Shown piece after piece: positions 1 through 46,126 of a stretch of DNA of 46,126 nucleotides. The notes under the pieces were generated by a model that did not search any database, had not been told where the DNA came from, and saw only the letters and a list, made by a program, of their open reading frames with translations. Every line of letters starts with the position of its first letter. Position 1 is the stretch's first letter. The position numbers and the translations under genes were made by a program. The DNA lies in contig JAJQHD010000050.1 of assembly GCA_021199855.1 (NCBI GenBank), forward strand, positions 1 through 46,126, written 5' to 3'. The DNA is from Oscillospiraceae bacterium (lineage in GTDB: Bacteria; Bacillota; Clostridia; Oscillospirales; Ruminococcaceae).

Positions 1-81
1 ATCTTTCTTCGTTATTTTATTCTTTTTGGGTCACATCTCTTGACAACGCAGAAACATTCTATCAAATTTGGCAGAAGGGTA

Positions 82-110
82 TTGACTTTGCAACTTGATT
101 AGGCTATAAT
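82..110 (+). promoter_or_regulatory. sigma-A-type promoter
   Basis: TTGACT (82-87), a 17-bp spacer and a perfect TATAAT (105-110) are visible. Transcription would start near 117. It can drive either the short structured RNA ending at the terminator at 214-247 or, by read-through, the lipoprotein gene at 368. Confidence 0.75.
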
Positions 111-116
111 AAAAAT

Positions 117-247
117 GTGAGGTGTCGGATTGGACACTGAATTTAGAACTTTGATTATATCAGATTTCAGCTTGCTTTGCAAGCACCAAAACGCGCTGAA
201 TGTGGAATAAAAGAAAACCTCTCCTAAAAAACTTGGGGAGGGTTTTT
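117..247 (+). ncRNA. candidate small RNA or attenuated leader
   Basis: The ~130-nt interval begins just after a near-consensus promoter and ends in a rho-independent terminator. It contains two compact hairpins, GTGTC/GACAC (122-137) and GCTTGC-TTT-GCAAGC (170-184), and no convincing open reading frame. It could be an independent sRNA or a transcription-attenuation leader of the downstream lipoprotein gene. I recognise no RNA family. This is inference from promoter, hairpins and terminator only. Confidence 0.35.
214..247 (+). terminator. rho-independent terminator
   Basis: AAAACCTCTCC pairs with GGGGAGGGTTTT (one bulged G) around a short A-rich loop and is followed by a T-run. It lies between the promoter at 82-110 and the lipoprotein gene. 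Confidence 0.7.
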
Positions 248-276
248 CTGAATTATGGGGATAAATTGCAGTGGCT

Positions 277-303
277 GTGTAAAATCCGGATTACAGAAAT
301 CGG
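277..303 (+). promoter_or_regulatory. dyad element shared with the 8.7-kb gene
   Basis: The dyad TGTAA-N8-TTACA, with TCCGGA at its centre, lies 65 nt before the lipoprotein start. A copy differing at two positions (one substitution, one missing base) over about 26 nt lies at 8713-8738, upstream of the other secreted-protein gene. The symmetry suggests an operator or activator site; the binding protein is unknown. Confidence 0.4.
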
Positions 304-367
304 GAGCTACGGGGGTAGAATGAAAGCACTACAAAAGCAATGCTTTTACAAAGAAAGGAACCTGAAA

Positions 368-1147
368 ATGAAAAAAAGAAAACTTTTCCCGGCAATTGCA
401 ATCATGCTCGCTGTAATCACACTTTTCAGCGGATGCGAAATGCCTTTACTCGGCAATAAGACGTACAAGCTATATTCTGAAGCTGTTTCCACACTTGAAA
501 AAGCGGGTGGTTACGATGTTGATTGCACTGTGGATGTCTATCTGTATGACGATTCCGGCAACATCGAATCCGCGACGCTCGAAATGAACATCAAGGCAAA
601 CGGCGACAACGCACAGGTGTCAGCCGACTATGGCGAACTAGGGTTTGATTACGTCACCACCGTAATAGATGATAGGGCATACTTTGAAATAGGTGACTAT
701 TGCGTCTACTTCACCATTCCCGACTCATACTATGACACCTACGATTACGATTCGCTGGTTTCCGAATTCAATCTTCCGGAGCTTGCAGAGAAGGTTTTCA
801 GCGACGTTGAGGTCGAGGAAAACACCAGAGGCATGAAGCGGTTCACTGTTACACTGAGTGATGATGACGATTACGGCGATATGATCGATGAGCTGATAAT
901 GTCATTTTTCGTTGAAGATGATATCGATATAGATCTCAGCGATGTAACCTACGTCATGACCTTCGACAGTAATGGCTATCTTTCCACAATGGAAATGTCC
1001 TGCGGCATGGTTTTGTCAGCTTACGATGAGTCAATGTATGGCAATATAACCGCCGAATACACCTTCACAGATTTCGGCTTCGCCCCGAAAATAAAGCTCA
1101 GCCATGATATCAGTGAGTATACCTATGGCGGAGAGCTGGAAACGTAA
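368..1147 (+). CDS. secreted lipoprotein of unknown function
   Basis: This 259-residue protein starts at ATG 368, chosen because AAAGGA (354-359) sits 8 nt upstream and a classic lipoprotein signal follows. The signal has a basic MKKRK start, a hydrophobic stretch and a lipobox-like LFSGC with Cys23 as the lipidated residue. An upstream in-frame extension from 200 has no ribosome site and runs through the terminator, so I reject it. The mature part is acidic and Tyr/Asp-rich with alternating beta-type segments and resembles generic Clostridial surface lipoproteins. It would be anchored on the outer face of the membrane. I do not recognise a specific function. The gene appears monocistronic, bounded by terminators on both sides. 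Confidence 0.8.
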   Translation: MKKRKLFPAIAIMLAVITLFSGCEMPLLGNKTYKLYSEAVSTLEKAGGYDVDCTVDVYLYDDSGNIESATLEMNIKANGDNAQVSADYGELGFDYVTTVIDDRAYFEIGDYCVYFTIPDSYYDTYDYDSLVSEFNLPELAEKVFSDVEVEENTRGMKRFTVTLSDDDDYGDMIDELIMSFFVEDDIDIDLSDVTYVMTFDSNGYLSTMEMSCGMVLSAYDESMYGNITAEYTFTDFGFAPKIKLSHDISEYTYGGELET

Positions 1148-1161
1148 TACACATAATGACT

Positions 1162-1197
1162 AAACCCTCTTCCCCAGATTTCGGGGAGGAGGGTTTT
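1162..1197. terminator. bidirectional terminator
   Basis: AAACCCTCTTCCCC pairs with GGGGAGGAGGGTTT (one G-U wobble), flanked by A on one side and T on the other. It separates two convergent genes, the lipoprotein gene (+) and the Clp-FtsH fusion (-). Confidence 0.75.
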
Positions 1198-1221
1198 GGC
1201 TTTGAAATGGTTCGGGGACTT

Positions 1222-4200
1222 TTAGTCGGAGCTGTTATTAGCTGTCACCCTTAAAATCCCCTGTTCTCCTGCGTTTTTGAGGGTGTTTTCGATTTCGATG
1301 CCGCTCATGTGGTTTTTGACCATCAGCTCGGCGACCAGGGCGTCGATTTTGTCCTTGTTTTCGGAAATCGTCTTTATGGTTTCGGACATCTGCTCGCTTA
1401 AGATACGGTTGACGGCGGTTCTCACTTCTATGGACATCGCACCGCCGGAGTTGTCGCCGGTGACAACTGCAAGACCGAATTCGCTGTCCATGCCGTATGT
1501 GCAGACAATCTGCCTTGCGATATTAGTGGCGGAAACAAGGTCTCCGCTTGCTCCTGAGGAGATGCCGTCTCTTTCGCCATAATAGGCGATTTCTGCGGCT
1601 CTTCCACCGAGAGAAGTCCTGATTTTTGCAAGAAGCTCGTCCTTCGTGTAGATAGCCTTGCCCTCATTGTCGGCATGTTGCATATAGCCGCCGTGATTGC
1701 CGCGGGCGACGATTGTCAGATAGGAGGGAGTTTCGCCGCTGTGCCAGCACATGAATGCATGACCGGCTTCGTGCCTTGCAACCCGCTCAAGCTGGGACTC
1801 ATCCCACTTTTTGGTGTTGCCGTTGTTGAAGGTCTCAAAAGCCTCCTCGAAAATCGAATCGGTAACCTTGGTGCTTCCCTCCCTTATGGCGGAGCGAAGT
1901 GCAAGCTCCATCGCAGAATCGAGTTCGGCAAGGCTCATTCCGGTTGAACGGATTGCGATGTTCTCAATCTGATCTTCTGAAATGTCGAACGCCTGGTTCT
2001 TCGCTATCTTCATTCGGAGGAACCTGATTCTGTCCTCCTTGCCGGGAAGCTCGATATAAACTCTTCTGTCAAAGCGGCGCATCAGTGCGGGATCAAGGCT
2101 CTTGCTTCCACCAGGTTCAACGTCGAAATTGGTTGCCGCAAGGACGAATACCGGCTTGGAAGCGTCGCTTGTGAAGCCGTCCATCTCGGTGAGGAATGCA
2201 GTCAGAGTCTCCTCACTGCTTCCGCCGTTTACCGACGAGCCCCTGCGCTCCTTTGCAATTGCATCTATCTCATCTATGAAGAGGATCGAAGGCGCATACT
2301 TTCTCGCTGTGTTGAACAGCTCGTGCACCTTTTCGGGACCCTCTCCGACATACTTCTTCAAGAACTGATTGCCCTCTGCGGCAATGAAAGTGACGTCCGA
2401 TTCCTTTGCCATTGCTTTTGCAAGCATGGTCTTGCCCGTTCCGGGAGGTCCATAGAGAAGGACGCCCTTGGGAGCCTTGACTCCCGTTCCGACATACTTC
2501 TTTGGATTTTTGAGATACTCGACGAAGTATGTGAGCTCCCTTTTTGCGTCAGCGGCACCGATTACATCGTCGAATCTGACATCTGGTTTGGAAACCGAGC
2601 TTAAGACATTCTTTGAGTCCTCGGCGTCAACTGCTACTGCAAGATTGAGATCAAACAGCTTGATTTCGGCAATCTTACCGTCTTCGGAGATGGACTGCGA
2701 AGTTTCAAATGTAACGAGCTTATTCGCCATCGCAAGCCTGGTCATGCACGCCTGCTGATGAAGGCTGGTGGAGATGTCCGTAATCGTTTCAAGCAGGGTG
2801 TCATCACTCTCGGATATGTGGATGACTTCCCTGACTCCCTGCCTTAGGAATGTTATCCTTTCCTCCTCTACAAGGCTTTCGCCGTCTTTTTCGACGAGAT
2901 ATACCGGGATATCAGCCCTGTTTTCGCGGACAAATTTATAGAAATCTCTTGCCGCAGAGTCGACATCCTCTATATTGAGGCTGGTGATGGTGTCCGGGTC
3001 AACTCCGCATCTCATGTCGAGCATAATAAAGCCGATATCGTCCGACTTCAGGTGCTCGATCGCATACTCAGTGCTGTCTGTTCCGAGAACCCTGAACGAC
3101 GGAAGTTTAACACGGCATGTCGAAGTGACGGAATCATCTGCAAAAACAAGAATCTCGGGCTCTTCGCTTGTTTCAAAGAGAGACCTGACTTCCGGCTTTG
3201 CACTTGAAAGGTCGACGCCGATATGTATTTTTTCGAGCTCTTCAATGCCGGAATCGTTATTTCCAGAAGTCATAAGCCGGAGAAGCTCGTAAAGTTCGTC
3301 ATTGAAGAACGCCTCTGAGCGCCCTCTTATTGTTCTTGCATCGGCAGATGCGCCCTCGGAGAAGAGGAGCGCAGTATAGACATTCTCATCAACCAGAAGT
3401 TCGATTCCGAAAGCATCTTTGAGGCTGTCAGCCTGGAGCTCGATCTTGTTCTTCGCTATCGTTCTTAAGTGGCTTGCACTCATCCGGTTGAACATGACGA
3501 CATTGCCGGAAGCGAATCTTGAGCATATGGCACTCGGGAAGAAAGGAGCTCCTGTCTCGGGGTTGATGTCCTTCTGGAGAGCTTTGACTATCACCTTTCT
3601 CGGAAGAGTGGAAAAGTCTCCTGTGTCGCTGTTTTCATACAGCTGTTTTCCGGCATTGGTTGTGAGAATTATAATTGTGTCTGTGAACGAAACCTCATTG
3701 TCGGTGTAGTTGTCCCTCAGTCTTCCGGCGTCGAGAATCTGCAAAAACAGGTTGATGACGCAGGTGTGCGCCTTTTCTATCTCGTCAAACAGAAGAACAC
3801 ACTTCGGATGCTCGGCGACAAAGCCGGTTACATTTCCAGCCTTTGCGTTCTTATAGACCTTGTCCGAACCGCAGAATTCGAGGTTTGCTTCCTTGTCGGC
3901 ATACTCGCTCATATCAAATCTCATGAACGGGAGCTCCAGAGCCTCAGCCGCCTTTCCCGCCATAAATGTCTTACCTACACCTGGAGGTCCGGCAAAGAGG
4001 AAGGTGGCTTTCGGACGATTGCTCTTGTAGTGAATGCTTGAAAGCATATCCGCGCGGAAATATCCGGTGACGAAGGTGTTTATAGCGTTATCCTGACCGA
4101 AAACCCACTTGTGGAGCTCTTCCCTGAGACGCTTCGTTGAAGTGACTATGTCGGTCATCGTGCTCTTTTTCTTTGCATCCGGCTCATCGGTACTTGGCTT

Positions 4201-4719
4201 CTCCTTTTCAGGAACATCTTCAGGGACGTCAGCACTGCTTTCGTGTACTCCAAATTTCATCTTCAATACTGCCATACTCGTTTCAAGTGGTTCATTCGGA
4301 AGTCCAAGGTCAATGAATTCACTTTTTATCCTGTCATTTGGCTCGTCCATAACGCATTCAAGCAATGTAGCAGTTGATATACATTCAAGCGATTTGCTCC
4401 TGGCAATCTTTTCGGCGTTCTGAAGCCTTTTCTTCATATCAAGGTCATCCAGAAACGCGTTGCCGTCAGAGCTATTTATGTATTCCAGGAAAACCTCCTT
4501 GATGTGCTGGAAATCGACATATATGCCTACATGCCTGTCAATTACATTCAGAGCTTCAGTCAGCTCTTTGCATCTTTCCTCTCTGGGGGTCTCCTCAAGC
4601 TTGTCTATGACAGCTATAACAAACCTTTCCACAGTAAATGGAGCATTTCTTTTATTCCCTATTGTCTTGGAATATTCCATGATATCCGCAAGAAATTCGC
4701 TTATCCTTATTTCGCTCAT
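1222..4719 (-). CDS. ClpB-like AAA+ / receiver-like / FtsH-M41 fusion protease
   Basis: 1165 residues. Residues 1-150 resemble the helical Clp N-domain. A ClpA/B D2-like AAA+ follows, with Walker A GPPGVGKT (244-251), Walker B LLFDEIEKA (309-317) and sensor TTNAG. Residues about 522-650 look like a CheY-type receiver, with an acidic pair DD at 528-529 and candidate phospho-acceptor Asp568 in IMLDM. Then comes an FtsH-type AAA+ with GPPGTGKT (757-764), LFIDEID (813-819) and the DPALMRRFDRRV arginine-finger region. It ends in an M41 zinc protease with HEAGH (983-987) and the third-ligand motif SGASGD (Asp1060). The membrane segments of true FtsH are absent, so it should be a cytosolic ATP-dependent protease. 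AAAGGGTG is the ribosome site. It is last in the cluster after two YbjN-like and two TIR-TPR genes. The substrate is unknown; the receiver assignment is the weakest part. Confidence 0.85.
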   Translation of the reverse strand: MSEIRISEFLADIMEYSKTIGNKRNAPFTVERFVIAVIDKLEETPREERCKELTEALNVIDRHVGIYVDFQHIKEVFLEYINSSDGNAFLDDLDMKKRLQNAEKIARSKSLECISTATLLECVMDEPNDRIKSEFIDLGLPNEPLETSMAVLKMKFGVHESSADVPEDVPEKEKPSTDEPDAKKKSTMTDIVTSTKRLREELHKWVFGQDNAINTFVTGYFRADMLSSIHYKSNRPKATFLFAGPPGVGKTFMAGKAAEALELPFMRFDMSEYADKEANLEFCGSDKVYKNAKAGNVTGFVAEHPKCVLLFDEIEKAHTCVINLFLQILDAGRLRDNYTDNEVSFTDTIIILTTNAGKQLYENSDTGDFSTLPRKVIVKALQKDINPETGAPFFPSAICSRFASGNVVMFNRMSASHLRTIAKNKIELQADSLKDAFGIELLVDENVYTALLFSEGASADARTIRGRSEAFFNDELYELLRLMTSGNNDSGIEELEKIHIGVDLSSAKPEVRSLFETSEEPEILVFADDSVTSTCRVKLPSFRVLGTDSTEYAIEHLKSDDIGFIMLDMRCGVDPDTITSLNIEDVDSAARDFYKFVRENRADIPVYLVEKDGESLVEEERITFLRQGVREVIHISESDDTLLETITDISTSLHQQACMTRLAMANKLVTFETSQSISEDGKIAEIKLFDLNLAVAVDAEDSKNVLSSVSKPDVRFDDVIGAADAKRELTYFVEYLKNPKKYVGTGVKAPKGVLLYGPPGTGKTMLAKAMAKESDVTFIAAEGNQFLKKYVGEGPEKVHELFNTARKYAPSILFIDEIDAIAKERRGSSVNGGSSEETLTAFLTEMDGFTSDASKPVFVLAATNFDVEPGGSKSLDPALMRRFDRRVYIELPGKEDRIRFLRMKIAKNQAFDISEDQIENIAIRSTGMSLAELDSAMELALRSAIREGSTKVTDSIFEEAFETFNNGNTKKWDESQLERVARHEAGHAFMCWHSGETPSYLTIVARGNHGGYMQHADNEGKAIYTKDELLAKIRTSLGGRAAEIAYYGERDGISSGASGDLVSATNIARQIVCTYGMDSEFGLAVVTGDNSGGAMSIEVRTAVNRILSEQMSETIKTISENKDKIDALVAELMVKNHMSGIEIENTLKNAGEQGILRVTANNSSD

Positions 4720-4756
4720 CTGCTTTTACACCCTTTATCACATTATAAATCAACAT

Positions 4757-4782
4757 AAGCCCTGAATGTGGATTCAGGGCTT
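4757..4782 (-). terminator. intercistronic hairpin before the Clp-FtsH gene
   Basis: AAGCCCTGAAT-GTGG-ATTCAGGGCTT is a perfect 11-bp stem. It has T's on the plus side but no T-run in the minus-strand direction of the operon, so it is more likely an attenuator, processing site or mRNA stabiliser than a full stop. A TATAAT on the minus strand (4742-4747) follows immediately, without a clear -35 box. Confidence 0.5.
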
Positions 4783-4797
4783 TTGCCGCAGTAATTA

Positions 4798-5271
4798 TCA
4801 GTCTTTCGCCATAAAGTCGGAGATGCTCATAAATCCCTTTTCAAGAGCCAGGAACCTGTCGTTATACTTGTCTACCATCGCGGCAGAGCAGTCTATCATG
4901 TACTTGAACAGACCATCGCCGATGGTGCTTTCTCTGAACGAAGCTGTCATGCGGAACATAACAGTGCCATCAGAGATGTCAAAGTCGAAGCTTCCGTCAA
5001 TCATGCCATATGAGGCGACGCACGCCGCTATAGCGCCATCCATCCTCTTTGATTCGCTCATCTTGAAAGGCAGTGGAGACAAAAGTCTTATGAGCTGTCT
5101 GTCGATATCTACAACAAGTATGAATCTCATCGGGAGGTCTTCGCCTCTTACAGTGAAGTAGGCGATGAGCGCGTCCTCTTCCTTATCATATGACCAGCCT
5201 CTTGAGTCGATTGATTTGTAAAGATTTGTATAAACCTCTTTTGCGAGGGCTAATTTCTTTTCGTCAGCCAT
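4798..5271 (-). CDS. YbjN-like protein (copy 2)
   Basis: This 157-residue protein starts at ATG 5271, chosen because GGAGGAAAATATA precedes it; the longer frame from 5298 overlaps the upstream gene. It matches the YbjN / type III chaperone-like fold by pattern: an alternating alpha-beta domain with DLPMRFILVVDIDRQLIRL and an aromatic FDFDISDG strand, and no catalytic motif. It is a clear paralogue of the gene at 5285-5767 (both begin MADE and share block order). YbjN-fold proteins are often chaperones or adaptors. Its position directly before the Clp-FtsH fusion makes an adaptor role an attractive but unproven inference. Confidence 0.7.
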   Translation of the reverse strand: MADEKKLALAKEVYTNLYKSIDSRGWSYDKEEDALIAYFTVRGEDLPMRFILVVDIDRQLIRLLSPLPFKMSESKRMDGAIAACVASYGMIDGSFDFDISDGTVMFRMTASFRESTIGDGLFKYMIDCSAAMVDKYNDRFLALEKGFMSISDFMAKD

Positions 5272-5284
5272 TATATTTTCCTCC

Positions 5285-5767
5285 TTATTTCTTAGCAAGT
5301 GAAGAGATGAACTGCTCGGTTGTGATCATTCCCTTTGCAACCATCAGAAGCTTATCGTTGTAATCATCAATAGTCTTGAACGAGCAGAGAAGCATATACA
5401 TGAATACGCTCTCACTTACTGTGCTTTCGATGAAGCTGTTTGTCATGCGGAAGAAAATGTGCCCGTTCGTCACGCTGTAGTCGAAGCAACCGTCAACCAG
5501 AAGATTATTGATGACGCTGATTACCATTGCCATATCAACGCGCTTGTCCTCCTGAATCACGAAAGGCAGGTGGGAGGTAAGAAGCACCAGCTGTCTTTCC
5601 GCATCGACCTTGACTATGAATTCAACCGGCAGGTCATCGCCCTGCGCTCCGCATTCGATAGAGAGCTTCTCCTCATCCTTCTTGTATTTCCAATTGTTCT
5701 TTTCGAGCGTCTGACAAAGAAGCTTATAAACCTCATTCGCCTTAGCTACCTTCATTTCATCTGCCAT
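5285..5767 (-). CDS. YbjN-like protein (copy 1)
   Basis: 160 residues, with an AGGAGA ribosome site upstream of ATG 5767. It shows the same YbjN-type layout as its downstream paralogue, including DLPVEFIVKVDAERQLVLL and CFDYSVTNGHIFFRM. No signal peptide, membrane segment or catalytic motif is visible, so it is predicted to be cytosolic. The next gene begins 13 nt downstream, so the two are co-transcribed. A separate promoter at 5868-5896 can express copy 1, copy 2 and the Clp-FtsH fusion independently of the TIR genes. The tandem pair may form a heterodimer; that is inference. Confidence 0.7.
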   Translation of the reverse strand: MADEMKVAKANEVYKLLCQTLEKNNWKYKKDEEKLSIECGAQGDDLPVEFIVKVDAERQLVLLTSHLPFVIQEDKRVDMAMVISVINNLLVDGCFDYSVTNGHIFFRMTNSFIESTVSESVFMYMLLCSFKTIDDYNDKLLMVAKGMITTEQFISSLAKK

Positions 5768-5867
5768 TGGGTAACATCTCCTGTTCTGATTTTTTTATGT
5801 AGTACAGACCGCCGTTCACAGCCTGTAAATACAGCTTTCCTGCCTTTGGTTCCACAAAGTATAATGC

Positions 5868-5896
5868 ATTATAACATAAATCCGCATATATTTCAA
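5868..5896 (-). promoter_or_regulatory. promoter for the ybjN-ybjN-clp/ftsH unit
   Basis: On the minus strand TTGAAA (5891-5896), 17 bp, TATAAT (5868-5873). It lies in the 176-bp gap between the second TIR gene and the first YbjN-like gene. Confidence 0.65.
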
Positions 5897-5943
5897 CATA
5901 TTCTGAGAATTTTATTTACGATTTTGACGAAAACGAAGCGAGA

Positions 5944-6966
5944 TTACTTGCTGGGCTTGGCGCGAACCATCTTCGCACGGACAACTATCAGATTCCTGGT
6001 ATATTCCGAAATGTACGGGCTTTTTTTCACAAGTTCGCTCAGGATTGCCTCCGCTTTCTTCAGCATGTCCACATTAACAGATGATGGGTCAGCTGTTGCA
6101 AGGCTGTAACAGGCAACCGCCAGGTTGTTATAATCCTCATTAGTTTTAGTAAGCTCGGCTAATTGCTCGCATATCGCCTGGCTCCGGCTATACCATATCT
6201 TTGCCTCTGAATAGCTTTTTCCGACTAAGCAGACGTCGCCCATTTTTTTATAGCACGAAGACAGTTCCTTGCGGTCTTCAGCCTCGCCCGTCTCCCCGGC
6301 TATCTGTTCTCGTATACCAATGCTCTTTTCTAACCACTTTCGCGCCTCAACGATGTTGCCTGCTTTTTCGCACTCTTTTCCCAGGTCGTAATACTTCCGG
6401 CTTTCCTCACGAAGCGATGCTATGTTGTATGAATCTGTCCCTTTCTTCTCTACCGGCTCCTGTTTCTTAACAGGTACTGTCTCCGGTTCTTCAGCAGCTT
6501 CAATGTCCTCAGGTGCCTCCGCAGAATCATTCCTGCACGGTGCAAGAAGTGGCGTCTTCTCTATAAGCCTGTCAAAGAACTGCTCTTTGTCCTGATACTG
6601 GAACCAGAAGGTCGACTGGTATGAGGACAACTGCATGTCCAATCCATCGCTGAGCTCGATGTCCTCAAGATAAACAGAGAGAATGCTTCTTCTCTTCTTA
6701 AGAGCGTAATTGACTTCCTGACGGCAATTTAACGATTCCGCAGACGCGTTGCTATGAAACGCTATACACACCTCGCACAAGCGAAGATGCTTAGCGATCG
6801 ACTCCGACCATTCCGAACCCCACTCGATTCCCTCGTCAAACCAGATTCTGAAGCCCGCGTCATGCAGTCTCTCAATTATCGGGTAGACTATGTCACCATC
6901 CACGTGAGCATAGCTTACAAATATGTACTTTTCGTTTCCCTCATACGGTCTGAAACTGCAGGTCAT
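5944..6966 (-). CDS. TIR-domain protein with short TPR tail
   Basis: 340 residues. Residues 10-140 form a TIR domain: YIFVSYAHVDGD at the first strand and loop, then RIWFDEGIEWGSEW, then NCRQEVNYAL. Glu84 occupies the position of the NADase catalytic glutamate of bacterial TIRs and SARM1. Residues ~180-330 carry TPR-type helical pairs (ARKWLEKSIGIREQ, AKIWYSRSQAICEQ). TIR proteins of this type degrade or convert NAD+ when activated, or act as interaction modules; I cannot tell which. GGAGG 8 nt before ATG 6966 fixes the start. It begins 22 nt after the longer TIR-TPR gene. The first ~143 residues of the two proteins differ at about a dozen positions, indicating recent tandem duplication. Confidence 0.8.
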   Translation of the reverse strand: MTCSFRPYEGNEKYIFVSYAHVDGDIVYPIIERLHDAGFRIWFDEGIEWGSEWSESIAKHLRLCEVCIAFHSNASAESLNCRQEVNYALKKRRSILSVYLEDIELSDGLDMQLSSYQSTFWFQYQDKEQFFDRLIEKTPLLAPCRNDSAEAPEDIEAAEEPETVPVKKQEPVEKKGTDSYNIASLREESRKYYDLGKECEKAGNIVEARKWLEKSIGIREQIAGETGEAEDRKELSSCYKKMGDVCLVGKSYSEAKIWYSRSQAICEQLAELTKTNEDYNNLAVACYSLATADPSSVNVDMLKKAEAILSELVKKSPYISEYTRNLIVVRAKMVRAKPSK

Positions 6967-6988
6967 TTTGGTTCCTCCGATGGATTAA

Positions 6989-8563
6989 TTATCGTTTTGG
7001 TGCGGCTTTGGAAATCGAGTTGCGGATGGCGCTCAGATAATTTGAATATCGTGACTGGCTCGGATATTGCTTTGCAAGATCAGCAAAGATAGCCTCCGCC
7101 TTTTTCAGACAGATAGTATTGCCGGAAAGAGCCTCAATTGTGCCGATTGCAAAATACGCCTTTCCCATCTGTTCGCGGGCTTCCGCAGAGTTTTTATTTC
7201 CGAAAATATGCTCCTTAAGCTTCAGGTCTTTTTCATACCATTCTCTCGCTTCGCCATATTCATGCTGTAAGGTGCAAATGGTCGCCAGGGAAACGTAAAC
7301 GGAGGACAGCTCCCGCCTCGAATCCATCGACCAAGTTTCATCTGCAACCCGCTCTCTTATAGCCGCGCTTTTCTGGTACAGCTCCTTTGCTTCAGACAGA
7401 CTGTTTCTCGCCTGATAGATTTCTCCCAGCTTTTCATAGCTTGTAGCCAGATTCTGGCGATCCTCCATCGTTCCCGTCTCACCGGCTATTCGTTCTCTTA
7501 TTGCCAAGCCTTTCTCATACCACTTCTTTGCTCCAAAGTGGTCAAGCTCGGCTTTACAGAGATCTCCGATTTTGTGGTAAAGTACGGACAGTTCCCGACA
7601 GTCTTCCACTGTTCCAGATTCACAAGACAGATGCTCTCCTATTGCCACACCTTTTTCATACCATTTTCTCGCTTCGGACAGCCTGTTTTCAGCCTGGCTG
7701 ACATTGCCCATTCCGTTATACACAAAAGCAAGATCACGGCGAATTTCATCAGAACCTACTTCATTGAGCAGTTGTTCACCTATCTCCAGGCTTTTCATAT
7801 ACCAATCTCTTGCTATAGTAAAATCGCCTGCATTTTCATATTCTTTTCCTTGGTCGTAATACTTCCGGCTTTCTTCACGAAGAGACTGAAACAGAACGGG
7901 AGATACGTCTGTATCGTTTTCCTCTTCCGGCTCCGGCTCATTTTCAGACTCATCCACTGATTCTTCCATAGATTCAGCTTCCGGCTCTTCGACAACTTCC
8001 TCAGCCGCTTTCTCCGTGATTTCAATCTCCTGCTCTTCAGTAGCTTCTGACTTCACTTCCTCAGTGACTTTAACCTCTTCCTCAGCTACATTCTCAATGC
8101 TTTCGGGCATCTCTCCGGCATTTTCACTCCTGCACGGTGCAAGAAGCGGCGTCTTCTCTATAAGCCTGTCAATGAACTGCTCCTTATCCTGATATTGATA
8201 CCAGAAGGTTGACTGGTATGAGGACAACTGCATGTCTAAGCCCTTACTGAGTTTGACATCCTCCAGGTAGACTGACAGGATGCTCCTCATCTCTTTCAGG
8301 GCATAATTTACCTCCTGACGGCAGTTCATGGATTTTGCAGAGGCATTGCTGTGAAACGCGATGCAGACCTCGCATTCGCTGAGGTGCTCCGCAATCGACT
8401 CGGACCACTCTGATCCCCACTCGATTCCTTCATCAAACCAGATTCTGAAGCCCGCGTCATGCAGTCTTTCAATTATTGGGTAGACTATGTCCCCGTCCAC
8501 ATGGGCATAGCTGACAAATATGTATTTTTCATTTCCCTCATACGGTCTGAAACTGCAGGTCAT
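6989..8563 (-). CDS. TIR-domain protein with acidic linker and TPR array
   Basis: 524 residues from ATG 8563, chosen because GGAGG (complement at 8571-8575) precedes it exactly as in the paralogue; the 20-residue upstream extension has no ribosome site. Residues 10-140 are a TIR domain with putative catalytic Glu84. Residues ~150-225 are a Glu/Val-rich acidic linker, and ~235-500 hold about five TPR-like repeats of ~48 residues (kinesin-light-chain style; ARKWYEKGVAIGE, AKKWYEKGLAIRE, AREWYEKDLKLKE). The TPR array likely senses a partner while TIR is the effector. It is first in the operon, driven by the consensus promoter at 8614-8642. Compared with its neighbour it has gained, or the neighbour has lost, several TPR units and the linker. 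Confidence 0.8.
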   Translation of the reverse strand: MTCSFRPYEGNEKYIFVSYAHVDGDIVYPIIERLHDAGFRIWFDEGIEWGSEWSESIAEHLSECEVCIAFHSNASAKSMNCRQEVNYALKEMRSILSVYLEDVKLSKGLDMQLSSYQSTFWYQYQDKEQFIDRLIEKTPLLAPCRSENAGEMPESIENVAEEEVKVTEEVKSEATEEQEIEITEKAAEEVVEEPEAESMEESVDESENEPEPEEENDTDVSPVLFQSLREESRKYYDQGKEYENAGDFTIARDWYMKSLEIGEQLLNEVGSDEIRRDLAFVYNGMGNVSQAENRLSEARKWYEKGVAIGEHLSCESGTVEDCRELSVLYHKIGDLCKAELDHFGAKKWYEKGLAIRERIAGETGTMEDRQNLATSYEKLGEIYQARNSLSEAKELYQKSAAIRERVADETWSMDSRRELSSVYVSLATICTLQHEYGEAREWYEKDLKLKEHIFGNKNSAEAREQMGKAYFAIGTIEALSGNTICLKKAEAIFADLAKQYPSQSRYSNYLSAIRNSISKAAPKR

Positions 8564-8613
8564 TTTGGTTCCTCCACCCGTTTGCCGTTCTTTAGTTATA
8601 AATTTACACAATA

Positions 8614-8642
8614 AGTATAGCATGTACTAAAGCCGTTGTCAA
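8614..8642 (-). promoter_or_regulatory. consensus promoter of the TIR operon
   Basis: On the minus strand TTGACA (8637-8642), 17 bp, TATACT (8614-8619), about 50 nt upstream of the first TIR-TPR start codon. Confidence 0.75.
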
Positions 8643-8712
8643 CCCGATTTCCGACATTTATCGACCGGTTGGCAACTTCATACTGAAGCGAGAAATCAGT
8701 ATTCCAGACCGG

Positions 8713-8738
8713 GTGTAAAATTCGGATTACAGAAACGG
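8713..8738 (+). promoter_or_regulatory. dyad element, second copy
   Basis: TGTAA-N8-TTACA with flanks nearly matching those of the element at 277-303. It lies 86 nt upstream of the secreted protein at 8824. See the first copy for interpretation. Confidence 0.4.
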
Positions 8739-8823
8739 CATCTATGGCATTACAATAAGCTCATAACACAGAACAACACACTGAATGTGTTGCGGTGAAA
8801 TAATTTTTGGAGGATGTTTTAAA

Positions 8824-9909
8824 ATGAAGAAAAAGCTATTATCAATCTTACTAGTACTGGTTTTGTGCATCGGGATGATTCCCTCAACAGTCAGTGCGGC
8901 GAGCGCGGTCAACGTGAGCTCCTCGTCCAAGACCTACTACTACACTCTCAAGAATGTGGGAACAGGCAAGTACCTCAACGTGTCCTGCAACAGCAGTGCA
9001 AACAACACCAACATCAACGTCTGGGCTAAAGACGGAACATCTGGCGAAAACTTCGCGTTCTACACCGATTCCAAGAACAATGCGTACGTCATAGTCCCTG
9101 AATGTTCGACAAGCCGCGCAGTCAACATCTACGGCTCAAGCGCAGGTGCGAACAAGAATGTCTGCACATGGACGAAAACCGGCGATTCCACCCAGGGCTG
9201 GGTTCTGAAAGCCGTTTCCGGCGGATATATCATCCAGTCAGCAAACAACAAGAATTACGTTCTCACCGCCACCGGCTCCTCGAACGGTTCAAACGTAAAC
9301 ATCCAGAAGTACAGCTCATCAAACAAAAACCAGATCTGGACCCTCACCCAAGCCAAAACCGTAACCGCAAAGACAACGACAACCGGGTCTTCGACCATTA
9401 CGGACAAAATAAAGGACAAAATGACTACGACATACTCATCTGCATTGAGTTCATTTCAGCAATCTCCCTCTGGCAAGGGCAGATCCAACTTTACTGATTA
9501 CTGCGGAGCTTGCGTAGGCTATCAGCTTAAAGCACTTGGAGTCAACACGACAATCATCGCTCCGAATGGATGTGATGCCTACGACACATATAAGTCAACC
9601 ACTACAACCAAGGGCGGGTATAAAGTAACAGCTTACTCAGAAAGCAGTAAAAGCATGAGCGAACTGCTGAACAGTCTGAATGGCAAGGTCTCCTGCCTGA
9701 ATAACCAGTATCTTATGTTAGGATTCCAGGTTGGCTATAATGGCGTAGTAGAGGGTCATACACTACTGATATATGCGGTTCAAAACGGATATGTATACTA
9801 CACCGAATCATTCGGTTCCTCGCCAAGTTACAACAGCAAAACAATTTCAAGCTTCTGCAGTAGCTACAGCGGTTACACCTATGAGGGCGCAATCCTCTTC
9901 AGTAAATAA
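8824..9909 (+). CDS. secreted beta-trefoil lectin with cysteine-peptidase-like domain
   Basis: 361 residues from ATG 8824 (GGAGG at 8809-8813). A signal peptide (MKKKLL, hydrophobic core, cleavage after about residue 25 in VSAAS) indicates export. Residues ~36-175 form a ricin-type beta-trefoil: three subdomains with TGKYLNV, SRAVNIYG, KNYVLTA and a QIW motif at 170-172, suggesting carbohydrate binding. A Thr/Lys-rich linker follows. The C-terminal domain (~205-360) has DYCGACVGYQL with Cys227/Cys230 at a helix start and EGHTLLIYAV with His312, an arrangement typical of papain-like/NlpC-CHAP-type cysteine hydrolases. The exact family is uncertain. It may bind and cleave cell-wall or host glycoprotein material outside the cell. 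It is monocistronic with a strong terminator. Confidence 0.75.
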   Translation: MKKKLLSILLVLVLCIGMIPSTVSAASAVNVSSSSKTYYYTLKNVGTGKYLNVSCNSSANNTNINVWAKDGTSGENFAFYTDSKNNAYVIVPECSTSRAVNIYGSSAGANKNVCTWTKTGDSTQGWVLKAVSGGYIIQSANNKNYVLTATGSSNGSNVNIQKYSSSNKNQIWTLTQAKTVTAKTTTTGSSTITDKIKDKMTTTYSSALSSFQQSPSGKGRSNFTDYCGACVGYQLKALGVNTTIIAPNGCDAYDTYKSTTTTKGGYKVTAYSESSKSMSELLNSLNGKVSCLNNQYLMLGFQVGYNGVVEGHTLLIYAVQNGYVYYTESFGSSPSYNSKTISSFCSSYSGYTYEGAILFSK

Positions 9910-9913
9910 GAAA

Positions 9914-9944
9914 AAGTCCTCTCCCGTCTATGGGAGAGGATTCT
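9914..9944. terminator. bidirectional terminator after sigK and the trefoil gene
   Basis: AAGTCCTCTCCC and GGGAGAGGATT form a stem with A's before and T's after. It serves both the trefoil protein gene (+) and the C-terminal end of sigK (-). Confidence 0.75.
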
Positions 9945-10289
9945 TCATTCCAAGCCAAATTCTGCCCTGAGCTTCTCGATTGCCCGCTTCTCAATCCGTG
10001 AGACATAGCTCCGGGAGATTCCGAGAAGGCTTGCTGCCTCCCTCTGGGTGAGCGGCTGTCTGCCAAAAAGCCCGTACCGAAGGATGACGATTTCCCGCTC
10101 CCGGTCGTCAAGGATTTCAATCGCCTTGTAGAGCCGCTGGGAATTTATGAGAAGGTCGACCTCCTCACCGATGTCGCCGTCTGTGGCGATGATGTCCATC
10201 AGCGTGAGCTGGTTGCCGTCCTTGTCAGTGTCAATCGGCTCATCAAAGTGGACGTCCTGCGCTGTCTTCTTCACAGAGCGGAAGTGCAT
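9945..10289 (-). CDS. sigK: sigK, C-terminal half (split gene)
   Basis: This encodes sigma regions 3-4 of the mother-cell sporulation factor SigK. Visible blocks include VHFDEPIDTDKDGNQLTLMD, LDDREREIVILRYGL and the region 4.2 helix-turn-helix LTQREAASLLGISRSYVSRIEKRA. The first ATG is at 10289, but it has no ribosome site, and the frame continues open upstream through codons for EIL to the attachment core at 10300-10301. This piece alone is therefore not an independent gene. Joined at that core to the N-terminal half at 39810-40139, it yields a 228-residue SigK reading CIEN|EILMHFRS, which matches the family across the junction. After excision it would direct late mother-cell transcription (coat and spore maturation). 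Confidence 0.92.
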   Translation of the reverse strand: MHFRSVKKTAQDVHFDEPIDTDKDGNQLTLMDIIATDGDIGEEVDLLINSQRLYKAIEILDDREREIVILRYGLFGRQPLTQREAASLLGISRSYVSRIEKRAIEKLRAEFGLE

Positions 10290-12006
10290 GAGGATTTCGT
10301 TTGCTATCAGGGCTTAATGGCTCGATTTCGCCGTTTACAGGCGGCAAATCCACGTCTCCGTCAGCCGCAAACAGGTAAACATGGGCATTTTCTCCATCCC
10401 ATACAATTTTACGAACGATGGCTTTCAGGAGCCGTCGTTTTTCTTCCACTGAAGCATCGTCGATATTCGCCGCAAGTGAAGAAATCATTTGTTGGAAGAA
10501 CTCGAACTCCTGCGATGCCAGCCTCTGATGCTCCATCAGATTCTCAAGCTTGCCAAGGCGTTTTGTCAGGGCTTCGCCGGTCGTGCCAAGCTCCTCAATC
10601 TGCTCGGTGATGTATTTCTCGGCTGTGGAACCCGAAACGTTAGCCAGAGATTTGAGAAGCGCCTTTATCGTCGCTTCATTTTCGCTGAGCTGTTGGCGCA
10701 AGGTCTCTGCCTCCGCCTCATAGCCGTCACGCCCGGAAGCGATGGCTTTCTTTGTCTGACCCAGAAAGTCGGCAAAGAACTCCTTATCATCCGCAAGCTT
10801 CTTTATCTCCTCAATGACTTTGGCATCAAGAGTGTTGCCGTTGGCGTTCTTCATCTTGCAACGGGATCCGGTGCTTCGCTCCTTGGTGTTGCACATATAG
10901 CTGTAGATAAGCTCGCCGTCCTTGTTTCTTCTCTGAGTAAGCTTCGGGCGCATATAGTTGCCGCAGTCTCCGCAAATCAGAAGTCCCGACAGCAAAGCAA
11001 CATTGCTCCTCGGATGGCGATAGCCCTTGTTTCTGTTGCCTTCGAGCATTCCCTGAACCTGAATCCACGTCATTCCGGGAATCAGTCCGGGATGCTTACC
11101 GACAGTCACAATCCACTCATCTACCGAGCGGAGCTTTGTACTCTTTCCTGCCTGCTGATGTGTACGGTTATAAGCCATGATGCCGTGCTGAGCATCAAAT
11201 TCACTCTTATCGGAACACAAATCAGCCTTGTTATCTGCAAAATACCTGTAAGCCGTATCGTCAGCAATCATGTAAACAGGGTTTGAGAGAATATTTCTGA
11301 TGGTGAATCGTGTGAAATCATTTCCCCACTTGGAGGTATACCGATTTTCAAGCAGGAACTGATCGACCTTTGTGAGGGAACCAGTTTCAAGATATTTATC
11401 AAAAATCAACTGTACAAGACTCAGCTCTTCGGGAATCGGAACCAAGCGGAACGACTTGTGAGTCTTGCCATCTATTGTAATCTTGCTCTCACTTTCTGAA
11501 CGATAGCCGGTCGGCGTCGTTCCACCGAGCCAGCGACCGGTTTTGGCAAGTTCGTGCATATTGTCGCGGATTCGCTCGGCGATAGTCTCCCTCTCCAACT
11601 GCGAGAAAACCGAGGCGATGTACATCATGGCTCGTCCCATAGGGGACGAAGTGTCGAACTGCTCCCTGATGGAGATAAAGTCGATGTTTCTCTGCCCAAG
11701 GTCTTCGATGAGCTTGGCGAAGTCGCCGATATTGCGGCTGATACGGTCAAGTCGGTAAACGACGATGGCGGTGAACTGCATTTTGTGAGACTCCGCCATC
11801 ATCCTCTTGAACTGTGGTCGTTCGAGGTTGCCGCCTGAAAATCCCTCGTCCTCGAAAACCAAGGCGTTGTCCGCCTCATCCTGACCGAAGTGCATAGCAA
11901 TGTACTGCCGGCACATTTCAATCTGGTTCTCGATGGATTCTCCCTTTCCTGTGAATTTGGACTTTCGGGAGTAGATGACGTATTGCTTCTTTTCGACTTG
12001 TTTCAT
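10243..12006 (-). CDS. SpoIVCA-like large serine recombinase
   Basis: 587 residues. The N-terminal resolvase domain has YSRKS with nucleophile Ser16, SIENQIEMC and the YRLDRISRN arginine motif. The central recombinase domain (~160-300) is followed by a zinc ribbon with CGDCG and a second Cys pair (YMCN...SRCKM), then a coiled-coil region. Its role is site-specific excision (and presumably integration) of the 29.5-kb element that splits sigK. The ribosome site is GAGGTG before ATG 12006. The stop codon lies inside sigK: the last 18 residues after Lys569 are encoded by the C-terminal sigK half in another frame, so the recombinase tail differs between the integrated and circular forms. Confidence 0.93.
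   Translation of the reverse strand: MKQVEKKQYVIYSRKSKFTGKGESIENQIEMCRQYIAMHFGQDEADNALVFEDEGFSGGNLERPQFKRMMAESHKMQFTAIVVYRLDRISRNIGDFAKLIEDLGQRNIDFISIREQFDTSSPMGRAMMYIASVFSQLERETIAERIRDNMHELAKTGRWLGGTTPTGYRSESESKITIDGKTHKSFRLVPIPEELSLVQLIFDKYLETGSLTKVDQFLLENRYTSKWGNDFTRFTIRNILSNPVYMIADDTAYRYFADNKADLCSDKSEFDAQHGIMAYNRTHQQAGKSTKLRSVDEWIVTVGKHPGLIPGMTWIQVQGMLEGNRNKGYRHPRSNVALLSGLLICGDCGNYMRPKLTQRRNKDGELIYSYMCNTKERSTGSRCKMKNANGNTLDAKVIEEIKKLADDKEFFADFLGQTKKAIASGRDGYEAEAETLRQQLSENEATIKALLKSLANVSGSTAEKYITEQIEELGTTGEALTKRLGKLENLMEHQRLASQEFEFFQQMISSLAANIDDASVEEKRRLLKAIVRKIVWDGENAHVYLFAADGDVDLPPVNGEIEPLSPDSKRNPHALPLCEEDSAGRPL
10293..10311. other. attachment site, C-terminal sigK side
   Basis: The core dinucleotide TT (plus strand) is at 10300-10301. 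The element-side half-arm GATAGCA (minus-strand reading) occupies 10302-10308; the sigK-side arm begins CGAAATC. Confidence 0.85.
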
Positions 12007-12038
12007 GGTGGCACCTCATCGTTAAAATGTTTGAACCC

Positions 12039-12067
12039 ATTATAACATGAAGAACCACATTTGTAAA
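12039..12067 (-). promoter_or_regulatory. recombinase promoter
   Basis: On the minus strand TTTACA (12062-12067), 17 bp, TATAAT (12039-12044), about 33 nt upstream of the start codon. This looks like a vegetative sigma-A promoter. A weaker overlapping match to the sigma-E pattern (TCATCTT, then CATGTTAT, spacing one base too long) is also present, so sporulation control is not excluded. Confidence 0.6.
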
Positions 12068-12344
12068 GATGATTGTTGCGGATTTTGTTGAAATTTAAGA
12101 AGATTTTCCCAGCGAAGCCAAGTTGCAAACCTTCAAAGATTTAGCTGACGCATTTACTGTCGGAATAAAGGTCGATTTTTGCGATTTTTCGCCCCTCAGA
12201 GCCACGAAGTGAGGATATTTCCGTATAGCTTTGCCAAATGGAGGCATCGTGCGATATAATGCAATTTTCGGGCAGTTTTGAGAGGTTGGTTTTGAATATG
12301 TATCACTGTGGGATATAGTTGTAGGGGCTAACGTGGATACGATT

Positions 12345-12387
12345 ATACCTTTTCGGCAATGGGAGGCGATTATTGCTGAAAAGGTAT
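12345..12387. repeat. dispersed hairpin, copy 1 (BREX operon terminator)
   Basis: ATACCTTTTCGGCAAT is followed 11 nt later by ATTGCTGAAAAGGTAT (15 of 16 paired). Copies at 34291 and 37180 share the stem sequence. Here it lies just past the last BREX-operon gene and can terminate it. The rest of the 12007-12415 gap holds only the recombinase promoter and AT-rich sequence. Confidence 0.7.
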
Positions 12388-12415
12388 TCTTTAAGCGTAT
12401 AAAACTTGACTGTAC

Positions 12416-14626
12416 TCATTCCTGCAAACCTGCAGAATACTGTTTTTTCATTTGGCTCAACTTTTCCAAAATCTCATCTTCTGTCACTGTGTTTTCCAGT
12501 ATGGTTTCAGGAGATTTTCTCTCGGTAACAAGAATAAAGGCCATAGCATTTATTTGATCATCTTCAGAAAGCAGCCAAAATTGATTGGTAGTAGAAAGCG
12601 TCTTCATACGCTGATATGCTTCATCAGCATTTATGAAGCTTTCAAGAGTCTCTTTGTTAAAATTCCTGGTCTTTTTAGAATTTCTTGCTCCAATAAGTCC
12701 GCGTGAAGTGCAATAACTTATGACTTTTACCAGAGAGTCGTCTTTGGAAGCTAAAGATTTCTTTGTGTCCGCAACAAATTCCGCATCTATTTGTTCTAAC
12801 ATCCACAAAAAGTTCAAACCATTGCGTTGATTCAATGCAGAACCAGAAGCTACCGCATCTTTAGCACGTTTTTCAAAAATTCCTTCAAGCTCTAAAACCT
12901 CCTCAAGCGAAAAAGTGGCATCATTTTGAGAGGTTCCATTCTCTGTAAAACGACCAAGTTGATTTTCAAAATCGTGTAGCAACAGCGATAATGTGGACAC
13001 CTGAATTTCTGAATCACTAAATAGCGTCTTAATGTAAACAAAACGAGATTGTTGATTCATTGCTTTCAACAGAGGGTCAGTAATATAAATAATTCTCCAT
13101 GCAAATGGTACAGCAAGAAAGCCCCTATCATCTACTTCAAAGGAGTTCCAATTGCGAGCAAGCACTGTAATTATCAGTTGCGCTCTCTCAGCAGTAATGG
13201 TTGTTGACCGTTCCTTTCTTGCATAAGCGTCTATTTCCTCAAGTAGTCGCACAATTTTACCTTGTTCATATAATTTCATCACACCATCGTCGAATGCGTT
13301 CTCTGTGGATTCAAAAATCAAGTTTTCAATTATGGATGTAGAAATAGCATCGTTCTCTAAAACTAATGTAAAATATCTATCAAAGCATTCCGAAGCCGCT
13401 ATATTCTTGTTAGTAAGAAAATCCTTACGAGAATAATTTCTGCCAATATCGCTTAATGTACCATCTATTATCTTGATACTTGGAAACAAAATTCCAAGTA
13501 TATTCTTGGCTGCTTGTAAATTTGCCACTGTTCCATCATCGGTCAATATCGGCGACAATTCTTTTCTTGCCTTTTCCTTTAGCAATTCATTCGAATATAA
13601 ATACTCGGAGCTACACAACATATCCTTGTATTTTGTCAATTTGGAAAAAATATAAGGTTCAAAAACCTGAAGCATAGTTAGACCGAGCAAATCAACCAAA
13701 TCCGTGTCTTCTTTTAGAAGCTCATATTTTAGCATAAACACATTTACATAGCGCGACACATCCCTCAAAGTCCTTATGTATTTTGGAAGACAAAACACGT
13801 AAAGGTCTGCCCATGCTTCCTTTGAAAAACGTTCCTGCGGAGTATCAATGGTAATAGACTCAAGCTTAGATATCAAAATGTCGTGAATTATTGTCATATC
13901 AGATGCAGGAATCTCAAAAGGCACCTGCACTATTTTTTCTAAATATTGTTTCCCATCACCATTTTGCACCTTACCAAGAGCATTAACTACAACTTTATAG
14001 TCAAATGCCAACAAGTAAACTGTGCCAGGAAAATCGGCTATTGCCTTTATGAGCTGAAAAACAGCAATTATTTCTTCTTCCGAGAGGCGATCAATATCGT
14101 CAATAGCAACAATAATTTTACACTTTATTTCCTCAAGCTTTCTAACAATTTGATTTTTGCTATATTGCAAATTATCGGTTTGCAATTTGGCTTTCTTGGC
14201 TTTTTTAGATAGTACCTTGCCAATTACGGAAAATACGCTCCCCGCAACAGGAATAGAATCTGCCACATCAAATATATCAGCGTACTGATCGACAAGCTTC
14301 CATAATTTATCTTTTGCTGGTTGTTCCAATTTTATCACTGTTGCTAATTGCTTAAAGAATTGTGTAACAAGTTGATTGGAGTCTGAACACAGCCACGGAT
14401 TAAACCTGAATACTATAACGCTCTTATCCAGCATCTCCGCTTCCACATACTCAAGCGCCATATTTATAAGTGATGTTTTCCCGCTTCCCCATTCCCCGTA
14501 GAGACCAATCGTAAACGAAGAGGGAAAAGAGTTATATAACATGGTCTTGGCGAGGCTTTGAGCAAACGTCCTTCTGTTTAAAATATCATCCTCGGATTTT
14601 GTAATAGGTAAGTCTGTCTCTAACAC
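12416..14626 (-). CDS. KAP-family P-loop NTPase
   Basis: 736 residues from GTG 14626, preferred because GGAGA lies 7 nt upstream; a GTG start at 14650 (744 residues, the numbering used here) is possible but lacks a ribosome site. Walker A is GEWGSGKT (52-59), followed by FRFNPW and a Walker B VAIDDIDRL (181-189), the signature of KAP NTPases. The insert at ~130-148 is hydrophobic (SIPVAGSVFSVIGKVL) but too short to be sure of a membrane hairpin. The C-terminal half is helical and unrecognised. KAP NTPases recur in phage-defence contexts. It is last in the BREX operon, 35 nt after the nuclease stop (11 nt for the longer start), and may act with that nuclease. Confidence 0.8.
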   Translation of the reverse strand: MLETDLPITKSEDDILNRRTFAQSLAKTMLYNSFPSSFTIGLYGEWGSGKTSLINMALEYVEAEMLDKSVIVFRFNPWLCSDSNQLVTQFFKQLATVIKLEQPAKDKLWKLVDQYADIFDVADSIPVAGSVFSVIGKVLSKKAKKAKLQTDNLQYSKNQIVRKLEEIKCKIIVAIDDIDRLSEEEIIAVFQLIKAIADFPGTVYLLAFDYKVVVNALGKVQNGDGKQYLEKIVQVPFEIPASDMTIIHDILISKLESITIDTPQERFSKEAWADLYVFCLPKYIRTLRDVSRYVNVFMLKYELLKEDTDLVDLLGLTMLQVFEPYIFSKLTKYKDMLCSSEYLYSNELLKEKARKELSPILTDDGTVANLQAAKNILGILFPSIKIIDGTLSDIGRNYSRKDFLTNKNIAASECFDRYFTLVLENDAISTSIIENLIFESTENAFDDGVMKLYEQGKIVRLLEEIDAYARKERSTTITAERAQLIITVLARNWNSFEVDDRGFLAVPFAWRIIYITDPLLKAMNQQSRFVYIKTLFSDSEIQVSTLSLLLHDFENQLGRFTENGTSQNDATFSLEEVLELEGIFEKRAKDAVASGSALNQRNGLNFLWMLEQIDAEFVADTKKSLASKDDSLVKVISYCTSRGLIGARNSKKTRNFNKETLESFINADEAYQRMKTLSTTNQFWLLSEDDQINAMAFILVTERKSPETILENTVTEDEILEKLSQMKKQYSAGLQE

Positions 14627-14661
14627 TTTGTTTTCTCCAATCTTTTGCACTATTCAATATG

Positions 14662-16077
14662 TTATTTTTCCTTTGTTATATCAGTACTCTTGACACTTGC
14701 CGAATTTTTTGGGGTCGAATCAATCGTAATGAGAGTAGGGCATCGAGTCCCACTGTCAAGGTCTTTCTGGTATGCTTCTTGTATGCTTTTCAATCTCTTC
14801 GGGTGTCCAACGTCAACGAACATATAAAACATACTATCTGTGTTTTCGGCTTTACCGTATTCCTCAACTTGTTTTTTATACCCGTGTAAGAATTGGCTGT
14901 TGGAGGATAGTTTTATTTCACAGATAGACTTGTCTAAGCCTCTACTTATCTTTAAATCAACAGGACCTCGTCCCAAGTCAGATTCAAATGTCAAATCTAA
15001 ATTATTCAGCTTTATATATTCCTTTGCGGATAAATGCAACAATCTCTGAACGATTTTTTCTCTTTTGCTATCAGAGGCATCTAATATTACAGACCATCCT
15101 TTATTGTTCTCAACCCAATCTTTGAATATATTTGAAATATACTTAATGGCGTCTTGGCTAGTTACTTCCTTCAAATTATTCGAATGTTGTAAGAAGTCAA
15201 ATCCCATCTTCTTTATATCTTTGAATATATACGCTGCAACATAACCCAAATCAGCTTCCCAATCGCACTCGTCTTCATGAGACATACGATAACTTTCTAA
15301 CAGCCTTTGACATTTATCAGGATCTTCAAATATGTAATGTTTCAGAAATGCTTTCTTTTGGCAAGAAGAATATTCTCTCCATCCTGACCCAACCATCTGA
15401 TTGATTTCATCACGGATTGCTTTGTTCTCTGACATAACCCTATCAATATCATCCCAACATCTGGCAATCGGCAACTCATGAAGTATCTCTTTTGGGAGAA
15501 GTAACAAATCGCAGTTCTTATATGAGTTATGCACTACACCGTTTTTGAAAGTCTCATTTGGAAAGTTATCTGGAGTTATGCCAATTTCCTCATTGATTCT
15601 TTTAGTATAAGCGTAAATATCGTCCTTGATAATTGTAGCAAACATATCGCTTAATCTATCTGGACCTACATTGTCTTCAAACAGTCCTACAAGGTGAAAA
15701 ATTTCAGGATCCTTAATACCCTTTTTGATTATATCGTACGCATCACCAATTATCTTCTTACTTAAAACAGTTCCGAAAGCCGCTCCATATTTCGTCGTCG
15801 AAAAGCCAAGGTTGATTCCATTGACTTCAGGAAAATCAAATCTTTTAAGTGCTTCACGATAAAATCTATCTGACTCTGACTTATTTTCCGCATTATCAAG
15901 AAGTATCGCTATGTTTTTAAAATACGAATTCACTTTGTTATATGATTCTTTGAACTCAAATGTTGATGCATCTTTTAGCCTGGTAATATTGATAAAATAA
16001 TGGCTATCTGTATCCATCACCGCATCAAATGTTCCTAAAGCACTAAAATCACGATTGAAATAGCTTGAAATAAACAT
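14662..16077 (-). CDS. putative PD-(D/E)XK nuclease, BREX-associated
   Basis: 471 residues. I do not recognise the family as a whole. The C-terminal region (~360-430) contains GRGPVDLKI with Asp374 and, 13 residues on, EIK (Glu387, Lys389), the spacing and context of a restriction-endonuclease-like core, followed by a helix rich in polar residues and a final strand FYMFVDVG. The N-terminal 340 residues are mixed alpha-beta and may sense or bind a target. The ribosome site is poor (AAGG close to ATG 16077) and there is a 157-bp gap from the upstream CxxC gene, so it may have separate expression. It is paired with the KAP NTPase downstream. Confidence 0.6.
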   Translation of the reverse strand: MFISSYFNRDFSALGTFDAVMDTDSHYFINITRLKDASTFEFKESYNKVNSYFKNIAILLDNAENKSESDRFYREALKRFDFPEVNGINLGFSTTKYGAAFGTVLSKKIIGDAYDIIKKGIKDPEIFHLVGLFEDNVGPDRLSDMFATIIKDDIYAYTKRINEEIGITPDNFPNETFKNGVVHNSYKNCDLLLLPKEILHELPIARCWDDIDRVMSENKAIRDEINQMVGSGWREYSSCQKKAFLKHYIFEDPDKCQRLLESYRMSHEDECDWEADLGYVAAYIFKDIKKMGFDFLQHSNNLKEVTSQDAIKYISNIFKDWVENNKGWSVILDASDSKREKIVQRLLHLSAKEYIKLNNLDLTFESDLGRGPVDLKISRGLDKSICEIKLSSNSQFLHGYKKQVEEYGKAENTDSMFYMFVDVGHPKRLKSIQEAYQKDLDSGTRCPTLITIDSTPKNSASVKSTDITKEK

Positions 16078-16234
16078 AACCTTAGAGCCCCTTTTTTCAT
16101 TAATTTAATCCGAAGTATCCTATATGATAGATAATATCACGCTAAGTCTACAATACTGAACCACTTTAAATTCAATATATGTAACCCACAGTAATTGCAT
16201 CATCAACACGCAGTATGCCTCATAACTATATTTC

Positions 16235-16447
16235 TCACCTAAACAACGTACACCCTTCCTCTTTAAATTCCTCGACCTTTGCAAGTAGCTCATCTTCAGT
16301 TACCTCAAAGTAGTCCGCAAGGCAATGTAAACAATAAAATTGTTTAGCCTTCCTATCAATAAGCTTTTTGACCAAGCCAATTTCATCTTTTGTAAGAGGG
16401 TGTTTGCCACAAGAACAGCAGATTTTTTCGTCAGTATTTCGCATCAT
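16235..16447 (-). CDS. small CxxC zinc-binding protein
   Basis: A 70-residue protein starting at ATG 16447 (AAGGG 6 nt upstream), overlapping the 3' end of brxL by 17 nt. Two Cys pairs (ICCSCGKH near the N-terminus and FYCLHCLADYF) suggest a zinc ribbon or treble-clef-like fold. Translational coupling to brxL implies a BREX accessory role. I recognise no named family. It could be a structural subunit or regulator; the function is unknown. Confidence 0.7.
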   Translation of the reverse strand: MMRNTDEKICCSCGKHPLTKDEIGLVKKLIDRKAKQFYCLHCLADYFEVTEDELLAKVEEFKEEGCTLFR

Positions 16448-17933
16448 CAAATTCCCTTATTCCAAAATTCGGCAAATCCTTGCCTGCATACTCAACGTCG
16501 AGCAAGCCTAATTGATACTTGATGGTGTCTCTCATTCTTCTTGCTCGGTCAAGGCAGTATCTCTTAAACTCACGGGTTGATATATCTGTTGGCTCCTGAA
16601 CGTGCGAAAACAGCAATTTTAAGTAGGCGGTTGCAATACGTTTTACCGCTTCTGTATCTCTTGTATCTGCGCCATCAGGGACAATCACCAGTTCATCAAC
16701 AATACTACGATATGATGAATCATCTCTTAGTTCATGCATAATCGAGCAAAAGTATTCCGAGTTTAAAGCCCAACCATGAACTTTTAAATCATCGTTCATT
16801 CTTGGAATGTTCCAGCCTTTAATGAAGCCGTGGAATCTCTCAATCAACGCAGACTCGTGGAATACCTCAGGCAATTCGGTGAACATATTGCTATAACCGT
16901 CTGCATCCATTATCTCCTTACGAATATTTCCGCAAAGTATCACTCCTGCAAAAGCTATGCCTTTGTAGTCACCAACCGTGAAATTACCATTTTCAAGATA
17001 ACCCTTTAACGCTGCTCTCATTTCATCGGTATCCGTAAACGAAATTGTTTGCACTTCATCCAGTGTCACAAAATCGCTTCCGGTTATTAAGCCTTCTTTA
17101 CGCTTGGATTGGTCATAAAACATTTTTGCTCTGCTCATAATCCCACCGCTTGAAAGCCAACCGTACCTGCTTACATTTCCGAAAAGATATGATTTACCGG
17201 TGCCCTTAGGGGCAAGTTCAATAAGATTCAATCTTTTTTCTACAAAGGGAAGCAATCTTGTAAGCATGGTAAGCTTCTCTTCTTCGGATTTATATCCATC
17301 GGCATTGTAATCAACTGCACCCAAAAGTACGTTAATCCACTCATCAGTTGTAAATTCTTTTCTTGCTTCTTTATACTCTTCAACGTCAATATTGTATGGG
17401 CAGAAATTCTTAAAGGAAATCAGTTTAATCTTTCCTTCCTTAGAATTCTTTGCTCGTGAAGATTTAGTCTCATATTCAAATTCCATGTCAAAATCATCTG
17501 GGGATCTATAGCCAAGCTCGACCATTCCCCATATATCGTGACCTTTGACAAGATCTTCTTTACAAGTGTCCCACACATCGCTTTCGATGATGGTTTCTTT
17601 AAATCCAAGTCCAAAATCAGGTAAAGCAAATGATACCTCACCTGTTTTTATATCAATATTGACCGAGACTTTCGCAAGAAACTTGACTCTTTCTCCCTCG
17701 ACAACGATTTTATTCTTTATTGCATTCCAATCGTCTTTTCTTGGAATGAACTTTTTTACGAAACGAGAAAGCTCATCCTTGTCAAACTCGCCTTCATCGT
17801 TCTCGAATTTTTTAAGGAGCCAATCTCGCATAAAAGCCGGTAAGCTTAATGCAGAAAAGAAATTCGTTTTTTTCAAATCTTTATAGACAACCATTTCATC
17901 AAAACAGTCTCGCAATTTTTCTGACAGCTCCAT
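16431..17933 (-). CDS. brxL: BrxL, BREX AAA+ protein (short form)
   Basis: 500 residues. The N-terminal domain (1-190) begins LRDCFDEMVVYKDL and contains an OB-like region (GERVKFLAKVSVNID). The AAA+ domain has Walker A APKGTGKS (241-248) and Walker B FVTLDE (288-293), then the GGIMSRAKMF and ILCGNIRKEI blocks typical of BrxL. BrxL assembles on DNA and is needed for BREX defence in several systems. Here the protein ends soon after the AAA+ lid (FDDAKY), without the Lon-like C-terminal domain of the ~680-residue BrxL of type 1 systems. Whether this is normal for type 4 or a truncation is unclear; there is no frameshift evidence downstream. It lies 17 nt after pglZ. Confidence 0.85.
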   Translation of the reverse strand: MELSEKLRDCFDEMVVYKDLKKTNFFSALSLPAFMRDWLLKKFENDEGEFDKDELSRFVKKFIPRKDDWNAIKNKIVVEGERVKFLAKVSVNIDIKTGEVSFALPDFGLGFKETIIESDVWDTCKEDLVKGHDIWGMVELGYRSPDDFDMEFEYETKSSRAKNSKEGKIKLISFKNFCPYNIDVEEYKEARKEFTTDEWINVLLGAVDYNADGYKSEEEKLTMLTRLLPFVEKRLNLIELAPKGTGKSYLFGNVSRYGWLSSGGIMSRAKMFYDQSKRKEGLITGSDFVTLDEVQTISFTDTDEMRAALKGYLENGNFTVGDYKGIAFAGVILCGNIRKEIMDADGYSNMFTELPEVFHESALIERFHGFIKGWNIPRMNDDLKVHGWALNSEYFCSIMHELRDDSSYRSIVDELVIVPDGADTRDTEAVKRIATAYLKLLFSHVQEPTDISTREFKRYCLDRARRMRDTIKYQLGLLDVEYAGKDLPNFGIREFDDAKY

Positions 17934-17950
17934 AGTAACCTCCTCAATGT

Positions 17951-20227
17951 TTAGAAATCAAATTCGGAATCAAAGGATTTATCAACATTTCCTGATTTTC
18001 CGTGAATGTCAAGATCAAGATTTCCAATCAAATCATCCCCATCGAATAACTCTGCCTGACATTTTTTAGAACGTCTTATATCAGAAAGTGTAACAACAAA
18101 ATGACTATTGTCTTCCGCTATAGCTGCATACTGATTTTCACCAATTCTGACTCTTACATTTCCGACGTTTTCTACATCCGAAATATATAGCCTCAATATC
18201 GTACCAATCTTGCGATCAGCGTAAAGGTCATCACTGTTCAGTATACGAATATCAATATTGTTGTTCTTTCGAAGAGTAAGCGTAATTACAGGTACAACCA
18301 CCTCTTCAAGCGATGCACCGCCATGTACCTCTACATTAGATTTCCGACTTCCGCTAAATCTTCCATAGTCAGAAAGGACTATAAATCCATTCTCGTCTAT
18401 AGAATTCTTCACATCACAGCCATCAAATCTTTTACAGCAACGTCCGGAATGTTCTCCCTGTGTATCGGTTTTATACTTTTCTTCCTTGCCATATATAACA
18501 GCCAGGCGGGAAGCACCATGATCACTTGCAATAACAAACTTCGAACATTCATGGAGTGCCAACTTTGTCGCAGCTATATCTACGGCTTCTTTAATTACTC
18601 CTAGCTCGCTTTCTAAGTGAATTGGATAATGACCTTCTCCGTCTTGCGTGTAGTGATAACCGCCTTTTTCTTTATGTTTGATATTATCCAGACGTTCTTC
18701 TTTATACCGCTTGTTTTTGTTCCACTGATTGTAAAAATCACTATTGATGCTTGTAATAGTCGGCAAATCCGCTCTGGCTATATCTACACGCATAGATAAT
18801 CCCTTCGACCTTACCAACTCTGTAATATAAGCCATATACTCCACACCAAGAGCATCAATCCAATACAAATATGCTGAATTCTTATCACTAATCGCATTGA
18901 CAACATTATTTCGGGTTTCTAACTTTAGATACTTAAGAGACTCACCGTTTTCTTCCACGAGGCTCAAAAAGTCGTCTGTGACATGGTTTTCAAGTTTCAG
19001 CGTTTTATATTGTTCAAAATATGATGTCAAATCGGCAGAAATTTTCCCACAATCAAAGACGTATTTTTTATGATACGCCGCTAATGCAGGATATATCTTG
19101 TCTACTACATCATTCCAACCGTTTTGAGCAATCCATCTGATGATTCGCCGCCTTTCAAGAGCAGTATTATCAGTTAGACGATAAATTTCTTCATTCGTAA
19201 TGATGCTATTTTCTTGAACAAAAATCGCAATATCAGACTCAGGGAAATCGCGAACTAACTTCTTGCGATCACTATACATCTTTTCAAATGAGGACGCGCT
19301 TGGTTTGATATTCACAATGAACTTCAAGATATTGTCCTTGAGATCTTCATATGATTCTGTCTTTTCTATTACAAAGCGAAGATACTCACTGCCAATAACA
19401 GCGATGTGCATTTTTAAATAGATGAAAAAGAGCCAATTTTTAAACTCGCATCCACTTATTACATTGTAAAATTCCGACTCTAACGCTTCATCAAGCCTGT
19501 ATTTCTGGAACAATTTGTTTATTGAGTTTGAGCACTTAGTGACCTCGTCCAATAGCTGTTTCCATTGCACTTCAGTACCATATTTGCGCTCTACACAGAA
19601 ATCTTTATTGATTTGTTTCAAGGCAAGATAGCAATCTGAGATTTCTGTCATAGGAATAAGGGAGTTGCTAAAGAGCAAGTTGGAGGAGAATTGATAACTC
19701 GTAACGTCTGATTTTTCAATACTTTTCAGAAGGTTCTTGAATCCTTTTATAGGTGCAAATGATAGTTCCGGAGAATACTTAGTGACTGAAATCTCAAAAC
19801 TGCAATCATCACTTGCTAAGAATCTTCCCTGCTGTACCAGACGTATGTCACTTGACACGATAGATTTTACCTGTGACGGAATGCTTCTGAGCAATAAAAT
19901 AACTCGTGCATTGCCCAATGTCACATTCTTTAACCTATTTATTTCAGAAACAGCCTCATCTACTCCTCGAAATGCAAGATATTCACCAAGACCAACAACT
20001 ACATATTTGTTTTCGCGAAAATCCACATCTCCAGTGCGTATCGTATCAATCAGCTCATCAATATCAGGAAATTTGTCATCTTTGGGACAAAAATCACTTA
20101 CAGATATTTTTTTGACGTCACGTTGCACTAATTCTTCCAATGTGTCACGGTAGTCTTTATCGCCAACAACATAGAAAAACGGCAGTCCTTTTGCTGTATT
20201 TAAATAGTTTTCTACCGTGTTATTCAT
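17951..20227 (-). CDS. pglZ: PglZ, alkaline-phosphatase-superfamily BREX protein
   Basis: 758 residues. The N-terminal ~400 residues are helical. The phosphatase-like core shows YWIDALGVEY (metal Asp458), ARADLPTITS (candidate nucleophile Thr490), ASDHG (Asp569, His570) and EVHGGASLEEVVVPV (His635), the ordered metal-binding motifs of PglZ. The C-terminal ~100 residues form a beta-rich domain. PglZ is a core component of all BREX types. It lies 8 nt downstream of brxC and 17 nt upstream of brxL, in one operon. All key residues are present, so it is probably functional. Confidence 0.92.
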   Translation of the reverse strand: MNNTVENYLNTAKGLPFFYVVGDKDYRDTLEELVQRDVKKISVSDFCPKDDKFPDIDELIDTIRTGDVDFRENKYVVVGLGEYLAFRGVDEAVSEINRLKNVTLGNARVILLLRSIPSQVKSIVSSDIRLVQQGRFLASDDCSFEISVTKYSPELSFAPIKGFKNLLKSIEKSDVTSYQFSSNLLFSNSLIPMTEISDCYLALKQINKDFCVERKYGTEVQWKQLLDEVTKCSNSINKLFQKYRLDEALESEFYNVISGCEFKNWLFFIYLKMHIAVIGSEYLRFVIEKTESYEDLKDNILKFIVNIKPSASSFEKMYSDRKKLVRDFPESDIAIFVQENSIITNEEIYRLTDNTALERRRIIRWIAQNGWNDVVDKIYPALAAYHKKYVFDCGKISADLTSYFEQYKTLKLENHVTDDFLSLVEENGESLKYLKLETRNNVVNAISDKNSAYLYWIDALGVEYMAYITELVRSKGLSMRVDIARADLPTITSINSDFYNQWNKNKRYKEERLDNIKHKEKGGYHYTQDGEGHYPIHLESELGVIKEAVDIAATKLALHECSKFVIASDHGASRLAVIYGKEEKYKTDTQGEHSGRCCKRFDGCDVKNSIDENGFIVLSDYGRFSGSRKSNVEVHGGASLEEVVVPVITLTLRKNNNIDIRILNSDDLYADRKIGTILRLYISDVENVGNVRVRIGENQYAAIAEDNSHFVVTLSDIRRSKKCQAELFDGDDLIGNLDLDIHGKSGNVDKSFDSEFDF

Positions 20228-20235
20228 AGCACTCT

Positions 20236-23200
20236 TTATTTCCTTCCGTTAGAAATAATCTTCAAGCCAAGTTCAATGTCTTTAGCAGCCAAATCTTTGA
20301 GCCATTGTTTGATGTCGCCATCGTCCATCTTATCAATTTCAGCCATTACGGAATCGCTACCACCGGCATTGTATTCATTTTGAGCCATAGTTCTTATCTT
20401 AGCCTTAATTTTAGGATTGTCCAACCACTCATATGCTTCAATTCCTAATTCGTCTAATTTAGAACGAACTTGATTAACATTAGTCAACAAACTGGAATAG
20501 CTACCTAAAAGGGCATCGGCAAATCTAGCATCCCTATAGTCTTTGTCTGCTATCTTATCAAAGAATGTAGCCTGCTCTAAAAACTGCAACGCAAACTTGA
20601 TGTCAGCTTCACTTTGCACAGTGCTATTAAGGATAGAAAACGCCCTCTTTACATCTGCATACTGCTCTTCGTCAATCAGGCACAAAATAGGAGTCTTGTA
20701 TTTATCGGACCATGCTTTTGGCGATTTCGTCCATTCAGCCTTTTCGTGCCAAAGTGTGAAGAGCTGTGTCTTAATCTGACCTTTCTTGTAATCATCTACA
20801 GCTTTCTTGACAATCTCATTGCTTTTCGTTGTCGTGAGTCCAAAAAGATCCGATGTTATAGAATTCTTAATTGCCTCACATTCAGCCTCTGTAAATCCAT
20901 CAAGGTATGGAGAATAAATCTCCATAAACACTTTTAGTGGGTTATTAAGCACATCTTTTATTTCCGCGAAATGAGTGGTGATTTCTTCAAAAAAGGCTTT
21001 GTTGTGTTCTGGAAGAACTTCTTCCATATTTGCAATCATCCTCAAATAAGAATAGAATTTTGTCAAGGTCGGCATCTTTGACATTGCTGCGTCACAAGAA
21101 TATCCGATAAACTTAAGCTTTTCTCTCCAACGCTTTTCAGCATCATTCTTTGTTTTTGCTTGTACGTTTAGAAGCAGGTTCGTAAATTTAATTACTTCAT
21201 ATTCCACTTCAAGCTTTTTAATCTCACTTTCTCCTGTAGAAACGTTCCACAGTGCAGAATACTCAACCTTGACAAATAAATTCTTGATGTCATGAAGTAA
21301 CAAATCTTCAGCATTGATGTCTTTTGCGAGTGTCAAAAGCTTTCCATCGTCGAAACGCTCAAGGCAACTCAACATACCGTTTCGGCAGTTTTCTATCGTA
21401 AGCAACTTTCTAAGATTTTGTGCTACTGAGTGCCGTTGAATATAAATCTCACCAATCTCATTAGCAATATCATGAGCATTATCTGTGCTCTGGACAAGAG
21501 AGATATACTTTTCCAGAACATCATATACTCCGGTCGTATCAACATCTTCTAAACACCATACAGGGAAGCCTAAGCCTCTCATCTTTTCCCTGACAACTGT
21601 TCCCGCATGTGCAGGGGAAGTGCAGGTGTTAGGCTCAATGCTCCATGCTTCTTCCGTCAATTCATTGAAAGCTCTTTCTGCATCCGTCAAATTGACGATA
21701 TAAGTAGGATTGGGATTGGACTTTCCTACATATCCTGCAATCATTTCGGCTAATTTGTCTCTGGACATTGCTTCTCGATGACCGGTAGAATCCATACTGC
21801 GATATGGTTCAGAACTGTATTCTTTCAACAAGAATGCAAGGACAAATGCAGTCAAGTTACACAGTGAATAGCCATATGTATCTTGCAAAAAGTCGTAAAT
21901 TTCTCCAATCGAAATCTTGCCTGTTGCTGTGAATGATTCTTGGATAAGCTTATCAACAGCTTTCTTTGCTATAACAATATGGTTATCAGACAGGGAATTG
22001 TCTTCCCAATAGTTAGCCTTACTCCATACTTGTCCTAAAACAGATTTTTCACAGCCTGCAATTAGACCTTTAACATCCATATCGCCGAAGCCGCATCTTG
22101 CAGCAGATTTTGTCTGAGGTGTGATTTTTAACTGAGATTCTGTCAATCCTTTTGTAAAGTCAACAACGTGTCTGTACTTATTCAAAACAATCGTTTGAAG
22201 AATACTCTGCACCGCATTTGCTCCAGTTGCTTTCTCTCCTGATTGATTCTCATAGGAGTAAACAATGAACTGACCATCATGGATTCGGTCTCTCCAGCCA
22301 CGTTCCAATACGTCTTTGGCTTTCTTATCATTGTCTTTCGACTGCTGATTTTTATTTCCGTTATAGTAGAGTGCCATTGCGGAATAATCAACATATTGCT
22401 CAAACGCCTCAAGTCCAAGAGGAGTAGACAGCGCGTCAATGACAGTAATGTTTTCATACTCTTTATTTGCGATAGTCTTCTTAATAAGATTGCGGAAAGT
22501 CTGCGCTTCTTCTTCAGTTTTTGCAAGTGCAAGAACAGCAAGGAAATGCCAACCGGCATCTTTATGCTTAAGGCTATCCATTGTTTTTGTGAAATCAGAG
22601 TATGTCACAACCGGTAGACACCCTGTTTCAGTATCCTTAGCAAATCTAAGTTTTAACGCAGGGGTCAGACTCAAAGATGTACCAAGAGAGGGTGCATCTG
22701 AGACAAGCTTTGAGATTGTACCATTTTGTCTAATATCCTTTTTGTATCCCTCAATTTTTGCTCCATCACCGGCAAGTACAGCTGCATTATAGACTTTCTT
22801 GCCATCAGCGATTGGTGACTGAATTAAAATGCCCTTTTCTACGAGTGCCTTGGCAATGTTCTTGCAAGAGTTCTCATATTCAGCGCAATCGCCTTCAAAA
22901 GCATAACTGAGGTTCTGATCGGTTGGTTTCAATACATCAACCGTGCCGCCCAAACGTTGGTCGATTGCTTGCATAATAAGAATCGTTTTAAGAACCACTT
23001 TCTCTTTTTCAACAAGAGAGGTCTGCTGAGGAAACGTGTCTAATATCAGCCTAATATCAGAAGACAAGTAGTCTTTTCCTTTCTCATAGAAAAAGTCCCA
23101 CAACATATCAACAGTTATAAGAGGTCTGTCACTTTCAGGACCATACTCCTGAATAAACCACTGAAACGCATGAGTATCCAGATTTTTTGGGGTCTTGATA

Positions 23201-24384
23201 AAGTCAAACATACTTCTCTGATTTGCTTGGTATGCAGAGGCGATATTCTTTAAGACAAGGGCCGCCATTGGGTGCAAAGGCAACATCTTTTTCAGAACCG
23301 CATCATCCTTAACATCAGCAGCTTTTTTGACGGCAGCACGAACACCAGTGAGATTAGAATCTAAGTCATCGGCAATTTTTTGCCAGCTTGCTTGAGCATC
23401 CTTCTTTACACTAAACGCATTTCCAATCAAATCAAAAGCTATATTTGAAGGCAATGTTATTTCAACTTTATCAAAGCGTTGCTGAACTATTTTCCATGAA
23501 TCATCCGCACTGCTTAAAGACGAAATAGGGTGGGTAACGACCACAAGATAGAACGGGGCTTCCTGACAGATAGAAACAATCTTTTGGAACTCACTTAAAG
23601 AATTTCTATTTTGGCGGAAGAAATCAGAGAACTCGTCCCAAATCAAAACAATCTTCTTATTGTTGTGCGTAATAATGTCGATAATCCAGTTTCTCAAACT
23701 ATCTGCTGTTAAATTAAGAGCAGTTATTCCTTCCTTTGCCGCAAGTGCAAAGATATTATTCATCAACTTAGTCACATCGCCACTCTTCTTCAGAGTATTG
23801 ATAATCTCTTCAGTTGTTGACTGTGAGAACATAGAAAGCCACTCTGGTTTTTGAAGTAACTTGTTCATCATATCTGCATGAATATCATCTTCCAGCCAAG
23901 CGATTACGCTTTCTTTCAAGGTGTTCTCGCCATGATACCCAATGCCTTGCTCGTTCATAGCCTTCTTAATACTTTCTTGCACAGCGAAGAAAAATTGTTG
24001 TGGCGTGGTGATGTCGCCGGAAGCATAACGCGAAGCTGTGATAATGCCCAATTCACGCTGACCGATAATTTTCTCTAACAAAAGCTTCTGGTTTTTGAGT
24101 ACATCCCAACTATCCCAGTAATCCCGCAATTCTTGCTCAGGAACTTCCAAGATTTTTCTCATTGCAAAGGCACACTGAGACTTACCGGTGCCATATGCTC
24201 CATGTATCCACAAAGAACGATTTGTAGCACCACTCAACATTTTCTCCATAGCAGAAAGCAGTGCTATAAAGGTTTCGTGAGGATATGTATCTGTCCACTT
24301 CACGCCCTCATTGATTGCTGATTCGTCAATACAAGGGAAATAAGACTCATTTATATTGAAGTAATCACAATACTTGTTAGCCAT
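20236..24384 (-). CDS. brxC: BrxC/PglY-like large BREX ATPase
   Basis: 1382 residues. Walker A is GAYGTGKS (62-69) after SLWIH; Walker B is KIVLIWDEFSDFF (Asp250, Glu251). A long helical remainder is typical of BrxC/PglY, the large ATPase of BREX. The start at 24384 has GGAGGAATTATGAG within the end of brxP, so the two are translationally coupled (1 nt between stop and start). An overall length of 1200-1400 residues fits the family. It works with PglZ, BrxP and BrxL in phage exclusion. Confidence 0.9.
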   Translation of the reverse strand: MANKYCDYFNINESYFPCIDESAINEGVKWTDTYPHETFIALLSAMEKMLSGATNRSLWIHGAYGTGKSQCAFAMRKILEVPEQELRDYWDSWDVLKNQKLLLEKIIGQRELGIITASRYASGDITTPQQFFFAVQESIKKAMNEQGIGYHGENTLKESVIAWLEDDIHADMMNKLLQKPEWLSMFSQSTTEEIINTLKKSGDVTKLMNNIFALAAKEGITALNLTADSLRNWIIDIITHNNKKIVLIWDEFSDFFRQNRNSLSEFQKIVSICQEAPFYLVVVTHPISSLSSADDSWKIVQQRFDKVEITLPSNIAFDLIGNAFSVKKDAQASWQKIADDLDSNLTGVRAAVKKAADVKDDAVLKKMLPLHPMAALVLKNIASAYQANQRSMFDFIKTPKNLDTHAFQWFIQEYGPESDRPLITVDMLWDFFYEKGKDYLSSDIRLILDTFPQQTSLVEKEKVVLKTILIMQAIDQRLGGTVDVLKPTDQNLSYAFEGDCAEYENSCKNIAKALVEKGILIQSPIADGKKVYNAAVLAGDGAKIEGYKKDIRQNGTISKLVSDAPSLGTSLSLTPALKLRFAKDTETGCLPVVTYSDFTKTMDSLKHKDAGWHFLAVLALAKTEEEAQTFRNLIKKTIANKEYENITVIDALSTPLGLEAFEQYVDYSAMALYYNGNKNQQSKDNDKKAKDVLERGWRDRIHDGQFIVYSYENQSGEKATGANAVQSILQTIVLNKYRHVVDFTKGLTESQLKITPQTKSAARCGFGDMDVKGLIAGCEKSVLGQVWSKANYWEDNSLSDNHIVIAKKAVDKLIQESFTATGKISIGEIYDFLQDTYGYSLCNLTAFVLAFLLKEYSSEPYRSMDSTGHREAMSRDKLAEMIAGYVGKSNPNPTYIVNLTDAERAFNELTEEAWSIEPNTCTSPAHAGTVVREKMRGLGFPVWCLEDVDTTGVYDVLEKYISLVQSTDNAHDIANEIGEIYIQRHSVAQNLRKLLTIENCRNGMLSCLERFDDGKLLTLAKDINAEDLLLHDIKNLFVKVEYSALWNVSTGESEIKKLEVEYEVIKFTNLLLNVQAKTKNDAEKRWREKLKFIGYSCDAAMSKMPTLTKFYSYLRMIANMEEVLPEHNKAFFEEITTHFAEIKDVLNNPLKVFMEIYSPYLDGFTEAECEAIKNSITSDLFGLTTTKSNEIVKKAVDDYKKGQIKTQLFTLWHEKAEWTKSPKAWSDKYKTPILCLIDEEQYADVKRAFSILNSTVQSEADIKFALQFLEQATFFDKIADKDYRDARFADALLGSYSSLLTNVNQVRSKLDELGIEAYEWLDNPKIKAKIRTMAQNEYNAGGSDSVMAEIDKMDDGDIKQWLKDLAAKDIELGLKIISNGRK

Positions 24385-24385
24385 C

Positions 24386-26704
24386 TCATAATTCCTCCCT
24401 AAACAAATCTAATACATCATCAGGCGTTTTATCCCGAAGCGTAATGGTCTTCAAGTCATTCGTGAATGTCGCATTGATATATTCCGGATAAGCTGATGAA
24501 AGACCTAATAGCATAGACTTAAGCTTTTCTTCGTCATACAGTCCAAAGATTCTAACGGGAGAAATCCCATCTCTTTCAATTTCATTATCATAAAGATACG
24601 AAATATGAAATTCCTTGTCTAAGTTGCACTTTTGAGCAAATACATACAAGGCATACAGTAGCACCCTATTGTCATCGATGACACATTGAGTTCTACACAG
24701 CGTATCAATCTGGGCTCCATCCATCTCTACATATCCGAATCCTAAGTCCTCACCTAGAGGTAGTGCACAAAGACGCTTATATGCGTTGATAATAGAACTT
24801 GCATCATCTGGCTTTACACCCTCATTATTTATTAGCAAATCCGCTATTTCCTGTCTGGTGTAATACACGCCAATCTCCATGTTTTCGATATACCATCTAA
24901 ATTGTTTGTTATATGCGAAATTAGAAATAAACAATCCCCATGTTGTAGGATTTCTATAACCAAGGCGAGTTGCAATGGAAAAAAGTTCAGTGGGTACACC
25001 TTTAGCATCCGTGAAACCACCATCTCGTAAGAAAATCTTTAGCTTTGGCTCCTGATTCTTTTTATTCATGGAGTTTTGAGACCAATAGTCTTCGCCCATG
25101 TCAAAAAAGCCCTGAACCCAATCTGGTTTGGGAGCATGATTTGCAAATGAATTAATACTCTCTTTCCTCATAGAACCTTCTCCATTCGGTAATCTTAATG
25201 AATGATATACAAGGCAGCCATCATCTATCTCATGGCATTGCCCACATCCTATACAGTCTGTTATTTTAAATCCACCATCAAAGGAAATACAGCCTCTGTG
25301 GCAGTTGGTCTCGCATACTCTGCATCCAACACAGTATGCCGATTTTTTAAAAACTTGCTTGAATCTTTTAAGCTCACTGGAATGTTTTTTGGAGACATCA
25401 GCAGAACAAGAAACTTGATACCCGTCAGCTGTTTCGCCTACGGCGTACTCAAATGGGATTTTTCCCGCAGTACAAATCCATTCCTTCCAGTCTTTTTTAG
25501 GATTTGTTACAGTGATAATCAGCTTTCCATCTTGAATTTCATCCTTGTAGTGCTGTTCGCTGATTGAAAGATCGCGACCATTTTTACGAGCATTCCATCC
25601 TCCATTAGAGATATAAGTTGACAATGCAGCTGAATCTCCTGCGTTCCTCGCATTCATATCCTTTATCATTTGGATATAGTTATCAACTTCTTGCGGGTAT
25701 GAAGCCCTTTGTATGTAGTCGTTTTTTCCTCCACCCATAGGGCAGAATAAACACCCAACCCATGAATTGCCCTTCTTGTAAGCTCCATTTATGTAAATAT
25801 TGTTTGCAAATATATAAAGCCAAATTTCTGCTGAAGTCCACTCTAATATGGAGTTATGGCTATACTGACCCTTCTGCTTTTTTCCATAGTTCTCAAATTC
25901 GTATTTGCTTCGAGTCGCACTTTCAGCCGCTCTAACACCTACAAAATCTAATCCTACATAATCATTTTTTTCTGTTATTTCTCTCATTTTTAGAGTTTGC
26001 GGTGTGCTTTTGTGAACGCTACAACACCACCGTAAAACTCTCGCCGGCGGTCCAAACATATGCCAACTATCATTTGGTTCAAAATGCGACTTTGCGGTGT
26101 AAAAGGGAGTGCCATCTTCTTCGCATTGCTTTCTTGTTATTTCTACAGCCTTATAAGTATCAGGAAACTCCATGCCGGTGTCTCCGAAGATTACGACAAA
26201 GCTTCCTTTCGGTAAAGCTTTTTTCACCAAGTCAAGCAAAACAGCACTGTCTTTTCCGCCGGAAAAAGCAACGTGGAAGATGTCCAGCTTTCCTTTCCAC
26301 TTTTCGTACTCCTTGACAATGCGCTTAACGGTTACATCTTCAACTACAGACATTAGCTCCCTGTTTTTCTCGTTCATAGCTTTGATGTCAATAGGCAAAA
26401 GCTCATACCCGGTGCTTTTGAAAAATGGAATACTATCATCTTCACATCGAATAGGTTGCAGTTCTGGGGCAGTGTACAAGTCGCCACCTTTTAACGTGGC
26501 GATTTTTTCTGCCCTATACCAGTAGGTATTAGATTCCGCCCACATATATGGGATTTCATTTTGATTCTCATAAAGCCAGTAATTATTGAATCCTAAGAGA
26601 TTCATTTCTTCCGCATATACCGGTCGAGGCTCTTTTGAGAAATTAGTAGGAGTCGAATTTAAAAGTAATCCTCCAGTTTCTTTATCAAAGGTGTACGAAT
26701 ACAT
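24386..26704 (-). CDS. brxP: BrxP, PAPS-reductase-like BREX type 4 protein
   Basis: 772 residues. The PP-loop SGGKDS (148-153) defines an adenine-nucleotide alpha-hydrolase/PAPS-reductase domain. Cys227-Cys228 and Cys318/Cys321 (GCLFCPMG) form the CC...CxxC pattern of [4Fe-4S] PAPS-reductase/DndC relatives. A second, ferredoxin-like module has CVGCRVCETNC (458-468) and DCIGCGQC (484-490), suggesting additional Fe-S clusters that could supply electrons. Residues ~540-772 are an unrecognised helical domain. BrxP replaces the PglX methyltransferase in type 4 BREX. Its predicted chemistry (sulfur or redox-dependent DNA modification) is inference from the family. It is 5 nt after the upstream gene and coupled to brxC. 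Confidence 0.9.
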   Translation of the reverse strand: MYSYTFDKETGGLLLNSTPTNFSKEPRPVYAEEMNLLGFNNYWLYENQNEIPYMWAESNTYWYRAEKIATLKGGDLYTAPELQPIRCEDDSIPFFKSTGYELLPIDIKAMNEKNRELMSVVEDVTVKRIVKEYEKWKGKLDIFHVAFSGGKDSAVLLDLVKKALPKGSFVVIFGDTGMEFPDTYKAVEITRKQCEEDGTPFYTAKSHFEPNDSWHMFGPPARVLRWCCSVHKSTPQTLKMREITEKNDYVGLDFVGVRAAESATRSKYEFENYGKKQKGQYSHNSILEWTSAEIWLYIFANNIYINGAYKKGNSWVGCLFCPMGGGKNDYIQRASYPQEVDNYIQMIKDMNARNAGDSAALSTYISNGGWNARKNGRDLSISEQHYKDEIQDGKLIITVTNPKKDWKEWICTAGKIPFEYAVGETADGYQVSCSADVSKKHSSELKRFKQVFKKSAYCVGCRVCETNCHRGCISFDGGFKITDCIGCGQCHEIDDGCLVYHSLRLPNGEGSMRKESINSFANHAPKPDWVQGFFDMGEDYWSQNSMNKKNQEPKLKIFLRDGGFTDAKGVPTELFSIATRLGYRNPTTWGLFISNFAYNKQFRWYIENMEIGVYYTRQEIADLLINNEGVKPDDASSIINAYKRLCALPLGEDLGFGYVEMDGAQIDTLCRTQCVIDDNRVLLYALYVFAQKCNLDKEFHISYLYDNEIERDGISPVRIFGLYDEEKLKSMLLGLSSAYPEYINATFTNDLKTITLRDKTPDDVLDLFREEL

Positions 26705-26709
26705 AACAG

Positions 26710-28869
26710 TTATTCCTCTCTCAAAGCCTGCGCCTTCTCGGCGATTTCTTCAAGCCAAGAATTCTTACTTTTGCCCAAATATCCTGTCTCGAAGAAATAA
26801 CGACCTATAGATTCAGGCGATAACTCAATCTTCGCGCGAGCCGCCGCTCTGATGAGCATTTCCTTGTAATCCAAATTTAATTCTTTTTCCGCTATAATTC
26901 CAACATTTTTATCGTTAAGATTCACAACACAATAGCTGTACTTTTTGCTGAATCTATAGCAGTAACTCTCTAACAGATAGTGATTCCAGCTCTGTCCGCA
27001 GTAGGGAAACAAAACAAAAGTAGATATTTCCTTCACAGCGCAAAAATGATCTGTGATTAGCCTTCCAAGCTCGCTGTCAATAGCATCCACATCGAATTGC
27101 ACACACTCATCTGCAACGAATTTTTCTTTCGTCACTCGCACCATTGTATCGTATAGTGCCACAAAGGCGGCATTGCGATAGGAGTCTCCCTTTAGCTCTA
27201 TAACTTTTGCATGAACATCATCGAATGTACATTCTTGCTTGTCAGAGATATATGCTTTGACCAAACTAATCAAATCTAATTCTTGAGAGCCTTTCTTTAC
27301 GATGATTTTTCCGTTTAAGGAGAAGTTATCAGCTAAAAGTTTGTCGAAGACTGCATTGCAGATACATGAAAGATTTAGCTCATAGTATACCTCTTGTAAA
27401 TCTCCTACTGGGAGATCTACTAAGGATGCAAATCCTTTGGCACTGCATGTGCTATCAGCAAATTCTATTATCTTTTGAGCCTGTTCATCTTCAATGACAA
27501 ATCGGTCTAAAAGCAGATACTCATTTTCTGAATTCCGCACAAACTCAGGGTTGCCCGAAATGGCTCTACTGATAATGCTTTTGATAATGCTTTCTGGGAT
27601 ATAAGGCAACCGTTCTGATAATTCAGAGATGTTTCTGAGCTGTTCTTCTCCCCAGACTCGCTTCATCTCCTTTGTAACAACAGCACGTTCCGTTTGCTTG
27701 CCAGAGAATGAAAAGAAAGTTTTAGATATATGAACAGGCATATCGCCAAATAATTCTGATTTATGGCTCTCAATAATTGCCTTTAATAGTTCCGGCGATG
27801 TGATATGTTGTTCTTCCATCCAATCATATTTGTTATCCATGAGTTTATAATAATAAACTGCATCAATGGACTGAGAAAAGATTTCCTTGATATAGCCTTT
27901 TAACGTATGTATGGCATCTTGACTTACTGTATATAATTTATCGCCCGCAATAAACCCTATTTGTTGAAGTTCTTTGCGAAGCTGGTCATTATCATACGAA
28001 ATTATGATTCCATCATCAACAGCGTATTTTTTCAATCTGCTCATTTCAATATCAGAATTAAGTCTAATTCCATAAGCAAAATGGTTTGATAAAAGGTTTG
28101 CTAACGCTTCAGAATTGTCGTGTGTATCTGCATCGCAGTCAAGATTGCCATTCGATTCGATTTCAACTGCAGCTTCTACATCCGTTGCCTTACTTTCGGA
28201 AGCCTTGATGTCTTTAAGAAAATACAAGTATTCCGCAAAATATCTATATGTCTTATCGTATAGTAGGGCTGTATTTCTATTTATAACTCTAAACAGATGA
28301 GCAGAACGAAGCTTTTCCGACACCTTAAGGTATTCCTCCGGCTCTACCATGTCATCAAACCTTTTCTTGCTAATGCCATGCTTATACGCATATTCACTAC
28401 AAGCCCTGTAAACCTTTATGATGGCATTTGGACTTGCCTTTAACTTGGGCTTTTCCTTTAACCAATCATAAAAGCTCACTTCTTGCTTATCTGCATTCAT
28501 ACTTGCTTTCTTCCTGTCTTTATCTTCTGATTTCTCAGAAGACATTTTCTTTGCTTTGCAAACAATACGTTCATATTCTTTGCGATTATTTTTATAGGTG
28601 TCTACCATATTGGCAAATAATTTGGATGGAGAATGTCCTTCTGTCACTTTGCCTTGAAATAAGTCCTCAATAAAATGATATTGCCAACTCATCCCGTTGT
28701 AATTACGATATGTATCGTCAATTACTAATCCATTATTCTGAGCCATTTGCCTTAGCTCTTTCGATAAATTCTCCAAAACTTTGCATCGTGATAATCCATT
28801 ATCATGTATTTGAATATACGCATCGATAAGCAAAGAAACCTCATATTTATTCCAAACAGGCTGCCGCAT
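26710..28869 (-). CDS. first gene of the BREX operon, function unknown
   Basis: 719 residues. The N-terminal ~80 residues (VWNKYEVSLLIDAYIQI ... YRNYNGMSWQYHFIEDLF) resemble a short helical domain that I associate with the N termini of several Clostridial DNA-processing and defence proteins; this recollection is not precise. The middle is helical with charged Lys/Glu segments. The C-terminal third has several helix-rich blocks, with SIGRYFFETGYLGKSK near the end. No Walker, nuclease or methyltransferase motif is visible. It opens the operon 124 nt after the predicted transcription start, with a weak ribosome site (GAGTGAG), and brxP begins 5 nt downstream. A role in target recognition or regulation for type 4 BREX is plausible but unproven. 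Confidence 0.7.
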   Translation of the reverse strand: MRQPVWNKYEVSLLIDAYIQIHDNGLSRCKVLENLSKELRQMAQNNGLVIDDTYRNYNGMSWQYHFIEDLFQGKVTEGHSPSKLFANMVDTYKNNRKEYERIVCKAKKMSSEKSEDKDRKKASMNADKQEVSFYDWLKEKPKLKASPNAIIKVYRACSEYAYKHGISKKRFDDMVEPEEYLKVSEKLRSAHLFRVINRNTALLYDKTYRYFAEYLYFLKDIKASESKATDVEAAVEIESNGNLDCDADTHDNSEALANLLSNHFAYGIRLNSDIEMSRLKKYAVDDGIIISYDNDQLRKELQQIGFIAGDKLYTVSQDAIHTLKGYIKEIFSQSIDAVYYYKLMDNKYDWMEEQHITSPELLKAIIESHKSELFGDMPVHISKTFFSFSGKQTERAVVTKEMKRVWGEEQLRNISELSERLPYIPESIIKSIISRAISGNPEFVRNSENEYLLLDRFVIEDEQAQKIIEFADSTCSAKGFASLVDLPVGDLQEVYYELNLSCICNAVFDKLLADNFSLNGKIIVKKGSQELDLISLVKAYISDKQECTFDDVHAKVIELKGDSYRNAAFVALYDTMVRVTKEKFVADECVQFDVDAIDSELGRLITDHFCAVKEISTFVLFPYCGQSWNHYLLESYCYRFSKKYSYCVVNLNDKNVGIIAEKELNLDYKEMLIRAAARAKIELSPESIGRYFFETGYLGKSKNSWLEEIAEKAQALREE

Positions 28870-28999
28870 TTTTTCTCACTCTCGATAATTTAAAATAAAC
28901 TCACACTATGCCTTGCCATTATAAAAGCTTTGTACAAAAACTACGCTCTCGTTGCAAGGTTTACCACAAATCACAACAGGATACAATAAATTATTGTAT

Positions 29000-29028
29000 A
29001 TTATAGCACATAATGCGATATAATTCAA
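29000..29028 (-). promoter_or_regulatory. BREX operon promoter
   Basis: On the minus strand TTGAAT (29023-29028), 17 bp, TATAAT (29000-29005). It is about 130 bp upstream of the first BREX gene and divergent from the mobC leader. Confidence 0.7.
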
Positions 29029-29152
29029 TAGTCCCTGAAGAATTCACAAGAAGGATTTCGAAAAGTGTCGATTCTAAAAAATCAACCTATAACAATGTCA
29101 AGCAACCGCCATTAAACCAGCATCATATCATGTTCATACGCATTGCCACAAC

Positions 29153-29182
29153 TTGACTTTCTAATTCGAATGAAATTACAAT
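29153..29182 (+). promoter_or_regulatory. promoter of the mobC leader
   Basis: TTGACT (29153-29158), 18 bp, TACAAT (29177-29182). It opens a ~600-nt untranslated leader before mobC. Confidence 0.5.
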
Positions 29183-29188
29183 CACAGC

Positions 29189-29359
29189 AAGGCTTTGGGA
29201 CTATCCCAACAAGCAAAATTAAAGATTAAGGGCAGGGTTTCCTTAATCGAAAATCGCCGTTTGTCCGGACAGCGGCTGTGCTTGCTATTCTCAAAAATCT
29301 CATACATCCCTCGTCTCGACGTTCCGAATTACTGCACGATTCGGGGCGTTTCTTTTTTT
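29189..29359 (+). ncRNA. candidate structured leader RNA or oriT-like region
   Basis: After the promoter come three hairpins: GATTAAGG/CCTTAATC (29224-29248); GCCG-TT-TGTCCGGACA-G-CGGC (29256-29276); and a terminator-like stem CGTTCCGAAT/ATTCGGGGCG (29320-29348) followed by a T-rich tail. This could be a short regulatory RNA, an attenuator controlling mobC, or inverted repeats of a transfer origin. No open reading frame was found in it. Confidence 0.4.
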
Positions 29360-29429
29360 CGCTTTTATCTTTCCGAAAAATCCTTGCAGAAAATTTTTTG
29401 AGTAAGGGGTAAATTTTCTTTGAAAAATT

Positions 29430-29789
29430 GTCCGTTGTAAAGTAGGAGGGATTTTTTCGACGCGCCGCACATAAGAAAAAATTCCGGATTTGGTGGGACA
29501 CTTTTCGGAAAATTTGTCCATTGTAAATTGAGAGAGGCTTTTTACGGCGTATCACTCATGAGCAAAAACTTTTCGAAATTGATGCAACATCTCCCCGAAA
29601 TTATGTCCGTTGTAAAGTAGAGGGAGTTTTCGCAAATTACACTCAGAAAAATTTTTCTGTGCATACCTCAACAAACGCTGAAAAATTGTCCGTTGTAAAG
29701 TAGGAGGAGTTTTAAACGGCAAAAAAATTCAAATTCGATGGGACACTTTCTCAGAAAAACGTCCGTTGTATAGTGAAAGGAGATTTTCT
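29430..29789 (+). repeat. five degenerate ~80-bp direct repeats upstream of mobC
   Basis: A core GTCCGTTGTAAAGTAGGAGG starts at 29430, 29516, 29605, 29688 and 29761 (spacings 86, 89, 83 and 73). Three copies are almost exact over 14 or more bases; the second has changes. Each unit ends in a T-rich stretch and a partially conserved GATGGGACAC-like block. The fifth copy supplies the ribosome site of mobC; the first four look like mobC leaders without a start codon. A relaxosome-binding or oriT array, or replication iterons, are plausible roles. Confidence 0.7.
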
Positions 29790-30119
29790 ATGGCAAACCG
29801 CACACGACCAATCAGATTGGAGTTTTATGTTGACGAACGGGAGCATCAATCAATCCGGCAAAAGATGCAACAGATTGGAACCCACAATCTCAGTGCTTAT
29901 CTTCGCAAGATGGCGATTGACGGGTACATCATCAAGCTTGATTACACCGAGCAGAAGAAGCTTGCGGCGGCAGTCAGTAATGTCGCCTCGAACGTCAACC
30001 ATCTCTGCAAACGCATCAACCAGACCGGGCATTTCTATGATGACGACATCGCCGACATGAAAGCCCGTCAGGAAGAAATCTGGAAGCTTCTGAAGGATTA
30101 CATGAGGAAGCAAACGTAA
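29790..30119 (+). CDS. MobC-like plasmid mobilisation protein
   Basis: 109 residues from ATG 29790 (AAAGGAG upstream). It has a ribbon-helix-helix N-terminal region (RPIRLEFYVDEREHQSIRQK) followed by AYLRKMAIDGYIIKLD, NVNHLCKRINQTG and an amphipathic helix ending EEIWKLLKDY, the layout of Clostridial MobC relaxosome accessory proteins. MobC binds near the transfer origin and helps the relaxase. No relaxase gene is found in the element, so mobilisation would need one in trans, or this is a remnant. It is preceded by five direct repeats. Confidence 0.8.
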   Translation: MANRTRPIRLEFYVDEREHQSIRQKMQQIGTHNLSAYLRKMAIDGYIIKLDYTEQKKLAAAVSNVASNVNHLCKRINQTGHFYDDDIADMKARQEEIWKLLKDYMRKQT

Positions 30120-30336
30120 CCGTAACGGGATTTTCCAGCGATGGTTTTTCAGATCACGGATAACCTGATGCTCCAGAGCATTCCATAACCGGATTTCTGG
30201 ACGATGGTTTTCCTGACCTTCTGGGCAGATGAAATTCATCCCCTAATCAATAAGAATAAAACTAACTCTCAAGATAGTCATCATCAATCCTATCAATCAG
30301 TAGCTGACCTGATGGGATGGATAGAACGGAGAATAC

Positions 30337-30753
30337 ATGAAAGAATTCTATAAGTTTAAAACAGACAGCCCCGCAACTTCATACATTCCTTTGCCGAGAT
30401 TTTTGCTGACAGATGAGACTCTGAAAGATCTGTCAAACGATGCAAAAGTCCTCTATGCACTCTTGCTGGATCGTGCAAGTATTTCCAAAGTCAACGGATA
30501 TGTTGAGCCGGACGGAACTATCCGGCTATACTTCACCGTCGAATCTGCGGCGAAAAAGCTCCACCGAAGCAAACAGTGTACCACAAGAACTTTCAAGGAG
30601 TTGGAGTCCTGCAAACTCATCGTCCGTAAAAAGCAAGGTTTGGGAAGACCTGCATCAATCAGCCTGAACTACCCGGCAGATGCAAAAATAATCGTCAGAC
30701 ACACCGAGACTGACATTGTCCCCGAAATACGGGACAAGCCGGAGTGCATATGA
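30337..30753 (+). CDS. RepA_N-type replication initiator, N-terminal domain only
   Basis: 138 residues. It matches the conserved RepA_N start of Clostridial ICE/plasmid initiators: FYKF near the N-terminus, YIPLPRFLL, LSNDAKVLYALLLDR, GTIRLYFTVESAAKKL and KLIVRKKQGLGRP, which form a winged-helix DNA-binding domain. Full-length members are normally about twice this length, so this is a short form or a 3'-truncated remnant. The ribosome site ACGGAG precedes ATG 30337. The 217-bp gap after mobC has only a pair of imperfect ~28-nt repeats (30127 and 30189, TTTCCAGCGATGG-like). Confidence 0.7.
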   Translation: MKEFYKFKTDSPATSYIPLPRFLLTDETLKDLSNDAKVLYALLLDRASISKVNGYVEPDGTIRLYFTVESAAKKLHRSKQCTTRTFKELESCKLIVRKKQGLGRPASISLNYPADAKIIVRHTETDIVPEIRDKPECI

Positions 30754-30775
30754 TTTGTCGAGAGGAGGACAGCCG

Positions 30776-30967
30776 ATGGAAGTATTCCTGCACTTACCAA
30801 AAACCGAAAAAGGCAAAGCCGAGCTTGCGGAGGAGCTTGCTCATTTCCACGCCGAACACGCTGTAGAAATTCTCCGCAAGCTGCCCTGCCCGACCGAGCA
30901 GAAGCTGAAGCTGTTGGATGCAGTTGTGAAAGATGCAAGACAACAGGCGAAAGGCGAGGGTACATAA
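30776..30967 (+). CDS. small helical protein of mobile-element type
   Basis: 63 residues with a strong ribosome site (GAGGAGG before ATG 30776). It is predicted all-helical, with a conserved-looking block KLPCPTEQKLKLLDAV and a basic end. I do not recognise a family. It follows the RepA_N gene by 22 bp and is probably co-transcribed with it; small genes of this kind accompany RepA_N modules in Clostridial elements. Confidence 0.55.
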   Translation: MEVFLHLPKTEKGKAELAEELAHFHAEHAVEILRKLPCPTEQKLKLLDAVVKDARQQAKGEGT

Positions 30968-30993
30968 AAATCTTCGTAAAGCGCATATTCTTA

Positions 30994-31022
30994 TTGAAAT
31001 CCGGTTCAAACTCATGTATAAT
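30994..31022 (+). promoter_or_regulatory. promoter upstream of the macro-domain gene
   Basis: TTGAAA (30994-30999), 17 bp, TATAAT (31017-31022). The only gene it can serve is the DarG-like gene at 31165. Confidence 0.6.
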
Positions 31023-31150
31023 GTAATTGGAAAATATGTGTTGTGATATATTGTGGAGCTAACGTTGCATCTAAATCAGCGAAGCAAAAGATGGTGGATC
31101 TTGGTTTCAATAAAAGAATAGCAGTAAGTTCAGAAGTTTTCTACAGGTAA
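31022..31150 (+). pseudogene. possible remnant of the darT toxin 3' end
   Basis: An open frame of 42 codons ends at TAA 31148-31150, 14 nt before the darG-like start. Its sequence (KICVVIYCGANVAS, then SAKQKMVDLGF, then SSEVFYR at the stop) resembles the C-terminal strand-helix-strand tail of DarT toxins, which end in an aromatic pair just before darG. No DarT catalytic part is present upstream, where the promoter directly abuts the frame. If correct, the toxin has been deleted. The match is by pattern memory only. Confidence 0.4.
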
Positions 31151-31164
31151 AGGCGGTGAATTTG

Positions 31165-32274
31165 ATGATTGTAAAAATAGGCAATATATTTGAAAGCTCG
31201 GCTCAGACCCTTGTCAACACGGTTAATTGCGTGGGCGTTATGAGCAAGGGTATTGCACTGGATTTCAAGAACAAGTACCCCGCTATGTTCAGCGAATACG
31301 TTGAGCTATGCAAATCAGAAAAAGTCAAGCCGGGTGTTCCATACTATTATTCTGATTTGTCAGGCACTTCGATTATCAATTTCCCAACTAAAAATCATTG
31401 GCGTTCGCCATCCAAGCTTTCTTATATCATTGATGGGCTGAATTGGTTCAGAGATAATTATTGTGACCTTGGCATTACATCCATCGCTTTTCCACCTCTA
31501 GGATGCGGAAATGGCGGTCTGCCATGGACTGTCGTTGGACCGGTAATGTACGAAAAACTGCATGACCTTCCTATTGACATTGAAATCTATGCTCCCTACG
31601 GAACAAAGCCGGAAGAGCTTACGGAGAGTTTTCTATCCAAAAACATCATTCATTCTGCTGAGGATGTAATCGGAAATCAAAGTTTGCCTTTCAATAAATA
31701 TTGGCTTCTGATTCTTTACGTTGTCCAGAAATTGAACAATGACAGGTACTCTTTGAACGTTGGAAGGACTATTTTCCGGAAAGTGTGCTACATCCTTACC
31801 AGAACCGGTGTGCCTACAGGCTTCAACTTTATTGAGGGCAGTTACGGACCATATTCAAAAGAAGTCAAAGACGCTGTTACGGTGCTTTCTAATGCCAATC
31901 TGATGTCGGAACGTCAACTCGGAAAAATGGTTGAAACCGTTGTCTCTCCTGATTTTAAATTGCAAGAGGATCAGTTCACGGAACAGGACATAAAAAATGC
32001 AGACCAGGCTTTTGACCTCTTGAGCAGAATCAGAAGCACCGATCAAGCAGAAATGGTTGCTACCGTGCTGTTCTCGTTTGATGAGCTTCTCAAGCAAGGA
32101 AGCAATCCCAAAGACGTCGATGTTTTTAATCATATTCTGAAATGGAAGCCTCGTTGGAAGAATCAAAAGGAAGATGAAATAAGCGACACAATCCTCAGTC
32201 TGTCGTCGTTGGGTTGGATGAATCCAATTTACACCGGAGAATTGGCTTCTGCTGATGATGCACTTTATGCTTAA
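31165..32274 (+). CDS. DarG-like macro-domain antitoxin
   Basis: 369 residues from ATG 31165 (AAGGCGG 8 nt upstream), preferred over GTG 31156. Residues 1-150 form a macro domain: VNTVNCVGVMSKGIALDFKN for the ADP-ribose pocket and PPLGCGNGGLPW for the glycine loop. Residues ~170-300 match the DarG C-terminal domain (YSLNVGRTIFRKVCYILTRTG, EGSYGPYSKEV). DarG removes ADP-ribose from DNA thymidine or guanosine and neutralises DarT. No intact darT is in the window. It may therefore be an orphan that reverses DNA ADP-ribosylation by invading elements (anti-addiction) or simply a relic. Confidence 0.85.
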   Translation: MIVKIGNIFESSAQTLVNTVNCVGVMSKGIALDFKNKYPAMFSEYVELCKSEKVKPGVPYYYSDLSGTSIINFPTKNHWRSPSKLSYIIDGLNWFRDNYCDLGITSIAFPPLGCGNGGLPWTVVGPVMYEKLHDLPIDIEIYAPYGTKPEELTESFLSKNIIHSAEDVIGNQSLPFNKYWLLILYVVQKLNNDRYSLNVGRTIFRKVCYILTRTGVPTGFNFIEGSYGPYSKEVKDAVTVLSNANLMSERQLGKMVETVVSPDFKLQEDQFTEQDIKNADQAFDLLSRIRSTDQAEMVATVLFSFDELLKQGSNPKDVDVFNHILKWKPRWKNQKEDEISDTILSLSSLGWMNPIYTGELASADDALYA

Positions 32275-32320
32275 TATCTTTTTTTGCTGATAGCCTAATT
32301 GACATAATATGCAAAAAGCA

Positions 32321-32353
32321 AACCGCAGTGATGAGTAATTCATTACTGCGGTT
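32321..32353. terminator. hairpin after the darG-like gene
   Basis: AACCGCAGTGATGA pairs with TCATTACTGCGGTT (one wobble) around a 5-nt loop. Confidence 0.6.
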
Positions 32354-32374
32354 AGTGTGATCATACATAGAAAT

Positions 32375-32408
32375 AATCCGCCCGGAGCAGTCGCTCTGAG
32401 GCGGATTT
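32375..32408. terminator. convergent terminator
   Basis: AATCCGCC/GGCGGATT encloses an inner GAGC-AGTC-GCTC stem. It lies between the darG-like gene (+) and the resolvase-tailed gene (-). Confidence 0.65.
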
Positions 32409-32418
32409 ATATTCAATA

Positions 32419-33324
32419 TCATGGATTGCTCCGAATCTCCCGGAGCCTTCTGTAAAATGTCGATCTCGACTTAATGCCGGTTCGGCGCATTGCTTCTTTT
32501 TCGGTTATCTGATGCTTCTCGAAGCTTCCGGCGACCTGCCGAAGAAGATTTGTATCCACCGAAAGTCTCTTGCGACCGGTGTATTTTCCTTCGGCTTTCG
32601 CCGCCTGAATCCCACTTGCCTGAGCAGTTTTGCGATTCTTGGCGTCCAGTTCTTCCTGAATCAGAAACAGCTTGAGGAGCATACTGCACTCTTCTTCGGA
32701 CAACATACGACTTTCGGATTCGTCAAAGATATGTGCGCCACTTCGGAGAACCGACAGCAAACCATTCCGCAGTTGACGGTTGCTTGTTCCCATTGAACTC
32801 AGACTGCCGATTGAGACACAATCATCGGGTTGCAAATCATCCGGCAAAGATTGACTTTCATTGTACTTAATTTGCCTTGCCGGTGCCGTTCTTTCAACAA
32901 TAAGATTATCAGTGCCACAACGCATATGCGCTCGGAGCATCCATTCAAACCGGTCGTAATAGTCCATGCCGACAGCACTCAGAAGTTCCCAAAGGTCTTC
33001 ACGGCTCTCGCTCGGCGTTCTTTCAGAGATAAAATACGGAGTCATGTTCACACGGTAATACCGCTCAAGGTGCAGAGACATATCCAGTCCGGGAATGCCC
33101 TGAAAGACGGAACCCGGCAAGGCGTCAATAATGCTCCACTCAGGAGAAAAAACATACTGATAATTCTGGTCGTCGAAGCGTTCATAATCAACACGCCCGA
33201 CTGCATACTTGTGCTCCGACTTATCCAGCGCATAGATGATTCCGCTGTTGCGATAGTAAGGCTCACCGGCTAATGGCTTGGCGTATTCATTCTGGGGTTC
33301 AAAATCTGTTATAATCGGGCGCAT
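32419..33324 (-). CDS. HipA-partner protein with resolvase-type C-terminal DNA-binding tail
   Basis: 301 residues. Residues ~235-301 (SGIQAAKAEGKYTGRKR, TEKEAMRRTGIKSRSTFYRR) match the C-terminal linker and helix-turn-helix of small serine resolvases/invertases. The N-terminal ~200 residues carry no catalytic serine domain; blocks such as IIYALDKSEHKYAVGRVDY and DMSLHLERYYRVNMTPYFIS belong to a family I know only as uncharacterised Clostridial proteins. AAAGGAGAAAGCT precedes ATG 33324, and the gene follows the HipA-like kinase gene by 12 nt in the same transcript. It may be the DNA-binding antitoxin of the kinase, or a kinase target. The fusion of a recombinase tail to a non-recombinase body is unusual. 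Confidence 0.6.
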   Translation of the reverse strand: MRPIITDFEPQNEYAKPLAGEPYYRNSGIIYALDKSEHKYAVGRVDYERFDDQNYQYVFSPEWSIIDALPGSVFQGIPGLDMSLHLERYYRVNMTPYFISERTPSESREDLWELLSAVGMDYYDRFEWMLRAHMRCGTDNLIVERTAPARQIKYNESQSLPDDLQPDDCVSIGSLSSMGTSNRQLRNGLLSVLRSGAHIFDESESRMLSEEECSMLLKLFLIQEELDAKNRKTAQASGIQAAKAEGKYTGRKRLSVDTNLLRQVAGSFEKHQITEKEAMRRTGIKSRSTFYRRLREIRSNP

Positions 33325-33336
33325 AGCTTTCTCCTT

Positions 33337-34188
33337 TCACTGTTGTAGTTTACGATATGGCACCATCAATATTTTTTCAAAACGTTCCCGTAGCATCACT
33401 TTATAGAATCGCTTGCGGGTGTCGGTTATTCCTTCCACCTCGTCAATCATCGAATTGATTCTCGTGAAATCCACTTTCGGAACAATTCGTTCCAAAGCCT
33501 TGTTGCATTCATCGAACTGCATACTGCTGATGACTTCATAGTAGGAACTCTTTTTGTTTCCAACTTTGATGTGTGAGGTTGGGAAATCATAGATACGACG
33601 ATTGATTTCATCCTCTGACGCGAGCACACGTTCGATGGCTCCGTCCGTATTCAGTCTCGGATACAGGCACGAGCCGTTGTCATATACAGGAGCAATCCGA
33701 TAGGCATTGTCACGCTTGATAAAGCCCCAGTTTCCACCATGACGGTCGAAGTTCCCAATCAGCGCATCAACGATAAACATATCCCAGAAACGCTGAATTG
33801 TTTCTTCGACGTGGGTAGATTTCGCATTATCCTGCAACATAGATATAATGTCTTCATAAGTGTATTGATAGAGTTCCTTATCCCGTTCCAACGAGCTTTC
33901 ACCCACGCCATTAAATGCTACAAGTGTCTCTCCGGGTTCCAAAAAGTTTTTCAGAACCACAACATTCTGCCCATCGCAAGTGCCGAGAAACGTTTCCTGC
34001 ATAGGAATGCCCACTGAATCAAAAATATGGCTTCCAAGATATTCGGAAACATGGTTATACATCAGTCCGACCTCGGAATTTTTCTGGAATTTCACGATAT
34101 ATCTATGCCCGTCAATGACAATCTCAAACTTCTTCTCCGCCCCCGAAAACATCATTGGCGTTCTTTCGTACATGGAATAGTCTTTCAT
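33337..34188 (-). CDS. HipA/CtkA-like serine/threonine kinase
   Basis: 283 residues, CtkA-sized rather than full HipA (~440). The sequence shows RYIVKFQKN with probable ATP Lys33, then VDALIGNFDRHGGNWGF with catalytic Asp148 in the HipA-type D-R-H-x-x-N loop, and PVYDNGS with metal Asp170. Such kinases phosphorylate cytosolic targets (aminoacyl-tRNA synthetases for HipA) and cause growth arrest. It has a perfect promoter at 34217-34245 and is followed by the 301-residue partner gene, suggesting a toxin-antitoxin or phage-sensing module. Active-site residues are intact. Confidence 0.82.
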   Translation of the reverse strand: MKDYSMYERTPMMFSGAEKKFEIVIDGHRYIVKFQKNSEVGLMYNHVSEYLGSHIFDSVGIPMQETFLGTCDGQNVVVLKNFLEPGETLVAFNGVGESSLERDKELYQYTYEDIISMLQDNAKSTHVEETIQRFWDMFIVDALIGNFDRHGGNWGFIKRDNAYRIAPVYDNGSCLYPRLNTDGAIERVLASEDEINRRIYDFPTSHIKVGNKKSSYYEVISSMQFDECNKALERIVPKVDFTRINSMIDEVEGITDTRKRFYKVMLRERFEKILMVPYRKLQQ

Positions 34189-34216
34189 GTGTGCCTCCGC
34201 ATTTAGTCTTGCTTAT

Positions 34217-34245
34217 ATTATAGCAGGTTGCGAGGATAGTGTCAA
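34217..34245 (-). promoter_or_regulatory. consensus promoter of the HipA-like unit
   Basis: On the minus strand TTGACA (34240-34245), 17 bp, TATAAT (34217-34222): a perfect consensus. Confidence 0.8.
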
Positions 34246-34290
34246 TAGGGTTGATTTTTATTTTGAGATTATAATTGCAGAGATATGATT

Positions 34291-34333
34291 ATACCTTTTC
34301 GGCAATAGAATGCGGTTATTGCCGAAAAGGTAT
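34291..34333. repeat. dispersed hairpin, copy 2
   Basis: ATACCTTTTCGGCAAT and ATTGCCGAAAAGGTAT form a perfect 16-bp stem followed by T's. No gene ends at this copy, so a terminator role alone does not explain it. The rest of the 34189-34564 gap holds the HipA promoter, this hairpin and the 63-nt repeat block. Confidence 0.7.
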
Positions 34334-34468
34334 TTTTGAAGTCAAAATCAGTTGTTCGGAAAAAGCGAATAACTGAACTTCACTCAAGCCTTCCCCTTGA
34401 ACACCTCTTTGCTCTAAACTCTTAAAAAACATTCTGGATTTTGTAGGGCTTGTTGCAGATATAAGTAT

Positions 34469-34531
34469 CAGAAAAGCTCTCCACTTTATGTGGGGAGCTT
34501 TCTCTTGACATTATATCACTGTAGTGATACA
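34469..34531 (+). repeat. 63-nt repeat block, copy inside the element
   Basis: It contains a terminator stem (AAAGCTCTCC ... GGGGAGCTTT), TTGACA (34505-34510) and the palindrome TATCACT-GT-AGTGATA (34514-34529). A copy with two mismatches lies at 45948-46010, outside the element. Confidence 0.8.
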
Positions 34532-34533
34532 GT
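34505..34533 (+). promoter_or_regulatory. promoter with operator in the spacer for the XRE gene
   Basis: TTGACA, 17 bp, TACAGT. The palindrome TATCACT-GT-AGTGATA fills the spacer, a typical repressor-operator position, so autoregulation by the downstream HTH protein is likely. Confidence 0.55.
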
Positions 34534-34564
34534 ATAAATATAACCTAAGGAAGTGATATAAAAA

Positions 34565-35203
34565 ATGCTCCACGCATACCAAGAAATCTACCTCAGTAGC
34601 GCAATGTCGTCGATGGGGGAAGCCTTTGATTATGCCGTAAACGACTGCAAAATTCCCGGTGGCGATTTCGTTAAACTGCTTATCGTGAGTCCGGTTAGCA
34701 GTAGGATTGAAAACGGCGAGCCGGCATATCTTGCCGGAAAAAGCGGTATTGAGATTGCCCGTGAATGTGTAAAAGACACGACGGGAAAAGAGCTTGCCGT
34801 CGAGCCACAGCCCCATTACGACCGCTCTCCCGAATACTGGTGCGGTTGGGCTGTTGCCTACTACCAGTGGTACTCCTCAAGAAAGTATAGCGAGATTTTC
34901 AGGGCGGTTTCCTTCGATGATTTGCTCCGTATGTACCCAACCCTGCACGAAGCCGACGTCACCAAGTTCGCTGATATTGTTGACGAGATAGTCCGCAAAG
35001 CGTTCCCTGAAACCAATCTGAAACGTTTTCGCAAGTTGTACGGTTACTCCCAAAGCGAGCTTTCAAAGCTCTCCGGCGTCAGCCTGCGCTCGATTCAGAT
35101 GTATGAGCAGCGGCAGAAGGACATCAACAAGGCAAGCGTTGACACGGTCCGCAGGCTTGCGAAGGTGTTTGGGTGTGCGGTTGAGGATTTGGTGGAGAAG
35201 TGA
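34565..35203 (+). CDS. XRE-family regulator with N-terminal sensor-like domain
   Basis: 212 residues, with ribosome site AAGGAAG before ATG 34565. The C-terminal ~60 residues are an XRE helix-turn-helix (LKRFRKLYGYSQSELSKLSG, SLRSIQMYEQRQ, LAKVFGCAVEDLVE). The N-terminal ~140 residues begin MLHAYQEIYLSSAMSSMGEAFDYAV and are found, as I recall, in many gut Clostridia next to this HTH; the function is not known. It stands alone in a transcription unit whose promoter carries a palindromic operator. It could be the antitoxin-like repressor of a larger regulon, because the same operator block occurs at 45948. Confidence 0.75.
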   Translation: MLHAYQEIYLSSAMSSMGEAFDYAVNDCKIPGGDFVKLLIVSPVSSRIENGEPAYLAGKSGIEIARECVKDTTGKELAVEPQPHYDRSPEYWCGWAVAYYQWYSSRKYSEIFRAVSFDDLLRMYPTLHEADVTKFADIVDEIVRKAFPETNLKRFRKLYGYSQSELSKLSGVSLRSIQMYEQRQKDINKASVDTVRRLAKVFGCAVEDLVEK

Positions 35204-35234
35204 AGCTAAAGTAAACTGAATAGCGACGAAAAAC

Positions 35235-35273
35235 AACCACATCGGCAAAAAATAAAAATTTGCCGATGTAGTT
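35235..35273 (+). repeat. third AbiE-operator-like palindrome
   Basis: AACCACATCGGCAAA, 9 nt, TTTGCCGATGTAGTT (one mismatch), immediately overlapped by TTGACA (35272-35277). This is the same arrangement as the upstream palindrome of the abiE promoter, but without a recognisable -10 box. It could also act as a hairpin after the XRE gene. Confidence 0.6.
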
Positions 35274-35420
35274 GACACTGTTCATAACCACTCATTTTCT
35301 ATTTCTATCTTTAATATTGTACATCTTTTTGAGGGGAAATGCAAGGCGTTGTGATGGATTCTTGGTGGGTATCCACTTCCGCACACTTATATTGACCCGT
35401 TGTCAGTGGGTGAACAGAAA

Positions 35421-35456
35421 ATGCCCGTTATCGGCTTGATGGCTGATGACGGGCAT
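35421..35456 (-). terminator. terminator of the Schlafen-like gene
   Basis: ATGCCCGTTATC and GATGACGGGCAT form a 12-bp stem (one wobble), followed on the minus strand by TTTTCTG. Confidence 0.65.
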
Positions 35457-35461
35457 AAACG

Positions 35462-36937
35462 TTATTCTTTTGGTATGATGAATTTATATTTGCCGTTTCC
35501 GTATCCACTGACGGGAGCAATCAACTCTGCGCTTTTCAGGTTGGTCAATAGGTTTCCAGCTGCTGTAATGGAAAGCCCTGTGATTTCCATTATATCTGTG
35601 CGTCCGAATATTCCGTCAAACTCCATATACGCAAATAGCTTTCTTGCGTTTTCCTTTGTGCTTTTCTTTGCTTTTAAGCTGTCAATCGCTGTTTGCATTG
35701 AAAGGTTTCGGGAAGTGATTAACACCTTTTCCTCCTCGATTGACACCTTTTCTGTGTCAATTAACACTTTTTCAACCGGAACATTGTAATTGAGGTTATA
35801 CAGTGTGACCTTGAATGTAGAAATATCGGAATAAAACTTTGGCTCTAATTCGGGACGGTAATTAACGGCAAAGTGATAATCGTCCTTGATTTTCTTGAAA
35901 CCACTGCCACGACGCTCCATGTAGTTCATCCGGCTGAACACGTCGGCAATAACGGGATTGCGTCGTTTGGAAATAACATTGTCGGTGTCCAGGTTTTGAA
36001 CAGCTGAGCCGTCAGGCATACCGCCGGGAGATGTAATTTCTATTCTGTCGTCAAAAATATCAATATGAACCTCGCTGCCGAGTATCGAATAATCGCGGTG
36101 AATTAAAGCGTTTACGATACATTCTAATACCGCACGTTCGGGATATTCGGGCATTTCAATCCGACCGTTGCCTGTCTTTTTCCAACGCTTCTTTGTGTTG
36201 TTATTGACAAATTCCTCACCCGCCTGCAAAAGCGTGATAAGGCTTCCGCTGACTTCTCTATCGTCAAGAGCTTCCATAATACCGGAGGCTTTATCCAACC
36301 CATACCAACGGGTGCAGAATAGCCGAGAGTGCCGTATAGGAGACTCGTCTGCAAGTAAAGCACCTGCATTTGTAAGCATACCGTCCTCATCAACTAATCC
36401 AAAGGAAGCAAAGTCTGATTCGGAAAGTTCCTTTTTTGTTCGTTGACGATAAACCGATCTGAGTTTTGTAAAGGCAAATCCACTAAAGTTATACCTTGTC
36501 GAAATGCTGTCAAATGTTATGTTACTGCCTTTCATAACAAGCCTTTTCAGTGCAGTGGCATCGGCGGGGATGCTTTCATTTCCAACCCTTACAAAGGCTA
36601 TGTGACCTCCGTCGCCAATGTAGTAATAAGGCGTTTCCATTCCCGATTTAACATCTAAAACGACAAACTCCTTGCCATCCTCTTTATGGATTTTCAAAAC
36701 AATATCCGGTATTGGATCCATCTTGGTCTTGATAGCTTCACTTATCTTTTCGGAAGCATCCTTGGCATCGTCTAGACCGACAAGCGTCTCATCATCGGAC
36801 ACTCCGAAAATCAAAGCACCGCCAATACCGTTTGCAAACGCACTTACACTTTTAAGCCAACTTTTTGGCTTGCGTTCTTCGAGCATTTCTTTCTTGTCGT
36901 ATTCTGTGGTTTCGCCTATAAAATCGGATAGCTTCAT
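35462..36937 (-). CDS. Schlafen AlbA_2-domain protein
   Basis: 491 residues from ATG 36937, preferred because GAGGTG lies 8 nt upstream and the family begins MKLS/MNLS; an alternative ATG 36970 also has a possible ribosome site. Residues ~1-140 form the AlbA_2 (Schlafen-type) domain: ETTEYDKKEMLEERKPKSWL, AFANGIGGALIFGVSDD. A RecG-like ATP-binding C-terminal module follows (ERAVLECIVNALIHRDY, DRIEITSPGGMPDG), and a winged helix closes the protein (GRTDIMEITGLSITAAGNLL). Proteins of this type occur in phage-defence and regulatory settings; the molecular activity is uncertain (nucleic acid binding, possibly RNA cleavage). It is monocistronic, with a promoter at 36998-37025. Confidence 0.8.
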   Translation of the reverse strand: MKLSDFIGETTEYDKKEMLEERKPKSWLKSVSAFANGIGGALIFGVSDDETLVGLDDAKDASEKISEAIKTKMDPIPDIVLKIHKEDGKEFVVLDVKSGMETPYYYIGDGGHIAFVRVGNESIPADATALKRLVMKGSNITFDSISTRYNFSGFAFTKLRSVYRQRTKKELSESDFASFGLVDEDGMLTNAGALLADESPIRHSRLFCTRWYGLDKASGIMEALDDREVSGSLITLLQAGEEFVNNNTKKRWKKTGNGRIEMPEYPERAVLECIVNALIHRDYSILGSEVHIDIFDDRIEITSPGGMPDGSAVQNLDTDNVISKRRNPVIADVFSRMNYMERRGSGFKKIKDDYHFAVNYRPELEPKFYSDISTFKVTLYNLNYNVPVEKVLIDTEKVSIEEEKVLITSRNLSMQTAIDSLKAKKSTKENARKLFAYMEFDGIFGRTDIMEITGLSITAAGNLLTNLKSAELIAPVSGYGNGKYKFIIPKE

Positions 36938-36997
36938 GCTGTAGCACCTCGTTCCCGCTCCGTTATTCATTCTTATTTTTCTCCGTTTCCTATAAAT

Positions 36998-37025
36998 ATT
37001 ATACTATTCTCAAAGCAAAAGTCAA
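36998..37025 (-). promoter_or_regulatory. promoter of the Schlafen-like gene
   Basis: On the minus strand TTGACT (37020-37025), 16 bp, TATAAT (36998-37003). A small dyad GTGTG-N6-CACAC (37036-37051) lies just upstream and could be an operator. Confidence 0.6.
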
Positions 37026-37179
37026 CCACATAAAAGTGTGATAATGCACACGAAAAAGCTCATAACCATAGTTATTGCAATTTTATGTCTCCCTACATGA
37101 GTAAATCCAGCTCGGAGTGGTTGCTCTGTATGTAATAGACTTAGGCATTTATAGTACTTACCTTGAAAAAATATAGTTT

Positions 37180-37220
37180 TACCTTTTCGGAAATAAGTTT
37201 GAGCTATTGCCGAAAAGGTA
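37180..37220. repeat. dispersed hairpin, copy 3 (abiE terminator)
   Basis: TACCTTTTCGGAAAT and ATTGCCGAAAAGGTA form a stem with one mismatch, just downstream of abiEii. It is the same stem as at 12345 and 34291. Confidence 0.7.
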
Positions 37221-37235
37221 TTTATAAGAGCTATT

Positions 37236-38312
37236 TTACAAACATATCATTTCCACTTCTTGGTGGCTTTTCTCATCCATCAGCACGCGAACCGCTTCAA
37301 CCAAATAGCCATACGCTTCTATATTCTGATTTCTTATGTAAGATAACTTCTTGTACTTACTATCTGGCATTGGTACGTTTATATATTTTTCTGGATCTTC
37401 AATCCTCTGAAACGATTTATTCTTCAAAATGCAAGCCGCAAGATACATCACGGTACAAGCACCAATGGCTGCTGATTCTCCGGAAAATCTTCCACCATAG
37501 ATGTGCGTTCTTATGCCTTTGATTCCGCCAGAAAGAAGTTGATAATCTTCCCGATTGATCGAACCTCTTGACACAACGCACGCGGCAGTTTCGATTGTGT
37601 CATTCAGGCAGTCTTCCACACTGCAACCTTTTCCTCGATAAGCAATTTCCGCTTCTACAGTTCTCATATATGAATCGTATACATCCTGAAAATTATCGCA
37701 TACGTTGGCAAGCGAAATTACGTCAAACAGTTGCTTGATTATTTCCAGCTCCTTATTTACTCCATAAGGTATCCCTGTTGTATGTGGAGCAAATGCGGTT
37801 AGTTTGTCGCCAAGAATGCAGTTTACACTGGGAACTGTAACTTTTAGGTAAGGCTCCTCTGTGATTAACAAATCGTTCTTTATCTCTTTTTCAACAACAG
37901 AACTGTAGTGGTCTTCCTCAAACAAGACGTCAAGCAGAATATAAAGTTCTCGATTCCCTACAGGAGAATCATAGTAAAATTTAAAATGTCGCTTTACCAC
38001 ATTGTTCTTACCGATTCTGATCTGTTCATCCTGACGTTTAAAAGGGAAGATTTCTGATGCTCGTTCAATGTAGTGGTCGATGTCTGTTCCCGGCTCAACG
38101 ATTATATCTACATCAGTAGATAATCGACGAGGGTGTTCCAAAAGTAGCATTAAACTCGTGCCGCCTTTAAAAATAAAAGGCATATCAACACGAACCAACG
38201 ACTCCAATAATCCAAATGCGTAAATGCTTCTTTCAAGCAAACTCGGATCGCATATCTTGTTACTTGCGAGCTCTTTTATGTGTGCCAAATCAAAGGTCTC
38301 TCTTTTTATCAT
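37236..38312 (-). CDS. abiEii: AbiEii-type nucleotidyltransferase toxin
   Basis: 358 residues from ATG 38312, chosen because AAGGAAG within the end of abiEi lies at the proper distance. The nucleotidyltransferase signature is FKGGTSLMLLLEHPRRLSTDVDI, with GGTS at 50-53 and metal ligands Asp67/Asp69, followed by the ILGDKLTAF motif. AbiEii toxins transfer nucleotides (to tRNA in characterised relatives), causing bacteriostasis after phage infection. It is coupled to the antitoxin gene upstream (4-nt gap). A dispersed hairpin terminates the unit. All core residues are present. Confidence 0.88.
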   Translation of the reverse strand: MIKRETFDLAHIKELASNKICDPSLLERSIYAFGLLESLVRVDMPFIFKGGTSLMLLLEHPRRLSTDVDIIVEPGTDIDHYIERASEIFPFKRQDEQIRIGKNNVVKRHFKFYYDSPVGNRELYILLDVLFEEDHYSSVVEKEIKNDLLITEEPYLKVTVPSVNCILGDKLTAFAPHTTGIPYGVNKELEIIKQLFDVISLANVCDNFQDVYDSYMRTVEAEIAYRGKGCSVEDCLNDTIETAACVVSRGSINREDYQLLSGGIKGIRTHIYGGRFSGESAAIGACTVMYLAACILKNKSFQRIEDPEKYINVPMPDSKYKKLSYIRNQNIEAYGYLVEAVRVLMDEKSHQEVEMICL

Positions 38313-38316
38313 AGCT

Positions 38317-39063
38317 TTATACTTCCTTATTGTTTCTGATTTTGTTGCCGAGAACATCAATCATAACGTCTTGCTTATTTCTTCGTCTTGCATAGCGAAG
38401 CAGCTTAGCATCATCGACAAGATACTTGTCGTACATATCATTTATAATCTGTGGCACCTCGCCAACGCTGATTAAACTTCTCAAAATTTTGTTGGCTTCA
38501 AGTTCTACCATGATTTTCTCTAACGGAACAGAGCCTTTCTTATCTCCCTTGGGCGTTTCAGTAATCAACCGACCTATCACGATAGTGCCGTCTTTTCCAT
38601 AGCGGTACACCTGCTCAACAGTAGGTTTCAGAAGAAGCTCACCATCGTACTTATCTCTGAGTTCTTCATACACAAACTCACAGCCTTCCTTTTCAACATC
38701 AAGGAAGATGATATTCTCAGCTACAAGGTGGTTCAGAAATTCATTGAGCCAACGCAGTTCCCACACCTGAAAAGGCAATAGCGGGAATCTTTCTGCTACG
38801 TCATTCACCAAATTCTCTGCTCTTTCTGAATACGTACCAGAATAGACTTTTTTAATGTTTTGCCCTTCAGATTTTTTGACATAGCTAACATAGTGACCTC
38901 TTCCAACACGGCTGATTCTTTCATTTGACATCAGCTCACCTAAAAGATTCCTGAGAAGTGTCTCTCGAAAAGTATCATCAACACTTTTTGCAATATTGCA
39001 AATGTCCTGGCGAGTCATCTCAACACCGGGCTTAAGACTTTTTTCTATTAGCTCTATATTCAT
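38317..39063 (-). CDS. abiEi: AbiEi-family antitoxin
   Basis: 248 residues from ATG 39063 (AGAGGTGA upstream); a 6-codon extension to 39081 would run into the operator palindrome, so I reject it. The N-terminal winged helix (MTRQDICNIAKSVDDTF, ISRVGRGHYVS) binds DNA. The C-terminal domain carries the antitoxin function in AbiEi relatives (type IV, acting without direct toxin binding). The promoter is bracketed by two perfect palindromes, consistent with cooperative autorepression as described for AbiEi of Streptococcus agalactiae. Confidence 0.85.
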   Translation of the reverse strand: MNIELIEKSLKPGVEMTRQDICNIAKSVDDTFRETLLRNLLGELMSNERISRVGRGHYVSYVKKSEGQNIKKVYSGTYSERAENLVNDVAERFPLLPFQVWELRWLNEFLNHLVAENIIFLDVEKEGCEFVYEELRDKYDGELLLKPTVEQVYRYGKDGTIVIGRLITETPKGDKKGSVPLEKIMVELEANKILRSLISVGEVPQIINDMYDKYLVDDAKLLRYARRRNKQDVMIDVLGNKIRNNKEV

Positions 39064-39075
39064 GCAATCACCTCT

Positions 39076-39115
39076 AACCATATCGGCAAAAAATTAAAAA
39101 TTTGCCGATATGGTT
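39076..39115. promoter_or_regulatory. AbiEi operator, promoter-proximal
   Basis: AACCATATCGGCAAA-N10-TTTGCCGATATGGTT, a perfect 15-bp inverted repeat, begins at the -10 box and extends towards the abiEi ribosome site. Confidence 0.75.
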
Positions 39116-39144
39116 ATTATAGCACTCTAGCGTTGAAATGTCAA
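39116..39144 (-). promoter_or_regulatory. consensus promoter of abiEi-abiEii
   Basis: On the minus strand TTGACA (39139-39144), 17 bp, TATAAT (39116-39121): a perfect consensus set exactly between the two operator palindromes. Confidence 0.85.
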
Positions 39145-39182
39145 CCACATCGGCAAAAAAATTAAAATTTGCCGATGTGGTT
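39143..39182. promoter_or_regulatory. AbiEi operator, upstream
   Basis: AACCACATCGGCAAA-N10-TTTGCCGATGTGGTT, a perfect 15-bp inverted repeat, overlaps the first two bases of the -35 box. The centres of the two operators are 67 bp apart. Confidence 0.75.
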
Positions 39183-39219
39183 AGTGTTACTCACTATTAT
39201 CTTCCCTAAAATACCTCTC

Positions 39220-39672
39220 CTAAGTTCTCTTAACCATCCTTACCTCATCCTTTTCCCACTTCCTGAGATTGCCGGTCGATGCGCCGAGGCGAGCGGCGTA
39301 TTCTTCACGAGTCAGTCCGAGCTTTTTACGCTTCGCTATCACTTGCTTGCCCTGTCCTCGATAGATAAACAGATTATATTCATCCGTCAGGTCTTCCGCA
39401 GGAACGCCATATAGCTCGGCGAGCTTGGCGATATGTTCAGGCGGGCAGAAATCTCGGTCAGGTTCCTCATAGCCGCTATAGGTCTGCCGCTCGACGCCCA
39501 GATACTCGGCGACTTCAAACTGATACAGCCCTTTATGATAACGGTGCCAACGGAGCTTGTCCGGCATACTCTCAACTTCTTCAAGAGATGTGAACTGGAG
39601 ATTGAACTTCACGGCATCGTTATACTTCTTTATAGACAGCAGAGGGAGATGCAAAACCATCAGCGGTGCCAC
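39220..39672 (-). CDS. double-HTH protein, 5'-shortened at the att site
   Basis: 150 residues from GTG 39672 (GGCGG 6 nt upstream). It has two XRE-like helix-turn-helix segments, one at ~45-90 (RYHKGLYQFEVAEYLGVERQ) and one at ~110-145 (AKRKKLGLTREEYAARLGAS). The frame is open for 45 codons upstream of this GTG, to the attachment core, and that stretch is protein-like (IFGSIWKPFWYVRDHGYIVA) but lacks ATG, GTG or TTG. On the excised circle this frame joins the recombinase frame at Lys569, predicting a ~764-residue fusion. In the chromosome only the shortened protein can be made. A likely role is a regulator of the element. Confidence 0.65.
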   Translation of the reverse strand: MAPLMVLHLPLLSIKKYNDAVKFNLQFTSLEEVESMPDKLRWHRYHKGLYQFEVAEYLGVERQTYSGYEEPDRDFCPPEHIAKLAELYGVPAEDLTDEYNLFIYRGQGKQVIAKRKKLGLTREEYAARLGASTGNLRKWEKDEVRMVKRT

Positions 39673-39791
39673 TTCAATCCGCCCTGTTATATTTGAAGCG
39701 ACTATATAACCATGGTCTCTTACATACCAAAAAGGCTTCCAAATCGAGCCGAAAATATGATTCTGATGGTCATTTTCAGATATTGATTCCG

Positions 39792-40139
39792 TTATGTACC
39801 GATAGCATTTTCAATACACCTCGCTCCGAACGCCGCAAACCTGTTTCCTTTGCTCGGGTCGAACGAATTGACCGCCTTGATGAGCCCGACCGTGCCGATA
39901 GAAATCAGCTCCTCCTGCTCGTCGGCGGTGACGTAATACTTCTTCACGATGTGCGCCACGAGCCGAAGATTGTGGAGAATGAGTGCGTCCCGTGCGCCGG
40001 TGTCTCCCTCCGAAAAATCCTTGAAAAGCCGCTCCTCCTCGGCAGGGCTGAGAGGCTTCGGAAACGAGCTCTTGTCCTCGATGTGGAGGGCGAACCAGAG
40101 CAGGCGGCTGAAAATATTTGAGATTATTCTTAAAAACAT
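39792..40139 (-). CDS. sigK: sigK, N-terminal half (split gene)
   Basis: 115 codons, of which 110 are sigK. Residues 1-~28 (MFLRIISNIFSRLLWFALHI) form a hydrophobic pro-sequence like that removed from pro-SigK by SpoIVFB. Sigma region 2 follows: HNLRLVAHIVKKYY, ELISIGTVGLIKAVNSFDPS and GARCIEN. After GAA AA the frame enters the element and stops within five codons (AIGT, stop). Joining at the core to the C-terminal half restores CIEN|EILMHF. The ribosome site GGGGTGA precedes ATG 40139. A TATACT lies at 40155-40160 (minus), but I see no reliable -35. Confidence 0.92.
   Translation of the reverse strand: MFLRIISNIFSRLLWFALHIEDKSSFPKPLSPAEEERLFKDFSEGDTGARDALILHNLRLVAHIVKKYYVTADEQEELISIGTVGLIKAVNSFDPSKGNRFAAFGARCIENAIGT
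39802..39817. other. attachment site, N-terminal sigK side
   Basis: The core dinucleotide TT (plus strand) is at 39808-39809. The element-side half-arm TGCTATC (minus-strand reading) is at 39801-39807, inverted relative to the arm at 10302-10308. Confidence 0.85.
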
Positions 40140-40206
40140 GCAATCACCCCGTTAAGTATATTCGGGCGGGGTGGGGATGATGAGGGTGAGGGAAGCCCTT
40201 AGGGCA

Positions 40207-40233
40207 TAAAAAAAGAGCGACGGGGGTCGCTCT
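40207..40233 (-). terminator. terminator of the Nudix gene
   Basis: AGAGCGAC-GGGG-GTCGCTCT is followed on the minus strand by seven T's. Confidence 0.8.
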
Positions 40234-40239
40234 GAGAAA

Positions 40240-40686
40240 CTATTTTATTACAACCTTCCACTCGTTTTCATCAACCACATACTGGAACTCGGTCAGGTTG
40301 TCGTCGAGCATCACTTTCAGAAGCTCGTCAAAATCGTCCACAAGCTTCACTTCGTGCAGCTTTTCTCTGCGAATCCAGTGCATAGCTCCCTCATCCGAAC
40401 TTTTCAGTTGCCCGCTGAAAAGCTCAGTCTCAAAGAGAAAAACTATGTACCTGCCATTCTCAATCGGGAACTGCTTGACACCGCATAGGTGTGGATTCGT
40501 GATGACAAGCCCGGTTTCTTCCTTCATCTCCCTTACGACTGCATTGACAATGGACTCGCCGGGGTCGATGTGTCCTCCGGGCAAGGTATAGCCCTTCCAA
40601 TCCTCCGCCAGCCTGTCCTGTAGCAGAAGCTCGTCGCCCCTGTGTATCAGACACAATACCGTAAGCTCAACACTTTCTGTTCTCAA
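40240..40686 (-). CDS. Nudix hydrolase
   Basis: 148 residues from a TTG start at 40686. I chose it because GGGAGG sits 6-7 nt upstream and the promoter at 40720-40748 would lie inside the longer ATG frame from 40806. The Nudix box reads GGHIDPGESIVNAVVREMKE plus ETG (Gly38, Glu44, Arg52-Glu53, Glu56-Glu57, Gly59), so the metal-binding residues are complete. It hydrolyses a nucleoside diphosphate-linked substrate; MutT/8-oxo-dGTPase-like relatives share this size, but the substrate cannot be told from sequence. It is monocistronic and outside the element. Confidence 0.85.
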   Translation of the reverse strand: MRTESVELTVLCLIHRGDELLLQDRLAEDWKGYTLPGGHIDPGESIVNAVVREMKEETGLVITNPHLCGVKQFPIENGRYIVFLFETELFSGQLKSSDEGAMHWIRREKLHEVKLVDDFDELLKVMLDDNLTEFQYVVDENEWKVVIK

Positions 40687-40719
40687 AGCTATCCCTCCCG
40701 CGAATATTGATTTGCGTTT

Positions 40720-40748
40720 AGTATACCATGTCGAAGTGAGAAAAGCAA
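40720..40748 (-). promoter_or_regulatory. promoter of the Nudix gene
   Basis: On the minus strand TTGCTT (40743-40748), 17 bp, TATACT (40720-40725). Confidence 0.55.
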
Positions 40749-40800
40749 CCCTCCTCCGAAGAAAATCCGTCTGCAAATTATAAATTTCCCCAAAAACCTC

Positions 40801-40873
40801 TTGCAATCTTTCAAAATATATGTTATTATGATAATAGTGAGACTATCAATTTGAAAGAATGGTTATCAATTTG
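40801..40873 (+). promoter_or_regulatory. promoter and candidate TetR operator of the galactoside operon
   Basis: TTGCAA (40801-40806), 17 bp, TATTAT (40824-40829). Just downstream are a dyad TGATA-N10-TATCA (about 40829-40848) and a direct repeat TATCAATTTG at 40844 and 40864 (20-bp period), suitable for TetR-type binding. Confidence 0.5.
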
Positions 40874-40891
40874 TTTGAGAAAGGTAAGAGG

Positions 40892-41503
40892 ATGGGTAAC
40901 ACAAAACTTAAAGACGCTGAAAACAGGTTTATTATAGAGACGGCGACGAGGATGTTTCTCGGGTCATCGATTGACAAGGTGACGATGGCGGACATTGCCC
41001 GTGAAGTCGGCATTGGCGAGGCTACGCTTTATCGGAGATATTCCACGAAGTAGAGGATTGTTTTGGAATGTGCAACTGCGCTTTGTGGGGAGGTTTACTC
41101 CCGATTCAAAAAGCCTGCCGACGAAAAGAACGAGTTTGAACAGCTCAGGCAGTTCTACAACACGTTTCTCGAAATTTTCGAGGACAACCCGCAGTTTTAC
41201 GCCTTCATTTATCGCTTTGATCTGATGATCGTCGACCTGCCGGAGAGCGAGCTTGGCTCATATGAAAGCGAAATCGACAACTTCAGGTATCTCTTCCACG
41301 ATGCCTACACCATTGGGCTTCGTGACGGAAGCGTCCAGGAAGTGGATGAACTGCCGTTTTACTATTCGACGACCCATGCGCTCCTGAATCTCTGCAAGAA
41401 GCTCACCTGCCAGGGAGAGCTCATCAGTCAGGACAGGACCATCGACAAGGCTGACGAGGTCAGAACACTTATAGAAATAGTACTTTATCGCCTGCAGGCA
41501 TAA
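40892..41503 (+). pseudogene. TetR-family regulator with in-frame amber stop
   Basis: One frame of 203 sense or stop-interrupted codons from ATG 40892 (AAAGG upstream). Residues ~8-53 are a TetR helix-turn-helix (TMADIAREVGIGEATLYRRY). TAG at 41051-41053 stops translation after YSTK, and the same frame continues with RIVLECATALCGE through a helical ligand-binding domain to 41503. Family members read through this point (YRRYSTKxxIVLE), so one base change, from AAG, CAG or GAG for instance, explains it. It may be a true nonsense mutation, leaving the operon derepressed, or a sequencing error. The downstream half shows no further decay. It probably controls the transporter and galactosidase genes. 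Confidence 0.75.
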
Positions 41504-41542
41504 CGCAGACGTGAAAATATTTTCTAAATGGAGGAAACAGTA

Positions 41543-42958
41543 ATGAAACGCGTATCCAAAAAAGTCATGGTCTACTTCGCCATGGGACAGCTTGGCTGGT
41601 CGATTCTTTCGGGAATCATCACAAACCTACTGGTCAACTTCTATCTCCCAGATGCGACTGACACGGTCATGCAAAACCATCTTTTCATCACACAGGGCGT
41701 TGTTATCGCCGGGCTGACGATTATCGGAATCATCACCGCAAGCGGAAGAGTTTTCGACGCCATAACCGACCCTCTTATCGCCTCGGCGAGCGACAAATGC
41801 CGTAGCAAGCTCGGCAAGAGAATCCCGTTCTTAAGAGGTGCGGCATTGCCGTTTGCCCTCGTCACCGTTCTCATCTTCTGTTGCCCCGTGAACGGCATTT
41901 CATGGGTCAACACTCTCTGGCTGGCCATCACACTCCTTCTCTTCTATCTCTGCATGACTGCATACTGCACGCCATATAATGCGCTCATTCCCGTCCTCGG
42001 CAAGCACCCTGTCGACAGAATGAACATCTCGACCTTCATCTCGATTACATACATTTTAGGTACCGGAATCGCCTTCTCCGGCAAGATGATCTGGCAGGCA
42101 GTTTCGGAGGCTACCGGACTCGACATCGTCGTTTCCGCAAGAATCGTCCTCGGCGTTATGGCTGTTATTGCGCTCATCTGCATGTGGATTCCAGCGTTTC
42201 TTATCGACGAGAAAGAATACACCAAGGACAGTGCGCCAATCGTCACCGAAAACGCATTCAAGTCTCTCGGCAAGACCTTCTCAAACAAAAACTTCAGAAT
42301 CTTCGTCCTTTCGGACATCCTCTATTGGGTCGGCATCACAATCTTCAACACCGGCTTCATCTATTATGTTGAAAACCTGTTGAAGACGGACAACTATATG
42401 GTTCTCTTCATCCTGATGACCCTCGTCTCGTTTGCGCTCTATGTTCCCGTCAACAAGATTACTCAGAAAGTCGGCAAAAAGAAGATTGTCATCGTCGGGT
42501 TCCTACTCTTCGCATTCGCTTTCTTCATCACAACATTTGCCGGCAAGCAGACTCTCATCCCGAACGAGATTTTCGGAATGATTATCGCCGTTCTCGTCGG
42601 TATTCCGATGTCTATCCTGGGAGTTGTCCCGCAGGCGATTGTCGCCGATATTGCCGAAGCTGATGAGTACAAGACCAAAGAGAACCACGACGGCATGTTC
42701 TTCGCATCAAGAACCTTCGCATTCAAGCTCGGGCAGAGCGTTGCGATGCTGATATTCACCTCCGTTGCCACCATCGGACAGTACACTGACGAATTGGGCG
42801 AAACGGTCAGCACAGGCGAGGGATACAGAATCTCCCTTGCAATTTCACTTGTCTTCTGCCTGTTGGGGGCACTTGCACTCGTCTTCTATAACGAGAAGAG
42901 CGTCCGCAAGGAAATTGCAGAAGGTCAGAAGCATCTCGAAGAAAAGGGTGCCGAATGA
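41543..42958 (+). CDS. GPH-family glycoside:cation symporter
   Basis: 471 residues from ATG 41543 (GGAGG 8 nt upstream; the ATG 15 nt earlier overlaps the ribosome site). About twelve hydrophobic segments are present. The loop between early helices has the GPH/MelB pattern: GRVFDAITDPLIASASDK then SKLGKRIPFLR. A second family block is VVPQAIVADIAEADEYKT. It imports a glycoside with Na+ or H+ across the cytoplasmic membrane; with the GH36 gene overlapping downstream (ATGA), an alpha-galactoside such as melibiose is the probable substrate. Confidence 0.88.
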   Translation: MKRVSKKVMVYFAMGQLGWSILSGIITNLLVNFYLPDATDTVMQNHLFITQGVVIAGLTIIGIITASGRVFDAITDPLIASASDKCRSKLGKRIPFLRGAALPFALVTVLIFCCPVNGISWVNTLWLAITLLLFYLCMTAYCTPYNALIPVLGKHPVDRMNISTFISITYILGTGIAFSGKMIWQAVSEATGLDIVVSARIVLGVMAVIALICMWIPAFLIDEKEYTKDSAPIVTENAFKSLGKTFSNKNFRIFVLSDILYWVGITIFNTGFIYYVENLLKTDNYMVLFILMTLVSFALYVPVNKITQKVGKKKIVIVGFLLFAFAFFITTFAGKQTLIPNEIFGMIIAVLVGIPMSILGVVPQAIVADIAEADEYKTKENHDGMFFASRTFAFKLGQSVAMLIFTSVATIGQYTDELGETVSTGEGYRISLAISLVFCLLGALALVFYNEKSVRKEIAEGQKHLEEKGAE

Positions 42959-44511
42959 TGGATTTCGAGCTTATATACTCGTTAAATGGTGAAAAGCACA
43001 CGGTCAGCGAAAGCGACCGAAATGTCGAAATCACTTCAGATTTCGGCAGGAGAAACACCGTCAAAGTGGCGGCAAAAGCCCCGATAACTCTCGTCTCGGC
43101 GATAATCACACTGCCGTACACCTATGGGAAGAAAGAGCCGATTTTCGTCAACGGCTATCAGTCGTGGACGGACACGAAGGAGTTTCTTGCCGGCGAAAGC
43201 CTGAAGGACATCAGGAAGCTTCCGAAGTTTCTTGTCAACATGTTCTCATTTGACGGCTACGGCGACAGCAGATTCAAAGATTACAAAAAAGGCGTTCTGC
43301 ACGGCTATGACGTAAGCTACGCCGATAACATCTTCATCGGCTCGTTCAACTTCCGCAATGCCTATCTCATCATCAATCATGATGTCAAGAACAACAGAAT
43401 CGTTCTCGAAAGCGACGTTGCGGGCTTGAAGTTAGAGGACAGCATATGCCTGTTTGATTTCACCACTGACAGAGATTATTTCTTCTCAGAGTTCCCCGAA
43501 AAGCCGATTCAGAACATCCTCGGCTACACCTCGTGGTACAACTACTATGAGAATATCAACGAGGAGAAGATTCTTGCGAACCTGTCGGCTGTAGGTGAGC
43601 CGTTTGAGCTTTTCCAGATTGACGACGGCTATGAAACCGCCGTCGGCGACTGGCTGTCGGTTGACAGTGAGAAGTTCCCGGACGGTCTTGAACCTATCGT
43701 TGAGAAAATCCACGAGAAAGGCTTGAAAGCCGGAATATGGCTTGCGCCGTTCGCCGCTGAAAGCGAAAGCGAGGTCTATAAGGCTCATCCCGACTGGGTC
43801 TTCAGTCACAAATCCGGCAGTAACTGGAGCGGATTCTATGGGCTTGACTCGGAAAACGAAGAAGCAATGGAGTATGTAGAAAAGTGTCTGAAATTTTACT
43901 CAGACATTGGCTTCGACTTCTTCAAGCTTGATTTCCTCTATGCCGTCAACCCAAGAGTTATCGGCTCGAAAACCCGGGCGCAGATTACTTCCGAAGCGTA
44001 TTCGCGAATCCGAAAAGCCCTGCCAGACAAGTTGATTTTAGGTTGTGGCGGGATGATTCTGAACAGCGAGAGCTTTGATTATCTGAGGATTGGTCCCGAC
44101 GTCTCGCTGAAGTTCGATGACGTGTGGTACATGAAGTTCATGCACCGGGAAAGAATCTCGACGAAGGTGACGATTCAGAACACCATCTACCGCTCGATTT
44201 TCGACAAGAGATTTTTTGGTTGCGACCCGGATGTGTTTATCTTAAGGGACGACAACAACGAGCTCACCGACAAGCAGAAAGAGGCTCTTATCACCATCAA
44301 CGCACTTTTCGGAAGCGTTATGATGACCTCTGATGATGTGAGCAAGTATGACAACTCAAAAAAAGCACTCTTCGAAAAGGCTTTGAAGCTTCGGAATGCT
44401 ACCTACAAGAGCTATCGCCAGGCGGGAGACTTTATCGAAATCTCGTACAAATTAGATGGCAATACGCATAACTTAAAATACGACACAAAGCGAGGGATAA
44501 TTTATGACTGA
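42955..44511 (+). CDS. GH36-type alpha-galactosidase (short)
   Basis: 518 residues, overlapping the transporter stop by 4 nt. The beta/alpha barrel carries LGYTSWYNYY, FQIDDGYE, LKAGIWLAPF, DFFKLDFLYA with nucleophile Asp326, and LRIGPDVS with acid/base Asp382, the GH36/GH27-clan motifs. An N-terminal beta-sandwich (~1-180) is shorter than in standard ~700-residue enzymes. There is no signal peptide, so it is cytosolic and acts on sugar brought in by the GPH symporter, cleaving terminal alpha-galactose. The ribosome site is AAAGGGTG. Confidence 0.85.
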   Translation: MMDFELIYSLNGEKHTVSESDRNVEITSDFGRRNTVKVAAKAPITLVSAIITLPYTYGKKEPIFVNGYQSWTDTKEFLAGESLKDIRKLPKFLVNMFSFDGYGDSRFKDYKKGVLHGYDVSYADNIFIGSFNFRNAYLIINHDVKNNRIVLESDVAGLKLEDSICLFDFTTDRDYFFSEFPEKPIQNILGYTSWYNYYENINEEKILANLSAVGEPFELFQIDDGYETAVGDWLSVDSEKFPDGLEPIVEKIHEKGLKAGIWLAPFAAESESEVYKAHPDWVFSHKSGSNWSGFYGLDSENEEAMEYVEKCLKFYSDIGFDFFKLDFLYAVNPRVIGSKTRAQITSEAYSRIRKALPDKLILGCGGMILNSESFDYLRIGPDVSLKFDDVWYMKFMHRERISTKVTIQNTIYRSIFDKRFFGCDPDVFILRDDNNELTDKQKEALITINALFGSVMMTSDDVSKYDNSKKALFEKALKLRNATYKSYRQAGDFIEISYKLDGNTHNLKYDTKRGIIYD

Positions 44512-45940
44512 TAAAAGCTCAGTGATTTTTGGGAACGTGATGCCGGAGAAAGCTGTCAGAAAGGCTGAAAAGAACAAGGCGAAGTTTGTCAAAAAGTTCG
44601 GCGACGACAGTGATGCCGACTACAAAATCGCACTTGAAGACATCCCGACTCTTTCGGAAATCGGCGTGCAGAATATTGTTTTTGGAGACGAAAACGCAAA
44701 AATGCCCGAAAAGCCGATTATCATCAGCAACATCCGAATGGGCTTCGGGCACTATAGAATCGCAATTGCGATGGCTTCCTGTGCAAGGGCTCTCGGCTTC
44801 GACCCTCTCTGGCTCGACCTTGCATCTTTTGACGCTACAGGCTCAAAAGTGATTCGCTCGCAGAACGATTTATACTCGCTCGGTTCCCGAATCAGCCAGA
44901 AGGTGAAGCTTTTTGACAAGCTCGTCTGGGAGCCGATGAACTGCGAGGGCTTCAAAAAAATCACCTATAACATAGGTGACCAGAAAAATTCGGAGCTTTT
45001 GGTTCCGATTTTCAAGAACATTGACAAGGATATTCCGTTAATCGGAACCCACGTCTGGGGCTCGCAGGGTGCGATTCATGCAGGCATGACCCATGTCGTC
45101 AACGCCATCCCCGACAACTGGGCGATGGGGCTTCACCTCTCCGAAGGCGCAATCCATACGGTGCAGACCAACTTCGCTTATTACGGCTACAAGACGCTTA
45201 ACGGCTTTGACAAGAAGGCTCTCAAGGGCATGGGCGATGGTGATTTAAAGATGGTCGGGCACTATGTCGACCACGAGATGGTTGCGGGGCTTGAATCCAA
45301 TAACGAATCAAGAAGAAAGAGAATCCGTGACGGTGAGCCCTATCGAATCCTCATGACGGTTGGCGGCGCAGGTGCAGGAGCAGACCTGTTTGTCAACATG
45401 ATTCGCCATCTGATGCCGTACATCAGGGACAAAAAAGTCGCCCTGTTCGTCAACTTCGGCGACCACAAGGCGGTTTACGACATCATTTCTAAGAAGCTTC
45501 CGGAGTTTGCAAGCGAGGCGAAGACCTACTTTGACGAATATCCGAAGCTCGTGAAGCTCACGGAAGACATGAAGACTGCAACAGTAGACGGCATCCACTG
45601 CTTCTGCAACAGTAACATCTTTGAGGCGGTTTATGCGACAAACCTGTTGATTCCCGTCACAGATCTTCTCGTCACCAAGCCGTCGGAGCTCGCCTACTAC
45701 CCGATTCCGAAGCTTATGATAAGGCACATCGGCGGACACGAGGTCTATGGCGCCATCCACACCTCAGAACTCGGCGACGGCACTCCCAAATTTGAAAAAG
45801 AATCCGATATCCTGAGAGCCCTCGATAACCTGATTCAGGACAAAGAGCTGACTCTTCACATGCTGGATAATATCGACAAGCTGAAGGCTCAGGGGACTTA
45901 TAATGGAGCTTATGAGTGCGTGAGGTTGGCGGCGGGATAG
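44504..45940 (+). CDS. GT-B-like glycosyltransferase-related protein
   Basis: 478 residues, overlapping the galactosidase gene by 8 nt; GAGGG precedes ATG 44504. The motif IISNIRMGFGHYRIAIAMA resembles the glycine-rich N-terminal loop of MurG/MGDG-synthase-type GT-B enzymes, and ILMTVGGAGAGADLFVNM plus LLVTKPSELAYYPIP resemble their C-terminal nucleotide-sugar domain. I do not recognise the exact family, and the acceptor is unknown. Operon context suggests processing of a galactoside or use of released sugar. No membrane segment is seen. Confidence 0.6.
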   Translation: MTDKSSVIFGNVMPEKAVRKAEKNKAKFVKKFGDDSDADYKIALEDIPTLSEIGVQNIVFGDENAKMPEKPIIISNIRMGFGHYRIAIAMASCARALGFDPLWLDLASFDATGSKVIRSQNDLYSLGSRISQKVKLFDKLVWEPMNCEGFKKITYNIGDQKNSELLVPIFKNIDKDIPLIGTHVWGSQGAIHAGMTHVVNAIPDNWAMGLHLSEGAIHTVQTNFAYYGYKTLNGFDKKALKGMGDGDLKMVGHYVDHEMVAGLESNNESRRKRIRDGEPYRILMTVGGAGAGADLFVNMIRHLMPYIRDKKVALFVNFGDHKAVYDIISKKLPEFASEAKTYFDEYPKLVKLTEDMKTATVDGIHCFCNSNIFEAVYATNLLIPVTDLLVTKPSELAYYPIPKLMIRHIGGHEVYGAIHTSELGDGTPKFEKESDILRALDNLIQDKELTLHMLDNIDKLKAQGTYNGAYECVRLAAG

Positions 45941-45947
45941 TATAAAA

Positions 45948-46010
45948 CAGAAAAGCTCTCCACTTGATGTGGGGAGCTTTCTCTTGACATTATATCACCG
46001 TAGTGATACA
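45948..46010 (+). repeat. 63-nt repeat block, copy outside the element
   Basis: 61 of 63 positions match 34469-34531: terminator stem, TTGACA and palindrome TATCACC-GT-AGTGATA. The stem can terminate the galactoside operon. There is no XRE gene after this copy. Confidence 0.8.
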
Positions 46011-46028
46011 AGACAGGCTCCCTATGCT

Positions 46029-46126
46029 TTATTTCTCTAAACTCTCACTGATTTTCTCAACAAACGCTTCCACGGTTTCCGACGGATGCTTTGCGTAAAT
46101 AATCCCGTAGGGCATTTTGTAATCCC
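46029..46126 (-). CDS. partial CDS, C-terminal end only
   Basis: An open frame enters from the right edge and ends at TAA 46029-46031 (minus). The last ~31 residues include MPYGIIYAKHPSETVEAFVE and end SESLEK, protein-like but too short to assign. It converges with the galactoside operon. Confidence 0.5.
   Translation of the reverse strand, partial: DYKMPYGIIYAKHPSETVEAFVEKISESLEK

What the first reader, a model, noticed from the sequence alone, without database searches (positions are those of the whole stretch)
9945..40139. sigK is split by a 29.5-kb skin-type element whose exact ends can be read
The N- and C-terminal sigK halves lie 29.5 kb apart on the same strand. Crossing over at the AA core (10300-10301 with 39808-39809) gives 228 uninterrupted codons with the family sequence CIEN|EILMHFRS. 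It also makes the circle junction GATAGCA-AA-TGCTATC, a perfect dyad around a 2-bp core, as serine recombinases require. Skin elements are known in Bacillus subtilis and Clostridioides difficile; this one has different cargo.
Basis: partly seen in the sequence, partly recalled or inferred. Interest (0 to 1): 0.93.

Follow-up and report, generated by a model that had tools for sequence, protein, structure and literature searches.

The report
Sporulation gene split by defence island
A gut bacterium's gene for a late sporulation regulator is interrupted by a 29.5-kb island of anti-phage genes that a built-in recombinase is predicted to cut out during spore formation; close relatives of that recombinase sit in the same gene in many spore-forming bacteria, and the island may split its own recombinase gene too.

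Summary
In detail: sigK is split at codons CIEN|E by a 29,508-bp element, and joining at the AA core gives 228 open codons. It is not chance: a genus-mate holds the empty site; of the 80 best recombinase relatives kept from a genome scan, 75 lie directly against the sigK 3' half, 3 against the inverted 5' half, 2 end at a contig edge. Both halves are under purifying selection. By anatomy it is a skin-type element; excision itself is untested. Beyond the finding: (1) Cargo is a type-4-like BREX operon plus other defence genes. (2) A 63-aa gene (30776-30967, +) belongs to a family found in 19 of 21 complete elements, with a sigmaE-like promoter and SpoIIID-like box upstream; I propose it as directionality factor. 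(3) The predicted circle junction GATAGCAAATGCTATC occurs intact 88 bp from a family recombinase in a viral contig. (4) The recombinase frame meets the junction: integrated, sigK sequence ends it; in the circle it would fuse to the left-end helix-turn-helix protein in 7 of 18 elements, though several relatives have that frame broken.

The parts
39808..40139 (-). sigK 5' half (sigma region 2, hydrophobic pro-sequence-like N terminus)
   Evidence: (TIGR02846 positions 4-113); dN/dS 0.06-0.11 against the split genomes G025 and G030
9945..10301 (-). sigK 3' half (sigma region 4)
   Evidence: (TIGR02846 positions 115-226); dN/dS 0.047-0.056 against split genomes G025 and G001
10300..10301 (.). crossover core AA at the sigK 3' half; element arm GATAGCA on its element side
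39808..39809 (.). crossover core AA at the sigK 5' half; element arm TGCTATC on its element side
10243..12006 (-). large serine recombinase, 587 aa (Resolvase, Recombinase, zinc ribbon); its last 19 codons are host sigK DNA read in another frame
   Evidence: dN/dS 0.03-0.04
12039..12067 (-). sigmaA-like promoter of the recombinase, TTTACA-17-TATAAT
   Evidence: one mismatch; 36 of 82 family upstream regions have 2 or fewer mismatches against 5.9 in shuffles
30776..30967 (+). 63-aa conserved small protein, candidate recombination directionality factor (predicted two-helix hairpin)
30727..30755 (+). sigmaE-like promoter ATA-N17-CATA with GGACAAG (SpoIIID-like) box before the small gene
39220..39807 (-). 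left-end helix-turn-helix frame; ORF 39220-39672 by start codon, frame open back to the crossover core and in phase with the recombinase across the circle junction
24386..26704 (-). brxP (PAPS reductase)
20236..24384 (-). brxC/pglY
17951..20227 (-). pglZ
16431..17933 (-). brxL
26710..28869 (-). 719-aa protein upstream of brxP, no family match
14662..16077 (-). 471-aa protein, weak match to a candidate defence family (PDC-M36A)
12416..14650 (-). KAP NTPase, PifA-like
29793..30119 (+). NikA-like mobilisation protein
30337..30753 (+). RepA_N replication-initiator-like protein
31156..32274 (+). DarG-like macrodomain protein
33337..34188 (-). HipA-like protein
34565..35203 (+). second helix-turn-helix protein, 212 aa
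35462..36970 (-). Schlafen/AlbA_2 protein
37236..38360 (-). AbiEii-like nucleotidyltransferase
38317..39081 (-). DUF6577 protein beside the AbiEii-like gene

Best explanation
This is a skin-type element of a recombinase lineage that targets sigK. Integrated, it keeps sigK broken in vegetative cells and in the spore line. The recombinase has a vegetative (sigmaA-like) promoter. In the mother cell, sigmaE with SpoIIID is proposed to switch on the 63-aa protein at 30776, which acts as directionality factor and lets the recombinase join the two AA cores. sigK is rebuilt in frame and the 29.5-kb island leaves as a circle. The forespore keeps the island, and with it the BREX and other defence genes. 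Shown by sequence: the split, the in-frame joint, the dyad, the site preference of the recombinase lineage, selection on both halves, the conserved small gene and its promoter motif. Inferred: that excision occurs, that it is confined to the mother cell, and that the small protein is the directionality factor.
For: Exact in-frame joint. Empty site in G024. Recombinase against the sigK 3' half in 75 of 80 loci, 3 more against the inverted 5' half, 2 not evaluable. Both halves, the recombinase and the small gene are under purifying selection. Small gene in 19 of 21 complete elements, including a 2.6-kb one whose other ORFs of 90 aa or more are a 168-aa gene and the recombinase. By my tally, at E <= 1e-12 it occurs in 14 of 16 genomes with the recombinase-sigK arrangement (window's own included) and 5 of the other 133, 4 of which have a sigK 5' half with the element's left end. 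Promoter: ATA-N17-CATA upstream of 23 of 37 small genes against a mean of 0.63 in shuffles, with a sharp spacing peak at 17; with GACA inside, 11 of 26 non-redundant small genes, 0 of 91 cargo ORFs, 0 of 83 recombinases. Host has Spo0A and SpoIIID genes. In C. difficile the recombinase is sigmaA-dependent and its directionality factor needs sigmaE and SpoIIID (PMC5025042, passages). Predicted junction 16-mer beside a family recombinase in a viral contig.
Against: No excision product was seen: the junction 16-mer is absent from all 149 genomes searched, which confinement to mother cells would give but so would no excision. No expression data. The small gene lies 18.8 kb from the recombinase in the window; it is missing from L136 and was not found in G080, nor in G015 and G044. 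The looser promoter pattern (ATR-N16-18-CATA) is not specific: it also occurs upstream of 37 of 83 recombinases, and 11 of 26 small genes lack even ATA-N17-CATA. sigmaE and SpoIIID consensus sequences are recalled, not from a call. Sporulation of this host is inferred from genes only.
Confidence: 0.75

Rival explanations
1. The element excises as an ordinary mobilisable element, in any cell and at low rate; its place in sigK is only a safe landing site and there is no developmental control.
For: RepA_N and NikA-like genes in the island; patchy distribution in the genus; viral contig with the same junction; frame continuity with the HTH protein makes sense only in the circle.
Against: Conserved sigmaE/SpoIIID-like promoter before the small gene; sigK halves stay under strong purifying selection, which fits sigK being rebuilt whenever cells sporulate.
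Confidence: 0.13
2. The left-end HTH protein, not the 63-aa protein, is the directionality factor.
For: An HTH-family match lies at the element end beside the sigK 5' half in 9 of 21 complete elements and is conserved in divergent elements.
Against: No such match in 12 of the 21, whereas the small gene is in 19 of 21. I did not test its promoter separately.
Confidence: 0.12
3. The element is dead and sigK is a pseudogene pair in a lineage that no longer makes spores.
For: Two genus-mates show no sigK-like match beyond SigE/SigG-like ones (G013, G018), though an assembly gap would look the same; element remnants exist.
Against: dN/dS 0.05-0.11 for both halves and 0.03-0.04 for the recombinase; conserved ends; Spo0A and SpoIIID kept.
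Confidence: 0.06
4. Assembly chimera.
For: The window is a contig of a 58-contig draft.
Against: Same arrangement in other assemblies, some on one contig.
Confidence: 0.01

Closest known systems
C. difficile skin (CD1231 recombinase, CD1234 directionality factor; PMC5025042, passages read)
   Same: sigK interrupted; recombinase directly before the 3' half; recombinase sigmaA-dependent, directionality factor under sigmaE and SpoIIID, which is the logic inferred here from promoters.
   Different: Prophage-like element there; sigK there lacks a pro-sequence, here one is present by sequence. Whether CD1231 and CD1234 are homologous to the proteins here, and whether the insertion codon is the same, was not tested: I had no C. 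difficile skin sequence.
B. subtilis skin (SpoIVCA, Skr; PMC6957869 and PMC10745906, passages read)
   Same: Reconstitution of sigK by a serine recombinase with a small directionality factor; crossover in an AATGA sequence, and many elements here read AAATGA at their 3'-half end.
   Different: 48-kb defective prophage; SpoIVCA sporulation-controlled, skr overlaps spoIVCA. SpoIVCA and Skr were not compared by sequence.
B. cereus biovar anthracis sigK island IV (PMC10745906, passages read)
   Same: Non-phage island in sigK with a defence system (type I restriction-modification); excised during sporulation.
   Different: Inserted at position 195 of sigK, recombinase beside the 5' half in the opposite direction; no BREX named in the passages. 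It is the precedent for a defence-bearing sigK insertion, so defence cargo as such is not new.
gin element in gerE of B. cereus ATCC10987 (PMC5595907, passages read)
   Same: Non-prophage element in a sporulation gene with its own recombinase; excised in sporulation.
   Different: Other gene; recombinase itself sporulation-controlled.
Archaeal suicidal tyrosine integrases (PMC8371274, passages read) and mycobacteriophage integration-dependent immunity (PMC4557955, start of abstract in a search listing)
   Same: Attachment site inside a coding frame, so integration changes the gene product.
   Different: Tyrosine integrase cut through its protein, or (as I recall) a repressor gene; here a serine recombinase keeps its catalytic part and loses a predicted C-terminal HTH part, the stop being supplied by host DNA. 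[quoted passage not shown]

Membership tests
skin-type (sigK-intervening) element | sigK split so that precise joining restores the frame | tested here: met
skin-type (sigK-intervening) element | own site-specific recombinase for the sigK site | tested here: met
   by adjacency and site conservation; activity not tested
skin-type (sigK-intervening) element | excised in the mother cell during sporulation | not testable with these tools
   only indirect: promoter motif before the candidate directionality factor
skin-type (sigK-intervening) element | prophage-like gene content | tested here: not met
   no phage structural family among the larger island ORFs scanned with Pfam; PHROGs was run only on the small gene. 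gin and island IV show that published elements of this kind need not be prophages
large serine recombinase | Resolvase, Recombinase and zinc-ribbon domains, YSRKS serine motif | tested here: met
large serine recombinase | dyad attP half-sites around a 2-bp core | tested here: met
   (16 of 21 elements used); the inner 8 bases alone p 0.14
[quoted passage not shown]
   in that order on one strand
type-4 BREX | DUF4007 component, found in 97% of type-4 taxa by PMC12839542 (passages) | tested here: inconclusive
   no Pfam DUF4007 match in the seven proteins at E <= 0.001; the PADLOC BrxP model matches over nearly the full length
integrative mobilisable element | relaxase or mobilisation genes | tested here: inconclusive
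   NikA-like and RepA_N genes; no relaxase named among the ORFs scanned
self-splitting (suicidal-type) integrase | attachment site inside the recombinase coding frame | tested here: met
   window frame open through the junction with 196 further codons; but frame broken or short in 11 of 18 elements, 9 of which have no HTH match at all
self-splitting (suicidal-type) integrase | fused protein is made from the circle | not testable with these tools
   inferred from phase and conservation

The most novel reading that the evidence does not exclude
Integration splits two genes at once. The recombinase gene of a subset of these elements is really a recombinase-HTH fusion whose frame contains the attachment site. 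In the chromosome, sigK's own codons (AAT GAA, read as a TGA stop) cut the recombinase off just after the crossover, and its HTH part is left at the far end. Excision would rebuild sigK in the chromosome and the full-length recombinase in the circle in one step, so the enzyme changes form with the state of the DNA: a short form in the host, a long form for entry into a new cell. Coupled to a sporulation-controlled directionality factor, this would be a bacterial serine-recombinase counterpart of the archaeal self-splitting integrases.
Probability: 0.4. Interest if true: 0.82.

Novelty: new variant of a known kind. Interest (0 to 1): 0.7.

Why it matters
[quoted passage not shown] a 2017 paper already calls sigK-intervening elements distributed among Bacilli and Clostridia (PMC5595907). 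Here one recombinase lineage lies in sigK in 78 of the 80 best loci of a scan, the other 2 being cut off, in records titled Oscillospiraceae, Flavonifractor, Lacrimispora, Sporomusa, Holdemania and others, so programmed loss of DNA in the mother cell may be common in gut spore-formers. The conserved small gene gives a testable directionality-factor family with a promoter prediction. The window's island puts a phage-defence operon where only the spore line would keep it. The split recombinase, if real, adds a way for an integrase to sense whether it is integrated. My literature searches (open-licence PMC only; listings plus the passages named) showed no report of BREX in a skin element, of this small gene family, or of a serine recombinase split in this way; that is not proof of absence.

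Tried and rejected
Considered and rejected: assembly artefact (relatives show the same arrangement); chance frame joint (same codon in the relatives read); BREX as family cargo (BrxC in 3 of 149 genomes, the window's own included; the other two, G019 and G063, have it on a contig other than that of their sigK). Pfam and PADLOC scans of 91 cargo ORFs from 18 of the other complete elements gave NiFe hydrogenase, pantothenate genes, pyruvate formate-lyase-like and alpha-galactosidase, and scattered defence candidates (AbiT, PD-T4-6, DRT-like among them) (only the 25 commonest families are listed by the tool), so defence is one cargo among many. 137 ORFs had been called in 20 elements; I dropped the recombinases, some short or near-duplicate ORFs, and those of L146 and L165.

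Led nowhere: the PDB profile search with the small-gene alignment gave one match at E 0.00011 (9hnh_A) that is the sum of three weak repeats, none significant alone; Foldseek on the AlphaFold model gave no match better than E 7; Pfam gave one below-cutoff match, PHROGs and plasmids none, phages one at E 0.9; one HTH-family sequence gave no plasmid match. The viral scan with the HTH family found 4 loci; 3 were checked and none had a recombinase match on the stretch held, so no fused gene was seen in an assembled circle. L177, the viral contig with the predicted junction, ends its recombinase 88 bp before the junction and does not show the fusion. G079 has a 40%-identical recombinase that is not in sigK.

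Against my readings: the loose promoter pattern is common upstream of recombinases (37 of 83), and the strict one also occurs once outside the element in the window, at 9409. The 37 small genes had starts set by me from the matches. For the fused frame: L148 breaks off after 84 codons, probably by a frameshift; L123 has a partial HTH match (residues 148-202) out of frame; L130's recombinase ends 4 codons before the core; in the genus G025, which has a whole recombinase, the frame runs only 55 codons, and G029 15. The pN/pS test (0.31 in frame, 0.62 and 0.91 in the others) rests on few substitutions and on G005, G008, G027 and G030, for which no recombinase match was found. After this recheck I lowered the novel case from 0.45 to 0.40. 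In the dyad test, 5 of 21 elements were left out: L139 and L165 (3' end misplaced by my pattern) and L080, L143, L146 (near duplicates). Complete elements are biased to small size, since most loci were fetched with 10-kb flanks.


Full report
What was checked. The window is contig 54 of a 2.31-Mb, 58-contig draft genome. Its nearest named relatives by recombinase are metagenome-assembled genomes titled Ruminococcus sp. and Oscillospiraceae bacterium (98% identity). sigK is in two parts on the minus strand, 39808-40139 and 9945-10301; each part matches one portion of the SigK models, and joining at the AA core gives 228 open codons with CIEN|EILMHFRS at the seam. The element is 29,508 bp and has lower G+C (0.406) than its flanks in the window (0.478).

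It is a recurrent, specific insertion. In the genus-mate G024, sigK is whole at the same locus with the same upstream stretch. Of 149 genomes searched, 33 have a recombinase match at E <= 1e-40; of the 30 recombinase loci fetched, 16 (the window's included) have the sigK 3' half beside the recombinase. A scan of one genome per species kept the best 80 of 542 relatives of the recombinase; in 75 of the 80 the sigK 3' half starts within 300 bp of the recombinase end, in 3 the 5' half lies there inverted, and in the other 2 the contig stops 30-102 bp after the recombinase. The crossover codon and end sequences GATAGCAAA and TGCTATC, or variants of them, recur across genera. A viral-contig scan with the same alignment kept 80 loci, of which 4 (L167-L169, L171) lie by a sigK piece.

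The ends form a bipartite dyad. For 16 complete elements (of 21; 2 misplaced ends and 3 near duplicates left out), the left arm complements its own right arm better than swapped arms (113 of 160 against a mean of 105.2 at positions 1-10, p 0.009; 133 of 240 against 111.7 at positions 11-25, p 0.002). The innermost 8 bases alone are not significant (p 0.14), being much alike in many elements. The exact predicted junction of the window, GATAGCAAATGCTATC, is absent from 149 genomes and present in 30 viral-contig stretches. Of these, one contig carries a family recombinase (45.6% identity to a member), and there the 16-mer begins 88 bp after the recombinase stop, with no sigK piece detected on the stretch held (15.4 of 27.4 kb). 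I read this as an element with an intact, unintegrated attachment site.

Both sigK halves are kept by selection: dN/dS 0.06-0.11 for the 5' half against the split genomes G025 and G030, and 0.047-0.056 for the 3' half against G025 and G001; the recombinase has 0.03-0.04 and the small gene 0.02-0.09. The host keeps Spo0A and SpoIIID genes. The N terminus of SigK is hydrophobic and aligns from position 4 of the full-length model, so a pro-sequence, absent in C. difficile (PMC5025042), appears to be present.

A candidate directionality factor. The smallest complete element, L137 (2,633 bp), has a 168-aa ORF, the recombinase and a 56-aa ORF on the opposite strand. Relatives of that 56-aa protein are in 19 of 21 complete elements (window, L078-L082, L107, L122, L123, L129, L130, L137, L139, L143, L146, L148, L158, L161, L165; not in L083, which shows no family recombinase, nor L136); none was found in G080. 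The window copy is 30776-30967 (+), 63 aa. The family alignment (30 sequences) has an invariant proline and a conserved LxCPxxQK stretch; AlphaFold gives a two-helix hairpin (mean pLDDT 90). By profile it occurs in 23 of 149 genomes at E <= 0.01; at E <= 1e-12 my tally is 14 of the 16 genomes with the recombinase-sigK arrangement and 5 of the other 133.

Its promoter. Upstream of 23 of 37 copies stands ATA-N17-CATA, against a mean of 0.63 in 200 dinucleotide shuffles (maximum 3); other spacings from 12 to 23 give 0-4. Many copies are related, so I repeated it on 26 non-redundant ones: 15 of 26, against 4 of 91 cargo ORFs. With GACA placed just after the ATA it is 11 of 26, against 0 of 91 cargo ORFs and 0 of 83 recombinase upstream regions; the loosest form, however, is as common before recombinases (37 of 83) as a background would be. 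The window has ATACGGGACAAGCCGGAGTGCATATGATT at 30727-30755. From recall, sigmaE promoters read ATA ... CATA and SpoIIID boxes GGACA(A)G. The recombinase instead has TTTACA-17-TATAAT; 36 of 82 family members have two or fewer mismatches to the sigmaA consensus against 5.9 in base shuffles. This is the division of labour shown by experiment in C. difficile: recombinase sigmaA-dependent, directionality factor under sigmaE and SpoIIID (PMC5025042, passages).

The recombinase frame meets the junction. In all 18 complete elements tested the recombinase frame meets the core in the same phase. In 14 of 17 read, the integrated recombinase ends one residue after the core, the host bases T GA (from AAT GAA) making the stop; in the window (sigK AAC) it runs 19 codons and in L081 10 codons further on host DNA, and in L130 it ends 4 codons before the core. 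Read across the predicted circle junction, the frame continues for 153-235 codons in 7 of 18 elements (window, L078, L079, L080, L081, L143, L158), straight into the left-end HTH protein; it continues 84 codons in L148 and 1-29 in the other 10. Of those 10, nine have no HTH-family match at the left end, and L123 has a partial one out of frame. The added segment is alignable among divergent elements (five sequences, 34-37% identity to the window copy). In the window and in G005, G008, G027 and G030 the first 45 codons after the core contain no ATG, GTG or TTG, yet are conserved in this frame (pN/pS 0.31, against 0.62 and 0.91 in the others, on few changes, and the four relatives show no recombinase match). 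Against this, G025, with a whole recombinase, has only 55 codons of the frame, G029 15 and G030 150. The simplest reading for the seven is that a fused protein is, or recently was, made from the circle. No assembled circle with the fused gene was found.

Cargo. The window island carries brxP, brxC, pglZ and brxL in one operon, a KAP/PifA-like gene, DarG-like, HipA-like, AlbA-like and AbiEii-like genes, and RepA_N and NikA-like genes. BrxC is in 3 of 149 genomes, the window's own included. The other 20 complete elements span 2.6-11.5 kb, a range limited by the 10-kb flanks fetched, and carry varied cargo. [quoted passage not shown] cereus biovar anthracis (PMC10745906, passages).

Conclusion. 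A known kind of developmental rearrangement, in a lineage and form that I found no description of: a recombinase lineage found in sigK, a conserved small gene with a mother-cell-type promoter, defence cargo, and, in a subset, a recombinase frame that is itself interrupted by integration. Excision, its timing and the role of the small protein remain predictions.

Noticed in passing
G005, G008, G027, G029 (L067-L073): These genus-mates have a 5' sigK half followed by the element's left end, and also a whole sigK (on the same contig in G005, G008, G029); in G008 and G027 a recombinase fragment of 51 codons precedes the whole gene. The upstream stretch of the whole copy resembles that of G019's sigK rather than that of the half. 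It looks like sigK regained beside a decapitated element.
   Followed up: partly
G025 contig 39 (L075): Recombinase codons 1-51, in two pieces, lie upstream of the 5' sigK half, suggesting an older broken element beside a newer one.
   Followed up: partly
G019 contig 54 (L264): HTH-family frame about 10 kb upstream of a whole sigK, perhaps another element remnant.
   Followed up: no
L096 (Faecalibacterium prausnitzii APC923/61-1): A genus usually described as not forming spores (recalled) has a family recombinase directly before a sigK-like 3' half (41% identity).
   Followed up: no
L130, L136, L139, L161, L165 and other complete elements: Pfam hits among the cargo include NiFe hydrogenase, pantothenate synthesis, alpha-galactosidase and pyruvate formate-lyase-like genes (one search does not say which member has which).
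   Followed up: partly
L052 (G079): A 40%-identical recombinase lies outside sigK, before a membrane-protein-like frame, with a weak small-gene match (E 2e-7) about 3 kb away.
   Followed up: no
G003: Holds both a whole sigK (contig 62) and split sigK halves (contigs 8 and 18).
   Followed up: no
G080 (L084, L085): Split sigK whose recombinase lies at the 5'-half end in the opposite direction.
   Followed up: no
window 29400-29780: Repeated intergenic motif like GTCCGTTGTAAAGTAG several times upstream of the NikA-like gene.
   Followed up: no
window 6989-8623 (-): TIR-TPR protein just outside the element.
   Followed up: no
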